Source of the DNA: Rhodanobacter sp. C06
Lineage (GTDB): Bacteria; Pseudomonadota; Gammaproteobacteria; Xanthomonadales; Rhodanobacteraceae
DNA: 63,524 bases
Reading direction: 5' to 3'
Assembly (NCBI RefSeq): GCF_002001105.1
Contig: NZ_MUNP01000067.1
Location: forward strand, 1-63,524
The notes below the pieces were generated by a model. The model saw only the letters and a list, made by a program, of their open reading frames with translations, searched no databases and was not told the DNA's origin. The position numbers were made by a program, and so were the translations under genes. Shown one piece after another: positions 1-63,524 of the stretch (the first letter of the stretch is position 1; each line of letters opens with the position of its first letter).

Positions 1-130
1 GGTCTTCGACCGATACATACGAGAACATGCCAAGCTGCTGGACGTCGGGGCTGCGCATCGGATCGGGCGGTCAGTGATTGAGAACGTCTATGACCGCGGC
101 GGCGCGCGGAGGTTTCTCAACAGCCTGCTA
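1..130 (-). mobile_element. 5' end of an IS5/IS1182-like insertion sequence, cut by the window edge
   Basis: Read on the minus strand, an ATG at 58 opens a frame running off the window: MRSPDVQQLGMFSYVSVED. The MFSYVS(L/V)E(D/Q) start is characteristic of IS5/IS1182-type transposases. Upstream of this start, bases 114-130 carry tagcaggctgttgagaa on the minus strand, the likely terminal inverted repeat. The identical 17-mer occurs at 63307-63323 beside the 3' end of a second transposase. The next bases read CTAG at 128-131, a plausible target-site remnant. The family assignment rests on a short stretch of protein. Confidence 0.7.
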
Positions 131-327
131 GCCGCGATGGTCTTGTTGCATCTCGGGCGTGTCCTTGCAGAGTGCGCAGTGCTGGCCACGCCTAGCTTGG
201 AAAAATCTGCCAACGGTGAAGACGAGCGCGGAAAGTATGCCCAAGATTGCCACTTGCGTCGCGGAATAGGATACGTCGTGCCCCTTGAAAAAAGTGCCAG
301 GGACAAATTTCAGACTTGGCCCGGTCG
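131..327. other. No supported gene
   Basis: This lies between the IS end and the antitoxin gene. Open frames cross it on both strands, but none has a recognisable domain or a convincing ribosome binding site. It may be debris from the IS insertion. Confidence 0.5.
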
Positions 328-612
328 CTACGCCGCCTTGGCACTCAGCTTCACCCCCAGCGCTTGCAAGACCTTCATGATGGTGGCGAACTCCGGGTTG
401 CCTTCGGCGGACAGCGCCTTGTACAGGCTTTCGCGGCGCAGGCCGGTGTCGCGTGCGAGTTGCGACATGCCGCGGGCGCGCGCCACAACGCCGAGGCTGT
501 CGGCGATGAAGGCGGGATCGCCGGTTTCGAGGGCGACGGAGATGTATTCGGCTTGGGCTTCGGGCGTGCCCAGGTGTTCGGCGGGATCAAACGGGTGGGT
601 CTTGGCGCGCAT
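328..612 (-). CDS. HigA-type addiction-module antitoxin, orphaned
   Basis: A 94-residue helix-turn-helix protein of the 'putative addiction module antidote' type. The HTH core lies around residues 50-80 (MSQLARDTGLRRESLYKAL), followed by the typical NPEFATIMKVLQALG segment. Antitoxins of this family normally neutralise a small RelE/HigB-like mRNA interferase encoded just upstream, and bind their own promoter. GGTGAAAC precedes the ATG. The toxin that should sit immediately upstream survives only as a 25-codon ruin at 621-695, so this copy has no intact partner here. It may still act as an autoregulator or neutralise a toxin elsewhere. Confidence 0.85.
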   Translation of the reverse strand: MRAKTHPFDPAEHLGTPEAQAEYISVALETGDPAFIADSLGVVARARGMSQLARDTGLRRESLYKALSAEGNPEFATIMKVLQALGVKLSAKAA

Positions 613-620
613 GTTTCACC

Positions 621-695
621 TCACAGGCTGGCAGCCTCATTGCGCAGCGCATCCAGTCATGATGTGAAAGCCTCGGTCCGATGGACTTCGATCAT
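621..695 (-). pseudogene. Remnant of a RelE/HigB-like toxin
   Basis: Reading from the ATG at 695 gives MIEVHRTEAFTS, a stop, then LDALRNEAASL and a second stop. This matches the usual N-terminus of the phage-derived Gp49/HigB-like killer family (MIEV..TE.F..WL..LRD..A). The first stop is TGA where the family has the TGG tryptophan codon, and everything after about residue 24 is gone, including the catalytic region. Intact members have about 100 residues. The remnant ends just before the antitoxin's ribosome binding site, so an internal deletion removed the toxin body and spared the antitoxin. Confidence 0.75.
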
Positions 696-778
696 GCGCA
701 GAATGTATCCCTTGGGCAACATATCGCCAACCATGGGATATGCCTGTATCGGGCACAGAACCACCCTCACATAAATAA

Positions 779-812
779 AGCAACGGCGCTGTATCGCTAC
801 GGCGCCGTTGCT
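779..812 (-). terminator. Rho-independent terminator of the fad operon
   Basis: AGCAACGGCGC and GCGCCGTTGCT form a perfect 11-base-pair stem around a 12-base loop. On the minus strand the stem is followed by the T-rich run TTATTTATG. It lies about 55 bases past the thiolase stop codon. Confidence 0.75.
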
Positions 813-829
813 GTTTCCAGCGGAAGTCA

Positions 830-856
830 CTGGATGCCAGCGTTCGCTGGCATGAC
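830..856. repeat. 27-base REP-like hairpin, variant copy
   Basis: A hairpin with arms ATGCCAGCG and CGCTGGCAT inside a CTGGAT...ATGAC frame. It has the same length and layout as the two copies between guaB and guaA (16863-16889 and 16969-16995). The stem differences are compensatory: T-A to G-C and G-C to A-T. Confidence 0.75.
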
Positions 857-867
857 GGTGAGGGAAC

Positions 868-2073
868 TCAGAGCGCTTCGAAAACCCCCGCCGCGCCCAT
901 GCCCGTACCGATGCACATCGTCACCATGCCGTACTTCTGCTTGCGCCGGCGCAGGCCGTGCACCAGGGTGGCGACGCGCACGGCGCCGGTGGCACCGAGC
1001 GGATGGCCTAGCGCGATCGCGCCACCCAGCGGGTTGACCTTGCTGGGGTCGAGCTTGAGATCGCCCATCACGGCCAGCGCCTGGGCGGCGAACGCTTCGT
1101 TGAGTTCGATCCAGTCCAGCTGATCCTGGGTGATGCCGGTTTGCTTGAGCGCCTTCGGGATCGCTTCCTTCGGGCCGATGCCCATGACTTCGGGTTTGAC
1201 GCCGGCGACGGAGAAGCCGACGAAGCGGGCGAGCGGCTTGAGGTTGTATTCCTTGATCGCCTTTTCGCTGGCGAGCAGCACGGCGCTGGCGCCGTCGGAC
1301 ATCTGGCTGGAGTTGCCGGCGGTGACGGTGCCGCCGAACTGGCCGTTGCGGAACACGGTCTTGAGCTTGGCCAGCACTTCCAGCGTGGTGCCGGCGCGCG
1401 GGCCTTCGTCGGCGCTGATGCTGCGGCTGTCGGTGATGATCTGGCGGGTGGCGAGGTTGGGGTAATGGTCGTCCAGCGCGAACGGGCTGATCTCGTCGTT
1501 GAACTCGCCGGCGGCCTGGGCGGCGAGCGCGCGGCGGTGGCTTTCCACGGCGAACGCGTCTTGCTGTTCGCGGCTGACCTTCCACTGCTTGGCCACGTTT
1601 TCGGCGGTGATGCCCATGCCGTAGGCGATGCCGATGTGCTCGTTGCTGAAGATCGCGGGGTTCATCGCGATCTTGTGTCCCATCATCGGCACCATGCTCA
1701 TGCTCTCGGTGCCGCCGGCGAGCATCAGGTCGTCCTCGCCGAGGCGGATGCGGTCGGCGGCCATCGCCACGGCCTGCAGGCCGGACGAGCAGAAGCGGTT
1801 GATGGTGACGCCGGGCACGGTGTCGGGCAGGCCGGCCAGCAGCACGCCGATGCGTGCCACGTTCATGCCTTGCTCGGCCTCGGGCATGGCGCAGCCGATG
1901 ATGGCGTCGCCGATGCGGTGCGGGTCGATGCCCGGCGCCTGCGCCATCACGGCCTTGATGACGTGGGCCAGCATGTCGTCGGGACGGGTGTTGCGGAACA
2001 CGCCGCGCGGCGCCTTGCCCACCGGGGTGCGGGTGGCGGCGACGATGTAGGCGTCTTGCACTTGCTTGGTCAT
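868..2073 (-). CDS. fadA: Acetyl-CoA C-acyltransferase (3-ketoacyl-CoA thiolase)
   Basis: A 401-residue thiolase catalysing the last step of beta-oxidation, the CoA-dependent cleavage of 3-ketoacyl-CoA. The nucleophilic cysteine is C95 in NRFCSSGLQA. The GHP histidine is H357 in GGAIALGHPLGATGA, and the second catalytic cysteine is C387 in TMCIGTGMGAAG. Length and motifs are those of a complete enzyme. It lies 118 bases downstream of the dehydrogenase/hydratase gene on the same strand, and a strong terminator follows, so it is the last gene of the psrA-fadN-fadA unit. A biosynthetic thiolase has the same motifs; the neighbour argues for the degradative role. Confidence 0.92.
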   Translation of the reverse strand: MTKQVQDAYIVAATRTPVGKAPRGVFRNTRPDDMLAHVIKAVMAQAPGIDPHRIGDAIIGCAMPEAEQGMNVARIGVLLAGLPDTVPGVTINRFCSSGLQAVAMAADRIRLGEDDLMLAGGTESMSMVPMMGHKIAMNPAIFSNEHIGIAYGMGITAENVAKQWKVSREQQDAFAVESHRRALAAQAAGEFNDEISPFALDDHYPNLATRQIITDSRSISADEGPRAGTTLEVLAKLKTVFRNGQFGGTVTAGNSSQMSDGASAVLLASEKAIKEYNLKPLARFVGFSVAGVKPEVMGIGPKEAIPKALKQTGITQDQLDWIELNEAFAAQALAVMGDLKLDPSKVNPLGGAIALGHPLGATGAVRVATLVHGLRRRKQKYGMVTMCIGTGMGAAGVFEAL

Positions 2074-2145
2074 TTTGTTCTCCGTTGCCCTTCGCGCGGT
2101 GCGCGGGTGCGGGCTGGTGGTTTGGTCGCGGAGTGGGGGACAACC

Positions 2146-2181
2146 ATCCCCACCCCAGCCCTCCCCTTGAAGGGGAGGGAG
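2146..2181. repeat. REP-like hairpin (CCCTCCCC family)
   Basis: At 2159-2179 the arms CCCTCCCCTT and AAGGGGAGGG pair perfectly around one base, preceded by a CACCCCAGC flank. Two related elements lie at 12504-12636. It occupies the gap between fadN and fadA and could reduce downstream expression or stabilise the message. Confidence 0.7.
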
Positions 2182-2191
2182 CAGGGCGCGG

Positions 2192-4579
2192 TCAGTTCCG
2201 CAGCGGCTTGCCGGTGGTCATGGTGTGGGCGATGCGCGCCTGGGTTTTCTCGGTCTTTGCCAGTTCCACGAAGTGCTTGCGCTCCAGTGCGAGCAGCCAT
2301 TCCTCGTCCACCAGCGAGCCGCGTTCGATGTTGCCGCCGCACAAGGTGTCGGCGATGCGAGTGGCGATTTCCACGTCATGCGGCGAGGCGAAGTAGCCGG
2401 CCTGCAGGTTGGCCAGCGAGGCCTTGAAGGTGGCGGTGCCGACGTCGCCGGCGACCGGGATGGCGCGCTGGTACAGCGGCGGGCGGTAGCCGGATTCGGC
2501 CAGCGACAGCGCCACGTTCTTGGCCACGTAGAGCAGCTCCCAGGGGTTGAACACCACCACGTCGCTGTCGCGCAGCAGGCCCAGGTTCTTCGCCTCGATC
2601 GCGCTGGGCGAGACCTTGGCCATGGCCACCGTCTCGAACACCTTCTTCAGCGATTCGAACGGATCGGCCGGGTTGGCGTGCGCCGCACGCACGGCCAGTT
2701 CGTGCAGGCCGCCACCGGCCGGCAGCAGGCCGACGCCGGCCTCGACCAGGCCGATGTAGCTTTCCAGCGCGGCCACGGTGCGCGCCGAATGCATCTGGAA
2801 CTCGCAGCCGCCGCCCAGCGCCAGGCCGCGCACGGCGGAGACCACCGGCACCAGCGCATGCTTGATGCGCATGCTGGTGCGCTGGAAGTTGGCGACCATC
2901 TGCTCGAAGTCGTCGAACTTGCCGGCTTGCAGCAGACCCAGCGCACCCTTGAGGTCGGCGCCGGCAGAGAACGGTTCGCCGGTCTGCCAGATCACGACCG
3001 CCTTCAATTTTTCCTCGGCGATGCCGATGGCGTGCTGGATGCCGTCGAGCACCTGGTCGTTGACCGTGTGCATCTTGGTCTTGAACGAGAGGATGCCCAC
3101 GCCGTCGTCGCCCAGCGTCCACAGACGCACGCCGTCGTTCTCCCACACCGTGCTGCCCTGGTCGAACTGCTCGCCCAGGATGGGATCGGGGAACAGCTGG
3201 CGCGCGTACACCGGGTGCGCGGAGCGCGGCTTGGCCTTGCCGTCGGCGGCGGACCACGAGCCGTCCTTGCCGTGCACGCCGGTGCGGCCATCCAGCACCC
3301 AGGCGGGCAACGGCGCCTTGCTCATTGCCTTGCCGGCTGCGATGTCTTCCTGCACCCACTTGGCAACCTGTTGCCAACCGGCGGCCTGCCAGGTCTCGAA
3401 CGGGCCGAGCTTCCAGCCGTAGCCCCAGCGGATCGCGAAGTCGACATCACGCGCGGTGTCGGCAATGTCGGCAAGGTGGAAAGCGGTGTAGTGGAACAGG
3501 TCGCGGAACGTGGCCCACAGGAACTGCGCCTGCTTGTCCTCGGAGGCGCGCAGCTTCGCAAACTTCTCGGCAGGGTTCTTGATCGCGAGGATCGTGGCGA
3601 CTTCGTCCGAAGCCTTCTGCTCGGAGGCGCGGTAATCCTGCTTGGCGAGGTCCAGCACCACGATGTCCTTGCCGGCCTTGCGGTAGAAGCCGGCGCCGTT
3701 CTTCTGGCCCAGCGCCCCCTTCTCGATCAGGCCGCTCAGCCACACCGGCGCCTTGAAGTAGGCGTGCCACGGGTCGTCCGGCAAGGTGTCGGCCATGGTC
3801 TTGATGACGTGGGCCATGGTGTCCAGGCCGACCACGTCGGCGGTGCGGTAGGTGGCGCTCTTGGGGCGACCCACGGCCGGGCCGGTGAGCGCGTCGACCA
3901 CGTCGAAGCCCAGGCCGAACTGCTCGGTGTGGTGCATGGTGGCCAGCATCGAGAACACGCCGATGCGGTTGCCGATGAAGTTCGGCGTGTCGCGGGCGAT
4001 CACCACGCCCTTGCCCACGGTGGTGACGAGGAAGGCTTCCAGGCCCTCGACCACCTTGGCATCGGTCAGCCGGGTGGGGATCACTTCGACCAGGTGCATG
4101 TAGCGCGGCGGGTTGAAGAAGTGCACGCCGCAGAAACGGTGGCGCATTTCCTCTGGCAACACTTCGGCGAGGCCGTTGATCGACAGCCCCGAGGTGTTGG
4201 AGGCCAGCACCGCGGTGGGCGAGACGTGCGGGGCGATCTTCTTGTAGAGATCCAGCTTCCAGTCCATCCGCTCGGCGATCGCCTCGATCACCAGGTCGAC
4301 GTCCTTGAGGTGGTCCATGTCCTCGTCATAGTTCGCCGGGATGATCGCGCTGGCGAGGTCCTTGTCGGCCAGCGGCGCGGGCGACAGCTTGGCGAGGTTG
4401 GCGATGGCCTTGAGCGCGATGCCGCTCTTCGGGCCTTCCTTCGCGGGCAGGTCGAACAGCACGGTCTCGACGCCGGCGTTGGTGAGGTGCGCGGCGATCT
4501 GCGCGCCCATGACGCCGGCGCCCAGCACGGCGGCCTTGCGGATGCGCAGCGTCGGGGTGGTGGTGGATGGAGCAGTCAT
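2192..4579 (-). CDS. fadN: 3-hydroxyacyl-CoA dehydrogenase / enoyl-CoA hydratase, FadN-type
   Basis: A 795-residue bifunctional beta-oxidation enzyme that hydrates trans-2-enoyl-CoA and oxidises the 3-hydroxyacyl-CoA with NAD. The dehydrogenase comes first: a Rossmann GxGxxG (GAGVMG, residues 20-25), then VDLVIEAIAE, ASNTSGLSI and GVHFFNPP. A crotonase-fold hydratase follows from about residue 490, with FSAGADLKGAL and LALGGGCEFQMHS forming the oxyanion hole. This order is that of Bacillus FadN, the reverse of E. coli FadB/FadJ. The start at 4579 follows the GGAGAACCCG ribosome-binding region. The protein is complete, and its partner thiolase lies downstream. Confidence 0.9.
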   Translation of the reverse strand: MTAPSTTTPTLRIRKAAVLGAGVMGAQIAAHLTNAGVETVLFDLPAKEGPKSGIALKAIANLAKLSPAPLADKDLASAIIPANYDEDMDHLKDVDLVIEAIAERMDWKLDLYKKIAPHVSPTAVLASNTSGLSINGLAEVLPEEMRHRFCGVHFFNPPRYMHLVEVIPTRLTDAKVVEGLEAFLVTTVGKGVVIARDTPNFIGNRIGVFSMLATMHHTEQFGLGFDVVDALTGPAVGRPKSATYRTADVVGLDTMAHVIKTMADTLPDDPWHAYFKAPVWLSGLIEKGALGQKNGAGFYRKAGKDIVVLDLAKQDYRASEQKASDEVATILAIKNPAEKFAKLRASEDKQAQFLWATFRDLFHYTAFHLADIADTARDVDFAIRWGYGWKLGPFETWQAAGWQQVAKWVQEDIAAGKAMSKAPLPAWVLDGRTGVHGKDGSWSAADGKAKPRSAHPVYARQLFPDPILGEQFDQGSTVWENDGVRLWTLGDDGVGILSFKTKMHTVNDQVLDGIQHAIGIAEEKLKAVVIWQTGEPFSAGADLKGALGLLQAGKFDDFEQMVANFQRTSMRIKHALVPVVSAVRGLALGGGCEFQMHSARTVAALESYIGLVEAGVGLLPAGGGLHELAVRAAHANPADPFESLKKVFETVAMAKVSPSAIEAKNLGLLRDSDVVVFNPWELLYVAKNVALSLAESGYRPPLYQRAIPVAGDVGTATFKASLANLQAGYFASPHDVEIATRIADTLCGGNIERGSLVDEEWLLALERKHFVELAKTEKTQARIAHTMTTGKPLRN

Positions 4580-4664
4580 CGGGTTCTCCAGAGTGATGCG
4601 GACACGTAGGGCAAGACGGACATGGAACGCGGCCGGCGGTCAGCGGCCGGTGAAAGGGGCGCGC

Positions 4665-5282
4665 TCACGCACCGGCGCGCAGGCCGGCGGCGGCAAAACG
4701 GGTGAGGTGGGCGACGGTCTGCTCGCGGTGGGTGCGTTCGCTGACATCGCTCTTGCGCTGGATCATGCCGAAGCCGGACATCGCGTGGGTCAGCGCGCCG
4801 GTGACCAGGTCGATGCGCCAGTACAGCTCCTCCTTGCTCAGCTGCGGCAGCAGGCGGGCGAACTCGGCGGTGAACTGGCGCATCACGTGGCCGTAGTTCT
4901 CGGACAGGAACTTGCGCAGGCTGTCGTCGTGCTCGGCGAAGGCGCGCGCCAGCACGCGCATGAACAGCGAACCGCTGTCTTCGTGCGAGAGTTCGAGGGC
5001 AGGGCGGATGAAGGCGTCGAGCACGTCCTCCAGCCGGGTGTCGGGCTGGCCAGCCACCCGGGCCAGCGCGGCCAGGCGCTGCGCGTTCAACGCGTCCAGC
5101 CGGCGCCGGAATACCTGCTCGACCAGCTTCTCCTTGGAGCCGAAGTGGTAGTTGACCGCGGCGAGGTTGACCCCGGCGTCGCTGGTCAGCTGGCGCAGCG
5201 AGGCGCCGTCGAAGCCGCGCTGGGCGAACAGGGTCTCGGCGGCGGCGAGGATGCGTTCCTTGGTGGAGCCGGAGCGGTTCAC
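4665..5282 (-). CDS. psrA: TetR-family fatty-acid regulator, PsrA-like
   Basis: A 205-residue TetR repressor. Its N-terminal HTH ([16 protein letters not shown], then [20 protein letters not shown]) closely follows Pseudomonas PsrA, which represses fad genes and is released by long-chain acyl ligands. An ATG at 5336 is open in frame, but it lies inside the -10 hexamer and upstream of the operator, so it cannot be on the mRNA. The GTG at 5282 is preferred and gives a normal PsrA N-terminus. The gene is first in psrA-fadN-fadA, so repression is probably autogenous and covers the operon. The identification rests on HTH similarity, operator match and context. Confidence 0.8.
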
Positions 5283-5316
5283 GGATCGGGTTTTCCCACG
5301 TGGCCAAGCTTGTCGT

Positions 5317-5332
5317 TCAAACGATCGTTTGA
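5317..5332. promoter_or_regulatory. PsrA-type operator, perfect 16-base palindrome
   Basis: TCAAACGATCGTTTGA is a perfect palindrome that fits the published PsrA box (G/C)AAAC-N4-GTTT(G/C) exactly. It sits directly downstream of the -10 element of the minus-strand promoter, over the expected transcription start. That is an ideal place to block initiation. Confidence 0.85.
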
Positions 5333-5361
5333 GCATACGCGGGCGGCTTCGCTGTCGTCAA
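5332..5361 (-). promoter_or_regulatory. Sigma-70 promoter of psrA-fadN-fadA
   Basis: On the minus strand TTGACG (5361-5356), an 18-base spacer and TATGCT (5337-5332) form a good sigma-70 promoter. Its -10 contains the ATG at 5336, which rules that codon out as a translation start. Confidence 0.75.
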
Positions 5362-5508
5362 ACCGACAGGCCGATCGGCCCGTCGACGACTTGCGAATGG
5401 GGTAGAATCTGTCAAACTTCGCGGGCTAAACCCGCATTCCGAGTCGGTTTTGGCCGTTCGCGGCACGATGCCGGCCACTTCATCCATCCCGTTTTCCCGG
5501 AGCACACC

Positions 5509-5934
5509 ATGGCGCTGGAGCGCACCCTTTCCATCATCAAGCCCGATGCCGTCGCCAAGAACGTGATCGGCGAGATCTACGCCCGTTTCGAGAAGGCCGG
5601 CCTCAAGGTGATCGCCGCCAAGCAGAAGCAGCTGTCGCGCGCCGAGGCCGAGGGTTTCTACGCGGTGCACAAGGAGCGTCCGTTCTTCAAGGCGCTGGTG
5701 GAGTTCATGATCTCCGGCCCGGTGATGATCCAGGTGCTGGAAGGCGAGGGCGCGATCCTCAAGAACCGCGACCTGATGGGCGCCACCAATCCGAAGGACG
5801 CCGCGCCGGGCACGATCCGCGCCGACTTCGCCGACTCGATCGACGCGAATGCCGTGCACGGCTCCGACGCCGCCGAGACGGCGAAGGTGGAGATCGCGTA
5901 CTTCTTTGCTGCCACGGAAATCCACAGTCGGTAA
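5509..5934 (+). CDS. ndk: Nucleoside-diphosphate kinase
   Basis: A 141-residue kinase transferring the gamma phosphate from ATP to nucleoside diphosphates through a phosphohistidine. The active-site segment is [15 protein letters not shown], with His as the phosphorylated residue. The start [10 protein letters not shown] and [18 protein letters not shown] are diagnostic. An upstream in-frame extension exists, but the ATG at 5509 follows a GGAG box and gives the family's normal length. It starts the conserved ndk-rlmN-pilW-rodZ order. A TAGAAT hexamer at 5403-5408 is a possible -10, without a clear -35. Confidence 0.97.
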
Positions 5935-5946
5935 GCCGCTACTTGT

Positions 5947-5994
5947 GCGTTCGTCCATGAACGCGGAGATCAAAAGGCGGCCATCCATGGCCGC
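5947..5994. other. Two adjacent hairpins between ndk and rlmN
   Basis: GCGTTC/GAACGC (5947-5964, 6-base loop) and GCGGCCAT/ATGGCCGC (5977-5994, 2-base loop) fill the 75-base gap. There is no T run, so they look more like an attenuating or mRNA-stabilising structure than a classical terminator. Confidence 0.55.
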
Positions 5995-6009
5995 ACTCTT
6001 GAAAAGGAC

Positions 6010-7161
6010 ATGACCCAGGTACTCGCCATTCCGTCCGACCAGCCCGGCACTGCCGGCAAGGTCAACCTGCTCGACTTCGATCGCCAGGGGCTGCGCGATT
6101 TCTTCGCGCAGCTCGGCGAGAAGCCGTATCGCGCCGAGCAGGTGATGAAGTGGATCTACCATCACCTGGAATCCGACTTCGCGAACATGACCGACGTGGG
6201 CAAGGCGCTGCGCGCCAAGCTCGAGGCGAGCTGCCACGTCGGTCCGCCGCAGACCCTGGTGGACAAGGCCGCTGCCGACGGCACGCACAAGTGGCTGCTG
6301 GGCATGGATGGTCGCAACGCGGTGGAGGCGGTGTACATCCCCGAGCCCACCCGCGGCACGCTGTGCGTGTCCTCGCAGATCGGCTGTGCGCTGAACTGCC
6401 AGTTCTGCTCCACCGGCGCGCAGGGCTTCAACCGCAACCTCGCCACCGCCGAGATCATCGGCCAGATGTGGGTGGCGGCGAAGCACCTGGGCAATGTCAC
6501 CCACCAGAACCGCCGCATCACCAACGTGGTGATGATGGGCATGGGCGAGCCGCTGGCGAACTTCGACAACGTGGTCAAGGCGATGAGCCTGATGCGCGAC
6601 GACCTGGGCTTCGGCCTCGCCTCCAAGCGCGTCACGCTGTCCACCGCAGGCATGGTGCCGATGATCGACAAGCTGTCGGACGTGATCGACGTGTCGCTGG
6701 CGGTGTCGCTGCACGCGGCGAACGACGAGCTGCGCACCGAGCTGGTGCCGCTCAACAAGCGCTATCCGCTGGCCGAGCTCACCGCGGCCTGCCAGCGCTG
6801 GATCGCGCGCAAGCCGCGCACCTCGATCACCTTCGAATACACCTTGATGAAGGGCGTGAACGATCAGCCGGAGCATGCGAAGCAGCTGATCCGCTTCATG
6901 CGCCGCCTGCCGACCTGCAAGGTCAACCTGATACCGTTCAATCCCTTCCCCGGCACGCGTTTCGAGCGCTCGGACGCCGCGACCATCCACGCGTTCCAGA
7001 CCCAGTTGCTCAACGCCGGCATCCTCACCATGCTGCGCCGTACCCGCGGCGACGACATCGACGCGGCCTGCGGCCAGCTGGCCGGGCAGGTGAACGACCG
7101 CACCCGGCGCAGCGCCGGGATACGCCAACGTGTGGAGCAAGGGGTGACGCATGCGCCGTAA
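6010..7161 (+). CDS. rlmN: Dual-specificity 23S rRNA/tRNA adenine-C2 methyltransferase
   Basis: A 383-residue radical SAM enzyme that methylates A2503 of 23S rRNA and A37 of some tRNAs. The cluster motif is CALNCQFC (C126, C130, C133). The N-terminal FRAEQ-like segment ([15 protein letters not shown]) and the C-terminal [16 protein letters not shown], with the cysteine that receives the methyl group, are both present. Length matches the family. Its last 11 bases overlap pilW, and an AAAAGG box precedes the ATG. Confidence 0.97.
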
Positions 7162-7963
7162 GCCGCTGCTGGGAGTTGGTCTGTTGTCGCTGGTGCTGGC
7201 CGGCTGCGTCACGGTGAATGGCAGCGGCGACAACAACGGCAGTGGGCAGTCGAGCACCGCCAACATCCCGGCGACCAGCAAGGTCGACCAACGCCAGGAT
7301 GCGGCCCGCATCCACACCGAGTTGGCCCAGCACTACATGGCCGACGGCGACCTGCAGGACGCACTGGCCAAGTTGCAGCTGGCACTGAAGTTCGATCCGA
7401 ACTACGCGCCGGCCCACACCGTGATCGCGGTGGTCTACGAGAAGATCAACAACCTGCCCGAGGCCGAGGCCCACTACCGCAAGGCGGTGGCGCTGGAGCC
7501 GACCAAGGGCGCCCCGAACAACAATCTCGGCCAGTTCCTGTGCCGTACCGGCAAGGTGCAGGAATCGATCGGCTACTTCCGCAAGGCGGTGGCCGACCCG
7601 TTCTACGCCACCCCCGACGTGGCGTACACCAACGCCGGCATCTGCCAGCTGCGGGCGAACGACACGGCGGGCGCGGAAACGAGTTTTCGTGACGCAATCG
7701 CGCGAAATCCCGTCAACGGCGATGCACTTTTCCATCTCGCCGAAGTACTCTACCGGCAGGGGGATGCGTTTCGTGCTCGGGCTTTCATCCAGCGCTTCGA
7801 TGCGCTGGGCCAACCCAATGCGGCCGCTCTCAAGCTTGGTTACGATATCGAGTCGCGCTTGGGCAATACGGACGCAGCCCAGACCTATCTCAGGCGTTTG
7901 CAGAGCCAGTTCCCGGATTCGGAACAGGCTCGCGCCCTGAAAACCACCGCCAGCAGTCAATGA
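7151..7963 (+). CDS. pilW: Type IV pilus biogenesis/stability lipoprotein PilW (PilF)
   Basis: A 270-residue TPR lipoprotein. The lipobox LSLVLAGC places the acylated cysteine at about residue 19, followed by a Ser/Gly/Asn-rich linker. About six TPR-like repeats follow ([33 protein letters not shown] and others). In Pseudomonas and Neisseria this outer-membrane pilotin supports PilQ secretin assembly. It overlaps rlmN by 11 bases and rodZ by 4, so the genes are translationally coupled. Confidence 0.9.
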
Positions 7964-8979
7964 CCACGAAGCAGCCTTTCCAGCCCGGCCAGGATCCGGC
8001 CGCGCACGATCTGTTCGCCGATCGGCCGGACCTCATGGAAGCCCCCGCCGCCAGCCATGCGTTCGATCACCACGATGCCGCGTTCGGCAGCCGTCTGCGC
8101 GCGGCGCGCGAGGCGCGTGGTGCTGACCTGGAAACCTGCGCGCATGCGCTGAAGCTGCCGCTGCGCATCCTGCGCAAGCTGGAGCAGGGCGAGCAGCAGG
8201 GCATCGATTCCAAGGTCTACCTGGCCAGCTACATCGGCAAGTACGGGCAGTACCTGGGCATCGACGCGGCCGAGATCGAGGCCGAACAGGCGCGCATCCG
8301 CCAGATCGAGCCGCCGCTGGTGGCCACCGGCGGCATTTCGCATTCGCGCTTCCTGCTAGACCGCTACGCCACCGCCGCCACTTACGTGGTGCTGACCCTG
8401 GTGATCGCGGTACCGACGATCTGGTTCGGCGTGCGCAGCACGCTGGATCGCGACCTCAGCCATCTCACTCCGCTGGATGCCTCGCCGGTGGCGCAGCAGG
8501 ATGCATCGACGCCGGCCGTGAGCGCGGCCAAGACGGTCGCGTCCACCGCACCGGCTTCCGCCACGCCGGCACAGCCGCAGGCTTCGGCGCCGGCTGCGTC
8601 GGAGCAGCCGCTGATGGCCTCCATGGCGCCGTTCCCGAATCTCGGCAATGACACCTTGCCGACGCCGCCCACGATCAGCACGCCCGCGACCGTCAATGCC
8701 GGCAGCGGCGCGCACAGCCTCAGCCTGAGCCTGTCGGCTGCCAGTTGGGTCGAGGTGACCGGGCAGGATGGCACGCGCATGGAATACGGTCTGCTGCCCG
8801 CCGGTACCAGCAAGACCTGGCACAGCGACCAGCCGCTGGACGTGCGCATCGGCAACGTCGGTGGCGCGCAGGTGAGCATCGACGGCCAGCCGGTGACGCT
8901 CGACGGTTTTCGTCGCGCCAACGTGGCGCATTTCCGCGTGCAGATCGCGGACGGCAAGGCCGCTGCGGCCACCCTCTGA
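7960..8979 (+). CDS. rodZ: Cytoskeletal cell-shape protein RodZ
   Basis: A 339-residue membrane protein with RodZ layout. A cytoplasmic HTH_25 domain lies at about 45-110 (GSRLRAAREARGADLETCAHAL...LRILRKLEQGE...YLASYIGKYGQYLGID). One transmembrane helix follows at about 135-157, then an Ala/Pro/Ser/Thr-rich periplasmic linker and a C-terminal DUF4115 domain (ASWVEVTGQDG, LDVRIGNVGG). RodZ links MreB filaments to the elongation machinery. The 4-base overlap with pilW is typical of this locus. Confidence 0.9.
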   Translation: MTTKQPFQPGQDPAAHDLFADRPDLMEAPAASHAFDHHDAAFGSRLRAAREARGADLETCAHALKLPLRILRKLEQGEQQGIDSKVYLASYIGKYGQYLGIDAAEIEAEQARIRQIEPPLVATGGISHSRFLLDRYATAATYVVLTLVIAVPTIWFGVRSTLDRDLSHLTPLDASPVAQQDASTPAVSAAKTVASTAPASATPAQPQASAPAASEQPLMASMAPFPNLGNDTLPTPPTISTPATVNAGSGAHSLSLSLSAASWVEVTGQDGTRMEYGLLPAGTSKTWHSDQPLDVRIGNVGGAQVSIDGQPVTLDGFRRANVAHFRVQIADGKAAAATL

Positions 8980-9041
8980 TCGCGACATCGCAGGCGCTCG
9001 CCGCGCCTGCGCGCGATCCATTTCGGTTATGCTTGCCCATT

Positions 9042-9063
9042 CTTCGCCCGGGCACGGGCGAAG
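9042..9063. other. Hairpin between rodZ and yfgM
   Basis: CTTCGCCCG and CGGGCGAAG form a perfect 9-base-pair stem with a GGCA loop. A T7 run lies about 20 bases downstream rather than adjacent, so terminator function is uncertain. The 160-base gap holds no gene. Confidence 0.5.
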
Positions 9064-9139
9064 GGTGATGGCGAGCCGTTTTTTTCTCGCCTCCGGCCTG
9101 CCGGCGCGCGCCGCGCGCGGTACCCACGAACGGTGAAGC

Positions 9140-9790
9140 ATGGCATTTGACGCATACGACGATTACGAACAAAGCGAACGTGTCCAGAAATGGCTGCGCG
9201 AGAACGGCCTCTCCATCGCCGTCGGCATCGCGATCGGCCTGGTCGGCATCTTCGGCCTGCAGCAGTGGCGCAAGCACCAGGCGAACAACGAGGCCGCGGC
9301 GGCCACCTTGTACCAGCAGGCGCAGGTGGCGCTGGCCAGCGGCAAGCCGACGGCGGCGACCGCCTTCGTCGACGAGCTGATGAAGGACTACGCCAAGTCG
9401 CCGTACGCGCTGTTCGCGGTCAGCGACCGCGCGAAACAGCAGGTACAGGACAAGCAGCTGGACAAGGCGATCGCCTCGCTGCAGTGGGCCGAGACGCATG
9501 CCGCCGACCCGGCGCTGAAGGCGCTGGTGGAACTGCGCATGGCGCGCGTGCAGCTGGCCAAGGGCGACGGCCAGGCCGCACTGGCCACGCTCGAAGCCAT
9601 GCCGGCGGGCCAGTACACGGGCCTGAACCAGGAACTCCGCGGCGATGCGCTGGTCAAGCTGGGACGCGCCGACGACGCACGCAAGGCCTACCAGGCGGCG
9701 ATGACGGCATTGGGTGAGGACGCGCCGCAGCATGCCGTCCTGCAGATGAAAATCGACGATCTGGCCGTGGCCGGAAAGCAGGGTGCATGA
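9140..9790 (+). CDS. yfgM: YfgM-like tetratricopeptide membrane protein
   Basis: A 216-residue single-pass protein. It has a short acidic N-terminus (AYDDYEQSERVQKWL), a transmembrane helix at about 25-43 (LSIAVGIAIGLVGIFGL) and periplasmic TPR-like repeats. In E. coli YfgM is an ancillary SecYEG-PpiD subunit that helps release translocated proteins. Position directly before bamB and der with a 4-base overlap is the conserved arrangement. Many genomes call it simply 'tetratricopeptide repeat protein'. Confidence 0.88.
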   Translation: MAFDAYDDYEQSERVQKWLRENGLSIAVGIAIGLVGIFGLQQWRKHQANNEAAAATLYQQAQVALASGKPTAATAFVDELMKDYAKSPYALFAVSDRAKQQVQDKQLDKAIASLQWAETHAADPALKALVELRMARVQLAKGDGQAALATLEAMPAGQYTGLNQELRGDALVKLGRADDARKAYQAAMTALGEDAPQHAVLQMKIDDLAVAGKQGA

Positions 9791-11001
9791 AAGTCGTGGT
9801 GAAGAAGAGCATTTGGCTGGTCGCCCTGGGTTCGCTGGTCCTGCTGGCCGGTTGCAACTCGTTCAAGAAGAAGAACCTCGAACCGCCAACCCCGCTGGAA
9901 AAGCATTTCACCCCCACGGTGCAAGTCAGCAAGGTGTGGACCGCGCGCGTCGGTGACGGCGCCGGCATCAGCGGCGTGCGCCTGCGCCCGACCGTGGCGG
10001 ACGGCGTGTTGTATGCCGACAGCACCGACGGCAAGATCGCCGCGTTCGACGCCGCCAGCGGCAAGAAGCTGTGGGAAAAGACCACCCGCAGCAGCAAGGG
10101 CTGGTTCGGCCTGGGTCACGCGAAGGGCGTCGATGCCGCGTATGCCGGGGGCCCGGCCGTGGCCGGCGACCTGCTTGCGGTTGGCACGCTCGACGGCCAC
10201 GTCTACGCGATGGGTGCGAAGGACGGCAGCCCGCGCTGGGAGGCCGACCTGGTTTCCGAAGTGATCGCCGCGCCGGCGATCAGCGGCGACCTGGTGATCG
10301 TGCGCACCCAGGACGGTCGCGTGTACGGTCTCGACGCCGCCACCGGCAAGCGCCGCTGGGTCTACGACCAGGGCAATGTGCCGTCGCTCAGCCTGCGCGG
10401 CAACGGCGTGCCGCTGGCCGCGAACGGCGTCGTGTTCATTGGCACCGACGACGGCAAGCTGGTCGCGCTGCGCCAGGACAACGGCGAGAAGCTGTGGGAG
10501 CAGAAGCTCGCCAACGGCGAGGGCCGCACCGACATCGAGCGTCTCGACGATGCCGATGGCGCGATCCTGCTCGACGGCAGCACGTTGTACGGCGCCGCCT
10601 ACCACGGCAACCTCAGCGCGATCGACGGCCCCAGCGGCCGCCCGCTGTGGTCGCATCCGTTCTCCACCTACACCGCGCTAGCCGTGGGCGGCAACTCCGT
10701 CTACGGCGTGGACGACCAGGGCGTGGCGTGGGCGTTCGACCGCAGCGGCGGCGCCGACATGTGGAAGAACGACAAGCTGAAGTACCGCTGGCTCACCGGT
10801 CCCGCCGTGCAGGGCAACTACGTGGTGGTGGGCGACGCCTACGGCTACGTGCACTGGCTGCAGGCGGGCGACGGCGCGCTGGCCGCGCGCGTGCGCCTGT
10901 CGAAGAAGGCGATCCAGGCCCAGCCGCTGGTGGTGGGCGACACCGTGTATGTCGAGGACGTGAAGGGCCACATCGGCGCCTACCGTCTCGCTGCGCACTG
11001 A
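9787..11001 (+). CDS. bamB: Outer-membrane assembly lipoprotein BamB
   Basis: A 404-residue lipoprotein with lipobox SLVLLAGC near residue 23. The rest is a PQQ-like beta-propeller, with repeated blades such as DGKIAAFDAASGKKLWEK, DGRVYGLDAATGKRRW and DGKLVALRQDNGEKLWEQ. BamB is an accessory of the BAM complex that inserts beta-barrels and binds BamA. It overlaps yfgM by 4 bases and precedes der by 22. Confidence 0.96.
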   Translation: MKVVVKKSIWLVALGSLVLLAGCNSFKKKNLEPPTPLEKHFTPTVQVSKVWTARVGDGAGISGVRLRPTVADGVLYADSTDGKIAAFDAASGKKLWEKTTRSSKGWFGLGHAKGVDAAYAGGPAVAGDLLAVGTLDGHVYAMGAKDGSPRWEADLVSEVIAAPAISGDLVIVRTQDGRVYGLDAATGKRRWVYDQGNVPSLSLRGNGVPLAANGVVFIGTDDGKLVALRQDNGEKLWEQKLANGEGRTDIERLDDADGAILLDGSTLYGAAYHGNLSAIDGPSGRPLWSHPFSTYTALAVGGNSVYGVDDQGVAWAFDRSGGADMWKNDKLKYRWLTGPAVQGNYVVVGDAYGYVHWLQAGDGALAARVRLSKKAIQAQPLVVGDTVYVEDVKGHIGAYRLAAH

Positions 11002-11023
11002 TCGCCGGGAACCATGACCTCTC

Positions 11024-12424
11024 ATGCTGCCCGTCGTCGCCCTGGTCGGTCGCCCCAACGTCGGTAAATCGACCCTGTTCAACGCGCTGACGCGCAGCCG
11101 CGACGCCCTGGTGGCCGACCTGCCGGGCGTCACCCGCGATCGCCATTACGGCGTGTGCCGCACCGGCGCGCGCCCGTTCGTGGTGGTCGACACCGGCGGC
11201 CTCTCCGGCGTGGACGAAGGCCTCGACGGGCTCACCGCGCAGCAGGTGCGCCTGGCCATCGAGGAAGCGCAGGCGCTGGTGTTCGTGGTGGATGCGCGCG
11301 ACGGCCTGCTGCCGCAGGATCGCAACATCCTCGACGAGCTGCGCCGCAGCGGCAAGCCGCTGCTGCTGGCGGTGAACAAGACCGACGGCCTGGACCTGCA
11401 CGAGGCGCTGGCGGAATTCGCCCGCTTCGGCATCGCGACCACGCTGCCGCTGTCCGCCGCGCACAACCGTGGCACCGAAGAGCTGATCGCCGCGCTGCTG
11501 CCGGTGCTGCCGGAAGACGCGCACGAGGAACTGGCCGCGGGCGAGGACGGTTCCATCCGCGTCGCCATCGCGGGGCGGCCGAACGCGGGCAAGTCCACCC
11601 TGATCAACCGCCTGCTCGGCGAGGACCGGCTGATCGTCTCCGACGTGGCCGGCACCACCCGCGACCCGATCCGCGTGCCGCTGGAACGCGACGGCCGCCG
11701 CTACACCCTGATCGACACCGCCGGCGTGCGTCGCAAGGCGCGCGTCGAGGAGGCGGTGGAGAAGTTCAGCGTCATCAAGACCCTGCAGTCGATCGCCGCC
11801 GCCCAGGTGGTGGTGATGCTGATCGACGCGCGCGAGAACCTCGCCGACCAGGATCTCACCCTGATCGGCCATGCGATGGACGAAGGCAGGGCGCTGGTGA
11901 TCGCGGTGAACAAGTGGGACGGCCTGGACGCCTACCAGCGCGAGCAATGTGAGCGTGCGCTGGATCGCCGCCTGCAGTTCGTCGACTGGGCGAAGACCGT
12001 GTTCATCTCCGCGCTGCACGGTTCCGGCTTGCGCGAGCTGATGCGCGCGGTGGTGCGTGCGCATGCCGCAGCGACGAAGGAACTGAGTTCCTCCGACCTG
12101 ACCAAGACACTGGAAAAAGCCTACGAGAGCTACCAGCCGCCGCTGGTGCGCGGGCATGCGCCGAAGCTGCGCTTCGCGCATCCCGGCGGCAACAATCCGC
12201 CCACCATCGTGATCCACGGCAGCCGCACCAAGCACATCGCGCCGGCCTATCAGCGTTACCTGGAAAACTTCTTCCGCAAGCGCTACAAGCTGGAAGGCAC
12301 GCCGGTACGCATCAGTTTCCGCGAAGGCGAGAACCCGTACGCCGGCAAGAAGAACGTGCTCACCGAAGCGCAGCAGCGCAAACGCCAGCGCATGATCCGC
12401 GAGATGAAGAAGCGCGGGAAATAA
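11024..12424 (+). CDS. der: Ribosome assembly GTPase Der (EngA)
   Basis: A 466-residue double GTPase for 50S subunit maturation. The first G domain has GRPNVGKST (9-17), DTGG and NKTD. The second has GRPNAGKST from about 185, DTAG and NKWD. The KH-like C-terminal domain ends in a Lys/Arg-rich tail (QQRKRQRMIREMKKRGK). Everything expected is present. A pair of REP-like hairpins follows the stop. Confidence 0.98.
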   Translation: MLPVVALVGRPNVGKSTLFNALTRSRDALVADLPGVTRDRHYGVCRTGARPFVVVDTGGLSGVDEGLDGLTAQQVRLAIEEAQALVFVVDARDGLLPQDRNILDELRRSGKPLLLAVNKTDGLDLHEALAEFARFGIATTLPLSAAHNRGTEELIAALLPVLPEDAHEELAAGEDGSIRVAIAGRPNAGKSTLINRLLGEDRLIVSDVAGTTRDPIRVPLERDGRRYTLIDTAGVRRKARVEEAVEKFSVIKTLQSIAAAQVVVMLIDARENLADQDLTLIGHAMDEGRALVIAVNKWDGLDAYQREQCERALDRRLQFVDWAKTVFISALHGSGLRELMRAVVRAHAAATKELSSSDLTKTLEKAYESYQPPLVRGHAPKLRFAHPGGNNPPTIVIHGSRTKHIAPAYQRYLENFFRKRYKLEGTPVRISFREGENPYAGKKNVLTEAQQRKRQRMIREMKKRGK

Positions 12425-12503
12425 ACTCGTGGTTTGTCCGGAGCGCGATGGACAATTCGCGTACTGACCAGCATGAACACGAACCCGCACGGCCCGTTCG
12501 CCT

Positions 12504-12636
12504 CCTCTCCCCTTTGGGGAGAGGATTGAGGTGAGGGGTGGGTGCTTGCCGCAGTACTCATCGAAAATCGGCCTTGCTGGTGAAAGTATCGCCAGTATGT
12601 CCCCTCACCCCGACCCTCTCCCCGGAGGGGAGAGGG
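12504..12636. repeat. Inverted pair of CCTCTCCCC-type REP-like hairpins
   Basis: Copy one (12504-12538) is CCTCTCCCC/GGGGAGAGG with a TTT loop and a GAGGTGAGGGG tail. Copy two (12601-12636) is the reverse complement of the same design: a CCCCTCACCCC flank, then CCCTCTCCCC/GGGGAGAGGG with a GGA loop. They face each other about 60 bases apart between der and the moeB-like gene. The second ends 21 bases before the moeB start codon. Confidence 0.8.
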
Positions 12637-12656
12637 GGAAAGGCTACACTCTTGCC

Positions 12657-13826
12657 ATGCCTCTTCCATTTGACCGCGACACCTGGCTCGCCGAGCTGCG
12701 CAGCCGCATTCCCGAAATCGCTCCCGCCGAGGCGCTGGGGCGCCAGGCGCAGGGCGCCTTGCTGATCGACGTGCGCGAGGACGGCGAACGCGCCGCCGGC
12801 ATGCCGGCCGGTGCGCTGGGCTTGTCGCGCGGTTTCCTTGAATTGCGCATCGAACAGGCAGAACCGGATCGCGCGCGTCCCGTCCTTGCCCTCTGCGGCA
12901 GCGGCACACGTTCGCTGCTGGCGGCCGAGACCTTGCAGCGGCTGGGTTATCGCGACGTGCGTTCCGTGGCCGGCGGCTTCGAGCGCTGGAAGAGCGAAGG
13001 CCTGCCGATTGTCGCGGGTGCGCTGGATGCGGACGCCGCCGAACGCTATGCGCGCCAGCTGCGCCTGCCGCAGGTGGGCGAGGCGGGGCAGGCGCGGCTG
13101 GGGGCCGCGAAGATCGTGTTGCTCGGCGCCGGCGGCCTCGGTGCGCCGTCGGCGCTGTACCTCGCCGCGGCCGGCGTCGGCCAGCTCACCCTGATCGACG
13201 ACGACCGCGTGGAACGTTCCAACCTGCATCGCCAGGTGATCCACGCCGATGCGCGCGTGGGGATGGCCAAAACCGAGTCGGCGCGCATCGCGCTGAATGC
13301 GCTGAACCCGCGCGTGCGCATCGCGCTGCGCGACGAGCGGCTGCGCGCCGACAACGTGGAGCGCCTGCTCGACGGTCATGACCTGGTGATCGATGGCGCC
13401 GACAATTTTCCCGCGAGGTACCTGCTGGCTGCTGCCACGCAGCGGCTGAAGCTGCCGATGGTCTATGGCGCGGTGGAGCGCTTCACCGGGCAGCTCAGCG
13501 TGTTCGACCCGCGCCGCGACGACTCGCCGTGCTACCGCTGCCTGTTCCCCGAGCCGCCCTCGGCCGCCGAGGCGCCGAACTGCAGCGAGGCGGGCGTGCT
13601 CGGCGTGCTGCCGGGCATCGTGGGCCTGCTGCAGGCCACCGAGGCGTTGAAGCTGATCCTGGGACTGGGCGAGCCGCTGGTCGGCCGGCTGCTGTCCTTC
13701 GACGCGCTGGGCATGCATTTTCGCGAGACGCGCCTGCCGCGCGACCCGGCCTGCCCAGGCTGCGGCGCGACCGCGCGCTTCGCTGGTTACGAGGATATCG
13801 CTGCGCTTTGCGCGGCAGCCGGCTGA
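12657..13826 (+). CDS. moeB: Rhodanese-MoeB/ThiF fusion (sulfur-carrier adenylyltransferase)
   Basis: A 389-residue protein. Residues 1-120 are a rhodanese domain with loop cysteine C80 in ALCGSGTRS. The rest is an E1-like adenylation domain: nucleotide loop GAGGLGAPSA near 151, IDDDRVERSNLHRQ, the Cys in EAPNCSEAGVLG, and zinc pairs CYRC and CPGC. It should adenylate the C-terminal glycine of MoaD or ThiS and may pass sulfur to it. The domain order is the reverse of eukaryotic MOCS3. The ATG at 12657 is chosen because the longer frame runs through the repeat. Whether it serves molybdopterin or thiamine synthesis cannot be told. Confidence 0.85.
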   Translation: MPLPFDRDTWLAELRSRIPEIAPAEALGRQAQGALLIDVREDGERAAGMPAGALGLSRGFLELRIEQAEPDRARPVLALCGSGTRSLLAAETLQRLGYRDVRSVAGGFERWKSEGLPIVAGALDADAAERYARQLRLPQVGEAGQARLGAAKIVLLGAGGLGAPSALYLAAAGVGQLTLIDDDRVERSNLHRQVIHADARVGMAKTESARIALNALNPRVRIALRDERLRADNVERLLDGHDLVIDGADNFPARYLLAAATQRLKLPMVYGAVERFTGQLSVFDPRRDDSPCYRCLFPEPPSAAEAPNCSEAGVLGVLPGIVGLLQATEALKLILGLGEPLVGRLLSFDALGMHFRETRLPRDPACPGCGATARFAGYEDIAALCAAAG

Positions 13827-14389
13827 TCGAGGTCGGCGGGAATCAGCGCATATACCGCGGCGTCGTGGGCGCGATCCCAGGCCCACAACCGCTGCCGTGC
13901 CATCGCCTCGAACACGGCGCCCGACTTCTCCGCCACGCGCCGGCTGGCATGGTTGTCGGGCAGGGTGACGATCTCGATCCGGATCAAGCCCAGCTCGGCG
14001 AAACCGAACCGCGCCACCAGCCGCGCGGCCGCGGCGGCGAGGCCCTGGCCGTGGCGCGAGGCACGTATCCAGTAGCCGAGGTTGGCACTGCGATGCAGCG
14101 GATTGATCTGGTTGAGTCCGCAGCCACCCAGGAGTTCGCCGCCAACCGCGTCGCGCACGGCGAACGCGAATTGCGTGCCGGTCCGCCAGGTTTCGTGGCA
14201 ATGCCTCGTCCACGCCCCGGCCCGGTCCATGTCGTAGTCGGCGCGACACCACGGCAGCCAGCGGCCCACGCTGGCGACCGATTCCTGCACGGCGGCATGC
14301 AATTCGGCGACATCCGTGTCGCGCCATGGCCGCAGCACCAGGCGGCCGTCGGCGAGTGAAGGCGTAACGTGGGTCATTGCTTCGGCCAT
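13787..14389 (-). CDS. GNAT acetyltransferase, RimJ/RimL-like
   Basis: A 200-residue GNAT protein. It has the RimJ/RimL-type start GRLVLRPWRDTDVAEL, a GGCGLNQI strand, LGYWIRASRHGQGLAAAA as the acetyl-CoA pyrophosphate loop, and the C-terminal NHASRRVAEKSGAVFE motif. The likely substrate is a protein N-terminus or small amine, but this is not determinable. Its 3' end overlaps the 3' end of the convergent moeB-like gene by 40 bases. Confidence 0.85.
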   Translation of the reverse strand: MAEAMTHVTPSLADGRLVLRPWRDTDVAELHAAVQESVASVGRWLPWCRADYDMDRAGAWTRHCHETWRTGTQFAFAVRDAVGGELLGGCGLNQINPLHRSANLGYWIRASRHGQGLAAAAARLVARFGFAELGLIRIEIVTLPDNHASRRVAEKSGAVFEAMARQRLWAWDRAHDAAVYALIPADLDQPAAAQSAAISS

Positions 14390-14454
14390 GGTTTGGCGTT
14401 TGTGCGCTGCGGTTGGAGCTTGGATAATGTCCCGTCCTTCGCCCCGGTATCAAC

Positions 14455-15303
14455 ATGAGCGCACGCATCCTCGACGGCAAACGCATCGCGCAGGAACTGT
14501 TGGAGCGGATTGGCCGACGCGTCGCCGAGCGCAAGGCGCAGGGTCACGCCGCGCCCGGCCTCGCCGTGGTGCTGGTGGGCGACGACGCCGCCTCGTCGGT
14601 GTACGTGCGCAACAAGCGCAAGGCCTGCCACCAGGTCGGTTTCCGCTCCTTCGACTACGACTTGCCGACGCGCACCACGCAGGAAGAACTGTTCGCGCTG
14701 ATCGACCGGCTCAATGCCGATCCGGCCGTGCACGGCATCCTGGTGCAGTCGCCGCTGCCGGAGCACATCGACGAGGACGCGCTGGTCGACCGCATCGACA
14801 CCGGCAAAGACGTGGACGGCTTCCAGGCGGTGAACGTGGGCCGCCTCGCGCTGCGCCGCTTCGGCCTGCGCCCGTGCACGCCGAAAGGCGTGATGACCCT
14901 GCTCGGCCACACCGATCGTCCGGTGCGCGGCCAGCATGCGGTGGTCGTCGGTGTATCCAACCACGTCGGACGGCCGCTGGCGCTGGAATTGCTGATCGCC
15001 GGTTGCACCACCACCTGCTGCCACAAGTTCACCCGCGACCTGGAAGGCCACGTGCGCCAGGCCGACATCGTGATCGTCGCGGTGGGCCGGCCGGGCCTGG
15101 TGCAGGGCGAATGGATCAAACCCGGCGCGGTGGTGATCGACGTGGGCATCAACCGGCTCGACGACGGCCGCCTGGTGGGCGACGTGGAATTCGCGCCGGC
15201 CTCCGAACGCGCCAGCTGGATCACCCCGGTGCCCGGCGGCGTGGGCCCGATGACGGTGGCCACGCTGATGGAGAACACGCTGGAAGCCGCCGAAGCCAGC
15301 TGA
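14455..15303 (+). CDS. folD: Methylenetetrahydrofolate dehydrogenase/cyclohydrolase
   Basis: A 282-residue bifunctional enzyme interconverting 5,10-methylene-THF, 5,10-methenyl-THF and 10-formyl-THF. YVRNKRKAC carries the catalytic tyrosine-lysine pair. [23 protein letters not shown] and [10 protein letters not shown] are family signatures, and the NADP-binding region contains [25 protein letters not shown] stands where most FolD have SN(I/V)VGRP, a mild variation. It is a complete single gene 69 bases before guaB. Confidence 0.97.
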
Positions 15304-16833
<1,530 letters not shown>

Positions 16834-16862
16834 CGAATGCGGGAGCGCTCGCGCTCCCTCGC

Positions 16863-16995
16863 GTCATTCCGGCGCAGGCCGGAATCCAGTAGCGGCGAGG
16901 CACACGGTTTGCCCGGCCGTGCCAAGCGTGATCCGGAACGCATCCGCGGCAACCGGAATACGTTGCAACTGGATTCCGGCCTGCGCCGGAATGAC
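16863..16995. repeat. Inverted pair of identical 27-base REP-like hairpins
   Basis: The 27-mer at 16863-16889 (GTCATTCCGGC...GGAATCCAG) recurs as its exact reverse complement at 16969-16995. Each copy folds on itself with an 8-base-pair ATTCCGGC/GCCGGAAT stem. Together they form a doublet between guaB and guaA, resembling the BIME arrangement of enterobacterial REPs. A diverged copy is at 830-856. Confidence 0.85.
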
Positions 16996-17028
16996 GACAA
17001 CCGACTCCAGCCTTCCTTGCTGCCGCCC

Positions 17029-19159
<2,131 letters not shown>

Positions 19160-19221
19160 GCGCGACGCGGCCCGCGGCAGCGCCCTGACCTGCATCAGGA
19201 GGGCCCGAAAAGCCGCATGGT

Positions 19222-19240
19222 ACAAATGCGAATCATTCTT
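19222..19240. promoter_or_regulatory. Fur-like box upstream of the Nramp-type gene
   Basis: ACAAATGCGAATCATTCTT matches 12 of 19 positions of the classical Fur consensus. It contains the perfect GAAT-C-ATTC core common in gammaproteobacterial Fur sites. It lies 16 bases before the ATG at 19256. Confidence 0.6.
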
Positions 19241-19255
19241 GATTCCGTACTGACC

Positions 19256-20536
19256 ATGCCGCTGGATACGCATACCGTTGAAGTGTTGCCACGCACGGAA
19301 GCTGCCGCCGGCAGGCGGCGGTCGCGTTGGCTGCGTCTGCTCGCGGTGGCCGGCCCTGGCATGGTGGTGATGCTGGCGGACACCGACGCGGGCAGCCTCG
19401 TCACGGCGGCACAGAGCGGTGCGGAATCGGGCTATCGCCTGTTGCTCCTGCAGATAGTGATGGTGCCGATCCTGTTCATCGTGCAGGAGCTCACGGTGCG
19501 CCTGGGCATCTTCACGGGTCACGGGCACGGGCATGCGATCCGCCTGCATTTCGGCCGTTTCTGGGCCTGGGTGTCGGTGGCCACTCTGTTGCTCGCCTGC
19601 GTGGGTGCACTGGTCACCGAGCTGAGCGGCATCGCCGGCGTGGGTGCGCTGCTGGGTATCCCGGCCTGGCTCAGCATGCTCATCGTGGCGGCCGGGCTCA
19701 CCGCGATGGTGTGCAATGGCTCCTATCTCACGGTGGAGCGCATCGCGCTGGCCATCGGCCTGTTCGAGTGCGTGTTCCTCGTCGTGGCCTGGCAGGCTAA
19801 GCCGGATCTGTCGGCGGCATGGACGCAGATCATGCAGGTGCCGTTCGCCGACCACCGCCATCTCTACCTCGTGGCCGCCAACATCGGTGCGGTGATCATG
19901 CCGTGGATGGTGTTCTACCAGCAGTCGGCGGTGGCGGAGAAGGGACTGACCGCCGCCGACCTGCGCGCCGCGCGCTGGGATACCGCGATCGGTTCGGTGC
20001 TGACCCAGGCGGTGATGGCGGCGGTGCTGGTCGCCGTGGCGGCCACCATCGGGCGAACGCAGCCGGGCAAGCCGCTGGATACCGTGCAGCAGATCGTGGA
20101 TGCGCTGACGCCCTTCCTCGGCCGCTGGGCGGGCACGCTGATGTTCGCGCTGGGCATGGTCGGCGCCGCGCTGGTGGCCACCATCGTGGTGACGCTGACC
20201 GCGGCGCGCGCGCTGGGCGAGGTGATGGGCTTCGAACACTCGCTGCGCCACAGACCGCAGGAGGCACCGTGGTTCTACGGCGCCTGCGCACTGATCCTGG
20301 CACTGGGCGGCGTGCTGGTCGCCTCGGGCGTCGACCTGGTGGAACTGAGCGTGGGCGTGCAGGTGATGAACGCGCTGCTGCTGCCTATCGTGCTGGGTTT
20401 CCTGTTCCTGCTGGCGCGGCGCGTGCTGCCCGCGCCGTACCGCCTCAAGGGCGCTTACGCCGTGCTGGTCGGCGCCACCATCGCGCTCACCGCCGGGCTT
20501 GGCCTGTATGCCGGCATCGTCGGGATGCTGTCGTAG
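19256..20536 (+). CDS. Nramp-family divalent metal transporter with atypical metal site
   Basis: A 426-residue protein with about eleven transmembrane segments and the Nramp fold. The TM1 metal motif, DPGN in canonical Nramp/MntH, reads DTDAGS. The TM6 MPH motif reads MPWM (GAVIMPWMVFYQQSA). Such changes occur in divergent Nramp branches, including Mg-transporting relatives, so the metal cannot be assigned by homology. The open frame begins at 19217, but that ATG precedes the Fur-like box, so the ATG at 19256 is preferred. Iron-dependent control would argue for Mn or Fe uptake. The gene converges with the RND operon. Confidence 0.75.
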   Translation: MPLDTHTVEVLPRTEAAAGRRRSRWLRLLAVAGPGMVVMLADTDAGSLVTAAQSGAESGYRLLLLQIVMVPILFIVQELTVRLGIFTGHGHGHAIRLHFGRFWAWVSVATLLLACVGALVTELSGIAGVGALLGIPAWLSMLIVAAGLTAMVCNGSYLTVERIALAIGLFECVFLVVAWQAKPDLSAAWTQIMQVPFADHRHLYLVAANIGAVIMPWMVFYQQSAVAEKGLTAADLRAARWDTAIGSVLTQAVMAAVLVAVAATIGRTQPGKPLDTVQQIVDALTPFLGRWAGTLMFALGMVGAALVATIVVTLTAARALGEVMGFEHSLRHRPQEAPWFYGACALILALGGVLVASGVDLVELSVGVQVMNALLLPIVLGFLFLLARRVLPAPYRLKGAYAVLVGATIALTAGLGLYAGIVGMLS

Positions 20537-20563
20537 CGGCAGGCCTCCGCGGCAGCGCCCGGT

Positions 20564-23500
20564 TCATACCTGCAGCCGGTCGTTGTTGCGCGCCACGAGG
20601 CTGTACAGCGCCGGCATCAGGAAGATGCTGATCGCCAACCGCGTGAACAGACCGCTGACGATCACCAGCGCGAACGGCTTCTGCGTATCGGTGCCGACGC
20701 CGACGGCAATGGCGGCCGGCAGCAGGCCCAGCGCGGCCACGAGCGCGGTCATCATGATCGGGCGCAGGCGCAGGATCGCGCCCTCCCGGATGGCCTCGTC
20801 GATCGGAGTGCCGCTCAATCGCAACTCGTTGACGTAGGAGATGTAGACCACGGCGGTCTGCACCGACACGCCGAACAACGCCAGGAAGCCGATGCCGGAT
20901 GAAACGGAAAACGGCGTGTGCGTGATCCACAGCGCGACGATGCCGCCGATCGGCGCCGACAGCAGCACGCCGAGCACGGTGATCAACGGGAACTTGAAGT
21001 TTCCGTACAACGCGAACAGCAGCAGGAAGATGACGGCCAGCGTGAGTGGCAGCACGATGTTCAGTTGCCGGTGCGAGGCCGCGTATTCCTTGTATTCGCC
21101 GCCCCAGTCGAGGCGATAGCCCTGCGGCAGTTTCACCTGCTTCGCGACTTGCGCCATCGCGTCCTGCACCGTGCCGGCGAGGTCGCGGCCCTGCACCGAG
21201 AACTGCACGCCGATGTAGCGCGAATCGTTTTCGCGATAGATGAAGGAGGCACCGTTCTCGACCGTGATGCTGGCGAACTCCCGCAACGGGATTTCCTGGC
21301 CGCCCGGCGTCGCGACCGGAATGTTGCCGATCTGCTGCGGGTTGTTGCGGTACTGCGGCAGCAGGCGCACCACCAGGTCGAATTGCTTCTCGCCCTGTAC
21401 CACCTCGGTCGCGACGTTGCCGCCGACGGCGGCCTCGATCAGGTTGTTGATGTCGTCCACGTTGATGCCGTAGCGCGCGATCTTGGCGCGGTCGATCTTG
21501 ATCGCGAGGTTGGGCTGGCCCAGTTCGTGCACCAGGGTCAGGTCGGCGATGCCGCGCACCTTCGCCATCGCCGCCTTGATCTGCTTGCCTTTCTCCTGCA
21601 GCGTACGCAGGTCCGGTCCGTACACCTTCACCGCCAGCGCGCTCTTCAGGCCCGTCTCGGCTTCGTCCACCGCATCTTCGGCGGGCTGGGAGTAGTTGAA
21701 CTGGATGCCGGGGAATTTCCGCAGCTTCGCGTCGATCGCGTCGATCAGCGCCTGCTTGTCGCGGTAGGCGCCATGCCATTCCGAATACGGTTTCAGGCCC
21801 ACGAAGAATTCGTCGTTGAAGAAGCCCGTGGAGTCGGTGCCGTCGTCGGGACGCGCCAGCTCGGATGCCACCGTGGTGACGACCGGGAACGAGCGCAGCA
21901 CCTTGCGGATTTGCGGGGAGATCTTCGCGGCCTCGTCGAACGAGATGGTGTATGGCATCGTCGCGCGCACCCACAAGGCGCCTTCGTCGAGCTGCGGCAT
22001 GAATTCCGCGCCCATGAACGGCACCAGCAGCAGCGACAGGCCCAGCAACACGCCCGCGGCAACCGTGATGCGCCACGGATGCGCCAGGCAGGTGTCGAGC
22101 CATCGCGCATAACGCGTCTTGATCGCCTCGAAGATCGCGTTGCGCCGCTCGCGCACGCCCTTGCGCATGAACCATGCGCACAGCACCGGCAACAGGGTCA
22201 GCGTGACGATCAAGGAACCGACGATCGCGAAGATCATGGTGTCGGCCATCGGCTTGAACAGCGTGCCGGAAGGGCCGCTGAGCACGTAGATCGGCAGGAA
22301 GCCGGCCACGATGACTCCTACCGCATAGAACAGCGGGCGATCGACCTCGGCGGCCGCGTCGCGGATGACGGCGGTGATGTCCAGCGGGGCGCCCTCGCGC
22401 AGGGCAAGCTGGCGGTAGATGTTCTCCACCATCACCACCGCGGCATCCACCAGGATGCCGAAGTCCACCGCGCCGATCGAAAGCAGGTTTGCCGAGGCGT
22501 TCTGCAGGTGCAGCCCGCAAAATGCGAACAGCAAGGAGAGCGGGATCGTGACCGCGACGATCAGGCCGGCGCGCAGGTCATACAGGAAGAACACCAGCAC
22601 CGCGATCACCAGCAACATCCCGACCAGCAGGTTGTGCCGCACCACCTCCTTGGTCTGCTGGATCAGGTCGGTGAGATCGTAGAACGGGTGGATCTTGACG
22701 TCTTTCGGCAGGATCTCGTCGTTGAGTTCCCGGGTCTTGGCCTCGACGCGTTTCAGCACGTTCTGGGTCTTCGCTCCGGTGAGCGTCAGGATCACGCCCT
22801 CGACCGCATCGTCCTGGTCCATGTAGCCGAACTCGCCAAGGCGCGGCGCGATGCCGATCTTCACCGTGCCGACATCCTTCACCAGGACCGGCGTACCGTT
22901 GTGCATGGCCAGCACCACGTTGCCGATGTCCTGCAGAGTCGCGAGCCGCCCGAGTCCGCGCACGTAGAAGAACTGGCCGCCCTGCTGGTAGAAGCCGCCG
23001 CCGGCATTGCTGTTGTTCGCGGTCAGCGCGGCCTCGATCTGCGTCACGCCCAGGCCGAGCGCCGCGATCTTCACCGGATCGAGCAGCACCTGGTACTGCA
23101 TGTTGCCGCCGCCGAACGCGGAATCGTCGGCTACGCCAGGCACCGACCGGTACTGCGGCGCGATCACCCAGTCCTCCAGCGTCTTCAGCTCCATCGGCGA
23201 GCGGTCGGAGCTCTGCAGCACGTAGCGATAGGACAGGCCGGACGGCGGCGACATCGGCGACAGCGAGGGCGTGACGCCGCTGGGCAGCGTGATGCCGGGC
23301 AGGCGGTTGTACACCTGCTGCTGCGCGAAATAATCGTCGACGCCGTTCGCATAGGTGAGAGTGACGTCCGACAACCCGTACAGCGAGATCGACCGCTTGG
23401 TCACCAGGCCCGGGATCGCGTTCATCCCCAGCTCCACCGGCACCGTGATCAGGCGCTCGACTTCCTCCGCCGAATGGCCTGGCCACTGGGTGATGATTTC

Positions 23501-23686
23501 CGCCATCGGTGGCGACAGGTCGGGATACGCATCCATCGGCAGCGAGTTGTAGGCCCAGATGCCGGCGACCGTGAGCGCGCACGACAGCAGCACGACGAGC
23601 AGCCGCTGTTCCAGCGCGAACGCGACGATGCGGTTGATGATCGAAGCGTCGCGCTTCGATGCGTCTGGCGGGAGCGTGGCGCTCAT
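20564..23686 (-). CDS. CzcA-like heavy-metal RND efflux pump
   Basis: A 1040-residue inner-membrane proton antiporter of the HME-RND family, trimeric with its adaptor and outer-membrane channel. TM4 reads AVDFGILVDAAVVMVEN, with the D-F-G...D...E pattern of CzcA (Zn/Co/Cd) rather than the CusA (Cu/Ag) pattern. Other signatures are PMDAYPDLSPP, GAEFMPQLDEGALWVRA and the two six-helix halves. The start codon overlaps the adaptor's stop (ATGA). Exact metal range is inferred. Confidence 0.92.
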   Translation of the reverse strand: MSATLPPDASKRDASIINRIVAFALEQRLLVVLLSCALTVAGIWAYNSLPMDAYPDLSPPMAEIITQWPGHSAEEVERLITVPVELGMNAIPGLVTKRSISLYGLSDVTLTYANGVDDYFAQQQVYNRLPGITLPSGVTPSLSPMSPPSGLSYRYVLQSSDRSPMELKTLEDWVIAPQYRSVPGVADDSAFGGGNMQYQVLLDPVKIAALGLGVTQIEAALTANNSNAGGGFYQQGGQFFYVRGLGRLATLQDIGNVVLAMHNGTPVLVKDVGTVKIGIAPRLGEFGYMDQDDAVEGVILTLTGAKTQNVLKRVEAKTRELNDEILPKDVKIHPFYDLTDLIQQTKEVVRHNLLVGMLLVIAVLVFFLYDLRAGLIVAVTIPLSLLFAFCGLHLQNASANLLSIGAVDFGILVDAAVVMVENIYRQLALREGAPLDITAVIRDAAAEVDRPLFYAVGVIVAGFLPIYVLSGPSGTLFKPMADTMIFAIVGSLIVTLTLLPVLCAWFMRKGVRERRNAIFEAIKTRYARWLDTCLAHPWRITVAAGVLLGLSLLLVPFMGAEFMPQLDEGALWVRATMPYTISFDEAAKISPQIRKVLRSFPVVTTVASELARPDDGTDSTGFFNDEFFVGLKPYSEWHGAYRDKQALIDAIDAKLRKFPGIQFNYSQPAEDAVDEAETGLKSALAVKVYGPDLRTLQEKGKQIKAAMAKVRGIADLTLVHELGQPNLAIKIDRAKIARYGINVDDINNLIEAAVGGNVATEVVQGEKQFDLVVRLLPQYRNNPQQIGNIPVATPGGQEIPLREFASITVENGASFIYRENDSRYIGVQFSVQGRDLAGTVQDAMAQVAKQVKLPQGYRLDWGGEYKEYAASHRQLNIVLPLTLAVIFLLLFALYGNFKFPLITVLGVLLSAPIGGIVALWITHTPFSVSSGIGFLALFGVSVQTAVVYISYVNELRLSGTPIDEAIREGAILRLRPIMMTALVAALGLLPAAIAVGVGTDTQKPFALVIVSGLFTRLAISIFLMPALYSLVARNNDRLQV

Positions 23687-24849
23687 TGGGTCTGGATGAA
23701 ATTGAGGAAGATCGCCCCGTCCACCACCACCTTGTCGCCGGCGTGGACGCCCTGCGGAATCACGTAACGGTCGCCGATCCGCTTGCCCAGCGTCACCGGC
23801 GTGCGCGCGTAGCCGCCATCCGCCGCGACCACGTAGACGAACGGCAGGTTCTCGTCGTCGCGCAGCACCGCCGACACGGGAATCAGCATGCCCGTTCGCT
23901 CGTCGCGCGACTGGATCCGCACCGACACGTACATCTGCTGCTTCAGCGCACCAGCCGGATTGTCGACCGCGACGCGCGCGCTCACCGAGCGCGTATTCGG
24001 ATCGATCACCGCGCCGACATTGCTGACCGTGCCGGTGATCGCCTTGCCGCCGTCGCCGGTATCGATCTCGGCGGGATCGCCCACCTTCACCGTGTCGATT
24101 TCATGGCCGAACAATTGCGCCATCACCCACATCTTCGAGGTGTTGGCGATGGTGAAGCAGTCGGTGGTCCCCGCCGACAACAGCTGTCCCGGCGTAATCG
24201 ACTTGACCACCACGGTGCCGGCGATCGGCGCGCGGATCGCGCCTGGGCCGCCTGCTGGTGTCCGGCCGACCTGGATGTCGGCGATGCTCCGCGGATCGAC
24301 ATGCAGCCCGACCAGCGCCTGCAATGCGGCGTTGCGATCGGAATCGGCGCCGATCGCGTCGGATTGCGCCTGCGCGTATTCGCGCTGCGACACCGCCTTG
24401 TGCGCGTAGAGGTCGCGGTCGGTCGCGGCGATCTGGTCGGCCGCCTTGGCCGCGGCAACGGCCTTGCGATACGTACCTATGGCAGCGGCGAAGTCGGGCG
24501 AGTCCACCAGCGCCAGCGCCTGTCCCTGTTTCACCGTCTGGCCCAGTGTCACGAGCAGTTTCGCGACCGGGCCCGAGATCGGCGCGAGCACGTCGGTGGA
24601 GCGGTTGTGGTCGAAATCCACCACACCGTTGGTGTCGGTCACGGTCCGATAGGACGACGGTTCGACCGTGTAGAAATGGATGCTCCGCTGCTGAGCCTGG
24701 GTCAGCGTCACGTTGTGCGGCGTCGTGTTCGCGGACTCCGGTGCGCCCGAACCGGACGAACAGGCGGCGAGCGTGGCGGTCGCCATCAGCGCCACGAGCA
24801 CGACGCCGTGGCGGAAGGAGGCGGGGCAGGGTAGTGCTGGCTTGTTCAT
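23683..24849 (-). CDS. RND efflux periplasmic adaptor (CzcB-like)
   Basis: A 388-residue membrane-fusion protein. The signal sequence ends in a lipobox-like TATLAACSSG, so it is probably a lipoprotein. It has paired lipoyl half-motifs (VLAPISGPVAKLLVTLGQTVKQGQALA and, later, IRAPIAGTVVVKSITPGQ), an alpha-hairpin between them, and a beta-barrel with the VSVRIQSRDERTGMLIPVSAV segment. It lacks the His-rich N-terminal domain of the Cupriavidus protein. Two bases separate it from the channel gene upstream. Confidence 0.9.
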   Translation of the reverse strand: MNKPALPCPASFRHGVVLVALMATATLAACSSGSGAPESANTTPHNVTLTQAQQRSIHFYTVEPSSYRTVTDTNGVVDFDHNRSTDVLAPISGPVAKLLVTLGQTVKQGQALALVDSPDFAAAIGTYRKAVAAAKAADQIAATDRDLYAHKAVSQREYAQAQSDAIGADSDRNAALQALVGLHVDPRSIADIQVGRTPAGGPGAIRAPIAGTVVVKSITPGQLLSAGTTDCFTIANTSKMWVMAQLFGHEIDTVKVGDPAEIDTGDGGKAITGTVSNVGAVIDPNTRSVSARVAVDNPAGALKQQMYVSVRIQSRDERTGMLIPVSAVLRDDENLPFVYVVAADGGYARTPVTLGKRIGDRYVIPQGVHAGDKVVVDGAIFLNFIQTQ

Positions 24850-24851
24850 CG

Positions 24852-26354
24852 TCACTGCTTGCTCAGTTCGGAGTGGTGCCACCAGCCGCCGCCCAGCGCC
24901 TGGTACAGCGCGACGGTGTCGGCGAATCGGTTGGCCTGGGCTTGCACGAGGGCGATCCGTGCTTGCTGCCAGGTCTGTTCGGCGGTCAGCCATTGCAGCT
25001 GGCTGGCGTAGCCGTCCTTGAGCTGGCGCTGGGTGAGGTCCAGGGTCAGTTTCGCTGCCTGCTCGGCCTTCGCCGCGGCCTGCAGCGCGTTCGCGTCCTG
25101 ATCCAGCTCCACCAGCGTGTCGGCCACGTTCTGGAACGCGTTGAGCACGGTGCTGCGGTACTGCTCGGCGGCTTCGGCATAGGCCGCCTTCGCCGCGCGT
25201 TGCTGGTGCAGCAAGGTGCCACCCTCGAAGATCGGCGCGGTCAGCGTGCCGGCCACGTCCCAGAAGCCGGTGCCGCCGGTGAACAGCTTGGAGAATTCCA
25301 GCGCCGTGCTGCCGGTGTCGGCACTGAGCGTGATGTTCGGCAAGCGCGCCGCGGTGGCGACGCCGATCTGCGCGCTGGCGGCATGGAGGTTCGCCTGTGC
25401 CTGGCGCACGTCCGGCCGCTGCTGCACCAGCGCCGACGGCAGGGAGAGCGGCAGTTCCGCGGGCAGTTGCAAGCCGTCCAGCGTGATCCGGTCGTCCGCG
25501 GCCTGCGACGGGAAGCGCCCGGTCAGCACTGCGAGTTGGTCGTGCTGCTGCGCCAGTTGCTTCTCCAGCGGCGGCAGCGTGGCGCGAGTCTGCGCCAGTT
25601 GCGATTCCTGCGCGGCGAGATCGACCCGGCTCGCGTAGCCCTTCGCATATTGGTAGTGCAGGATGCCCAACATCTTCTCGCCTGCGGCAATGGATTGCCG
25701 CGTCGTGTCGACCTGCGCTTGCAGTGCGGCCAGCTGGATCGCCGCCACCGCCACGTTGGACGCCAACGTGTTCCAGGTCGCGATCATCTGGAAGCGCGCG
25801 GCCTGCTCCTGGGCCTTGAGCGACTCCGACGCGCGGCGGTTGGCACCGAATACGTCCGGCGTGTAGGAAATCGAAAGCTGTGGCGTGTACAGGTTGTACT
25901 GGAAGGCGTTGGAGTTCGGCACCGGCGCCAGCGAGCCGGCCTGGCGTTGGTGGCTGGCCGAGAAGTTCGCCGACACGCTCGGCAGGAACGCGCCGCGCTG
26001 CGCCAGCATGTCCTCGTGCGCCACGCGCAGCGCCGCCTGCGCGGCCTTCAGGTCGTGGTTGTGCGCCAGCGCCTGCTCGATCAACGCATTCAACGGCGCG
26101 GAATGGAACAGCGTCCACCAGTCGCCGGGGATGTCCGCGCCCGATGCGAGGTGCTGGGCCGCGCCCGCCGTCACGCCGGGCGCGGCGGTCGTCGTCGAAA
26201 CCGGATGCGGCGTGTAGCCGCCGACCGCAGGCGGGGCGGGTGCCTTGAAATCCGGCCCCACCGCGCAAGCGGCGAGCAGCATCGCGGCGACCATGGGCAT
26301 GGCCCATCGCAAGGCGCGCGACGCGGATGTCTGGACAGACGGAATGGAAACCAT
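24852..26354 (-). CDS. RND efflux outer-membrane channel lipoprotein (OprM/CzcC-like)
   Basis: A 500-residue TolC-like factor of the NodT class. The lipobox LLAACAVGPDFKAP is typical. Two internally repeated helical-hairpin domains follow (HNHDLKAAQAALRVAHEDMLAQRGAFLP and QQRPDVRQAQANLHAASAQIGVATAARLPNI as homologous starts). It is the first gene of the three-gene efflux operon. Confidence 0.92.
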   Translation of the reverse strand: MVSIPSVQTSASRALRWAMPMVAAMLLAACAVGPDFKAPAPPAVGGYTPHPVSTTTAAPGVTAGAAQHLASGADIPGDWWTLFHSAPLNALIEQALAHNHDLKAAQAALRVAHEDMLAQRGAFLPSVSANFSASHQRQAGSLAPVPNSNAFQYNLYTPQLSISYTPDVFGANRRASESLKAQEQAARFQMIATWNTLASNVAVAAIQLAALQAQVDTTRQSIAAGEKMLGILHYQYAKGYASRVDLAAQESQLAQTRATLPPLEKQLAQQHDQLAVLTGRFPSQAADDRITLDGLQLPAELPLSLPSALVQQRPDVRQAQANLHAASAQIGVATAARLPNITLSADTGSTALEFSKLFTGGTGFWDVAGTLTAPIFEGGTLLHQQRAAKAAYAEAAEQYRSTVLNAFQNVADTLVELDQDANALQAAAKAEQAAKLTLDLTQRQLKDGYASQLQWLTAEQTWQQARIALVQAQANRFADTVALYQALGGGWWHHSELSKQ

Positions 26355-26713
26355 GCGGAGCCCGTATTCGTTGCTGCGCGCTGTCCCGACAGCGGGTATT
26401 CCGCGCTACATGACGGGTGAAAGTACGTTATAACATTGCCATCGGCAACGCTGTATTTTCTTGCGGCACGGCCGGTACACAATGCTCTCCACGATCGCGG
26501 CCTCATCACGAAGACCCCGCTCCCCGACGCCGATCCAGCCAGCGAAGGCGCCAACCGGTCAATGCGGATGGGCAATCGCAGCAGCACGCCTGGCTTGCGA
26601 GCGGTGATTCGAGCCGGTCCGCGCGCGGCGCTGGTCCGTCGTGGTGAACTCCCATGCTGCGTCTAGCTTCCGCTGCAAGACGCTCGCTCGCCATGTGTCT
26701 GGCTACGGCCGTA
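26355..26713. promoter_or_regulatory. Promoter region of the RND operon with an operator-like palindrome
   Basis: This 359-base gap between folE2 and the RND operon holds no convincing gene. TTGCC-ATC-GGCAA (26436-26448) is a perfect 5-3-5 palindrome. Directly next to it, on the minus strand, is AATGTTATAACG, AT-rich in a GC-rich surround, with TATAAC a possible -10. This is the likely control point of the efflux operon. The regulator is not encoded nearby. The AT-rich half resembles half of a Zur box, but the other half is missing. Confidence 0.5.
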
Positions 26714-27787
26714 TCAGCGTGCAGGATCCGCAGCCTGCTCAAGCATGGTCGCCCAACTCGATGGCGGAGCATCCGCCGGCCGTGTTTTTCCGGGCATCGA
26801 CTTGCTCGCCTGCGCCACGGCGTCGTGCGGATGCAGGCTTTCCCGGTGCTCGAGACGGACGTGGAAGTCCGCGATGCTGTCGTCGTCATCCAGCGCGTGC
26901 TGGATGCGGCGCGCGGCGTCCTCGCAGAACATCGGGTTGGCGCCGTTGGCGCGCGCGAAGGCCTGCTCGTCCTCGCGCTTCACAGCCGTTTGCACCGGCG
27001 TGCCCAGCGCCTGTTCGACGCGGTCGATCGAGGCGATCAGATTCAGCGGCACGCCGTCGACGAAGCGCACGGCGAGCCGCGCCACGCTGCGCTGCGCGTG
27101 CGGGGTGGCGACGATGCCGCGCTCGCTGCCCAGCCACGCCAGCACGGCCGCATGCTCCAGCGGTGCGGTCGCGTCGAAATCGCGCGCGAACTGCTGCTGG
27201 ATCAGCTGGCGCGACAGCGCCGCCGAAGCGGGGCAGGTGGAGGAGTACGTCACTTCCGTGCCCAGCTCCAGACGGAAGCCGGCGGCGTCCAACTGGGCGT
27301 CGATGAACACCGGGTAGGCGCGCCAGCCCGCATGGTCGCTGCGCAGTGCGGCGCGGCGCACGAGCAGCTCGAAGCGCAGGCTGGCGCGGGCACGCCGGGC
27401 CAGGCCTTGCTGCGAAACGAGGAAGGCGCGCAGCAGGGATTCGAGCAGCGGCGCATCGAGCGGTCGTGCGGCCAGGTATTCGTCCGCCAGCAGGTACAGG
27501 CGCGACATGTGGATGCCGCGCCGGTCCGGTTGCGCGAGATCGACGAAGGCGCCGACCCTGGCGCTGGCGCGCTGCACGTCGCCGTTGCCGGCGTCGAAGC
27601 GCACCGGCATCTCGATGCCGTCCATGCCCACCCAGTCCAGGACGCCACCCGGATGCGAATGGGCATGGACGGCGACGTCCGGCAGCGGGCGCACGAAGTC
27701 GCCCGTGGCCACGGAGCCGTGCCGGCTGTCGGCCTCAGGGTGTGTTTCGCCGCGCGCCACGCAACTGCTCCACCGCCGCAGCGGCAT
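26714..27787 (-). CDS. folE2: GTP cyclohydrolase I, FolE2 type
   Basis: A 357-residue tunnelling-fold enzyme converting GTP to 7,8-dihydroneopterin triphosphate, the first step of folate synthesis. Signatures are RVGAFVDLAQPDRRGIHMSR, the metal-binding and catalytic cysteine C185 in SSTCPASAALSRQL, and ANGANPMFCEDAARR with its conserved glutamate. FolE2 works with metals other than zinc and is often induced under zinc starvation in place of FolE. It overlaps the subtilase 3' end by 53 bases and therefore depends on upstream transcription or a promoter inside that gene. The start is uncertain because the first 30 residues are unconserved. Confidence 0.93.
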   Translation of the reverse strand: MPLRRWSSCVARGETHPEADSRHGSVATGDFVRPLPDVAVHAHSHPGGVLDWVGMDGIEMPVRFDAGNGDVQRASARVGAFVDLAQPDRRGIHMSRLYLLADEYLAARPLDAPLLESLLRAFLVSQQGLARRARASLRFELLVRRAALRSDHAGWRAYPVFIDAQLDAAGFRLELGTEVTYSSTCPASAALSRQLIQQQFARDFDATAPLEHAAVLAWLGSERGIVATPHAQRSVARLAVRFVDGVPLNLIASIDRVEQALGTPVQTAVKREDEQAFARANGANPMFCEDAARRIQHALDDDDSIADFHVRLEHRESLHPHDAVAQASKSMPGKTRPADAPPSSWATMLEQAADPAR

Positions 27788-29033
27788 TCACCTGCAGCAA
27801 ACCGTCGGACACCTTGCTGCTGCCCAGCAGCAGGGCGCGGACCCTGTGCGCGTCGAGTTCCGGGGCGAGCGCGAGCAGCAAGGCGACGATACCGCTCACG
27901 TGCGCGGCGGCCATGGACGAGCCGGTGGTGAAGTCGTAGCCGTCGCCGGGCTGGGTGGTGAGGATGTCCGTCCCCGGTGCGCTCAGCACACCGGGCGGAG
28001 CCACCGCGGCGTCGGCCACGCGCACCACGATGACGCCCGGCACGTCGTTGGGAAAGCCGTCGGGCTTGCCGTCCGGCGGCATGGCGGCCACCACGATGCG
28101 ACCCTGATCGAGCAACTGCGCCAGCAGCATGCGCAGCAACGGATCGGCCGGGCCGCCGAGGCTCAGATTGACGATGCGCACCCGGGTATCGAGGATCGCC
28201 GCCAGCGCCTTGGCCAGGGTGAAGGAGTTGCAGCGCGCGCCGGCGCCCGCCACCGGCGGATACCAGCAGGCCTTGTAGACGCTGAGCGTGGCCTCGGGGG
28301 CGATGCCGACGATGCCTTGGCGGTTGTTGCCGTCGGCGGCGACGATGCCGGCCACTTCGGTGCCGTGAGGGTCGGCGTCGAACGCGCCATCGTCATTGTC
28401 CACCAGGTTGTGCACGTCGCGGATGCGTCCCTGCAGTTCGGGATGGCGCTGGTCCACGCCGGTGTCGACGATCGCGATGTCCACGCCCTTGCCTTGGCTG
28501 AGCGCGTGGGCACGGGCGGCGGCGGTTTCGACGAAGCCGCGCTGGAGATCCACGTAGGGGTCGTTGTAGCGGGGCGCAGGCGCGTCCTGCTGCGCGTAGA
28601 CGGCGAAATCCTGCAGCGGCTGCGCGAGCCGCACGCGCGCGTCCGCGGCGAGCGTCTTCAGCAGGTCGTCCCGGGTCGTGCCAGGCGGGGGTTCGAACAC
28701 GGCGCAGTACAGGCCCAGCGGCTTGATCGGCCAGCCCGCGATCTCGCGCAGGCCATAGTGCCGTTTCAGCGCATCCATGACGGACAGCGCGCGCTGCCCG
28801 GCACCGTAGCGCGCCGGCGGGGTGTAGCCCAGCAGGCTGGAGCCGGCGCGTGTCGAGGGTGGTTCCTGCTCGTTGGCGACCGCCAGCACGATGTCGCGGT
28901 GCGCATCCATCGCCGCCGCCGTCGTGGTCGCAGCGCTTCCGTTGCCGGGGTGTCCATCGCTGGCCACCGCCCGCTGCGCCGGCGCGCCCAGGGCGATGGC
29001 CAGCGCGAGTAGGACAAGCGCACGGCCGCTCAT
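27735..29033 (-). CDS. Exported S8 subtilase linked to a sigma/anti-sigma pair
   Basis: A 432-residue secreted serine peptidase. It has a signal peptide (1-25), a propeptide-like region (about 80-145) and a subtilisin domain with D190 (IAIVDTGVD), H223 (DPHGTEVAG) and S373 (TTGSSMAAAHVSG). Where subtilases normally carry the oxyanion-hole asparagine (AAGN), this protein reads VVAAMPPDG, so activity may be altered. The ATG at 29033 overlaps the anti-sigma stop by 4 bases. The propeptide segment LYCAVFEPP...VRLAQPL resembles the C-terminus of the upstream anti-sigma factor. Confidence 0.88.
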   Translation of the reverse strand: MSGRALVLLALAIALGAPAQRAVASDGHPGNGSAATTTAAAMDAHRDIVLAVANEQEPPSTRAGSSLLGYTPPARYGAGQRALSVMDALKRHYGLREIAGWPIKPLGLYCAVFEPPPGTTRDDLLKTLAADARVRLAQPLQDFAVYAQQDAPAPRYNDPYVDLQRGFVETAAARAHALSQGKGVDIAIVDTGVDQRHPELQGRIRDVHNLVDNDDGAFDADPHGTEVAGIVAADGNNRQGIVGIAPEATLSVYKACWYPPVAGAGARCNSFTLAKALAAILDTRVRIVNLSLGGPADPLLRMLLAQLLDQGRIVVAAMPPDGKPDGFPNDVPGVIVVRVADAAVAPPGVLSAPGTDILTTQPGDGYDFTTGSSMAAAHVSGIVALLLALAPELDAHRVRALLLGSSKVSDGLLQVNAAAAVEQLRGARRNTP

Positions 29034-29662
29034 GGCGTGGCGCTGATGGGTTCGGCCAGGCGGATGCCGCGGGCGGCGCGGAGCTTCGGCAGGATCTGCC
29101 CGGTCGTCGCCGCGGTGTCCGTCGGCACCACCGTGTAGGCCCCGACGCTGTTGGGGCCGTGCACCACCTGCAGGCGCAGGGTATGCAGCAATGCGTTCCA
29201 GTCGGCCAGCGTCATGCCCGTATCGGGCACCACGCGGATCGCGCCGGGCGGCATGGGCGATGGCGTCTCGCTGAGCGTGCGGTACGCCGGATTCTCGACG
29301 GCGTCCAGCTTGACGCCCAGCACGCCGAGGCCGACCGCCTGGGCGACCACGGCGGCGGCCAGCGCCCGCACCAGCCAGACTCGCGATCGCGGCTGGCGGG
29401 GGGCTTGCTGGGGATCGGAGGCATCGAGCCGGGCCAGCAGGCGCTGCAACCCGACCTCCGCATCGAGCGGCCGCTCCGACGGCAGCGACAGCGCGAGCCG
29501 CAGGCGGCTCTGCTGCGCAAACTCGGCGCGGCACGACGCGCAGCCGGCCAAGTGGTTCTCCAGCCAGGCAGCCTGTTCCCTCGCGGCGCTGTCCTGCAGC
29601 ACCCAGGGCATCAGTTCCCAGGCGTGCGGGCAATCCACGCCGGGGTTCACCGTGGTCCTCAT
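29030..29662 (-). CDS. Zinc-binding anti-sigma factor with a propeptide-like C-terminus
   Basis: A 210-residue membrane anti-sigma factor. The N-terminal ZAS/zf-HC2 domain has H37, C41 and C44 in LENHLAGCASCRAEF. One transmembrane helix lies at about 93-115. The periplasmic tail ends AYTVVP...ILPKLRAARGIRLAEPI, closely patterned on the subtilase propeptide (LYCAVFEP...LLKTLAADARVRLAQPL). It overlaps the sigma gene by 4 bases on one side and the subtilase gene by 4 on the other. It should hold the ECF sigma factor until an envelope signal arrives. Confidence 0.82.
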   Translation of the reverse strand: MRTTVNPGVDCPHAWELMPWVLQDSAAREQAAWLENHLAGCASCRAEFAQQSRLRLALSLPSERPLDAEVGLQRLLARLDASDPQQAPRQPRSRVWLVRALAAAVVAQAVGLGVLGVKLDAVENPAYRTLSETPSPMPPGAIRVVPDTGMTLADWNALLHTLRLQVVHGPNSVGAYTVVPTDTAATTGQILPKLRAARGIRLAEPISATP

Positions 29663-30243
29663 GACGTACCCTCCTTGCAGGCGACCGGGTTGCCGGCCAA
29701 GGCGGGCAGCACGTTGCGCAGCTTGACCCGGGCATAGAACAGCCGCGCCTTCACCGTGCCCAGTGGGCACTGCATGATGGCCGCGACATCGTCCAGCGAA
29801 TGCCCCACGCCGTAGACCAGCTCGATCACCACGCGCTGATCCGCCGACAGGTGCTCGAGTCCCTTGCCCAGCCAGTCGCGCAATTCGCGGTCTTCGTCCG
29901 GATCGCTGGACACGAGGCGCTCGTCCGTCGACATCTCGTATTCGACGGGTTCGTCGCCGTGCTGCCGCAACGCCTTGAGGCCACAGCGGTAGGCGATGCC
30001 CATGATCCAGGTGGAAACGCGCGAGTCGCCGCGGAACTCGCCTGCCTTCTGCCAGGCGATCCAGAAGCAATCATTGACGACCTCTTCGATGACATCGCTG
30101 CGTCGGGTGAGGCGGGACAGGAAGCGGCACAACCGGCCGTGGTAACTGCGGTACAAGGTCGCCAGCGCGGCGCGGTCGCCCGTCGCCATGCGCTGGAGCA
30201 GCAGGCGGTCGATGACCTCGGCGTCGGTGTCGGCTTCGTTCAT
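29659..30243 (-). CDS. ECF RNA polymerase sigma factor
   Basis: A 194-residue extracytoplasmic-function sigma-70 factor. Sigma-2 covers about 20-90 (LYRSYHGRLCRFLSRLT and VNDCFWIAWQKAGEFRGDS). Sigma-4 covers about 130-180 (LSADQRVVIELVYGVGHSL, then DVAAIMQCPLGTVKARLFYA). It leads the sigma / anti-sigma / subtilase unit. Only 47 bases separate it from the preceding gene. Confidence 0.93.
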   Translation of the reverse strand: MNEADTDAEVIDRLLLQRMATGDRAALATLYRSYHGRLCRFLSRLTRRSDVIEEVVNDCFWIAWQKAGEFRGDSRVSTWIMGIAYRCGLKALRQHGDEPVEYEMSTDERLVSSDPDEDRELRDWLGKGLEHLSADQRVVIELVYGVGHSLDDVAAIMQCPLGTVKARLFYARVKLRNVLPALAGNPVACKEGTS

Positions 30244-30290
30244 GGGCTGTCAGTTTGGTGCCGTCCGGACGCGAAAAGGTTGCCCCCGGA

Positions 30291-31049
30291 TCAAAAAGAC
30301 CACGAAACCGTCGCAACCCATGGGGCGGCCTCCCGTTGCCGGCGCATGCGCGGGCCGGTCACGATGCGCTCGAGTTCCATGCGCCAATCCCCCATGGCCC
30401 AGATCAGGCCCGCATGCCCGTAGCGATAGGAGCCATGGCGTTCACAGCCGTAATAAGGGCGTCCGTATTCGAGGTCGTGCCAGGAATCCGCGTGCTCGTA
30501 GACCCGGCAGGGCATGGCGGGAATCTGGGCGATGCCCGCACCGGCGGAAAGATAGAAATGCCGCGGCAGCGGCCAGTGGAAATCGAGATCGGCCGCACCC
30601 CGCACCCGGCCATCCCGCGCGCCAAACATGCGTACGGCCGACAGTCCGAATGTCAGCACGTCGCGGTACGTCCAGTGGATGCCCGTCTCGGCCCGATCGT
30701 AGGCGCGCGTGCGGGCAGAGCCGGAGTAGTGGTAATACAGCAAGTCTGTTTGCATCTGCCAGTCGCCGGACAGCGGCCAGTAACGCGCGACCTGGACGGA
30801 GGCTTCGGCAAGTTGGCCAGGCGCACGCAACTCGGTACCCGCCGACAGGCCCAGCAGCCAACCGGCCGGCGAGGTCCATGTCACGTCTCCCTGCAGGGTC
30901 GGCGTACTGGCGGTGATCGCCTGTCCACGGTCGACCAATTGCGAACTGAGCGCAACAGTACCGCCGAAGGCCGCCGACTGGGCGTGCGATGCCCACGGCA
31001 GACAGGTGCCCAGCACCAGCGTTGCCAAACCGAAGCCGGATCGGTTCAT
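30291..31049 (-). CDS. Outer-membrane beta-barrel protein (TIGR02001-like)
   Basis: About 252 residues with a signal peptide (MNRSGFGLATLVLGTCLPWA, ending SHAQS). Alternating amphipathic strands run to a C-terminal WVATVSWSF, with the terminal phenylalanine of BAM-assembled barrels. The opening strand ALSSQLVDRGQA and the LQGDVTW repeat resemble the TIGR02001 family of uncharacterised proteobacterial barrels. An in-frame ATG 21 bases upstream also exists. Function is unknown. It lies just upstream of the ECF sigma gene and may be its target or part of the same transcript. Confidence 0.72.
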   Translation of the reverse strand: MNRSGFGLATLVLGTCLPWASHAQSAAFGGTVALSSQLVDRGQAITASTPTLQGDVTWTSPAGWLLGLSAGTELRAPGQLAEASVQVARYWPLSGDWQMQTDLLYYHYSGSARTRAYDRAETGIHWTYRDVLTFGLSAVRMFGARDGRVRGAADLDFHWPLPRHFYLSAGAGIAQIPAMPCRVYEHADSWHDLEYGRPYYGCERHGSYRYGHAGLIWAMGDWRMELERIVTGPRMRRQREAAPWVATVSWSF

Positions 31050-31140
31050 GGGATGAATGGTCCGCCCCAAGCCACCTGGGTGGTTCCCGGGTTTGCGCAG
31101 CCTAGCGCGAATCCGGGGCGGTGGTCCTGCGTGCCGTTCC

Positions 31141-31575
31141 TCACGTATTCCCCGACGGGGTGACGGCGCTCGAATGCGCGGCCACGCACATCCAGCGTCC
31201 GTGCAGCTTCACCCACACGTCGGTGGCGCGACCGGTTTCCTCGCCGGTTTTCCCGTCCAGCACGTAGACCACCTGGAACCGCTCGGTGACCACGGCCGTA
31301 TCGCCATAGCGGTCGGTGCGCTCGTCATTGACATGGAGCGAAACGATCTTTGCGCGGCTGCGGGCCACTTTCGCCAATTGTTGCCGCTTGGTGGCGAAGC
31401 CGCCGGCCTCGTTGGTGTCGACGAAGCTTGCAGCCCAGACGTCATCCAGCAATTTCGTGTCCGCGGTCAATACGCCGCGGGTGTACTGGTTCTCGCGCGC
31501 CTGCAGGTCGCTGGGTGCAGGTGGGGGAGGCGTGGCGGCGGAGGCCAGCGCCAAGGCAAGCGGCAACGGAAACAT
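31141..31575 (-). CDS. Exported NTF2-like (DUF4440) protein
   Basis: A 144-residue protein with a short signal-like N-terminus (MFPLPLALALASAATPPPP). A cystatin/NTF2-like fold follows: LQARENQYTRGVLTADTKLL, a YGDTAVVTERFQVVY strand and the terminal GRWMCVAAHSS motif of DUF4440. Such proteins bind small ligands or act as SnoaL-like enzymes; nothing here fixes a substrate. Confidence 0.7.
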   Translation of the reverse strand: MFPLPLALALASAATPPPPAPSDLQARENQYTRGVLTADTKLLDDVWAASFVDTNEAGGFATKRQQLAKVARSRAKIVSLHVNDERTDRYGDTAVVTERFQVVYVLDGKTGEETGRATDVWVKLHGRWMCVAAHSSAVTPSGNT

Positions 31576-31879
31576 GAAAACCTCGCTCGGTGGATGAGTG
31601 TCCGCCCGACGCGAGCACCCTGATGTTCAAACACGCTTCCGGGTTCGGCGAACACCGCAACCCCGGGAGGTTCGCGCCCCTAACCTGCCGCATCCCGCGA
31701 CGCCTCGCCCGTGGCGAAATCGCTGGGTATCCGCGAAATGCGCATGCTCGCCGAATCAGATTCGTGCGCTGGTATTGCGCTTGCCAGTGTGTGAAGTCAC
31801 ACGTCATGGCAACGAGCGGCATTCGTTGGCGGATGCCGGGAAGCACCGGGCCGGCTGAGCGTTGGACGAGGGGCATCGG
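31576..31879. other. 304-base intergenic region without a supported gene
   Basis: It lies between the dihaem cytochrome gene and the DUF4440 gene, both on the minus strand. Weak plus-strand frames cross it without domains or ribosome binding sites. It is more AT-rich than its neighbours near 31740-31800 and probably holds the DUF4440 gene promoter. Confidence 0.45.
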
Positions 31880-32587
31880 TCATTGCGTCGCGATGTAGCT
31901 CGACAGCGCCAGGATGTCCGCATCGTCGAGTGTCTGTGCCACGCCGTGCATGATCCGCGCGTTGCTGCTGCCGCTGCGCGCACCGCTCCTGAAATCGCCC
32001 AGTGCCTTGGTCACGTAGACGGCGGACAGGCCATGCAGGCGCGGAAAAGTCGCCCAGGGCGGCTGGGGCGCATCGCTCGGGTAGACCCGCGGCCCGCGCC
32101 CGGTCGGGCCGTGGCAAGCCTGGCAGGGAGGGATGCCCCGCGCCGGATCGCCGTCGAGAAAGAGCTGCCCACCGCGGGAGGCGGCATCGGCGCGGCCGGC
32201 CGGCTTGGCCGGGAGCGAGGCGTAATGGACGGCGAGGTTGCGCATGTCCGCGTCGCTCAGCGTGGCGGCCTGGCCGCTCATGACCGGGTCGCGGCGCTGG
32301 CCGCTCTTGAAGGTTTTCAATTGCATGTAGAGATAAGTCGCCGACTGCCCGGCCAGGTCCGGGAAGTTCGGCGCGATGGCCAGGCCCTGCGGCCCGTGGC
32401 AGGCCGCGCAGACAGCCGATCGTGCCTGACCGGCCCGGGCGTCGCCGGTGATCGGCGGCTGCCCGCGCAGGTCGACCCATGCCGCCGGTTTGTGCGCCGC
32501 CGCGCCGTCGGCTGCGGCCGTCGAAAACGCGGGTGCCCACAGAATGGCGAGCGCCACCAGATGAAGCAGACGAGGCATGGCAGACAT
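31880..32587 (-). CDS. Periplasmic dihaem cytochrome c (c4-like)
   Basis: About 235 residues with a signal peptide and two class I cytochrome c domains. The haem motifs are CAACH ([20 protein letters not shown]) and CQACH ([14 protein letters not shown]), each followed by a distal methionine region ([23 protein letters not shown]). The layout is that of cytochrome c4. It lies 13 bases downstream of the MtrB-like porin gene, so it is a likely periplasmic partner of the decahaem conduit, carrying electrons to or from a terminal oxidase or quinone-linked enzyme. Confidence 0.88.
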
Positions 32588-32600
32588 CGCGGCGTTTCCC

Positions 32601-35231
32601 TCAGAGCTTCACGGTCACGAAGGCGCCCACCAGCAGGACATGCCAATGCGGCTGCGGCCCCAGCTCGGTGAAGACGCGGTTGCCGACGATCAGCTCGGCA
32701 GGCATGTCGAAACCGGCGTAGTGCCAGTCGGCGTAGTTGCCGAATTCGTATTTCCCGTACAAGGCCAGGCCCAGCTTCCGGGTCAGCGTCAGGTTCAGGC
32801 GGGCCGTGAGCGTCTGCATGCGGTAGACATTCACGGGAAAACTGCTACCAACATCCGCCGCGCTCAGGATCGACTGGTATACCGTGGAGATCGCCGCCAG
32901 GCTGGCATAGCCGTAGCTGTCGAGGCCGCGCGACCAGGTGTAGTCGTAGTCGAGGTCGAGCCTGACGCGCGGCGAGAAGACGTGCCTGAAATGCGTGCCG
33001 GCGTCGACGTTGCGCTCGTTGTCCGTCGCCGTCCAGAAGTTGGCATACGGGTAGAACGGGCCACCGAACTGCATGTCGGCCTGTTGCGGCGAGGAAAAGG
33101 TCAGCGCCTCGTTGTCGTTGACGTTGCCCTGCTTGAGCCGGCTCGATGCCATGCCCGCGTAGACGCTCATCGAGGTCGCCGCCCCCGGTTCCCAGTCCCA
33201 GGACAGGTCGGCGCCGGTCGTGCCGACGGATTGCCGCCCGATGTCCGCGCCGTAGCGCTTCCGGTTGCCGTACAGCGTGGCGCTGAGGGTGGCGGTGGTG
33301 CCCAGCGGCATGGTCAGGATCGCCTTGAGCTTGCTCGCCTCGAGGTTGCTCATGTCGTATTTGTACATCTGCGCGACGGTGAACGCGGTGTAGCCCACCG
33401 CAGGCAGCACATAGCCGGGCATGGACGGCGAATACGCGGCGAGGTACGGGTCGGGGTTGTAGCGGCCGCCCGTGCGCTTCTCGTATTCGTAGCTGAAACG
33501 CAGGGTCGCGTTGCCGAAGGCCCTGGTGTCCCAGCCCAGCTTGAGGTGCTGGTCGTCGATGTACGTGCGTTCGCGCGGACGCGGCGTCTGGTGGTCGAGC
33601 AGGTAGCTCGCGCTCAGCGTGTTGTACCGGTCAATCCGGTAGCTGCCGCCCAGTTCCGCCTTGCGGTCGTTGGTGCTGAAGGGAATGCTGGCGATCTGCG
33701 CGAAGTTCGACTGGTACAGCGGGCTGCCGGGCTGGAACAGTTCGGTTCCACCGGTGACGAGCGGCTCCGCGCCGTTCTCGGGAACGTAGCCGTACTGCCC
33801 GGTCAACGGGTTGACCATGGTGTAGCGCGTCATGTTGTCTTCGTCGCGCTGGCGCAGGTTGAGGTGCCAGCTGAGCTTCGCGGTGGGCCGGAAATCCACG
33901 CGCAGGTTCAGCAGGCCGGTATCGATGCGCGCATCGCCGTTCTGCCGCGACAGCGCGGCTGTGGTGTTCCAGTCCGCGCAAGCGATGCCGGTGCTGCCGA
34001 TGAACTGCCCACTCGGGCAATACATCGGACTGAGCGGTGCCTGCAGTGCATCGTTCTGCCGCATGCTGCCGTAGGAGGCCGAGACGGAGAACTGGCCGTG
34101 CCAGAGCTTCAGCGGATGCGAGGCCTCCAGGCGCACGTGGTAGTAATCGTTGTTGGGCTCCAGCGACCAGGTGCCGCCGGTGATCACCGAGGCGTAGCCC
34201 GGCGCCGCGGCAAACGGCACGGCATAGTCCAGCGTGCGCTTGTGGTCGCGAAAGAACGAGCCGGTCATGCCGAGGTTGAACAGCCAGCCCGAGGCACCAC
34301 CCTGGTTGCGCAGGCCCAGGTTCACGTCGGTGGTGGTGAAGTCGACCGGACGCACCGTTTCGTATTGCCCGCCGAACGTACCCGGCACGCTCGGCGTGCC
34401 CGCACCCCCCGGCCCGGGGGCCACGAAGAAGTAGGTCAGGTACATCGGGCCGCCCCAGTCGCGGTCGCCGGTGCGGTTTTCGTTGGTCACGCCGGCGTAG
34501 CCGATCCAGTGGCGGATCAGCGTGCCCTCCCAGCTGACGCCCGTGCTCTGGCGCGTTACCGACAAGGTCCGGCGTGGCCGGTTCGCCTCCACGGCCTGCA
34601 CCTGGGCCGGCGTGCTGCCGGTGGCGAGGCCGCCGGGCAAGGTCAGATCGGTGGAGCCCGCGCCGTTCCACAGCGGATACGCCGTCGTGCTCAGGGTGTG
34701 CGGGATGTCCCGGTAGAACGCCTCGACGCGATAGTCGCCGTAGCGACCGCTGCGCAGGCGGTAGTACTGATCCTGGCTGCTGATGCGGCTACCGCGAAAC
34801 TCGACGTACCGGCCGGTTCGATGGTTCAGCGCGGAAAACGCGAGCATGCCCAGCGCGGCACCGTTCTTCCAGCCGGAATACATCCGGAAGAACTCGTCGT
34901 TGCGGTCGCCGCTGGCATGGAGGTAGCCGAGCTCGGCCAGCAACTCGTACGTCCAGTCGCCGCTGCCTAGCCTGGCCTCGTCGGGTAGCTGGCGCGGCCA
35001 GGGGTAGAGCACGCCGGTCGGCGTGCGCAGCTGGCCGGCGTGCAGCCAGGACATGCCGGCCGGGTCCGGTGCGTCGAACATCGCCCAGCCGGTGGGATCG
35101 AGGCTGTTGCCGAACTGGGTGTTGCCCACGCGCTGGCTGTCGCTGGTATCGCTCTGCGCCAGCACCGGTGCGGGGCCTGCGACGCCGAGTGCCAGCCCAA
35201 GCAACGCAGTCAGGGGTTTGTGCTTCAGCAT
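32601..35231 (-). CDS. MtrB/PioB-family decahaem-associated outer-membrane porin
   Basis: An 876-residue beta-barrel with a signal peptide ending [10 protein letters not shown]. About two dozen predicted strands alternate with loops, ending GAFVTVKL. The start [20 protein letters not shown] and repeated aromatic strands fit the MtrB/PioB family, which sheathes a multihaem cytochrome across the outer membrane. No N-terminal CxxC is seen, whereas Shewanella MtrB has one. This resembles PioB/MtoB-type proteins of iron oxidisers. The decahaem partner is encoded 27 bases upstream. Confidence 0.88.
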
Positions 35232-35258
35232 CGCTCTCCGCCTTCGCCGGATGGCGGG

Positions 35259-36464
35259 TCACTGGTGGAACTTGGCACCGTTGGGGTTGTTCGAGCCGTG
35301 GATGTTGCTGTGGCAGCTCAGGCAGGCGCGCTCCATCACGCGCTCGTCCGGCACCAGTCCGCTGCGCAGGCTCTGGCGCGTCAGCAGATCGTTGACGTGG
35401 TCATCGTTCGTGTGGCACTGCTGGCACAGCATCGGCACCGGCAGGGCCAGCAGGTTTTCCTGGTTCGAGCCGTGCGGGGTGTGGCAGTTGATGCAGTTCT
35501 CGGCCACCGGCGCGTGCTCGAACAGGAACGGGCCGCGCTTCTCGGCGTGGCAGGTCGTGCAGGTCTCGTTGACGGTGTCGGTCTTCAGCAGCGGCCGGGT
35601 GATGCTGCCGTGCGGGTTGTGGCAATCCACGCAGGACATCTGCCCCTCCGGCAGCGGCATGTGCGAGCGGCGGTTGAACTGGGCGCGGATGTCCTGGTGG
35701 CAGGTCGCGCACACCTGGTTGATGGACTCGTTCGCCAGCACGCCTTCGGCCGACAGCCGCGTCATCGGGTTGTGGCAATCGGTGCACGACAGTCCGCGCT
35801 CCTGGTGCACCGAGCCGATCCAGTGCTGGCGCGCGCCGCCGACGTGGCAGCTCAGGCAGGTGCGCGTCTGCACGTCGACCGGGGTTTTCGCGTCGTGCGT
35901 GTAGGCGATGATCAGGCCCGGCGCCGCGGGGTTCTTCGCATGCTCCGAGCCGGGGCCGTGGCAGGCCTCGCAGGCGGCCTGCGGTCCGCTGTTGGCGCTG
36001 CCGGCGCGGAACGACGCCACGTGCAGGCTGTGCGCAGCCTGCATGCTCTCCAGCGCATGGCAGGCGGCGCAGCTCTTCGCGCCGATCGCATCCGCGTCGG
36101 GCGCCAGCGGATTCCGCGGGATCGACGCCGCATCGAACGGCGTGGCGGGGCCGTCGTCGGACGCGTCCACGCGAGCGTCGTGGCGCATCGCCGCGCCGGC
36201 ACCCATGTCGGTGGCCGGCAGCATGCGCGCGATGTCGCTCTCGGTCAGGCGGCTGGACGGCTGGTGCGCGACGGACTGGCCGGTGTTCGCGTCGTCGCGC
36301 TGCTGCGCCCGCGCGACGGACGACCACAGCAGCGCGTTGCCGAGGCCGACGATCATGGCCAGCAACGCCCACAGCGACAGCGCCGTCAGGCGAATGGCTC
36401 GTCGTCCCCGCGCCAGGCCCGGAATGTCTTTGCGCGTTGTCGTCATCCAGTCGATCCCATGCAT
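35259..36464 (-). CDS. Decahaem c-type cytochrome, DmsE/MtrA family
   Basis: A 401-residue exported cytochrome with exactly ten CxxCH motifs: CAACH (132-136), CEACH, CLSCH, CTDCH, CATCH, CVDCH, CTTCH, CINCH, CQQCH and CLSCH. This spacing is typical of MtrA/DmsE proteins that thread an MtrB barrel. The N-terminus carries a membrane-spanning signal at about 24-53 (ALSLWALLAMIVGLGNALLW) and a roughly 75-residue haem-free segment before haem 1, longer than in Shewanella MtrA. It is the first gene of a porin-cytochrome operon. Direction of electron flow cannot be read from sequence. Confidence 0.93.
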   Translation of the reverse strand: MHGIDWMTTTRKDIPGLARGRRAIRLTALSLWALLAMIVGLGNALLWSSVARAQQRDDANTGQSVAHQPSSRLTESDIARMLPATDMGAGAAMRHDARVDASDDGPATPFDAASIPRNPLAPDADAIGAKSCAACHALESMQAAHSLHVASFRAGSANSGPQAACEACHGPGSEHAKNPAAPGLIIAYTHDAKTPVDVQTRTCLSCHVGGARQHWIGSVHQERGLSCTDCHNPMTRLSAEGVLANESINQVCATCHQDIRAQFNRRSHMPLPEGQMSCVDCHNPHGSITRPLLKTDTVNETCTTCHAEKRGPFLFEHAPVAENCINCHTPHGSNQENLLALPVPMLCQQCHTNDDHVNDLLTRQSLRSGLVPDERVMERACLSCHSNIHGSNNPNGAKFHQ

Positions 36465-36782
36465 GTCCCCAAGACTTGCTTCATGCCGAAGCGAGGCTCA
36501 TGCGCGTGATGCATCAGGGAGCCCTGCGATACGGAGTGCCGGCCGGGCGCCGAAAGGTTGCATCCGGCAATCGCCAAGCCTGGAAATCACCGGTGCCTCG
36601 AAGCGCCACTTCGGCATGGCCGGAATCAGGCCGCGTCGAAGCGTCGGTGGCCATCGCAGGCAGGTCGCCGCAGAACGAACCAGCACGCCTGCTCGCTCTC
36701 GTTTGCGGCACAACCTTTCGCCAACCGGACGACACTCAGGTGTCGTGGGTCACATCCATGAACTCAGGGGTTGGTCCGGTAC
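36465..36782. promoter_or_regulatory. Divergent control region between the cytochrome operon and the glycan operon
   Basis: A 318-base gene-free region holding both promoters. ACGACACTCAGGTGTCGT (36729-36746) has perfect 7-base arms around TCAG. ACCGGAC (36724-36730) and GTCCGGT (36774-36780) form a wider inverted pair just before the fdtA start. These look like an operator or a leader hairpin. No known riboswitch consensus was recognised. Confidence 0.5.
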
Positions 36783-37220
36783 ATGGAAATCGAACGCATC
36801 CGGTTGCAAGAACATGGCGACGATCGCGGCATGCTGATCGCCTTGGAACAGGATCGGAACGTGCCCTTCGTGATCCGGCGCGTGTATTACCTGTACGCCA
36901 CCCATGGCGGCGTGCACCGCGGCATGCATGCGCATCGCCACCTCAACCAACTGGCGGTGGCGGTACGCGGCTCCGTCACCTTCCTGCTGGACGACGGCAG
37001 CGGACCGGTGCGAGTGGTGCTCGACGATCCCTCGTACGGCCTGCACCTCGGCAGCATGGTGTGGCGCGAGCTGTACGACTTCAGCGAGGACTGCGTGCTG
37101 ATGGTGCTGGCCGACCACGTGTACGACCCGGCCGACTACATCACCGACTACGCCACCTTCCTGCGCGAGGTGCGCGGCCCGGTGTACCAGGAGGGCATGG
37201 CGGCATGCCAAGGCCTCTAG
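36783..37220 (+). CDS. fdtA: dTDP-4-keto-6-deoxyglucose 3,4-ketoisomerase (FdtA/QdtA type)
   Basis: A 145-residue cupin isomerase that moves the keto group of dTDP-4-keto-6-deoxyhexose from C4 to C3, allowing C3 amination. The active-site RGMHAHRHLNQ and the cupin strands VAVRGSVTFLLDDG and DYITDYATFLREV are diagnostic. The ATG at 36783 is used; the open frame reaches a TTG slightly upstream. It leads the glycan operon, and its 3' end overlaps the acyltransferase by 16 bases. FdtA and QdtA differ in C4 stereochemistry, which cannot be settled here. Confidence 0.9.
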   Translation: MEIERIRLQEHGDDRGMLIALEQDRNVPFVIRRVYYLYATHGGVHRGMHAHRHLNQLAVAVRGSVTFLLDDGSGPVRVVLDDPSYGLHLGSMVWRELYDFSEDCVLMVLADHVYDPADYITDYATFLREVRGPVYQEGMAACQGL

Positions 37221-37870
37221 TCCTCGTCGGCGCGGGCGAGTTCGCGCAGATCGCCTGCGAATACTTCGAATACGACAGCGACCACGACGTGGTCGCCTTC
37301 AGCGTCGAGCGCGAGTACCTCGCACAGACCCAGCTGGCCGGCCGTCCGGTGGTGGCGTACGAGACCCTGGAGGCGAGCCATCCGCCGGCGGAGTTCGACG
37401 TGTTCGTCGCGGTGCCTGCCAGTCAGCTCAACCGCCTGCGCACGCGCCTCTATCGCGATGCGAAACGCCGCGGCTACCGGTTCGCCAGCTACGTCAGTTC
37501 GCGCGCCTTCGTGTGGCGCAACGCCGAGGTGGGCGAGAACAGCTTCATCTTCGAGGGCAACGTGGTGCAACCGTTCGTGCGCATCGGCAACAACTGCGTG
37601 CTGTGGAGCGGCAACCACGTGGGGCATCGCACGGTGGTGCACGACCACGTGTTCGTCGCCTCGCACGCAGTCATCTCCGGCTACTGCGAGATCGGCGAGA
37701 GCAGCTTCGTCGGCGTGAACACCACCTTCAACGACCACGTGAAGGTCGCCCCCGACAACGTGATCGGCGCCGGCGCGCTGGTCACCCGCGACACGGAACC
37801 GGGCCGTGTCTACGTCGGCTCGCCGGCGCATGCGGTGCCCGACCGCACGAGTTTCGACGTGAGGCTTTGA
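37205..37870 (+). CDS. Sugar N/O-acyltransferase, PglD/NeuD-like (FdtC role)
   Basis: A 221-residue left-handed beta-helix acyltransferase. The N-terminal nucleotide-sugar domain starts LVLVGAGEFAQIACEYFEYD. Hexapeptide repeats follow from about residue 105, with the catalytic-type histidine in SGNHVGHRTVVHDHVFVAS. It probably acetylates the 3-amino group made by the FdtB-like aminotransferase, giving dTDP-3-acetamido-3,6-dideoxyhexose. The acyl donor and site are inferred from its neighbours. Confidence 0.82.
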   Translation: MPRPLVLVGAGEFAQIACEYFEYDSDHDVVAFSVEREYLAQTQLAGRPVVAYETLEASHPPAEFDVFVAVPASQLNRLRTRLYRDAKRRGYRFASYVSSRAFVWRNAEVGENSFIFEGNVVQPFVRIGNNCVLWSGNHVGHRTVVHDHVFVASHAVISGYCEIGESSFVGVNTTFNDHVKVAPDNVIGAGALVTRDTEPGRVYVGSPAHAVPDRTSFDVRL

Positions 37871-37877
37871 CGAGCGC

Positions 37878-38831
37878 ATGTCCGCATGGAGCAAGCAAGG
37901 GCTGGTATTCGACACCGCGCGGCAGGGCGTGGGCGGCTGGATGCGTCACTCGGCGCTCACGCCCACCCCGTATCGCCTCGACGACGAGCTGATCCGCGTC
38001 TATGCGGGGTTTCGCGATGCCGAGGGCGTCAGCCGCATCGGATACGTCGACGTGCGAGCGGACGATCCCGCGGCGGTCGTGCGGGTCAGCGCCGAACCGG
38101 TGCTCGACATCGGCCGGGCCGGCTGCTTCGACGACAACGGCATGATCCTGGGTGACGTGGTGGACGCGCCAGGCGGCCTGCACCTGTTCTATGTCGGCTT
38201 CCAGCGCGTGGCCAGGGCCAAGTTCCTCGCCTTCAGCGGTCTGGCCGTTTCGCGCGACGGCGGCAACTGTTTCCGGCGCGTGCAGGAAACCCCGATCCTT
38301 GATCGCGCGCCCGGCCGCAGCAGCATAGCCGCGGTGCATACGGCCATGTACGAAGACGGCCGCTGGCGGCTGTGGTACGCGGTGGGCGACGACTGGGAGA
38401 CGATCGGCGGCCAGCCGTTTCCGCGCTACCACATCCGCCATGTCGAAACGGGCGATCTCGCGGTGATCCCGCGCGAAGACCGGGTCTGCCTGCGTCCGCA
38501 GGGCAGCGAATACCGCATCGGCCGGCCGCGCGTCTATCGTCGCGACGGCGGCTACGTGATGCTCTTCACGCGGGGCAATGTCACCGGCGAATACTTCCCC
38601 GGTGTCGCCACGAGCGACGACGGTATCGCCTGGGAACGCCACGACGAGATGCTGGGCATCGCGCTGTCCGCCGACGGCTGGGATTCGCGCACGCTCTGCT
38701 ATCCCGCGCTGATCCGCCAGCGCGACAAACTGCTGATGTTCTACAACGGCAACGACATGGGGATGGACGGCTTCGGCGTGGCCGAGGCCGACGCGATCCA
38801 TTTCGACGGTGGCGCGCATGTTCGCGGTTAG
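37878..38831 (+). CDS. Five-bladed beta-propeller protein, GH43/GH130-like
   Basis: A 317-residue cytoplasmic-looking protein without a signal peptide. Repeated motifs such as IRVYAGFRDAEGVSRIGYVD, LHLFYVGFQ, WRLWYAVGDDWE and LLMFYNGNDMG match the blades of the arabinanase/invertase-like fold. Proteins like this often sit beside FdtA-FdtB genes in polysaccharide clusters and may trim or transfer sugars. No catalytic assignment is possible, so the enzymatic role is open. Confidence 0.68.
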   Translation: MSAWSKQGLVFDTARQGVGGWMRHSALTPTPYRLDDELIRVYAGFRDAEGVSRIGYVDVRADDPAAVVRVSAEPVLDIGRAGCFDDNGMILGDVVDAPGGLHLFYVGFQRVARAKFLAFSGLAVSRDGGNCFRRVQETPILDRAPGRSSIAAVHTAMYEDGRWRLWYAVGDDWETIGGQPFPRYHIRHVETGDLAVIPREDRVCLRPQGSEYRIGRPRVYRRDGGYVMLFTRGNVTGEYFPGVATSDDGIAWERHDEMLGIALSADGWDSRTLCYPALIRQRDKLLMFYNGNDMGMDGFGVAEADAIHFDGGAHVRG

Positions 38832-39750
38832 GCCCTATGCCGCGGCCGACGCAAACACTTGGGATGCGCTGGTCGAGCGCTCCCGCAACGGCAACCTGCT
38901 GCACCGGCGCGGCTACATGGATTACCACGCCGACCGCTTCGTCGACCAGTCGCTGATCGTCGAGAAGCACGGCGAGGCGGTGGCGGTGTTTCCCGCGAAC
39001 ATCCAGGACAAGCTGGTGACCAGCCACGGCGGCCTCACGTACGCCGGGCTGATCAGCACGGCCGCTGTGCGCGCCGAATCGACGCTGGCCGTGTTCGGGC
39101 AGATCGCCGACCACTACCGCGCGCTGGGCGTGGAGCGGGTGATCTACAAGGCGGTGCCGCACATCTTCCACGCCTGCCCGGCCGAGGAGGATCTGTACGC
39201 GCTGCATCGGCTGGGTGCACGGCTGCGGCGTCGCGATCTCTCCTCGGTCATCGCGCTGCGCGAGACGTTCCACTTCACGCAGGAGCGCCAGCGTGAAGTG
39301 AACAAGGCGCGCAAGTCCGGCATCGACCTCCGGACCGGCGTCGATCCGGCGGACTTCCACGCGCTGCTGACCTCGGTGCTCCACCAGCACGACACCCGGC
39401 CGACCCACAGCCTCGCCGAACTGCGCCTGCTGCAGGCGCGCTTCCCGCAACACATCGTGCTGCACGAGGCGCGCCACGAGGGCGCCTTGCTGGCGGGGGC
39501 GCTCGTCTACGACTTCGGACGGGTCGTGCACACCCAGTACCTGGCCGCTTCGGAGGAGGGGCGACGCCTGAACACGCTCAGCCTGCTGCTGGCGGAGCTG
39601 ATCGGCGGCGTCTACGCGAACCGCAGCTATTTCAGCTTCGGCATCTCGACCGAACACGAGGGCAGGGTGCTCAACCGCGGCCTGGTCGCGCAGAAGGAAC
39701 GCTTCGGCGCACGCGCCATCGTGCACGACTTCTACGAGTGGCTGCTGTGA
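38818..39750 (+). CDS. FemAB/GNAT-like acyltransferase
   Basis: A 310-residue protein with a tandem-GNAT, FemAB-like layout: [21 protein letters not shown] at the start, [17 protein letters not shown] in the middle and [22 protein letters not shown] near the end. Relatives in O-antigen loci are thought to attach amino acids or acyl groups to sugars. The ATG at 38818 overlaps the previous gene by 14 bases. Its stop shares one base with the aminotransferase ATG (TGATG). Confidence 0.72.
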
Positions 39751-40877
39751 TGGACACCCGGCTGAGGGAAGTGCCGTTCCTCGACCTCAGGGACGTCCAT
39801 GCGCGCTACGCCGACGAGCTGAAGGCGGCGGCCGCGCGGGTGATCGATTCGGGGCACTACGTGCTCGGCGAGGAACTGGCGGCCTTCGAGCGCGAGTTCG
39901 CGGCCTGGTGCGGCGTGCGCCATGCGTTGGGCGTGGGCAGCGGGCTCGATGCGCTGGCGCTGATCCTGCGCGGCTATCTGGGGCTGGGTGTGCTGGCCGA
40001 AGGCGACGAGGTGATCGTGCCCGGCAACACCTTCATCGCCAGCTTCCTCGCCGTCAGCGCGAACCGGCTGGTGCCGGTGCCGGTGGAGCCGGATGCGGCG
40101 AGTTTCAACCTCGACCCGGCCTGCGTGGCGGCGGCGATCGGGCCGCGCACGCGCGCGATCATGGCCGTGCACCTGTACGGTCAGCTGGCTGACATGCCGG
40201 CGCTGGTCGCGCTGGCCAGGCGGCACGGCTTGCTGCTGATCGAGGACGCCGCGCAGGCGCACGGCGCGACGCGCGACGGGCGCAAGGCCGGCGCGTTCGG
40301 CGACGCGGCCGCCTTCAGCTTCTACCCGGCCAAGAACCTCGGCGCCTTGGGCGACGGGGGCGCCGTCGTGACCGGCGACGCGCGACTGGCGGAGCGTGTC
40401 GCGGCGCTGCGCAACTACGGCTCCGACACGAAGTACCACCACCTGTTCCAGGGCGTCAACTCGCGACTGGACGAGATCCAGGCCGCGCTGCTGCGGGTGA
40501 AGCTGCGCCATCTCGACGAGGATATCGCGCGGCGCCGGCGCGTGGCGCAGCGTTATCGCGAAGGTATCCGCCATCCGCAGATCGGCTTGCCGCAGGTGGC
40601 GTGCGAGGAGCGGCACGCCTGGCATCTGTTCGTGGTGCGCTGCCATCGCCGTGACGCATTGCAGCGACACCTGCAGGCGCAGGGCGTGCAGAGCCAGGTG
40701 CATTACCCGGTGCCGCCGCATCGCCAGCCGGCGTACGCCGAGCTGCGCGAGGCATGGCTGCCGCTCACCGAATGTCTGCATGAGGAGGTGCTGAGCCTGC
40801 CGCTGGGGCCAAGCCTCGGCGAGGACGCGGTGGCGCGCGTGATCGCGGCCTGCAACGCGTTCGAGTGCCCGCCATGA
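39750..40877 (+). CDS. fdtB: PLP-dependent sugar 3-aminotransferase (FdtB/QdtB, DegT/DnrJ/EryC1 family)
   Basis: A 375-residue enzyme of the DegT family. [35 protein letters not shown] and the PLP lysine in [16 protein letters not shown] are all present. It should aminate C3 of the dTDP-3-keto-6-deoxyhexose produced by FdtA. It is translationally coupled on both sides (TGATG upstream, ATGA downstream). Confidence 0.88.
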
Positions 40878-42127
40878 ACATCGTGCGCGCGGGCTTCTAT
40901 TCCTCGATCGCCACCGCGGCACGGCTGTTGGCGGCGCTGGTGGTGATCAAGCTGGTGGCGTGGCTGGCCGGGCCCGCGGGGGTGGGCAAGCTGGGCCAGT
41001 TCATGAGCCTGATGTCGTTGCTGGCCGTGCTGGCCGGCGGTGGCATCAGCGCCGGCATCGTGAAGTATGTCGCCGAATACCGGGACGACCCGCAGCGCCT
41101 GGCGCGCCTGTTGGCTGCCGCGCTCTGGTATGCGTTGTGTGCCTCGGTCCTGATGGGTTGCGTGGCCTTGCTGTTCAGTCGGCAGCTGGCGCTGTGGCTG
41201 CTGGACGATCCCGCCTACGCGGGCCTGATCCGCCTGCTCGCCGTGGCCCAGCTCGGCATCGCGCTGGTCAACTACATCCTGGCCGTGATCAACGGCTTCA
41301 TGGACGTGCGCCGGCTGGCGCTGATCCAGGTGCTGGGCTCGATGCTGGGCACCGTGGCGGCGGTCTGGCTTGCCCGCTGGCTGCACCTGTACGGCGCGCT
41401 GCTGGCGCTGGTGCTGGGCCAGTTGCTGTGGCTGCTGGTCGGCCTGCCGGCGTGGTGGCGCAGCCCGTACTTCCGGCGCAGCATGCTGCGGCTGCGCTTC
41501 GACCGCGAGATGACGCTGCGGCTGGCCGCCTTCTCGGTGATGACGCTCAGCTCCGCGCTGGTCTCTCCGCTGGTGAACATCGCGGTGCGCGACCACCTCG
41601 CGCAGCAGCTCGGCTGGGGGCAGGTCGGCTACTGGCAGGCGGTGAGCAAGGTGTCGGACGCCTACCTGCTGTTCCTCACCACGGCCATCAACATCTATTA
41701 CCTGCCGAAGCTGGCCTCGATCCGCGAGCGCGGCGCGCTGGTGCACGAGTTGCGCCAGGCGTATCGCCATCTCCTGCCCGCCGTGGTGGTGCTGGCGGCG
41801 GCGGTGTACCTGCTGCGTGGATGGGTGACGCGCCTGCTGTTCAGTGCGGACTTCGCGCCCGCCAACGCGCTGTACGGACCGCAGCTGGCGGGCGACGTGG
41901 TCAAGATCGCCGCCTTTGTGCTGTCCTACGTGATGCTGGCCAAGGCGATGACGCGGCTGTTCGTGCTCTCCGAATGCGCGTTCGCGGCCAGCTACCTGGC
42001 GCTGGTCTACCTGTTCACCGCGCGCTTCGGTCTGGTCGGCGCGATGTACGCCTTCGCGGTCAACTACCTCGGCTACCTCGCCTTCAACGTGCTGGTCGTG
42101 CGGCGCTACCTCGGCACGGTGCGATGA
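40874..42127 (+). CDS. wzx: O-antigen/lipid III flippase (Wzx, WzxE-like)
   Basis: A 417-residue MATE/MVF-type flippase with about twelve transmembrane segments. The size and N-terminus ([20 protein letters not shown]) fit WzxE, which moves undecaprenyl-PP-linked repeat units to the periplasmic face. Start and stop overlap neighbours by 4 bases (ATGA). Confidence 0.88.
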
Positions 42128-43065
42128 CGGCCCACGACGCGATGCAAGATACGGCGGCGCCGCTGGTCTCGGTGCTGATCCCCGCGTTCAACCACGAGCG
42201 TTACGTGCTGCGCTGCCTGGACAGCGTGCTGGAAGACCCCTATCCGGCCAAGGAGCTGATCATCATCGACGACGGCTCGACCGACCGCACCGGCGCGCGC
42301 ATCGCCGACTGGGTGGCCACGCATTGCATGGATATCCCCATCGAATACGTTCGGCGCGAGCACCGCGGCATCGCCGCGACCCTGAACGAGCTGGCGGCGC
42401 GCGCGAACGGCGAGTTCCTGCGGCCGGGCGCCAGCGACGACTACCTGTTGCCCGGCGGCCTGGTCGCGCAGGTCGACTACCTGCTGGCGCATCCGCGCAA
42501 GGTGGTGGTGATCGGCGACTCGGTGGTCGTGGACGGCGACGGGCACAAGCTGCACGACAGCGGCATGTGCGACCTGCACGGCGCCGACAAGAGCCTCTAC
42601 CACTCCGACGACGGCATCCGCCGCGCGGTGATCCGGCAGTGGGCCATCGGCGGGCCGGTCGCCCTGATCCGCAAGGGCGCGCTGGACACCGCCGACCGCT
42701 GGAGCGAAGGCCTGCGCATCGAGGACTGGGACCTGTTCCTGCGCCTGGCGGCCCGCGGCGTGCTCGGTTTCATCGACGTCCATGTGTGCGCCTACCGCCT
42801 GCACGACGCGAATGCGAGCCGGACGCGGCATACCGGGGCCCGCATCGCGAACCTGGCCGAGTCGCGGCACGTGGCGATGCTCCGGACCGGGCTGTTCGAG
42901 GAGCCGTACCGCACCCTGCTGCGGGCGCAGTCGCATTACATCGACGCCAAGATCTCGTTCCTGGAGCGGCGGCCATGGTCGTTGCTGCATCACTTGGCGG
43001 CGTATCTCGCGCTGGCCGCCAGGGCCAGGCTGGCGCCCGCGGGACCGCATGCGGAGGGAACATGA
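42124..43065 (+). CDS. Glycosyltransferase family 2
   Basis: A 313-residue GT-A enzyme: VSVLIPAFNHERYVLRCLDS at the N-terminus, IIIDDGSTDRT, and RPGASDDYLLPGG with the metal-binding acidic pair; IEDWDLFLRLAARG is the acceptor-side motif. It probably adds one sugar to the lipid-linked repeat unit. It is the only glycosyltransferase inside the wzx-wzy-wzz block, so other transferases must act from elsewhere, perhaps the two GT4 genes downstream. Confidence 0.88.
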   Translation: MTAHDAMQDTAAPLVSVLIPAFNHERYVLRCLDSVLEDPYPAKELIIIDDGSTDRTGARIADWVATHCMDIPIEYVRREHRGIAATLNELAARANGEFLRPGASDDYLLPGGLVAQVDYLLAHPRKVVVIGDSVVVDGDGHKLHDSGMCDLHGADKSLYHSDDGIRRAVIRQWAIGGPVALIRKGALDTADRWSEGLRIEDWDLFLRLAARGVLGFIDVHVCAYRLHDANASRTRHTGARIANLAESRHVAMLRTGLFEEPYRTLLRAQSHYIDAKISFLERRPWSLLHHLAAYLALAARARLAPAGPHAEGT

Positions 43066-44249
43066 AGCGGCTGCTGCGATTGCCCTCCACCTGGCTGGGG
43101 CTGCCGATCCTGTTCGCCTGCGGGCTGACCTGGTTCACCTACGAGCTGCCGGCCGACTACCTCGAAGGCCTGCTCCTGCTGGTGGTGACCGCGTCCGCGA
43201 TCATGCTGCTCGACGTGCAGGTGGGCGTGCGCATTCCGGATACCGCGCACTTCCGCGCACGCGACTACACCGGTACCCGTGATGCGTTCGTGGCACTGGC
43301 CTTCGCCGGCCTGATCCTGCTGTTCTGCCTGCTCGACCTCGCGCTGTTTCCGATCCCGCTGTTCGACAAACCTTCGGCCTACGCCTCGATGGCGGGTGGC
43401 CGCGAACATATCCGGCACGTCTCCGACATGTGCTGGGTGCTGCCGCCGATCGGGCTGCTCTGCACGCGGCGCCGCTGGCTGCGCAACCTGCTGATCGTCG
43501 TCGGCTTCGTGTTCCCGGTGCTGGTGATCGACCGCAACCGACTGTTCGCCGCGGTGTTCTCGTTCGCGCTGCTGATCCTGCTGCGGCGGGACGAGGCGCG
43601 GCCGCTGCCGTGGAAGGCCGTCGGTGCGCTGGCGCTGGCGGGCGTCAGCGTGTTCTCGATCCTCGGCATCGTGCGCTCCGGCACGCTGCAGTACGTCACG
43701 CTGCCGTTCGGCGCGATATACCGCGCCGCGCCGCAAGGCATCAAGTGGCTGCTGCTGTACGGCAGCGCGGGCCCCTACAACTTCAGCGCGATGCTGGCCA
43801 AGCACTACGTCAACGCGGACTTCCTGATCAACCAGATCGTTCCCCTGCACGGCTCCATCGCGACGGCCGGCACGGGCATTCCGCTCGATGCGCCGAACAT
43901 CAACGTGGGCACGGAGTTCTTTCCGTTCCTGCTCGCGCTGGGTCCCTGGGGCGCGGTGGCTTCGGCGTTCGCGCTGTACGCGCTGTTGCTGTGGAGCGTG
44001 CAGCGGCTGCGCCCGACGGTGCCGCTGTTTTCCCTGCTGATCTTCCTGCGCATGTCCTATGTGTGCGTGATGTCGCCGTTCGCACCGCAGGCCTTCACGT
44101 GGACGAACGCCGGCTTCATCGGCATCTGCCTCTTCCTGCAGCTGTTCGCGGCCTGGCTGCCGAACCGAAGGGCAGGGGGCGCCGCGATGGCCGCGCAGGC
44201 CGTGTCTTCACTATCTCACCAGCGAGTACGGAACCATGCAACAAGATGA
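43062..44249 (+). CDS. wzy: O-antigen polymerase (Wzy-like)
   Basis: A 395-residue polytopic membrane protein with about ten to twelve helices and a large periplasmic loop (about 225-285, RAAPQGIKWLLLYGSAGPYN...GTGIPLDAPNIN). It has no known enzyme motifs, as usual for Wzy. Position between wzx/GT2 and wzz is the main support. Overlaps are ATGA upstream and 14 bases into wzz. Confidence 0.72.
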   Translation: MKRLLRLPSTWLGLPILFACGLTWFTYELPADYLEGLLLLVVTASAIMLLDVQVGVRIPDTAHFRARDYTGTRDAFVALAFAGLILLFCLLDLALFPIPLFDKPSAYASMAGGREHIRHVSDMCWVLPPIGLLCTRRRWLRNLLIVVGFVFPVLVIDRNRLFAAVFSFALLILLRRDEARPLPWKAVGALALAGVSVFSILGIVRSGTLQYVTLPFGAIYRAAPQGIKWLLLYGSAGPYNFSAMLAKHYVNADFLINQIVPLHGSIATAGTGIPLDAPNINVGTEFFPFLLALGPWGAVASAFALYALLLWSVQRLRPTVPLFSLLIFLRMSYVCVMSPFAPQAFTWTNAGFIGICLFLQLFAAWLPNRRAGGAAMAAQAVSSLSHQRVRNHATR

Positions 44250-45072
44250 GATCTATCTGGTCGACCTGTGGCGGATCTTTGTACGCGAGTGGAAGTGGTT
44301 CGTGCTCGTGCTGGTGCTGACCCTGGCTTGCACCTATGCGTTCGCGCATCTGGCGAAACGGCAGTGGGAGGCGACCGCCTGGATCCAGATCGCGCAGGTC
44401 GGGCAGGTGCCGGCCGGTCAGGATCCGAAGGTCGAGCCGCTGCAGCGCGTGACCGAGCGCCTGCAGCTGGTGCCGTTCCAGAACGAGGTCCTGCAGGGCG
44501 CCGGCTATGCGCCGACTTCGTCCGTGGCCGGGCTTTATCGCAAGAGCCTGAAACTGGAACCGATGCTCTACGCAGGCTCGCTGGTCAAGTTGACCGTGCG
44601 GGCGTATTCGCGGCAGCAGGCCAGCGAGCTGGCCGCGGCGACGGTCGCCCGATTGCGTCTGGTCCACCAAGGTCTCGAGGAGGCGCCGCTGGCGGCGGCA
44701 CGCGCACGCCTGGCCCAGATCGATGCCGGGTTGCAGGCCGCGCTGTCCGACCAGGCCCGGTATCGCCAGGCGGCCGCGCCGGGAAACGGGAACGGCGCGG
44801 GTGGCGAGGACATGGCGAATCCGGTACTCGCGAGCCTGCTGCTGGCCAACAAGGATGACGAGATCCGTGGCCTGCGGCAGGCGAAGAACGATCTCGTCGA
44901 ACGCCTCGGACCCACCTACACCTACGAAACATCGACGGTGTGGCCGATCTATGTACCGGAGGGACAGGCCTTCCCGAATCCCGCGCTGACCTGGGGCATC
45001 GGCCTGCTGCTGGGGATCTTCCTGGGCGTATCAGCAAGCGTTGCGCGCAGCACCGCACGGCGATCTGCATAG
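44236..45072 (+). CDS. wzz: Polysaccharide chain-length determinant (Wzz)
   Basis: A 278-residue PCP-1 protein. The N-terminus DEIYLVDLWRIFVREWKWFV runs into TM1. A periplasmic coiled region follows, then the C-terminal TM2 with a proline-containing flank (PNPALTWGIGLLLGIFLGV). No tyrosine-kinase domain is present, so it belongs to the Wzz rather than the Wzc group. It closes the O-antigen operon. Confidence 0.85.
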   Translation: MQQDEIYLVDLWRIFVREWKWFVLVLVLTLACTYAFAHLAKRQWEATAWIQIAQVGQVPAGQDPKVEPLQRVTERLQLVPFQNEVLQGAGYAPTSSVAGLYRKSLKLEPMLYAGSLVKLTVRAYSRQQASELAAATVARLRLVHQGLEEAPLAAARARLAQIDAGLQAALSDQARYRQAAAPGNGNGAGGEDMANPVLASLLLANKDDEIRGLRQAKNDLVERLGPTYTYETSTVWPIYVPEGQAFPNPALTWGIGLLLGIFLGVSASVARSTARRSA

Positions 45073-45254
45073 GGCTGGCACGGCTACGCCCAGGGAGTAG
45101 GGCCGGGTCACCCGATCGCGGGAGGTCGGAAGGCCTGCCGTGCCGAACTTCTCACCACATGGCATCCATCCGGCTGGCGCTTCCGGGCAGGCCGCAACCG
45201 CGCTGCGCGAAGCTGCATGAGGCCGAACATGGCTCGAACGGACCCGGGCAATAC
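45073..45254. other. Convergent intergenic region
   Basis: 182 bases between wzz and the minus-strand SnoaL-like gene. No gene or clear terminator is seen. Confidence 0.4.
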
Positions 45255-45785
45255 TCAGCTCCGGTCCACGTAGAAGATGACTTGCTCGCCCTTGATCTTG
45301 CCCTGTCCATCGAGCAGGTAGAGGCGCGCCATCGGCAGCGTCTTCGGCGTGCCGAGGCCGAGAAACGCCTTTACCTTTACCGTCACCATGACGAGCGCGT
45401 CGCGCTCATCGCCGATGCTCGCGATCACGCGGGCACTACCCGGTACGACGGCCTGCGCGAACCGGACCAGACCCGTCATGTAGTTGTCGATGCCGACGAG
45501 ATCGGTCGGCGTCATGGCGGGTTGCATGCTCGTTGCGGTGAAGTGGATGTCGCCCGCAAGGCTCTTCCGCGCCGATGCAAAGTCGTGGTTGCTCCATGCC
45601 TCGATATGGGCGCGGGCAATGATGACGGCGGGGGAATCCGACTTGGTCGATGCAGGGTCTTGCTGCTCTGGCGCGAGGCCGGCGATGGATGGGCTGCGCT
45701 CCGTCATGGCCATTCCGGCGAACGGCGCCAGCGCGAGACTGGCCACTAGCCCTTGCAGGAACCCTCGTCGATCCAACTGGCTCAT
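45255..45785 (-). CDS. Tat-exported SnoaL/DUF4440-like protein
   Basis: A 176-residue protein whose N-terminus, QLDRRGFLQGLVASLALAPF, has a twin-arginine signal. The mature part has an NTF2-like fold: AVIIARAHIEAWSNHDFASA, IDNYMTGL and LVMVTVKVKAF. The open frame extends far upstream, but the ATG at 45785 places the Tat motif correctly. It interrupts the plus-strand glycan genes on the opposite strand. Substrate unknown. Confidence 0.75.
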   Translation of the reverse strand: MSQLDRRGFLQGLVASLALAPFAGMAMTERSPSIAGLAPEQQDPASTKSDSPAVIIARAHIEAWSNHDFASARKSLAGDIHFTATSMQPAMTPTDLVGIDNYMTGLVRFAQAVVPGSARVIASIGDERDALVMVTVKVKAFLGLGTPKTLPMARLYLLDGQGKIKGEQVIFYVDRS

Positions 45786-46091
45786 CGATCCGACTCCCGT
45801 CGCCGCGCGCAAGACGTGCGTGCCATCCCATCGATCAATGGTTGCGCCTACAAGAAAGGGTGGCAGGCAGCCGATTCCGTTTCGATGACTCTGCGGTCGG
45901 GCGCAGCCTTCTGCTGCAGGGCGGGCACACGCCCCGAAATTTCCGCAGCCACTCAACCAAATCCGCTCGTGGCAGCACCTATCGAGCGGGTCGAGACACA
46001 TTGACTGCGACGGGCACCGCCGGTCGGCGACTGTCCTTGGCCATGGTGGCGATCAACGAGCTGCGCTGGGTGCAACAGGGATCGACTCGAC
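45786..46091. other. Divergent 306-base intergenic region
   Basis: It separates the SnoaL-like gene (minus) from the first methyltransferase (plus) and should contain both promoters. No strong sigma-70 hexamers or known motifs were recognised. Confidence 0.4.
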
Positions 46092-46976
46092 ATGAGTGGA
46101 CAACACGGGCTTGAAACAGGGTGCCCGGTCGAACCCGGCCACGGTGCTCGCCGGCATCGATCGGGGGCGCCCTTGAGCGAGGCGCAACTGCTCGACACGC
46201 AGCGCGCCTTCGACAGCGTGGCGGCCGACTACGACGGTCCCCGCGGCAACAACGAGCTGATCCAGCGCATGCGCGCGACGTTGTGGGATACCGTATGCCG
46301 CGAACTTCCCGGTGGCGGACGTTTGCTCGACCTGGGCTGCGGCACCGGCCTCGACGCGATCGAATTCGCGGGGCGCGGCTACCAGGTCGTCGCTACCGAC
46401 TGGTCGCCGCAGATGGTCGCCCGCACCCAGGTGCGCGCCGCCGCCGCGGGCATGGAGGCGCGCGTCGCCACGGCGCACCTCGGCATCCAGCAGCTCGACC
46501 GGCTCGACGACGCGTTTGACGGCATCTACTCGAACTTCGGCCCGCTGAATTGCGCGCCGGACCTGCACGCGGTCGCGGCCGAATGCGCGCGCCTGCTGCG
46601 GCCGGGCGGCCGGCTGGTGTTTTCGGTGATCGGCCGGATCTGCCCGTGGGAGCTGGTGCATTACATGCTGCGCGGCCGCTTCCGCCGGGCCGGCGTGCGC
46701 GCCGCGCGTGGCGTCACCGCGGTGGGCATGAACCGCCACACGATCTGGACCAGCTACTACCTGCCGCGCGAATTCCACCGCGCCTTCGCCGGGCAGTTCG
46801 CACTGGCAGGCTATCGCGCGCTCGGCCTGTTCCTGCCGCCGCCCTACCTGGTGGACTACTACCGCCGCCACCGTCGCCGCTGCGCATGCCTGGGCTGGCT
46901 CGACGATCGCCTCGGCGCGCTGCCGCTGTTGCGCGACATGGGCGACCACTTCCTGATCGTGATGCGCAGGCGCTGA
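46092..46976 (+). CDS. Class I SAM-dependent methyltransferase
   Basis: A 294-residue Rossmann methyltransferase. AFDSVAADYDGPRGNN is the usual entry. Motif I is LLDLGCGTGLDAIEFAGRG, motif II VVATDWSPQMV, and LLRPGGRLVFSVIG is the post-motif III strand. The C-terminal third, with HTIWTSYYLPREFHRAF and LFLPPPYLVDYYRRH, resembles methyltransferases found beside radical SAM natural-product genes. It is first in the plus-strand arm of the uncharacterised locus. Substrate unknown. Confidence 0.85.
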   Translation: MSGQHGLETGCPVEPGHGARRHRSGAPLSEAQLLDTQRAFDSVAADYDGPRGNNELIQRMRATLWDTVCRELPGGGRLLDLGCGTGLDAIEFAGRGYQVVATDWSPQMVARTQVRAAAAGMEARVATAHLGIQQLDRLDDAFDGIYSNFGPLNCAPDLHAVAAECARLLRPGGRLVFSVIGRICPWELVHYMLRGRFRRAGVRAARGVTAVGMNRHTIWTSYYLPREFHRAFAGQFALAGYRALGLFLPPPYLVDYYRRHRRRCACLGWLDDRLGALPLLRDMGDHFLIVMRRR

Positions 46977-46988
46977 CGCCATGGGATT

Positions 46989-47256
46989 AGAGCCTGTTCA
47001 TGATCTCTCCGTGGCTCGCGTTGCCTTGCCATGGTCGTCAGGTGGTAGTGCGTGGCGCAGCGCCTGCCTGGCTGGCAGGCCAAGCCGCGCGCTGCCGCAT
47101 GGCGGCCATGGCGAGGCAACCCGAAGGGCCGGGTCTGTTTGCCCACATGCCGGCGTCATCACTCGGTCGTGGACGGACGTCCACTCCCTCCTTCTTCCTT
47201 GGCCTGCGCGCAAACAGCTCCCGGCGCGAGCTACGGAGAGGTCATGAACAGGCTCT
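46989..47256. mobile_element. MITE-like element with 24-base terminal inverted repeats
   Basis: The 24 bases at 46989-47012 (AGAGCCTGTTCATGATCTCT, then CCGT) recur as reverse complement at 47233-47256 with one mismatch. Inside are further inverted segments, for example GTTGCCTTGCCATGG near 47019-47034 and CCATGGCGAGGCAAC near 47104-47118, so the whole 268 bases can fold into a long hairpin. No transposase is encoded. The right end includes the ATG (47244-47246) of the amidohydrolase gene. A target duplication was not obvious. It could instead be a structured RNA leader. Confidence 0.6.
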
Positions 47257-48470
47257 TGCAGGCCGCGCTGGACATCAGCCTGTGCCGTGCGATCACGGTC
47301 GCGCCGGCCGGCATCTCGCACGCGCCGCTGCCGATCCGGGCTGCACGGATCGGCGCCTCGCTGGCCGCGCGGGCCTGGCGCATCGACTTGCGCGACCACC
47401 TGATCTTCCCCGGCCTGATCAACGCGCACGAGCACCTGCACGTCAACGCCGTGCCGCCGTTGCCCGCGGATACGCCGTTCGCGAACAGCTACGCGTGGAT
47501 CGCCGCGTTCCAGGCACATTTCGCCGAGCCCGCCGTGGCCGCCGCGCTGCGCGTGCCGAAGGCGCTGCGGATGCGCCACGGCGCGCTGAAGAACCTGCTC
47601 GCCGGCGTTACCTGCGTGGCGCACCACGACCCCTGGCACCCGGCGCTAGATGCGCTGGATTTCCCGGTGGCCTTGCTGCGCGACTACGGCTGGAGCTACG
47701 CGCTGGGTTGGCCCGGTTACGGGCCGCCGGTGCCGGCGAGCTTCGCCGCCACGTCGGCGGGGCGGCCTTGGATGATCCACCTGGCCGAGGGCACGGATGC
47801 GACCGCGCAGGCGGAGCTGGCGCAGCTCGACCGGCTCGGCTGCCTGGCGGCGAACAGCGTGCTGGTGCATGGCGTGGGCCTGCGCGAGCGCGACATCGAC
47901 CGCGTGATCGCCAGCGGCGCCGCGGTGGTGTGGTGTCCGACCAGCAACCGCAGGCTGCTCGGGCGCACGCTCGATCCGCGGCGCCTGTGCGCGGCCGGTC
48001 GCCTCGCGCTGGGCAGCGACTCGCGACTCAGTGGCGCGCGCGACCTGCTCGACGAAATGCGCGACATCGCCACCCGCGGCGAGCTCGCGCCCGCGCAGAT
48101 CCTGGCGCTGGCCACGACCGCGGCGGCACGCATCCTGCGCCTGCCGGGGCGTGGCCACCTCGCGCCGGGCGCAAGGGCGGACCTGGTGATCGTCGAGGAC
48201 CGCGGCGGCGCGGCGCGCAGCCTGACCGACCTCGGGCGCAGCGACATCCGCGCGGTGGTGCGCGACGGCGTGCCGTGCATCGCCGATCCCGATTTCGCCG
48301 AATGGTTCGCGGTCGCCGGCGTGGACACCGTGCCCGCGCTGCTGGACGGACGGCCGAAGCTGCTGGCCGCGCCGCTGGCCGAGCCGGACCTGCTTGCGCT
48401 CGAGCCCGGGCTCGAACTTGTCGCCGCATGCAACGCGCCCGAGCGCGAGTGTGCCGTGGAAGCGCGATGA
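47244..48470 (+). CDS. Amidohydrolase-superfamily protein
   Basis: A 408-residue TIM-barrel metal hydrolase of the TRZ/ATZ-like group. Metal ligands are seen in NAHEHLH (HxH), the histidines around VAHHDPWH, WMIHLAEG and LGSDSRLSG (the catalytic aspartate). PGLINAHEHL and the GARADLVIVED end are typical. Relatives deaminate or hydrolyse heterocyclic amines; the substrate here is unknown. The ATG lies inside the right repeat of the preceding element. It is followed by a methyltransferase with ATGA overlap. Confidence 0.82.
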   Translation: MNRLLQAALDISLCRAITVAPAGISHAPLPIRAARIGASLAARAWRIDLRDHLIFPGLINAHEHLHVNAVPPLPADTPFANSYAWIAAFQAHFAEPAVAAALRVPKALRMRHGALKNLLAGVTCVAHHDPWHPALDALDFPVALLRDYGWSYALGWPGYGPPVPASFAATSAGRPWMIHLAEGTDATAQAELAQLDRLGCLAANSVLVHGVGLRERDIDRVIASGAAVVWCPTSNRRLLGRTLDPRRLCAAGRLALGSDSRLSGARDLLDEMRDIATRGELAPAQILALATTAAARILRLPGRGHLAPGARADLVIVEDRGGAARSLTDLGRSDIRAVVRDGVPCIADPDFAEWFAVAGVDTVPALLDGRPKLLAAPLAEPDLLALEPGLELVAACNAPERECAVEAR

Positions 48471-49216
48471 CGATGATGACGCGCCCGCCGCTGCTCGAAC
48501 CGACCGAGGCCTACGCGCTGTGGGCAGCGGAGTATCCGGCGCACGCCCACAACCCGGTGATGTGCGCCGAGGAGCGCGCGATGCTCGCGTTGATGCCAGC
48601 CTCGCTGCGCGGGCAGGCGGTGCTCGACGCCGGCTGCGGCAGCGGGCGTTATCTGCTGCACGCGCTGCGGCACGGCGCGGCGCACGCGATCGGCGTGGAC
48701 CTCTCGCCGCCGATGCTGGAACGCGCCGCCGCGGAACTGGGCAGCTTGCGCACCGGCGCACAGGTCTCCCTGCTGCAGGGGAACCTGCTGGCCCTGCCGG
48801 TGCCGGACGCCCAGGCGGACCTGACGGTCTGCGGCCTGGTCGTCGGGCACCTCGATGACCTGGCGCAGGCATTGGCCGAGCTGCGCCGGGTGACCCGGCC
48901 CGGCGGCATCCTGCTGTGCAGCGACGTGCATCCGATCGGGCACGCGCTGGGCTGGCAGCGCGATTTCAAATCCGCGGGACGCCGCTACGCCGTGCGCCAC
49001 ACGTCGCACCTGTACGGCGATTGGCACGCCGCCTGCGCCGCGCTCGGGCTGCGCATCGAGCAGGTGCTGGAACCCATGCTAGCCCCCGCCGACATCCCCG
49101 CCGGCGCGCACTTCGATCCCCGGGCGCTGGAGGTCCCCGTCGCGCTGGTGTTCCGCTTGCGGCGCGCACCCGGTTCCGCCGGCGCCGATCCCGCTTGCAC
49201 GCAGGCCCGCCCATGA
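48467..49216 (+). CDS. Class I SAM-dependent methyltransferase
   Basis: A 249-residue methyltransferase of the UbiE/BioC-like fold. YALWAAEYPAHAHNPVMCAEE leads to motif I VLDAGCGSGRYLLHAL, motif II AIGVDLSPPML, and RRVTRPGGILLCSDVHP. Coupled by ATGA overlaps to the amidohydrolase upstream and the radical SAM gene downstream, so the three may act on one substrate. Confidence 0.87.
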   Translation: MTMMTRPPLLEPTEAYALWAAEYPAHAHNPVMCAEERAMLALMPASLRGQAVLDAGCGSGRYLLHALRHGAAHAIGVDLSPPMLERAAAELGSLRTGAQVSLLQGNLLALPVPDAQADLTVCGLVVGHLDDLAQALAELRRVTRPGGILLCSDVHPIGHALGWQRDFKSAGRRYAVRHTSHLYGDWHAACAALGLRIEQVLEPMLAPADIPAGAHFDPRALEVPVALVFRLRRAPGSAGADPACTQARP

Positions 49217-50721
49217 CCGCTCCGCGCACCTTGCTGATCAACCCGACCGTCACCTCGCGTTCCAGCGCGCGCTTTCCGCTCGGACTGCTGCAGCTGGCGG
49301 CAGCGCTGGACCGCAGCGGCAGCAGCCGCATCATCGACGGCAACGTGGACCGCGACTTCGTCAACGACAGCCTGCGCGCGATGGAACAGGAGCGCTTCGA
49401 CGCCGTCGGCGTGGGCGTGATGGGCGGTCCGCAGGTGGCCACGGCGATCGCCGTGTCCAAGGCGATACGCGAACATTTTCCGGCGACGCCGATCGTCTGG
49501 GGCGGCTACTTCCCGACCCTGCACACGGACGCCACGCTGGCCGCGCCCTATGTGGATTACGCGATCCGCGCGCAGGGCGAGCAGGCCTTGCCCGAGCTGG
49601 TCGCCGCGCTCGCCGGCGACCAGCCCGCGCTGGAGCGGATCGCCGGGCTGTCGTGGAAACGTGCCGGCACGGTGGTGCACAACCCGGCGCGGCCCATCAT
49701 GCGCCACGACCCCGCGGGGTTGCTGCCCTACGACAAGCTCGGCGATCCGCGCCGCTACCTGGCGCGCACCTACCTGGGCCAGCGCACCGTCGCCACCCAG
49801 GCGGCGATCGGCTGCCGCTACCACTGCACCTTCTGCGGCGTGGCCGCGATGTTCGGCGGTGCGACCCAGCTGCCGGCCGCGGCACGGCTGGAACGCGAGC
49901 TGGCGTATTTCAAGCACACGCTGGGCGCCGATGCGGTGCAGTACTTCGACCACAACTTCTTCGACCGCGAGGCGGACATGCTGCCGCTGCTCGAGGTGAT
50001 GGCGCGGTTCGAGTTGCCGTGGTGGTGCTACGCCCGTTCCGACGCGCTGCTCAAGCTCTCGGAGCATGCGTGGAAACTGGTGCGCCGGAGCCGGCTGCGC
50101 ATGGCCTACATCGGCGCGGAATCGCCCAGCGGCCAGATGCTGCATGACATCCGCAAGGGCACGCGGCCGGACCAGACCCTGGAGGTGGTCGAGCTGTGCC
50201 GCCGCCACGGCGTGATCCCGGAGTTGTCGTTCATGGTCGCGCCGCCGGAGCACACCGAGGAGGAGACCGAACGCACGTTCGAGTTCATCCGCGAGATGAA
50301 GCGGATCAACCCGCAGGCGGAGATCATCATCTACATCTACACGCCACTGCCGGAGCACAGCCGCCACGAGAAGGACCGCAGCAAGCGGCCGGGCGCGCCG
50401 CTGCTGGACCTCCACGGCGAGCCGGTGGTGTTCCCCGCGACGCCGGACGAATGGGCCCAGCCGCGCTGGGTCGATTACGCCTGCCACATGGATGCGCCCT
50501 GGCTCAGCGACCGGCTGCGCCGCCGCATCAACGACTTCGTCACCGTGCTGCGCTGCCGGTATCCCACGGTGCAGGACTTGCGCGCGCCGCCATGGGCCAA
50601 GCGCAACCTCAGCGCGATGGCCGGCTGGCGCTACCGCTTCCGCCGGTACGACCGGCCGTGGGAGCTGAACCTGGCGAACCGGCTGGTGCGCCTGCGCATG
50701 CCGCAGGTGTCAGGCCTGTAG
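49213..50721 (+). CDS. B12-binding-domain radical SAM enzyme
   Basis: A 502-residue enzyme of the BchE/P-methylase type. An N-terminal cobalamin-binding-like Rossmann domain (LLINPTVTSRSSARFPLGLL, VGVGVMGGPQVATAIA, WGGYFPTL) precedes the radical SAM barrel with CRYHCTFC (C201, C205, C208). Such enzymes methylate unactivated carbons or close rings. The family's usual DxHxxG in the B12 domain is not seen, so cobalamin binding may be base-off or absent. Its partners suggest modification of a small molecule or glycolipid. Confidence 0.85.
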   Translation: MTAPRTLLINPTVTSRSSARFPLGLLQLAAALDRSGSSRIIDGNVDRDFVNDSLRAMEQERFDAVGVGVMGGPQVATAIAVSKAIREHFPATPIVWGGYFPTLHTDATLAAPYVDYAIRAQGEQALPELVAALAGDQPALERIAGLSWKRAGTVVHNPARPIMRHDPAGLLPYDKLGDPRRYLARTYLGQRTVATQAAIGCRYHCTFCGVAAMFGGATQLPAAARLERELAYFKHTLGADAVQYFDHNFFDREADMLPLLEVMARFELPWWCYARSDALLKLSEHAWKLVRRSRLRMAYIGAESPSGQMLHDIRKGTRPDQTLEVVELCRRHGVIPELSFMVAPPEHTEEETERTFEFIREMKRINPQAEIIIYIYTPLPEHSRHEKDRSKRPGAPLLDLHGEPVVFPATPDEWAQPRWVDYACHMDAPWLSDRLRRRINDFVTVLRCRYPTVQDLRAPPWAKRNLSAMAGWRYRFRRYDRPWELNLANRLVRLRMPQVSGL

Positions 50722-50724
50722 GTC

Positions 50725-51861
50725 GTGCCGGTGTACGTGGCGCAGATCAATTTCCTGCCCGCCCCCCCCGGCTTGGGCCTCGCGGCCCTGCTCGAACGCT
50801 GGCCGTCGCTGGCGGACATCGCGGAGCTGGTGGCGGGCGCCGGCGTCCGGGTCACCGTGCTGCAGGCGGCCGCGCATGCCGAGCGCCTGACGCGCGCCGG
50901 CGTGGACTACCGCCTCGTCGATCTGCGCGGAACATGGACGGTGCAAGGCCGGGGCCGCCGTTTCGCCGATGCGCTGGGCGGTGGCGACATCGACCTGCTG
51001 CATGCGCACAGCCTGGCCTGGGTCGACGATGCGTTCGCCGTTGCCGGCAACCTGGCGCCGGGATTGCCGGTGGTTCTGCAGGACCATGCCGATCGACTAC
51101 CGCGCTGGTGGCGGCGGCCGCGTCACCGTCGTCGCTTCGCGACAGCAGCCGGCGTGGCCTTCACGGCAGTCGAACTTGCGCGGCCCTTCGTCGCCGCCGA
51201 CGTATTCGACCCGACGACGCGGCTGTTCGCGATCCCCGAATCCAGCAGCCGCTTCACGCCGGGCGATCGCGCGCGCGCACGCGCAGCGACCGGTGTGCAC
51301 GGCAATCCTTGCGCACTGTGGGTGGGGCGCCTGAACCGCGGCAAGGATCCACTCACGGTGCTCGACGGCGTCGCGCTGGCGGCGGAGCGCATGCCCGGCC
51401 TGCAGCTGTGGTGCGCCTTCGGCGAGGCGCCGATGCTGGCCGAGGTGCGGGCGCACATCGATGCCGATCCGCGGCTGGCCGGGCGCGTACACCTGCTGGG
51501 CAAGGTGGCGCATGCGCAGGTCGAGACGTTGATGCGCGCCGCCGACCTGTTCGTCTCCGGCAGCCGCGCCGAGGGCAGCGGCTACGCGGCGATGGAGGCG
51601 CTCGCCTGCGGACTGACGCCGGTACTCACGGACATCCCGGCGTTCCGCGCGCTGACCTGCAACGGTCGCATCGGCCGGCTGTGGCCCTGCGGCGATGCGC
51701 CGGCGCTGGCCGCGGCGCTGGTCGATGCCGCGGCGAACCGTCCTTCGCCGCAACAGGTGCGCGCGCATTTCGACGAGACGCTCTCGTTCCAGGCGGTGGG
51801 GCGGCTCTGGGCCGAGGCCTATGCACGGGTGCTCGACGACCGCCGCGGGAGCGCGCCATGA
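50725..51861 (+). CDS. Glycosyltransferase family 4
   Basis: A 378-residue GT-B transferase. The C-terminal nucleotide-sugar site includes LWVGRLNRGKDPLTVLDGVALA, LMRAADLFVSGSRAEGSGYAAMEALACG and the E-x7-E motif within it. A GTG start at 50725 follows the radical SAM stop by 3 bases and is the only suitable start. Sugar and acceptor unknown. Confidence 0.87.
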   Translation: MPVYVAQINFLPAPPGLGLAALLERWPSLADIAELVAGAGVRVTVLQAAAHAERLTRAGVDYRLVDLRGTWTVQGRGRRFADALGGGDIDLLHAHSLAWVDDAFAVAGNLAPGLPVVLQDHADRLPRWWRRPRHRRRFATAAGVAFTAVELARPFVAADVFDPTTRLFAIPESSSRFTPGDRARARAATGVHGNPCALWVGRLNRGKDPLTVLDGVALAAERMPGLQLWCAFGEAPMLAEVRAHIDADPRLAGRVHLLGKVAHAQVETLMRAADLFVSGSRAEGSGYAAMEALACGLTPVLTDIPAFRALTCNGRIGRLWPCGDAPALAAALVDAAANRPSPQQVRAHFDETLSFQAVGRLWAEAYARVLDDRRGSAP

Positions 51862-52958
51862 AACTCGCGCTGGTGGTTCCCGGCGGAGTGGATCGCAGCG
51901 GCGAGTTCCGCGTGATCCCGGCCCTGCTGGCGCTGATAGTGCGGCTGGCACGCACGCACGAGGTGCACGTCTTCGCGCTGCACCAGGAGGCGGCGCCGGC
52001 TTGCTGGGAACTCGCCGGCGCACATATCCACAACATCGGCGAAGGCCGGACGCGGCTGCGCGCGATCGCGGGGATCCGCGCCGAGCACAGGCGAGCACCG
52101 TTCGATGCGATCCACGCGATCTTCTCCGGCTCCTGCAGCCTGGTTGCCGTGGCGGCGGCGAAGCTGTTGCGGCGGCCGAGCCTGGTGCATGTCGCCGGCG
52201 GCGAGCTGGTCGCGTTGCCCGCGATAGCCTACGGCGGCCGACGCACGTGGAAGGCGCGGCTGCGCGAAGCGGTGGTGCTGCGCGGCGCCGATGCGATCAC
52301 CGCCGCCAGCGCGCCGATCCTCGAGTCGCTGCGCGCGCTCGGGCTCGAAGCCCGACGCGTACCGCTGGGCGTCGACCTGCTGGCCTGGCCGCCACGCGCG
52401 CCGCGCGGGCGCGACAGGGGGCCGGCCCGGTTGATCCACGTGGCCAGCCTCAACCGCGTCAAGGACCAGCCGACCCTTCTGCGCGCGCTGGCGATCCTGG
52501 CCGGGGCAGGGCCGGACTTCGAAATGGACATCGTCGGCGTGGACACCTTGCAGGGCGAGATGCAGCGGCTCGCCGGCCGGCTCGGGCTGGATGGACGGGT
52601 GCGCTTTCTCGGCTTCAAGACTCAGCGCGAACTGCGCCTGCTGATGGAGTCGGCCGACCTGCTGGTGATGTCGTCGCTGCACGAGGCCGGCCCGCTGGTG
52701 GCGCTCGAGGCCGCTGCCGTGGGCGTGCCCACGGTGGGCACGGCGGTAGGGCACATTGCGGAGTGGGCGCCGGCGGCGGCGCTGGCCGTGCCGGTCGGTG
52801 ACGCGTCGGCGCTCGCGGACGCGATCCGCTGCCTGCTCGGCGACGAGGAACTGCGGCTGCGCCTGGCCGCGGGTGCGCAGCTCCGCGCGCTGTGCGAGGA
52901 CGCCGACCACACCGCGCGCGCGTTCGAAGCGCTCTACCTGCGCCTGCGCGCCGCATGA
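51858..52958 (+). CDS. Glycosyltransferase family 4
   Basis: A 366-residue GT-B enzyme: LALVVPGGVDRSGEFRVIPA at the start, LIHVASLNRVKDQPTLLRAL opening the C-terminal domain, and LLVMSSLHEAGPLVALEAAAVG with the E-x7-E donor motif. It overlaps the first GT4 by 4 bases and the acyltransferase by 4. The two GT4 enzymes probably act in succession. Confidence 0.88.
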   Translation: MKLALVVPGGVDRSGEFRVIPALLALIVRLARTHEVHVFALHQEAAPACWELAGAHIHNIGEGRTRLRAIAGIRAEHRRAPFDAIHAIFSGSCSLVAVAAAKLLRRPSLVHVAGGELVALPAIAYGGRRTWKARLREAVVLRGADAITAASAPILESLRALGLEARRVPLGVDLLAWPPRAPRGRDRGPARLIHVASLNRVKDQPTLLRALAILAGAGPDFEMDIVGVDTLQGEMQRLAGRLGLDGRVRFLGFKTQRELRLLMESADLLVMSSLHEAGPLVALEAAAVGVPTVGTAVGHIAEWAPAAALAVPVGDASALADAIRCLLGDEELRLRLAAGAQLRALCEDADHTARAFEALYLRLRAA

Positions 52959-54073
52959 ACACGCAAGGCACCTGCATGCCTTCGCTGGACGGACTCCGGG
53001 CGATCTCGATCCTGATGGTGTGCTACGGGCATCTCTGCGGGACGCGGCGTTTTCCCGTTTCCATCGCACAATACGGCCGCTGGTGCGGCGACGTCGCCCA
53101 TCTCGGCGTGCTGGTGTTCTTCGTGATCTCCGGTTTCCTCATCACCTCGCTGTTGATGGGCGAGCGCGAGGCGACGGGGGAGATTTCGCTGAAGCGGTTC
53201 TACCTGCGCCGAATCCTGCGCATCTTTCCCGCGTTCTACGCGTTTATCCTGGTCATGGCGATCGCGACGGCGGCGGGCGCGGTGCAGTTGAGCGGCCGCG
53301 ACTTTGCCTACGCGCTGACCTACACGGTCAACTTCGAGTCGGGCTGCTCCCTGCAGATCGGACACCTCTGGTCGCTGTCGGTCGAGGAGCAGTTCTACCT
53401 GCTGTGGCCGCTGACCCTGCTGGCCCTGCGCGAGCGTCGCGCCTTGCTCGTCGCGGTCGCGGCGATCTGCATCGGTCCGCTGGTGCGCTGGGGCATCCAT
53501 GAATGGATATTCCACGTCGATCCGCGTTTCCCGAGCGGCATGCTGACCAGCTTCCCCGCGATGTTCGATTACCTGGCCACCGGTTGTGCATTGGCATTGC
53601 TGCGGCCATGGCTGCTGACCCGCACGTGGTACCTGCGCCTGACCGACAGCCGCTGGCTCGTGCTCGCGATCCCCGTGGTGCTGCTGATCAACCGCATGGG
53701 CAGCCATCCCGTGGCGATCCTGCTGGGATCACCGCTGATGAACCTGTGCCTCGCCGTGCTGATCGAGTCGAGCACGCGTCATGCGAACTCGCTGGCCGGA
53801 CGCTTGCTGAACTGGAAACCGATCGTATTCATCGGCGTACTGAGCTACTCGCTGTATCTGTGGCAAATGCCTTTCCTCGACCATCGCTCCGACGTGTGGA
53901 TGCATGCATTCCCGCAGAACCTGATGTTCGTTGTTCTCGCGGCGCTGTCGTCCTGGTTCCTGGTCGAGCGCCCGTTCAACCGTCTGCGCCGGCGGCTGCG
54001 ACATGGCAACGAGCTGCCCGCCATCACGCGGACGCGGCACGGGTGCCGCACGGCCACAGGCTCGCTGCGATGA
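52955..54073 (+). CDS. Membrane acyltransferase (acyltransferase family 3)
   Basis: A 372-residue protein with ten or so transmembrane helices. The start PSLDGLRAISILMVCYGHL and the R/H pair of RFYLRRILRIFPAFY are the signature of the OafA/OatA group, which O-acetylates or acylates sugars across the membrane. HLWSLSVEEQFYLLWPL is another conserved block. There is no extra C-terminal SGNH domain. Confidence 0.92.
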   Translation: MNTQGTCMPSLDGLRAISILMVCYGHLCGTRRFPVSIAQYGRWCGDVAHLGVLVFFVISGFLITSLLMGEREATGEISLKRFYLRRILRIFPAFYAFILVMAIATAAGAVQLSGRDFAYALTYTVNFESGCSLQIGHLWSLSVEEQFYLLWPLTLLALRERRALLVAVAAICIGPLVRWGIHEWIFHVDPRFPSGMLTSFPAMFDYLATGCALALLRPWLLTRTWYLRLTDSRWLVLAIPVVLLINRMGSHPVAILLGSPLMNLCLAVLIESSTRHANSLAGRLLNWKPIVFIGVLSYSLYLWQMPFLDHRSDVWMHAFPQNLMFVVLAALSSWFLVERPFNRLRRRLRHGNELPAITRTRHGCRTATGSLR

Positions 54074-54915
54074 ACAGGACACAGGCCGTGGCCGGACTGC
54101 TCGGTGACACTCCGCAGCGCGACTACACGGAGAAGCTCCGGCTGTTCAACGCGTTCGCGCGGCCGGAGTTGAGCGAGGTGATCGCCGCGCTGGCTTTGCA
54201 GGCGGATGCGCGCGTGCTCGACGCCGGTTGCGACACGGGCGAGGCGGTCGGCTGGTTCCAGGAATCCTCAGGGGATCGCGCACTGGTGGTGGGGATGGAC
54301 CTTGCGAGCGCGCATGTCCGCGCCGCCCGTCGCAGCGCACCGGCGCAAGCGACCATCCTGCAGGCCGACATGCTGCGACCGCCGCTGGCGGACGGCAGCT
54401 TCGACCTGATCTGGGCCGTCAACGCCGTCAACCATCTGCACGATCCGTTCGCCGGTGTGCAGGTCCTGGTTACGTTGCTGCGTCCGGGCGGCCGCCTTGT
54501 GCTGGGCCAGAGCTCGCTGGTGCCGGACATGGTCTTCGCGTGGGACGCCCGTCTCGAACGCTGCGTCAACGACGCGGTGCGGACGTATTACCGCGAGCGC
54601 TACGGCCGCAGCGAGCGCGAATTCACCGCGGCGCGTGCGCTCGTCGGCTGGCTACAAGCGGCAGGCCTGCCGCAGGTGGCGGTGCGCACGCGGATGATCG
54701 AGCGCATCCAGCCGCTCGCGGAGGCGGACGAGCGCTACCTGCGCGACGCGATCTTCCGGGGCACCTGGGGCGAGCGCCTGCGGCCCTACCTGCAGCCGGA
54801 GGATTTCGACACGCTGGCACAGCTGTGCGATCCGGACGATGCTCGCTACGCGCTGCGGCGACCGGATTTCCACTTCCTGCAGAGCCTGACGATTGCGGTG
54901 GCGACGAAGGCGTGA
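54070..54915 (+). CDS. Class I SAM-dependent methyltransferase
   Basis: A 281-residue methyltransferase: RVLDAGCDTGEAVGWFQE (motif I, with D in place of the usual G in GCG/GTG), VVGMDLASAHV, and LLRPGGRLVLGQSS. It is the last gene of the plus-strand arm, 10 bases before the convergent flavin-reductase-like gene's stop. Substrate unknown. Confidence 0.87.
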   Translation: MNRTQAVAGLLGDTPQRDYTEKLRLFNAFARPELSEVIAALALQADARVLDAGCDTGEAVGWFQESSGDRALVVGMDLASAHVRAARRSAPAQATILQADMLRPPLADGSFDLIWAVNAVNHLHDPFAGVQVLVTLLRPGGRLVLGQSSLVPDMVFAWDARLERCVNDAVRTYYRERYGRSEREFTAARALVGWLQAAGLPQVAVRTRMIERIQPLAEADERYLRDAIFRGTWGERLRPYLQPEDFDTLAQLCDPDDARYALRRPDFHFLQSLTIAVATKA

Positions 54916-54925
54916 GCCTGCACGC

Positions 54926-55858
54926 TCAGGCGGACCGTGCCTCGGCGAAGGGTAAGCCGCGCCGGCGGCGCCAGGCCTGGTGAAAGCCCGCCGTGTGGTG
55001 CAACTGGGTGTCCTGCGTCTGGGCTTCCTCGGACACGATGCGGCCGACGAACAGTGTGTGCGAGCCGACTTCCTCGCTGTGCACGATATCCAGCTCGCGG
55101 ATGCGCAGCGCGGCGGCTACCGCGGGTATGCCGAAGGCACGCGAGCGCCGGACCGGGAAGGGCAGTGCCGCCCAGTCCGCGAGCGGCTGCTTGTGATGCA
55201 CGCTGAGTGCGTAGACGGCATCCTTCATCGCCGCCGGCATGCAGGAGAGGGCGACCCGGCGCTGCTCACGCATGATCGGCATGGAAACATTGGTGCTGCG
55301 CAGAGCGAGCGTGAACAGCCCGCTGCGCCCTAGCGGGCCGATCAGGTCCATCGGGAAGATGTTGTGGTGGTCCGTCGCATCGACGGAGACGAGCACGACC
55401 GGCCGCGGGCACAGGTAGGCGATCATCAACTGCTGGGTCGCGGCCGGTGCCATGAGGGAGTGGGACGACGAAGTGTTCTGCTGCATCAGGCGGTTCTGCA
55501 GCCAGGCGTTCCATGGACGCAGTGGCCAGGCCAGACAGCGGTGTCCGCCGGCCGCGACGTGATAGAGGGCGAGCGTGCTGCCTTCGGTGCTGACCGTCGT
55601 TGCGCGCACCAGGCGCAGTTCCCCAAGCAGCCGGCCGCTGACGCGATCGCGGTACTCGAGAACGGGGTGCGGGCCGGCGTCCAGGCTGGTCGCAATGGTG
55701 AGCGGCCGTAGCGATGCCACGGTGTGGTCGGTGGTGACATCCGCGGTGGCCTTGCCCCAGCGCAGGCTGGCGACGACCGTCTGCTGCGGCGGCGCGACGG
55801 CGACCACCGACCATTGCGGCAACGGACGAACGAATGGCCTGACCCAGTCCTTCCACAT
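54926..55858 (-). CDS. Flavin-reductase-like split-barrel protein with unusual N-terminal domain
   Basis: A 310-residue protein. Residues from about 130 form an FMN-binding split barrel of the flavin-reductase family: AYLCPRPVVLVSVDATDHHNIFP, LALRSTNVSMPIM and HTLFVGRIVSEE. The first 120 residues (WSVVAVAPPQQTVVASLRWG...) are not a domain I recognise. It may bind FMN or haem-like ligands and reduce a product of the radical SAM enzyme. It is last in the minus-strand arm, 2 bases after the methyltransferase. Confidence 0.72.
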   Translation of the reverse strand: MWKDWVRPFVRPLPQWSVVAVAPPQQTVVASLRWGKATADVTTDHTVASLRPLTIATSLDAGPHPVLEYRDRVSGRLLGELRLVRATTVSTEGSTLALYHVAAGGHRCLAWPLRPWNAWLQNRLMQQNTSSSHSLMAPAATQQLMIAYLCPRPVVLVSVDATDHHNIFPMDLIGPLGRSGLFTLALRSTNVSMPIMREQRRVALSCMPAAMKDAVYALSVHHKQPLADWAALPFPVRRSRAFGIPAVAAALRIRELDIVHSEEVGSHTLFVGRIVSEEAQTQDTQLHHTAGFHQAWRRRRGLPFAEARSA

Positions 55859-55860
55859 CG

Positions 55861-56490
55861 TCAGACTCTCCGGAACAGCAGGAACAGGTAAAGCTGGCTC
55901 GCGAGCGCAAGGCCGCCGGGCATCCGGCGCTCCAACCGGAAATGCGGCGCCGCCGCCTGCGCCACGACCCGCGGCGTGAAGCGATGGATGCGGCTTTCGC
56001 TGGCGATGGCGTAGTGGCCGTGGCGCACGAGGTTCACCAGGTTCGCTCGCCACCAGCGGTAGCGCGCGTCGGCGAGGCAATAGGGGTTGAGCATGCTGGC
56101 CAGCACGAAGCCGCCGTGCCGGACCACGTATGACAGTTGCTCGAACAGCGCGGCATGATCCGCGAAGTGATTGAAGACCGCGAAGTTCGCGGTGACCGCC
56201 TGCACCTTGCAGGCAAGCGGCGAGGTGACCGCGACGACGGTCTTGTGTTCGATCTCGTCGCGGCAGTGCCGCAGCAGGCAAGCGTGCATCGCCTCCGAAG
56301 GCTCGAATACGAAGGTCGGATGTCCGTGGGCGGCATAGGTTTTCGCATCGATGCCGGTGCCGGCGCCGAAGTCGAGCACGGCCGCTCCCGCAGGCAGCAG
56401 GTCCAGCGCCAGTTGCTGGAACCTGGCGCGCACGCTTCGGTCCCGCGGCGAGGCCAGCATGAATTCGTGGTACTGCTCGCCGGTGTGCAT
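55861..56490 (-). CDS. Class I SAM-dependent methyltransferase
   Basis: A 209-residue methyltransferase: AAVLDFGAGTGIDAKTYAAHG (motif I), TFVFEPSEAM, and VVRHGGFVLASMLNPY. The first in-frame ATG at 56490 is used. The frame is open a little farther upstream, but no start codon with a ribosome site is seen between it and the previous stop. It lies between the nucleotidyltransferase and the flavin-reductase-like gene in one operon. Confidence 0.8.
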   Translation of the reverse strand: MHTGEQYHEFMLASPRDRSVRARFQQLALDLLPAGAAVLDFGAGTGIDAKTYAAHGHPTFVFEPSEAMHACLLRHCRDEIEHKTVVAVTSPLACKVQAVTANFAVFNHFADHAALFEQLSYVVRHGGFVLASMLNPYCLADARYRWWRANLVNLVRHGHYAIASESRIHRFTPRVVAQAAAPHFRLERRMPGGLALASQLYLFLLFRRV

Positions 56491-56516
56491 GTCGTCGATG
56501 GCCTTGCGGACGTCCG

Positions 56517-57746
56517 CTATTCGCTCGCCGATGAGGCGCGCGGCTCCAGCGCCGCGCGCACCACGTACAAGGTGTCCATGCGCGGCACCGGTCGCACGAG
56601 CCAGGTCAGCGCGCGCCGGCGCCGGGGCGAGGTGACCCAATCCTGTCCCTGCAGCCAGAGCTGGGTGCGCGCCATGTCGGCGCGTTCCTTGCGGGCTTCG
56701 TCCGTGGGCCGCACATGGCGCGCAAGATAGCGCGCGGCCTCGCCGAAAGAGCGCGACCACTCGATGCCGGCGAGCGCGTGCAACCACAGTTCGGAGCACG
56801 ACACCCGCGTCAGGGTCTGCCGCCGCGAGACCGCGCGCAGCAGGGGAGGGCAGTCGCGTTCGAGCCGCGCGAGCACGGTGTCGGGTACCGCATGCCGGTA
56901 GTAGCGCGCGACCAGCCGCAACGGCGGCAGTGCCCACCACGGCGCTTCGTCGCCGTGGGTGCCCCACAGTTCGTTCCAGTCGCGCGCGACCATGCGCGTG
57001 GCCAGCAGCGAGATGTCGTTGAGATGCATCAGGCGCAGGCTGCGGCCGCAGATGTTGCCCGCCGCGTGCAGCAGCAGGTGGCTCATCAGCGCGCCGCACG
57101 AGGGGTAGTCGTTCAGGCCCGCATGCGGCTCGTGCGGCTGGACCCGCTCGGTGATGTCGACCGCGGCCACCGGCAGCCGCTCCCGGATGCGCGCGTGCAG
57201 TTCGATGTTCACCGGCGCATCGTGGTGTTCGCCCAGTCCGGCATGGGGCTGGCCGCCGGCGGGCTTGAACACCTGGTGCTTCCACTGCGCGAACGAGGCC
57301 ACATAGCCGAGTTCCTGCAGCAGCACGCCCGCGGCCGCGGCGTCGGTTTCGCGCACCAGCAGGTCGATGTCGGCCATCGGCCGCTCGCCCGGCGCGTAGA
57401 TGCCATCGGCATGCAGCGCCGCGCCCTTCAGCGCGACGACGGGAAAGCCGGCGGCGCGGGCGCCGGCGTCGATGCGTTTGAGCAATTCGATGATGCGGCG
57501 ATGGCGCTGCTCGACCTGCGTGCGCTGGTCGGCAAGGAAATGCCGCCACGCCGGGTGGTCCCAGGTCGAGTACCGGTCGAGCAGCGGCGCCACGCCGTGA
57601 GCGACGGCGGCGGCCGGGGCCAGCGCCCACTCCAGTTCGCTCCACGCGGGTGTCTCGCTGCCCGGTCGCGCCAGTGCCAGCTCGGTGGCGAGCGCTTCGG
57701 TGGTGCGGCGCAGGCCGTTCCTGACGATGGCGAGTGGCGGCAACAT
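56517..57746 (-). CDS. Nucleotidyltransferase-fold protein (PF14907-like)
   Basis: A 409-residue protein. The signature VVALKGAALHADGIY, then ERPMADIDLLVRETDAAAAG, matches the 'uncharacterised nucleotidyltransferase' family (NTP_transf_5) with its DxD metal pair. The C-terminal part is rich in Arg, Trp and His. Members occur with HprK-like kinases in lasso-peptide (paeninodin-type) and exopolysaccharide loci, where they are thought to modify the product; an HprK-like gene is divergent here. Its ATG lies 2 bases after the radical SAM stop. Confidence 0.82.
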   Translation of the reverse strand: MLPPLAIVRNGLRRTTEALATELALARPGSETPAWSELEWALAPAAAVAHGVAPLLDRYSTWDHPAWRHFLADQRTQVEQRHRRIIELLKRIDAGARAAGFPVVALKGAALHADGIYAPGERPMADIDLLVRETDAAAAGVLLQELGYVASFAQWKHQVFKPAGGQPHAGLGEHHDAPVNIELHARIRERLPVAAVDITERVQPHEPHAGLNDYPSCGALMSHLLLHAAGNICGRSLRLMHLNDISLLATRMVARDWNELWGTHGDEAPWWALPPLRLVARYYRHAVPDTVLARLERDCPPLLRAVSRRQTLTRVSCSELWLHALAGIEWSRSFGEAARYLARHVRPTDEARKERADMARTQLWLQGQDWVTSPRRRRALTWLVRPVPRMDTLYVVRAALEPRASSASE

Positions 57747-57748
57747 CG

Positions 57749-59233
57749 CTATCGCACTTGCAGGGCGATGCCCCGCGGCACGGGCGGCGGCGTCGCATCG
57801 TGGTTGCGGTGCGCGTGTTCGCACGCGACCAGCGCATCCCAGCGTGCGGCCAGCGCGGCACTGGCGACACGGTAGCGTTTCGGCGGCGTGCCGGCCTTGG
57901 TCTGCTGCAGCACGACCTGCTCGTGCAGCAGATCGCGCACGCTGCGGTAGAACTCCGAGTCGTAGGCACCGCGGAACATCATGGCCAGGTCGCCGCTGTC
58001 CCGCCAATGCGTCTTGCGACCGAGCCGGGCCTTCACCAGTTCGTAGAACCGCGTGCCGGGCAAGGGGTAGGACACGCTCACGCCGATGTCGTCCGGCGCC
58101 GCTTGCGCGACCAGTTCGCGGGTGGCCAGCAGATCGGCCAGTTCCTCGCCCAGATAGCCGAGCTGGATGAAGAAGCCCACGCGGATGCCGTGCCGGCCCA
58201 GCCGTTCGCGCGCCACGATCAGTTCGGTGACCCTGGTGCCCTTGTTCATGGCGTCGAGCACGCGCTGGCTGCCGCTCTCGGCGCCGATCCACGCCTCGGC
58301 GCAGCCGGCCTGCGCCAGCGCTTCGGCCATGCGCTCGCTGATCAGATCGGCGCGGGTCTGGATGGTGAACGGCACCGCGCCGTCGCTGGCGCGCAGGTGT
58401 TCGCCGAACTCCGTCACCCAGTCGACGCGGAAGCCGAAGATGTCGTCCGCCATCCAGATGTGGTCGGGCCGGAAGGCATGTTTCAGGTGGCTCATTTCCG
58501 CCGCGACATCCTGCGGGCTGCGCTGCATGTAGTGGTTGCCCCAGATCGGCTTGGCGCACCAGTTGCAGCGGAACGGACAGCCACGCGACGCGGCCATGTT
58601 GAGGCTGAAAAAGCCATGCCGTTCGTGCCAGATCGCGCGATAGCGTTCGATATCGATCAGGTCCCAGGCCGGGTGGCCGACCAGGCGCGGGTCCGGCGGC
58701 AGTGCGCCGACGCGCGTCAGCTGCTGCTGTCCGCCCACCTGCGCGGCAACGCCCGCGAGGCCGGCCACCCAAGCCGGGGTAGTGACGTCGGGCGCGCGCT
58801 CCAGCCGGCCGATCAGTTCGGCCAGCGTGGCGACGCCTTCGCCGATCAGCACCGCCTCCGCGCCCGCCGCGAGAAAGGCCTCCGGGTGATCGGAAGCGTC
58901 GGAACCGGCAACGATCACGCGGGCGCCGGCGGCGCGCGCCTCGGCGATCATGCGACAGGCCGCCTCGCGCATGCGGCCCAGGCACATCTTGGTCAGGAAG
59001 TTGAAGTTGTCCTCGTAGAGCACCACCACGTCCGGGCGCGCGCCGTGCAGGGATGCGGCGAAATCCTCGACGCCCTCGGCCAGCATCGCGTCGAACAGTG
59101 CGACCTCGTGCCCCAGCCGTCGCAGCAGGGCGGCCACCTGGATCGTGGCGAGCGGAGGATACGGTTTGCCACGCTCCCACTGCTTCCGGTCGTACTTCAG
59201 GTAATAAGCGTGGCCGACCAGGATCTTCAGCAT
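57749..59233 (-). CDS. B12-binding-domain radical SAM enzyme
   Basis: A 494-residue enzyme. An N-terminal Rossmann domain (LVGHAYYLKYDRKQWERG, LGHEVALFDAML, VIVAGSDASDHPEAFLAAGA) precedes the radical SAM barrel with CPFRCNWC (C219, C223, C226), WIGAESGSQRVLDAMNKGT and LGYLGE. It differs strongly from the plus-strand radical SAM protein, so the two are not recent duplicates. It leads the minus-strand operon radical SAM / nucleotidyltransferase / methyltransferase / flavin-reductase-like. The ATG at 59233 is chosen because the upstream frame lacks conserved sequence. Confidence 0.86.
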   Translation of the reverse strand: MLKILVGHAYYLKYDRKQWERGKPYPPLATIQVAALLRRLGHEVALFDAMLAEGVEDFAASLHGARPDVVVLYEDNFNFLTKMCLGRMREAACRMIAEARAAGARVIVAGSDASDHPEAFLAAGAEAVLIGEGVATLAELIGRLERAPDVTTPAWVAGLAGVAAQVGGQQQLTRVGALPPDPRLVGHPAWDLIDIERYRAIWHERHGFFSLNMAASRGCPFRCNWCAKPIWGNHYMQRSPQDVAAEMSHLKHAFRPDHIWMADDIFGFRVDWVTEFGEHLRASDGAVPFTIQTRADLISERMAEALAQAGCAEAWIGAESGSQRVLDAMNKGTRVTELIVARERLGRHGIRVGFFIQLGYLGEELADLLATRELVAQAAPDDIGVSVSYPLPGTRFYELVKARLGRKTHWRDSGDLAMMFRGAYDSEFYRSVRDLLHEQVVLQQTKAGTPPKRYRVASAALAARWDALVACEHAHRNHDATPPPVPRGIALQVR

Positions 59234-59446
59234 CACTATGGCCTCCGGGGGCCTTGGGGACGGGCTGCTGCGGCGGATGACGTTTGCGTTCGAGCCTGCT
59301 CTTGCGGGAAGTGAGTGCTCCGTTGCGGAGCTTCGGTTGCCTGCGCGGCGACGAGCCGCGGCAGCGTGATGCGGCCTTGCGCGCGCAACCTTTTTTCGTT
59401 GCGGACGCACTCATTCGGCACTTGCCCTGAGCTGCGCGCGACGAGG
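59234..59446. promoter_or_regulatory. Divergent promoter region of the radical SAM and kinase arms
   Basis: A 213-base region between the minus-strand radical SAM operon and the plus-strand HprK-like gene. Short frames cross it, including a 30-codon plus-strand ORF from 59277, but none resembles a known precursor peptide. CTCCG-TTG-CGGAG and GCCGCGGC-type inverted repeats suggest bidirectional control. Confidence 0.4.
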
Positions 59447-60478
59447 ATGGCCTTGACGATCTCCCACGGCGTGCCGGATGCGGACGCCGACCCTTTCCGC
59501 GAGCGCAGCGCCCCCGCGTTCTCCGTGCGCAAGCAGCTCCTGGGCGGCGACTTCCGCTTCGACAGCGCCAGCGCGGCGTTGCTGCAAGTGGTCGACACTG
59601 CCTACGCCGGCCTGCCGGCGCATCGCTTGCCGGGGGCCGCGCCAGAGTTCCGCATCGAGCTGCGACTGCTTCCGCGCCAGGCATCGCCGCAACGCGCCGG
59701 GCCGCCGCCGGTGCGGATGCAATCCGGCGCGGGCCTGATCTGTGGCGTGATGGACGCGTCGAACTACGTGGTGCTGGCGCCCGCGCAGCAGCAGGCGCTG
59801 GTGGTGGCTTCGGAGGACATGCTCGACCAGCCCTACCACCTGCGCTACGAACTCGTGGAATTCGCCGTATTCACCCTGGCGACGCGCGGGCTGGGCCTGG
59901 TCCCGCTGCATGGCGCCTGCGTGGGGCGGCAGGGGCGCGGCGTGCTGCTGCTGGGCGCAAGCGGTTCGGGCAAATCGACGCTGGCCCTGCACGGCCTGCT
60001 GCATGGCCTGGATTTTCTCGCCGAGGACGCCGTCTTCGTGCAACCGGAAACCTTGCTCGCCACCGGCGTCGCCAACTACCTGCACGTTCGGGCCGACGCG
60101 TTGCACCACGTGGACAATCGCGTCGTGCAGGATTGGCTTGAGCGCTCGCCGCGCATCCGCCGGCGCAGCGGCGTGGAGAAGTTCGAGGCCGACCTGCGCC
60201 AGGGCCGCGGCCACCTCGCGGCCACACCGCTGGAATTGATCGGTGCGGTGTTCGTCTCCGCCGAGGCGGCCGACGATGCGGATGCGCTGCTGAGTCCGAT
60301 CCGCGCCGGCGACATCGCAACCCGCCTACGCGTTGATCAGTCCTACGCGGCGACGCAACCGGGCTGGGACCGCTTCGAGCAGCAGCTGGTCCGGCGCGGC
60401 GTGCACGAGTTGCGTCGCGGGCGTCATGCGCGTGACGCCGTCGCCGCGCTGCAAGCACTGCTAGTCGGGTCGCGCTGA
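59447..60478 (+). CDS. HprK-like serine kinase/P-loop protein
   Basis: A 343-residue protein. A poorly conserved N-terminal half (LLGGDFRFDSASAALLQVVD, then PEFRIELRL) precedes an HPr-kinase-like C-terminal domain: VPLHGACV, Walker A GASGSGKST (170-177) and LAEDAVFV with the acidic pair. Unlike true HprK it is not near ptsH. Relatives phosphorylate lasso peptides at the C-terminus or occur in exopolysaccharide loci with PF14907-type nucleotidyltransferases, one of which is divergent here. The ATG at 59447 follows a GAGG box. Confidence 0.8.
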   Translation: MALTISHGVPDADADPFRERSAPAFSVRKQLLGGDFRFDSASAALLQVVDTAYAGLPAHRLPGAAPEFRIELRLLPRQASPQRAGPPPVRMQSGAGLICGVMDASNYVVLAPAQQQALVVASEDMLDQPYHLRYELVEFAVFTLATRGLGLVPLHGACVGRQGRGVLLLGASGSGKSTLALHGLLHGLDFLAEDAVFVQPETLLATGVANYLHVRADALHHVDNRVVQDWLERSPRIRRRSGVEKFEADLRQGRGHLAATPLELIGAVFVSAEAADDADALLSPIRAGDIATRLRVDQSYAATQPGWDRFEQQLVRRGVHELRRGRHARDAVAALQALLVGSR

Positions 60479-60659
60479 TCGCCACGGTGGCGGGTGGCAA
60501 CCTTTGTCGCCGGCGGTGGCACCCACCTTACTTCCGCCGGGAGTCAAGTAACTTCCAGGTCGGGACCGACGAACCACCGGAGTGGTTCACCATCAACCGG
60601 GCTGGGACCCGGCGCGGGCTGTTCCGTGCCGGACCGATGCCTCCATGCGAGGGTCGCAA
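60479..60659. other. Intergenic region without supported gene
   Basis: 181 bases between the kinase and peroxiredoxin genes. A 21-codon minus-strand ORF (60537-60602) containing SSVPTWKLLDSRRK is present but has no core-peptide features or same-strand partner. Confidence 0.4.
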
Positions 60660-61277
60660 ATGAAAACACGTCTTGCGGGATCGATGGCCGCAGCTGCGCT
60701 GCTGGCGCTGCTGGTGGCGCTGCCGGCGCTTGCCGCGCTCAAACCCGGCGCCACGGCGCCGGACTTCACCGCCGAAGCCAGTCGCGCCGGCAAGGATTTC
60801 AGCTTCTCGCTGAAGGAGGCGCTCAAGCAGGGTCCGGTGGTGGTGTACTTCTATCCATCGGCGTACACCGGCGGCTGCGATCTGGAGGCGCATACCTTCG
60901 CCACCGAGAAGGCCAGGTTCGACGCGGCCGGCGCCACCATCATCGGGGTGTCCGCCGACAGCATCGAGCGGCTGAATGCCTTCTCGTCCGATCCGAAGTA
61001 TTGCGCCGGCAAGTTTCCGGTGGCCTCCGATCCCGACGGCAAGGTGGCGGCGTCCTACGATCTCAAGATGACGGCGGAGCAATCCGGCATCAACGACGTG
61101 CGCGGCGTGGCGATCGACCATGGCTTCATCTCGCGCACCACCTTCGTCATCGCCAGCGACGGCCGCATCGTTGCCGCGCTGTCGTCGGAGACCGACCATC
61201 TGCGGCCCGACCAGCACGTGGCACGGTCGCTGGCCATCGTGCAGGGCATGCGGGCGGGCAAGCAGCCGACGCAGTGA
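60660..61277 (+). CDS. Exported peroxiredoxin (Bcp/PrxQ-like)
   Basis: A 205-residue peroxiredoxin with a cleavable signal (1-25, ending LPALAA), hence periplasmic. The peroxidatic cysteine is C73 in YPSAYTGGCDLEAHTF; a second cysteine in PKYCAGKF could resolve it. ISRTTFVIASDGRIVA is the typical late strand. The usual TPGC is TGGC, a mild variation. Its link to the surrounding biosynthetic genes is unclear; it may protect envelope electron carriers or products. Confidence 0.88.
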   Translation: MKTRLAGSMAAAALLALLVALPALAALKPGATAPDFTAEASRAGKDFSFSLKEALKQGPVVVYFYPSAYTGGCDLEAHTFATEKARFDAAGATIIGVSADSIERLNAFSSDPKYCAGKFPVASDPDGKVAASYDLKMTAEQSGINDVRGVAIDHGFISRTTFVIASDGRIVAALSSETDHLRPDQHVARSLAIVQGMRAGKQPTQ

Positions 61278-61407
61278 CACGGCCCGACCATTGAGCGTTC
61301 GTCCGGAAGACAGGGCCGCCACTGCGGTGGCCTTGTTCGCTGCGGTGGTCGCGAGGCGTTGCGCCGGACACGCACAACTTTTGATCCGGCGCTCCGCACT
61401 CACCGGC

Positions 61408-63249
61408 ATGCGAAATCCGGCCAGGGAGCCACGCCGCACCAAATCGTCGGGCAGCGCCTGCGGAAGCACGGCTGCCGACAGGCCGCGCGACCCCGCGGCG
61501 GTGCCCGACGAACCTTCGATCCTGCATGTCCGCTCGTTGGACCTGTTGCGCGCGCTGCTGCGCACGCTCGCGCACCGGGATCTGGCGGAAACCGCCGTGT
61601 ACGTCGCCTTGTCGCTGGGCGCGGCCTTCGCCGGCAGTGTGGCAGCGCTGCTGCTGGTGCCGCTGGTGCAGCCCGACCACGCGTTGCCGTTCGGCGGCGC
61701 CTTGCTCAGTGCACACCGCAGCGTCGGCGCGCAGGCGGCGGCCTTTGCGGCGGCCAGCGGCGCGTTTGCCTTGCTGCGCTGGCAGGCGGCGCGGATCGGC
61801 GCACGACTGGTCGGCCGCTATGGCATGAACCTGCGCCGTCGAGTGCATGCGCGGCTGATCGACGCACCACTGGCGTCGCTGGCCGGTGCGACGTCCGCGG
61901 AAATCGCCAACGTGCTCACCCACAACGTCGAGATCCTCGTGCAGGGCTTCAGCGCGCTGCAGCAGCTGCTGGTGGCCGGCATCACCGCGGCGGTCAGCCT
62001 GGGCTTCGCATTCTGGGTCTCGCCGCTGCTGCTGCTGGCCGTGCCGGTGCTGGCGGGCCTCGGGCTGGCCGCCTCGCGCGCCTGCGGTCGCGAGCAGGCG
62101 CTGGTCGCGCGCCGCTACGTGGCCGACATGACCCAGCTGTTCTGGCACAGCGAGGATTTCCCGCGACGCCTGCGCCACGTGCGCTCGTTCGAACGCGAGG
62201 ATGCGGAGAAGGCGAGTTGCAGTGCGATTGCGGCCCGCCTGGGCCAAGGCTATCGCCGTCAGCTGGAGCTGGTGGCTTCCGGGAGACTGGTGCTCGAATT
62301 GCTGGCGACACTCGGCATCGCGGCGCTCTTCCTGCTTGCCGATCGCTGGCGCGGAGTGGACCGGGCCGCGCTGATCGCCGTGTGCCTGCTGCTCGGGCGC
62401 CTGCTGCCTTACCTGGTGGCGACGCGACAAAGCTTCCAGCAACTGCGTTCGACCGCCCCGGCCTTCGAGCTGTGGCAGCGCTACATGCGCCTGGACGCGG
62501 ACCGCACGTCTGCGCCCACGGTGCCGCTGCGACCGGTGGACGGTGACGGCGTGTTGCGCATCGAGCGGATGCGGCTGACCCCGCCGCGGGCAGGCCTCGA
62601 GGTCGGCGAACTGGTGCTGGCGCCCGGCGAGCTCACGCTGATTTCCGGCGATTCCGGGATCGGCAAGAGCAGCCTGGTCGACGTGCTGGCCGGCATGGCG
62701 ACGCCCGAGGTCTTCGTGGCGCGCCACGACAACCGGACTATCGATTTCGACGCCTATCGCGAACTGGTGCGCTTCGGCGCCTACGTCAGCCAGAACGTGC
62801 GGCCGTGGCAACGCTCGGTGCGCGAGTGTCTGCGCTGGGCGGCGCCCGATGCCACTGATGCACTGCTGCGCAGCGCGCTGGCCGATGTCGGCCTCGACCG
62901 GCGGCTGGCCGACTCGCCGCACGGACTCGACATCGCGTTGCACAGCGCGTCCAGCCGGCTTTCCGGCGGCGAACTGCAGCGGCTTCTGCTGGCCCAGGTG
63001 ATCCTGCGGCAACCGCGCCTGGCCGTGCTGGACGAGGCCACCAGCGCGCTCGATGCCGCCGCCGAGTTGGCGGTCCTCGCCGCGTTGAAGCGCCGCCTGC
63101 CGCGGACCAGTCTGGTCGTCGTGTCGCACCGGCCCGGCGTGGCGGTGTTGGCGGATCAAAGCCTGACGATAGAAAACGGCTTCCCGGCGTCAGTGACCGG
63201 GAGCGCCGTCCTGCGCTGCACGGCATGGAGACAGGCCCGCAGCGCCTGA
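61408..63249 (+). CDS. ABC exporter, fused permease and ATPase
   Basis: An ABC half-transporter of about 613 residues. Six transmembrane helices begin near DLAETAVYVALSLGAAFAG. The ATPase carries Walker A SGDSGIGKSS, a Q-loop in GAYVSQNVRPWQ, signature SRLSGGELQRL, Walker B LAVLDEATS and the H-loop SHRP. Subfamily B exporters like this secrete peptides or lipid-linked products. The start is uncertain: ATG 61408 is given, but GTG 61501 begins closer to conserved sequence, and the residues before it are low-complexity. No peptidase C39 domain is present. Confidence 0.82.
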   Translation: MRNPAREPRRTKSSGSACGSTAADRPRDPAAVPDEPSILHVRSLDLLRALLRTLAHRDLAETAVYVALSLGAAFAGSVAALLLVPLVQPDHALPFGGALLSAHRSVGAQAAAFAAASGAFALLRWQAARIGARLVGRYGMNLRRRVHARLIDAPLASLAGATSAEIANVLTHNVEILVQGFSALQQLLVAGITAAVSLGFAFWVSPLLLLAVPVLAGLGLAASRACGREQALVARRYVADMTQLFWHSEDFPRRLRHVRSFEREDAEKASCSAIAARLGQGYRRQLELVASGRLVLELLATLGIAALFLLADRWRGVDRAALIAVCLLLGRLLPYLVATRQSFQQLRSTAPAFELWQRYMRLDADRTSAPTVPLRPVDGDGVLRIERMRLTPPRAGLEVGELVLAPGELTLISGDSGIGKSSLVDVLAGMATPEVFVARHDNRTIDFDAYRELVRFGAYVSQNVRPWQRSVRECLRWAAPDATDALLRSALADVGLDRRLADSPHGLDIALHSASSRLSGGELQRLLLAQVILRQPRLAVLDEATSALDAAAELAVLAALKRRLPRTSLVVVSHRPGVAVLADQSLTIENGFPASVTGSAVLRCTAWRQARSA

Positions 63250-63306
63250 ACCAACTATCAAATTGCACACACTCTTTACCTGAGCAAGCCGATGGAGGCA
63301 GGTGAT
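63250..63306. other. Short gap before the right IS end
   Basis: 57 bases of lower GC between the exporter stop and the IS terminus. No gene. Confidence 0.4.
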
Positions 63307-63524
63307 TAGCAGGCTGTTGAGAAGCACCGTCTCGCGCCACTCTCGATAGCCGCGATCTATGCATGACGGTCGTGATGGTGGGCGCATGGCGCGTTTCCCC
63401 GCCCTGCGGACGCACGTCTCCCACCGTTGCTCATGTCGGCGACGGTTCCCACCACTCGCCGATGCCACCGAGGCGGATCAGGTTGTAGGCGGCAAACGTC
63501 CAGGTCACCCAACCGCGCACTGCG
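63307..63524 (-). mobile_element. 3' end of an IS5/IS1182-like insertion sequence, cut by the window edge
   Basis: On the minus strand a frame entering from the right edge ends at 63431 with AVRGWVTWTFAAYNLIRL followed by GGIGEWWEPSPT and a stop. This is the characteristic tail of an IS5/IS1182-type transposase. The terminal repeat tagcaggctgttgagaa lies at 63307-63323 and is identical, in inverse orientation, to 114-130. Both IS fragments read in the same direction, so the window sits between two direct copies or a contig closed on one repeated IS. Confidence 0.75.

Follow-up and report, generated by a model that had tools for sequence, protein, structure and literature searches.

A candidate Wzx/Wzy-type surface-glycan locus with a conserved tailoring gene set in Rhodanobacter sp. 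C06

The window analyzed here is a stretch of 63,524 nucleotides from Rhodanobacter sp. C06 (contig NZ_MUNP01000067.1). The original prediction placed a biosynthetic locus at positions 46092-63249; however, the conserved unit starts at the FdtA gene (36771), approximately 9.3 kb before 46092, so that the locus spans approximately 36771-63249 and comprises about two dozen genes. These are listed below, with gene starts of our own choosing (uncertain for the Wzy-like protein, AmHyd, MT4, Prx and the ABC exporter) and with counts that refer to 80 relative loci found with the rSAM2 query, many of which end at 10 kb or at contig ends.

36771..37220, plus: FdtA/WxcM-like sugar isomerase (PF05523, 156.5 bits, cut-off 23)
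37217..37870, plus: NeuD/PglD/VioB-family sugar acetyltransferase (TIGR03570, 187.8 bits, cut-off 160.8)
37878..38831, plus: GH32/GH130-like propeller protein, conserved (weak Pfam matches below cut-off)
38809..39750, plus: GNAT, Acetyltransf_6 (PF13480, 34.2 bits, cut-off 22)
39738..40877, plus: DegT-type sugar aminotransferase (PF01041, 373.6 bits; no equivalog cut-off reached)
40865..42127, plus: Wzx flippase, WzxE-like (PF13440 and PF01943 above cut-off)
42124..43065, plus: GT2-like glycosyltransferase, named by eye from sequence, place conserved
43056..44249, plus: polytopic membrane protein at the conserved Wzy position (7 hydrophobic segments)
44236..45072, plus: Wzz chain-length protein (PF02706, 39.8 bits, cut-off 25.5)
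46092..46976, plus: MT1, class-I methyltransferase (PF13649, PF08241; 59/80 loci)
47244..48470, plus: AmHyd, amidohydrolase (PF01979, 67.2 bits; 62/80)
48467..49216, plus: MT2, class-I methyltransferase (PF08241 within ORF 47000-49216; 64/80)
49213..50721, plus: rSAM1, B12-binding radical SAM protein (PF02310 and PF04055 above cut-off; 44/80)
50725..51861, plus: GT4a (PF13692, PF00534; 70/80)
51858..52958, plus: GT4b (NCBIfam GT4 models, below cut-off; 73/80)
52955..54073, plus: AT3, acyltransferase-3, optional cargo (PF01757, 95.2 bits; 4/80)
54070..54915, plus: MT3, optional class-I methyltransferase (PF08241; 5/80)
54926..55858, minus: FlavR, flavin-reductase-like, optional cargo (PF01613, 45.6 bits; 14/80)
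55861..56490, minus: MT4, optional class-I methyltransferase (PF13489; 14/80)
56517..57746, minus: NTP5, PF14907 nucleotidyltransferase (94.6 bits, cut-off 31.2; 80/80)
57749..59233, minus: rSAM2, B12-binding radical SAM protein (PF04055 and PF02310 above cut-off; the query defining the 80 loci)
59447..60478, plus: HprK-like kinase (PF07475, 27.8 bits, below cut-off 33.3; 79/80)
60582..61277, plus: Prx, AhpC/TSA peroxiredoxin, optional (PF00578, 92.7 bits; 14/80)
61507..63249, plus: ABC exporter with fused membrane domain (PF00005, 62.7 bits; 75/80)

The families named in the original prediction were all recovered in place by Pfam and NCBIfam scans (GT4b by NCBIfam only). Because sugar genes, a flippase, a GT2, a Wzy-like protein and Wzz lie upstream of them, the genes at 46092-63249 form, judging by their sequences, the downstream half, concerned with tailoring, of a Wzx/Wzy-type surface-glycan locus rather than a free-standing metabolite cluster; the sugar-pathway genes, WzxE-like flippase and Wzz also agree with the earlier supposition of a glycan-related product. 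FdtA lies upstream of Wzx in all 15 further genomes, and the trio of acetyltransferase, GH-like protein and GNAT is present in 14 of the 15, genome G010 being the one that lacks it; the acetyltransferase is 74-97 % identical across 14 loci. The flippase scored 280.5 bits against the WzxE model (cut-off 325), and the Wzy-like protein gave no Pfam match. Neither an initiating transferase nor an outer-membrane export gene was recognised within the locus, and the genome contains members of the initiating phosphoglycosyl transferase families (three of PF00953 and one of PF02397), all of them off the window's contig. Thus, the locus resembles Wzx/Wzy-dependent loci, including that of the enterobacterial common antigen, in its amino-dideoxy-sugar genes, WzxE-like flippase, Wzy-like protein, Wzz and three glycosyltransferases, but differs in the absence of recognised initiating and outer-membrane export genes and in the additional two B12 radical SAM proteins, deaminase-type amidohydrolase, HprK-like kinase, PF14907 protein and ABC exporter. 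No ManNAcA pathway genes or enterobacterial common antigen glycosyltransferases were recognised in general family scans of the locus proteins.

Tight gene spacing, which had been taken to imply co-regulation, is seen across much of the plus arm, with 4-base overlaps at AmHyd/MT2, MT2/rSAM1, GT4a/GT4b, GT4b/AT3 and AT3/MT3 and 3 bases between rSAM1 and GT4a, and at rSAM2/NTP5 and MT4/FlavR in the minus arm (2-base gaps), but not at MT1-AmHyd (approximately 270 bases with the AmHyd start taken at 47244) or HprK-Prx-ABC (approximately 100 and 230 bases).

Both rSAM1 and rSAM2 are B12-binding (class B) radical SAM proteins, in which the two domains are present and the CX3CX2C motif is invariant among relatives, although neither reached an NCBIfam equivalog cut-off. 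AprD4 and OxsB, neither of which is known to methylate, are among their closest relatives of solved structure, so that C-methylation by the two proteins is not assured. The residues typical of deaminases are invariant in AmHyd (HxH 126/128, H243, E246, H273, D323), which is 61-96 % identical over 81 matched stretches. The modelled fold of the HprK-like kinase (Foldseek: PEPCK, 1e-8; HprK/P, 4.6e-5) and its P-loop place it in the HPr kinase/PEPCK superfamily, with the cut-offs of the HPr kinase/phosphorylase families themselves not reached (TIGR00679, 29.3 bits, cut-off 240); the P-loop, H155 and D194 are invariant in 13 sequences. In NTP5, D126, D128 and E182 are invariant, no solved structure matches by sequence, and the predicted fold weakly resembles aminoglycoside nucleotidyltransferases, with no fold match at E 0.001 or better. 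The ABC exporter matches CydD/MsbA-like NCBIfam models below their cut-offs.

Close relatives carrying the genes separately, which would have been at odds with a co-inherited locus, were sought and not found: rSAM2, HprK and NTP5 each occur in the same 73 of the 197 family genomes, on one contig in 72. Furthermore, loci of Rhodanobacter, Dyella, Luteibacter, Xanthomonas and Lysobacter share a gene order that runs from Wzx, Wzy and Wzz on into the tailoring genes, at cross-genus protein identities of approximately 60-80 %, and the protein distances of eight core genes correlate at 0.65-0.86 (47 loci, without an outside control). Chance neighbourhood is ruled out by this synteny and co-occurrence, the kept order being far beyond chance. 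The two radical SAM genes are not obligate partners: rSAM1, found in 44 of the 80 loci and missing from all 6 genomes examined in one Xanthomonas genus cluster, is dispensable. Of the other genes in the original prediction, FlavR, MT4, Prx, MT3 and AT3 are optional, variable cargo; the slot between GT4b and NTP5 is strain-variable and in relatives holds decoration-type cargo, for example, a sulfotransferase.

More broadly, rSAM2 was detected in 52 of 299 genomes of an order sample (E 1e-60) and, among 321 genomes of a class sample (E 1e-50), solely in the window's own genome; the 32 plasmid records that match rSAM2 are all below 60 % identity. A recent mobile island was considered and rejected: the window contains no tRNA and the upstream flank genes are common to relatives, with a sigma-factor-like gene at all 16 sites compared (the window and 15 genomes) and, at 13 of the 16, a putative outer-membrane protein, both named by eye. 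Given this shared flank, and with rSAM2 present in 2 of 15 members of the genus, a fixed site of long standing that has undergone losses is the favoured explanation.

It is also conceivable, though unlikely, that two systems are merely neighbours here, namely a glycan locus resembling those of the enterobacterial common antigen or O-antigen (FdtA to GT4b), and a small-molecule module (rSAM2, NTP5, HprK, ABC exporter and a methyltransferase) responsible for producing a phosphorylated metabolite and exporting it. The arms converge or diverge instead of forming one operon, the module has its own exporter, and in four distant MAG loci (L128-L131), of which L129 is a small islet, rSAM2-NTP5-HprK occurs in another arrangement with MT1 or an MT1-like gene. 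However, rSAM1 of the other arm is found in the same family genomes as the module genes, bar one fragmentary assembly, the arms abut in many loci (NTP5-GT4b gap below 100 bases in 15 of 73), and GT4b and MT1 stay near the nucleus in some distant loci. In some distant loci, the nucleus adjoins glycosyltransferase or heptose-type genes.

A ribosomally synthesized, lasso-like peptide cluster, in which a precursor peptide would be phosphorylated by HprK, glycosylated by NTP5, methylated by the radical SAM proteins and exported by the ABC transporter, was weighed as well and appears improbable. HPr-kinase-like and nucleotidyltransferase genes do accompany lasso-peptide genes (PMC9266682; PMC7533575), the former providing the PsmK/PsmN pair of pseudomycoidin as a kinase-nucleotidyltransferase precedent, with PsmN likened to NTP5 by its description, and the SynChlorMet ScmC and HprK-related NCBIfam models match the kinase weakly. 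The present pair, however, sits in a glycan-locus setting, and the earlier observation that cyclase, PqqD and precursor are missing was borne out: no cyclase or protease family was found among the scanned locus proteins, the sole PqqD match in the window's own genome (E 0.06, on another contig) does not exceed the cut-off, and no ORF family of at least 20 aa is common to most loci in core gaps of 700 bases or less, once what look like neighbour ends are set aside. In two examples of each, the larger small-ORF families (up to 41 of 69 loci) resemble the termini of adjacent genes or Xanthomonas-type sequence; this comparison covered gaps of at most 700 bases within the loci. Exosortase/XrtA exopolysaccharide loci were compared too; the HprK-related kinase, FemAB-type GNAT and GT4 models match weakly, all far below their cut-offs (including the FemAB-XrtA model for the GNAT at 38809..39750), and no exosortase is present among the scanned locus proteins.

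There is, finally, a slight chance that the locus is an already characterised polysaccharide locus that went unrecognised for want of names or annotation. The 80 loci include 28 named Xanthomonas records, so annotators must have met it, and amino-dideoxy sugars are known from Xanthomonas lipopolysaccharide (LPS). Xanthan gum and LPS in Xanthomonas are likewise made by surface polysaccharide loci, and the wxc LPS locus also makes an amino-dideoxyhexose, but neither the gum nor the wxc cluster is known to contain a radical SAM, HprK-like or PF14907 gene. A text search of the open-access literature, with most subscription journals outside its scope, found no description of the locus among the papers listed. 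One article names a radical SAM-like hit, XACb0001 (PMC3130047), taken to be a plasmid gene from its tag.

Collectively, the occurrence in the same 73 of 197 genomes, the kept order, the sugar, flippase and Wzz matches, the initiating-enzyme families elsewhere in the genome, the kept active-site residues, the kinase fold, the PsmK/PsmN precedent, the decoration-type cargo and the distant loci beside glycosyltransferase or heptose-type genes lead us to favour, on balance, a Wzx/Wzy-type surface-glycan locus with a fixed tailoring set. Set against this reading are the Wzy-like protein without a family match, the lack of a recognised initiating or outer-membrane export gene in the locus, the weak NTP5 fold match, the kinship of the radical SAM proteins with AprD4 and OxsB, the uncontrolled distance correlations, an ABC exporter beside Wzx that is not accounted for and the missing trio in G010. 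The best reading of the product is a methylated, probably phospho-substituted glycan; the gene content, the co-inheritance, the order and the catalytic motifs are observed, whereas we infer every reaction, the polymer and its place on the cell. FdtA, DegT and the NeuD/VioB-type acetyltransferase would yield an N-acylated amino-dideoxyhexose. A lipid-linked repeat would be built by an initiating enzyme from outside the locus followed by GT2, GT4a and GT4b, to be exported and polymerised by the WzxE-like flippase, the Wzy-like protein and Wzz. Either the sugar donor or the lipid-linked repeat may be the substrate of the tailoring set, in which MT1 and MT2 would act as methyltransferases, unreactive carbons would probably be C-methylated by the B12 radical SAM proteins, AmHyd would take off a nitrogen group, and HprK would add phosphate to a hydroxyl, which NTP5 would probably cap with a nucleotidyl- or sugar-derived group as a phosphodiester. 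The ABC exporter might carry the tailored intermediate or donor, and the GT4b-NTP5 slot would supply strain-variable decorations.

Only tentatively do we propose the more specific scheme of glycan tailoring in which an HprK-family kinase phosphorylates a sugar, not a protein, a PF14907 enzyme caps the phosphate as a phosphodiester and C-methylation of the residue falls to a B12 radical SAM enzyme, giving a phosphoglycan common to soil Rhodanobacteraceae and Xanthomonas. In this scheme, rSAM2-NTP5-HprK-methyltransferase would be a portable module that other loci use as well.

If the surface-glycan reading is true, the polymer would be an envelope component that soil genera have in common with many Xanthomonas species and that is undescribed in the open-access text searched. 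The locus would then give a tractable setting for PF14907 proteins and HprK-like kinases outside peptides and for the part that B12 radical SAM enzymes play in assembling glycans, and its variable slot offers natural decoration variants for comparison.

In the window, which forms contig 17 of its own genome (4.14 Mb, 82 contigs), family scans of the proteins recovered every gene type named in the original prediction and detected a B12-binding domain in both radical SAM proteins (rSAM1 and rSAM2); by coordinates, 4-base overlaps pack much of the plus arm. The extent first assigned to the locus proved too small, however: glycan genes lie directly upstream, and the gene order is continuous in relatives.

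Genes of the upstream part of the locus
FdtA, the first gene of the set upstream of the genes originally included (family scan)
Acetyltransferase of the NeuD/PglD/VioB family, over its curated cut-off
GH-like protein, between the acetyltransferase and GNAT
GNAT, after the GH-like protein
DegT aminotransferase (family scan)
WzxE-like flippase, 280.5 bits against a cut-off of 325
GT2-like protein, after the flippase
Polytopic protein in the place of Wzy, without a family match in the Pfam scan
Wzz, the last of the upstream genes (family scan)

In relatives, this set is followed, in identical order, by the methyltransferase MT1, the amidohydrolase, the methyltransferase MT2, rSAM1, the glycosyltransferases GT4a and GT4b, the PF14907 nucleotidyltransferase (NTP5), rSAM2, the HprK-like kinase and the ABC exporter. 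FdtA was present in all 15 further genomes for which the upstream part was fetched, and the acetyltransferase, GH-like and GNAT genes in 14 of them, one genome (G010) having none of the three. A SnoaL-like protein scoring just under the cut-off is encoded between Wzz and MT1 in the window (45255-46001, minus strand) and, among the stretches searched, was also seen in G082, a genome of the same genus.

The chromosomal site is conserved as well, because the same flanking genes, named by eye, occur upstream in the Rhodanobacteraceae and Xanthomonas-family genomes examined (29659-31070 in the window; corresponding flanks of L141-L158): a sigma-factor-like gene at 16 of 16 sites and a putative outer-membrane protein at 13 of 16. 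Just upstream of FdtA, the minus strand of the window (31880-36464) encodes a c-type cytochrome, an MtrB/PioB-like porin and a multihaem CXXCH cytochrome, a set that by sequence resembles those for extracellular electron transfer; the porin and the multihaem cytochrome recur upstream of FdtA in G082.

Three genes of the locus are inherited together. At thresholds of E 1e-30 for rSAM2 and 1e-20 for the HprK-like kinase and NTP5, each was found in 73 of the 197 genomes sampled from the family, a sample that contains the genome of the window, and the three lists, compared side by side, are identical. Judged by eye from coordinates, all three share a contig in 72 of the 73; in the exception, G066, the kinase gene is on a different contig and rSAM2 starts 347 bases into the contig that carries it. 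rSAM1 (E 1e-60) was detected in 74 of the 197 genomes, the additional one (G166) being a 450-contig assembly. Within the genus of the window rSAM2 is present in 2 of 15 genomes, within the order sample in 52 of 299 (13 of these from a second family, with only a partial match in G377), and within the class sample in 1 of 321, the window's own.

The best 80 of a longer list of loci retrieved with rSAM2 span Rhodanobacter, Dyella, Luteibacter, Frateuria, Pseudoxanthomonas, Luteimonas, Lysobacter enzymogenes, Xanthomonas (28 records) and several MAGs. Among them, rSAM2 and NTP5 were each counted in 80, the HprK-like kinase in 79, the exporter in 75, GT4b in 73, GT4a in 70, MT2 in 64, the amidohydrolase in 62, MT1 in 59, Wzz in 47, rSAM1 and Wzy in 44 each and GT2 in 30; the stretches end at 10 kb or at contig ends, so that some absences are not real, and part of the exporter and GT2 counts are weak matches (~25-30% identity). 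Distance correlations among eight core genes over 47 loci (0.65-0.86) come without an outside control. The two radical SAM genes named in the original prediction do not form a set pair, because rSAM1 is absent from most Xanthomonas loci (3 present, 24 absent with the place covered and 1 not reached, among the 28) and from all six genomes of genus cluster g58, including, as matched by coordinates, Xanthomonas sp. Leaf131 (G401) and X. melonis (G396); in cluster g67, which on the same basis includes Xanthomonas sp. F10 (G347), it is present in five of six. As separate observations, the NTP5 match is split into two pieces in X. phaseoli L093 and in G162 (locus L042, as well as L068, whose contig is equally long), as is that of GT4b in L093, and rSAM1 of G090 carries an in-frame stop, reflecting either decay or sequencing errors.

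The interval between GT4b and NTP5 varies from 31 to 7187 bases (73 loci) and in the window holds an acyltransferase (AT3), two methyltransferases (MT3, MT4) and a flavin-reductase-like gene. Nine proteins from the GT4b side of NTP5 were scanned; three gave no family match, and the other six comprise one protein each of methyltransferase, sulfotransferase, aminotransferase, FAD-dependent and Fic type, plus a family-2 glycosyltransferase from L096, a locus in which no GT4b was detected. The longest insert measured (7187 bases; L110 13085-19423, Xanthomonas sp. GPE 39) includes the aminotransferase and the FAD-dependent protein.

Active-site residues are kept across aligned relatives: CX3CX2C in both radical SAM proteins; HxH, HxxE, H and D, a deaminase pattern, in the amidohydrolase; D126, D128 and E182 in NTP5; and the P-loop, H155 and D194 in the kinase. 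The latter scores under the HPr-kinase family cut-offs and is therefore named HprK-like; its predicted model (pLDDT 87, pTM 0.87) matches PEPCK (1e-8) and HprK/P (4.6e-5). For the NTP5 model (pLDDT 77, pTM 0.80) no structural match passed 1e-3, the closest being weak ones to ANT(2'')-Ia (E 2e-3), then LnuA and, lower, FKRP. The radical SAM proteins may C-methylate; their closest solved relatives include AprD4 and OxsB, neither of which is known to be a methyltransferase.

By analogy, the kinase and NTP5 would add a phosphate-linked substituent to the glycan. Pseudomycoidin provides the precedent for such a succession of kinase and nucleotidyltransferase: according to a review (PMC9266682), its C-terminal serine is phosphorylated by PsmK, after which PsmN adds one or two hexoses, although PsmN may alternatively act as a nucleotidyltransferase with the host performing the glycosylation. 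Butyrivibrio lasso clusters likewise contain kinase/nucleotidyltransferase genes, some adjoining family-2 glycosyltransferase genes, according to PMC7533575.

Some findings count against a Wzx/Wzy-type locus: the Wzy-like protein lacks a family match, and neither an initiating transferase nor a gene for outer-membrane export could be recognised within the locus, though elsewhere the genome carries three PF00953, one PF02397 and two PF02563 genes. The presence of an ABC exporter in the same locus as Wzx is a further such point. No description of the gene set was found in open-access full text, and it may already be known because most subscription journals lie outside that search. On balance, we lean slightly towards a glycan locus of the Wzx/Wzy type, equipped with a fixed and unusual tailoring module. 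In four loci from distant gammaproteobacterial MAGs (L128-L131), rSAM2, NTP5 (partial in L130) and the HprK-like kinase are clustered and accompanied by MT1 or a gene resembling it; their arrangement differs from that of the window. The islet in L129 (9971-21431) comprises rSAM2, NTP5, a methyltransferase, the kinase, a second B12 radical SAM gene and a GT2 gene, and adjoins genes resembling GmhB, GmhA, HddC/MurU and HddA, as in GDP-heptose synthesis. Because this nucleus recurs in L128-L131, and in L129 beside genes of GDP-heptose type, the gene content suggests that rSAM2, NTP5, the HprK-like kinase and a methyltransferase may constitute a portable tailoring module deployed in glycan settings.
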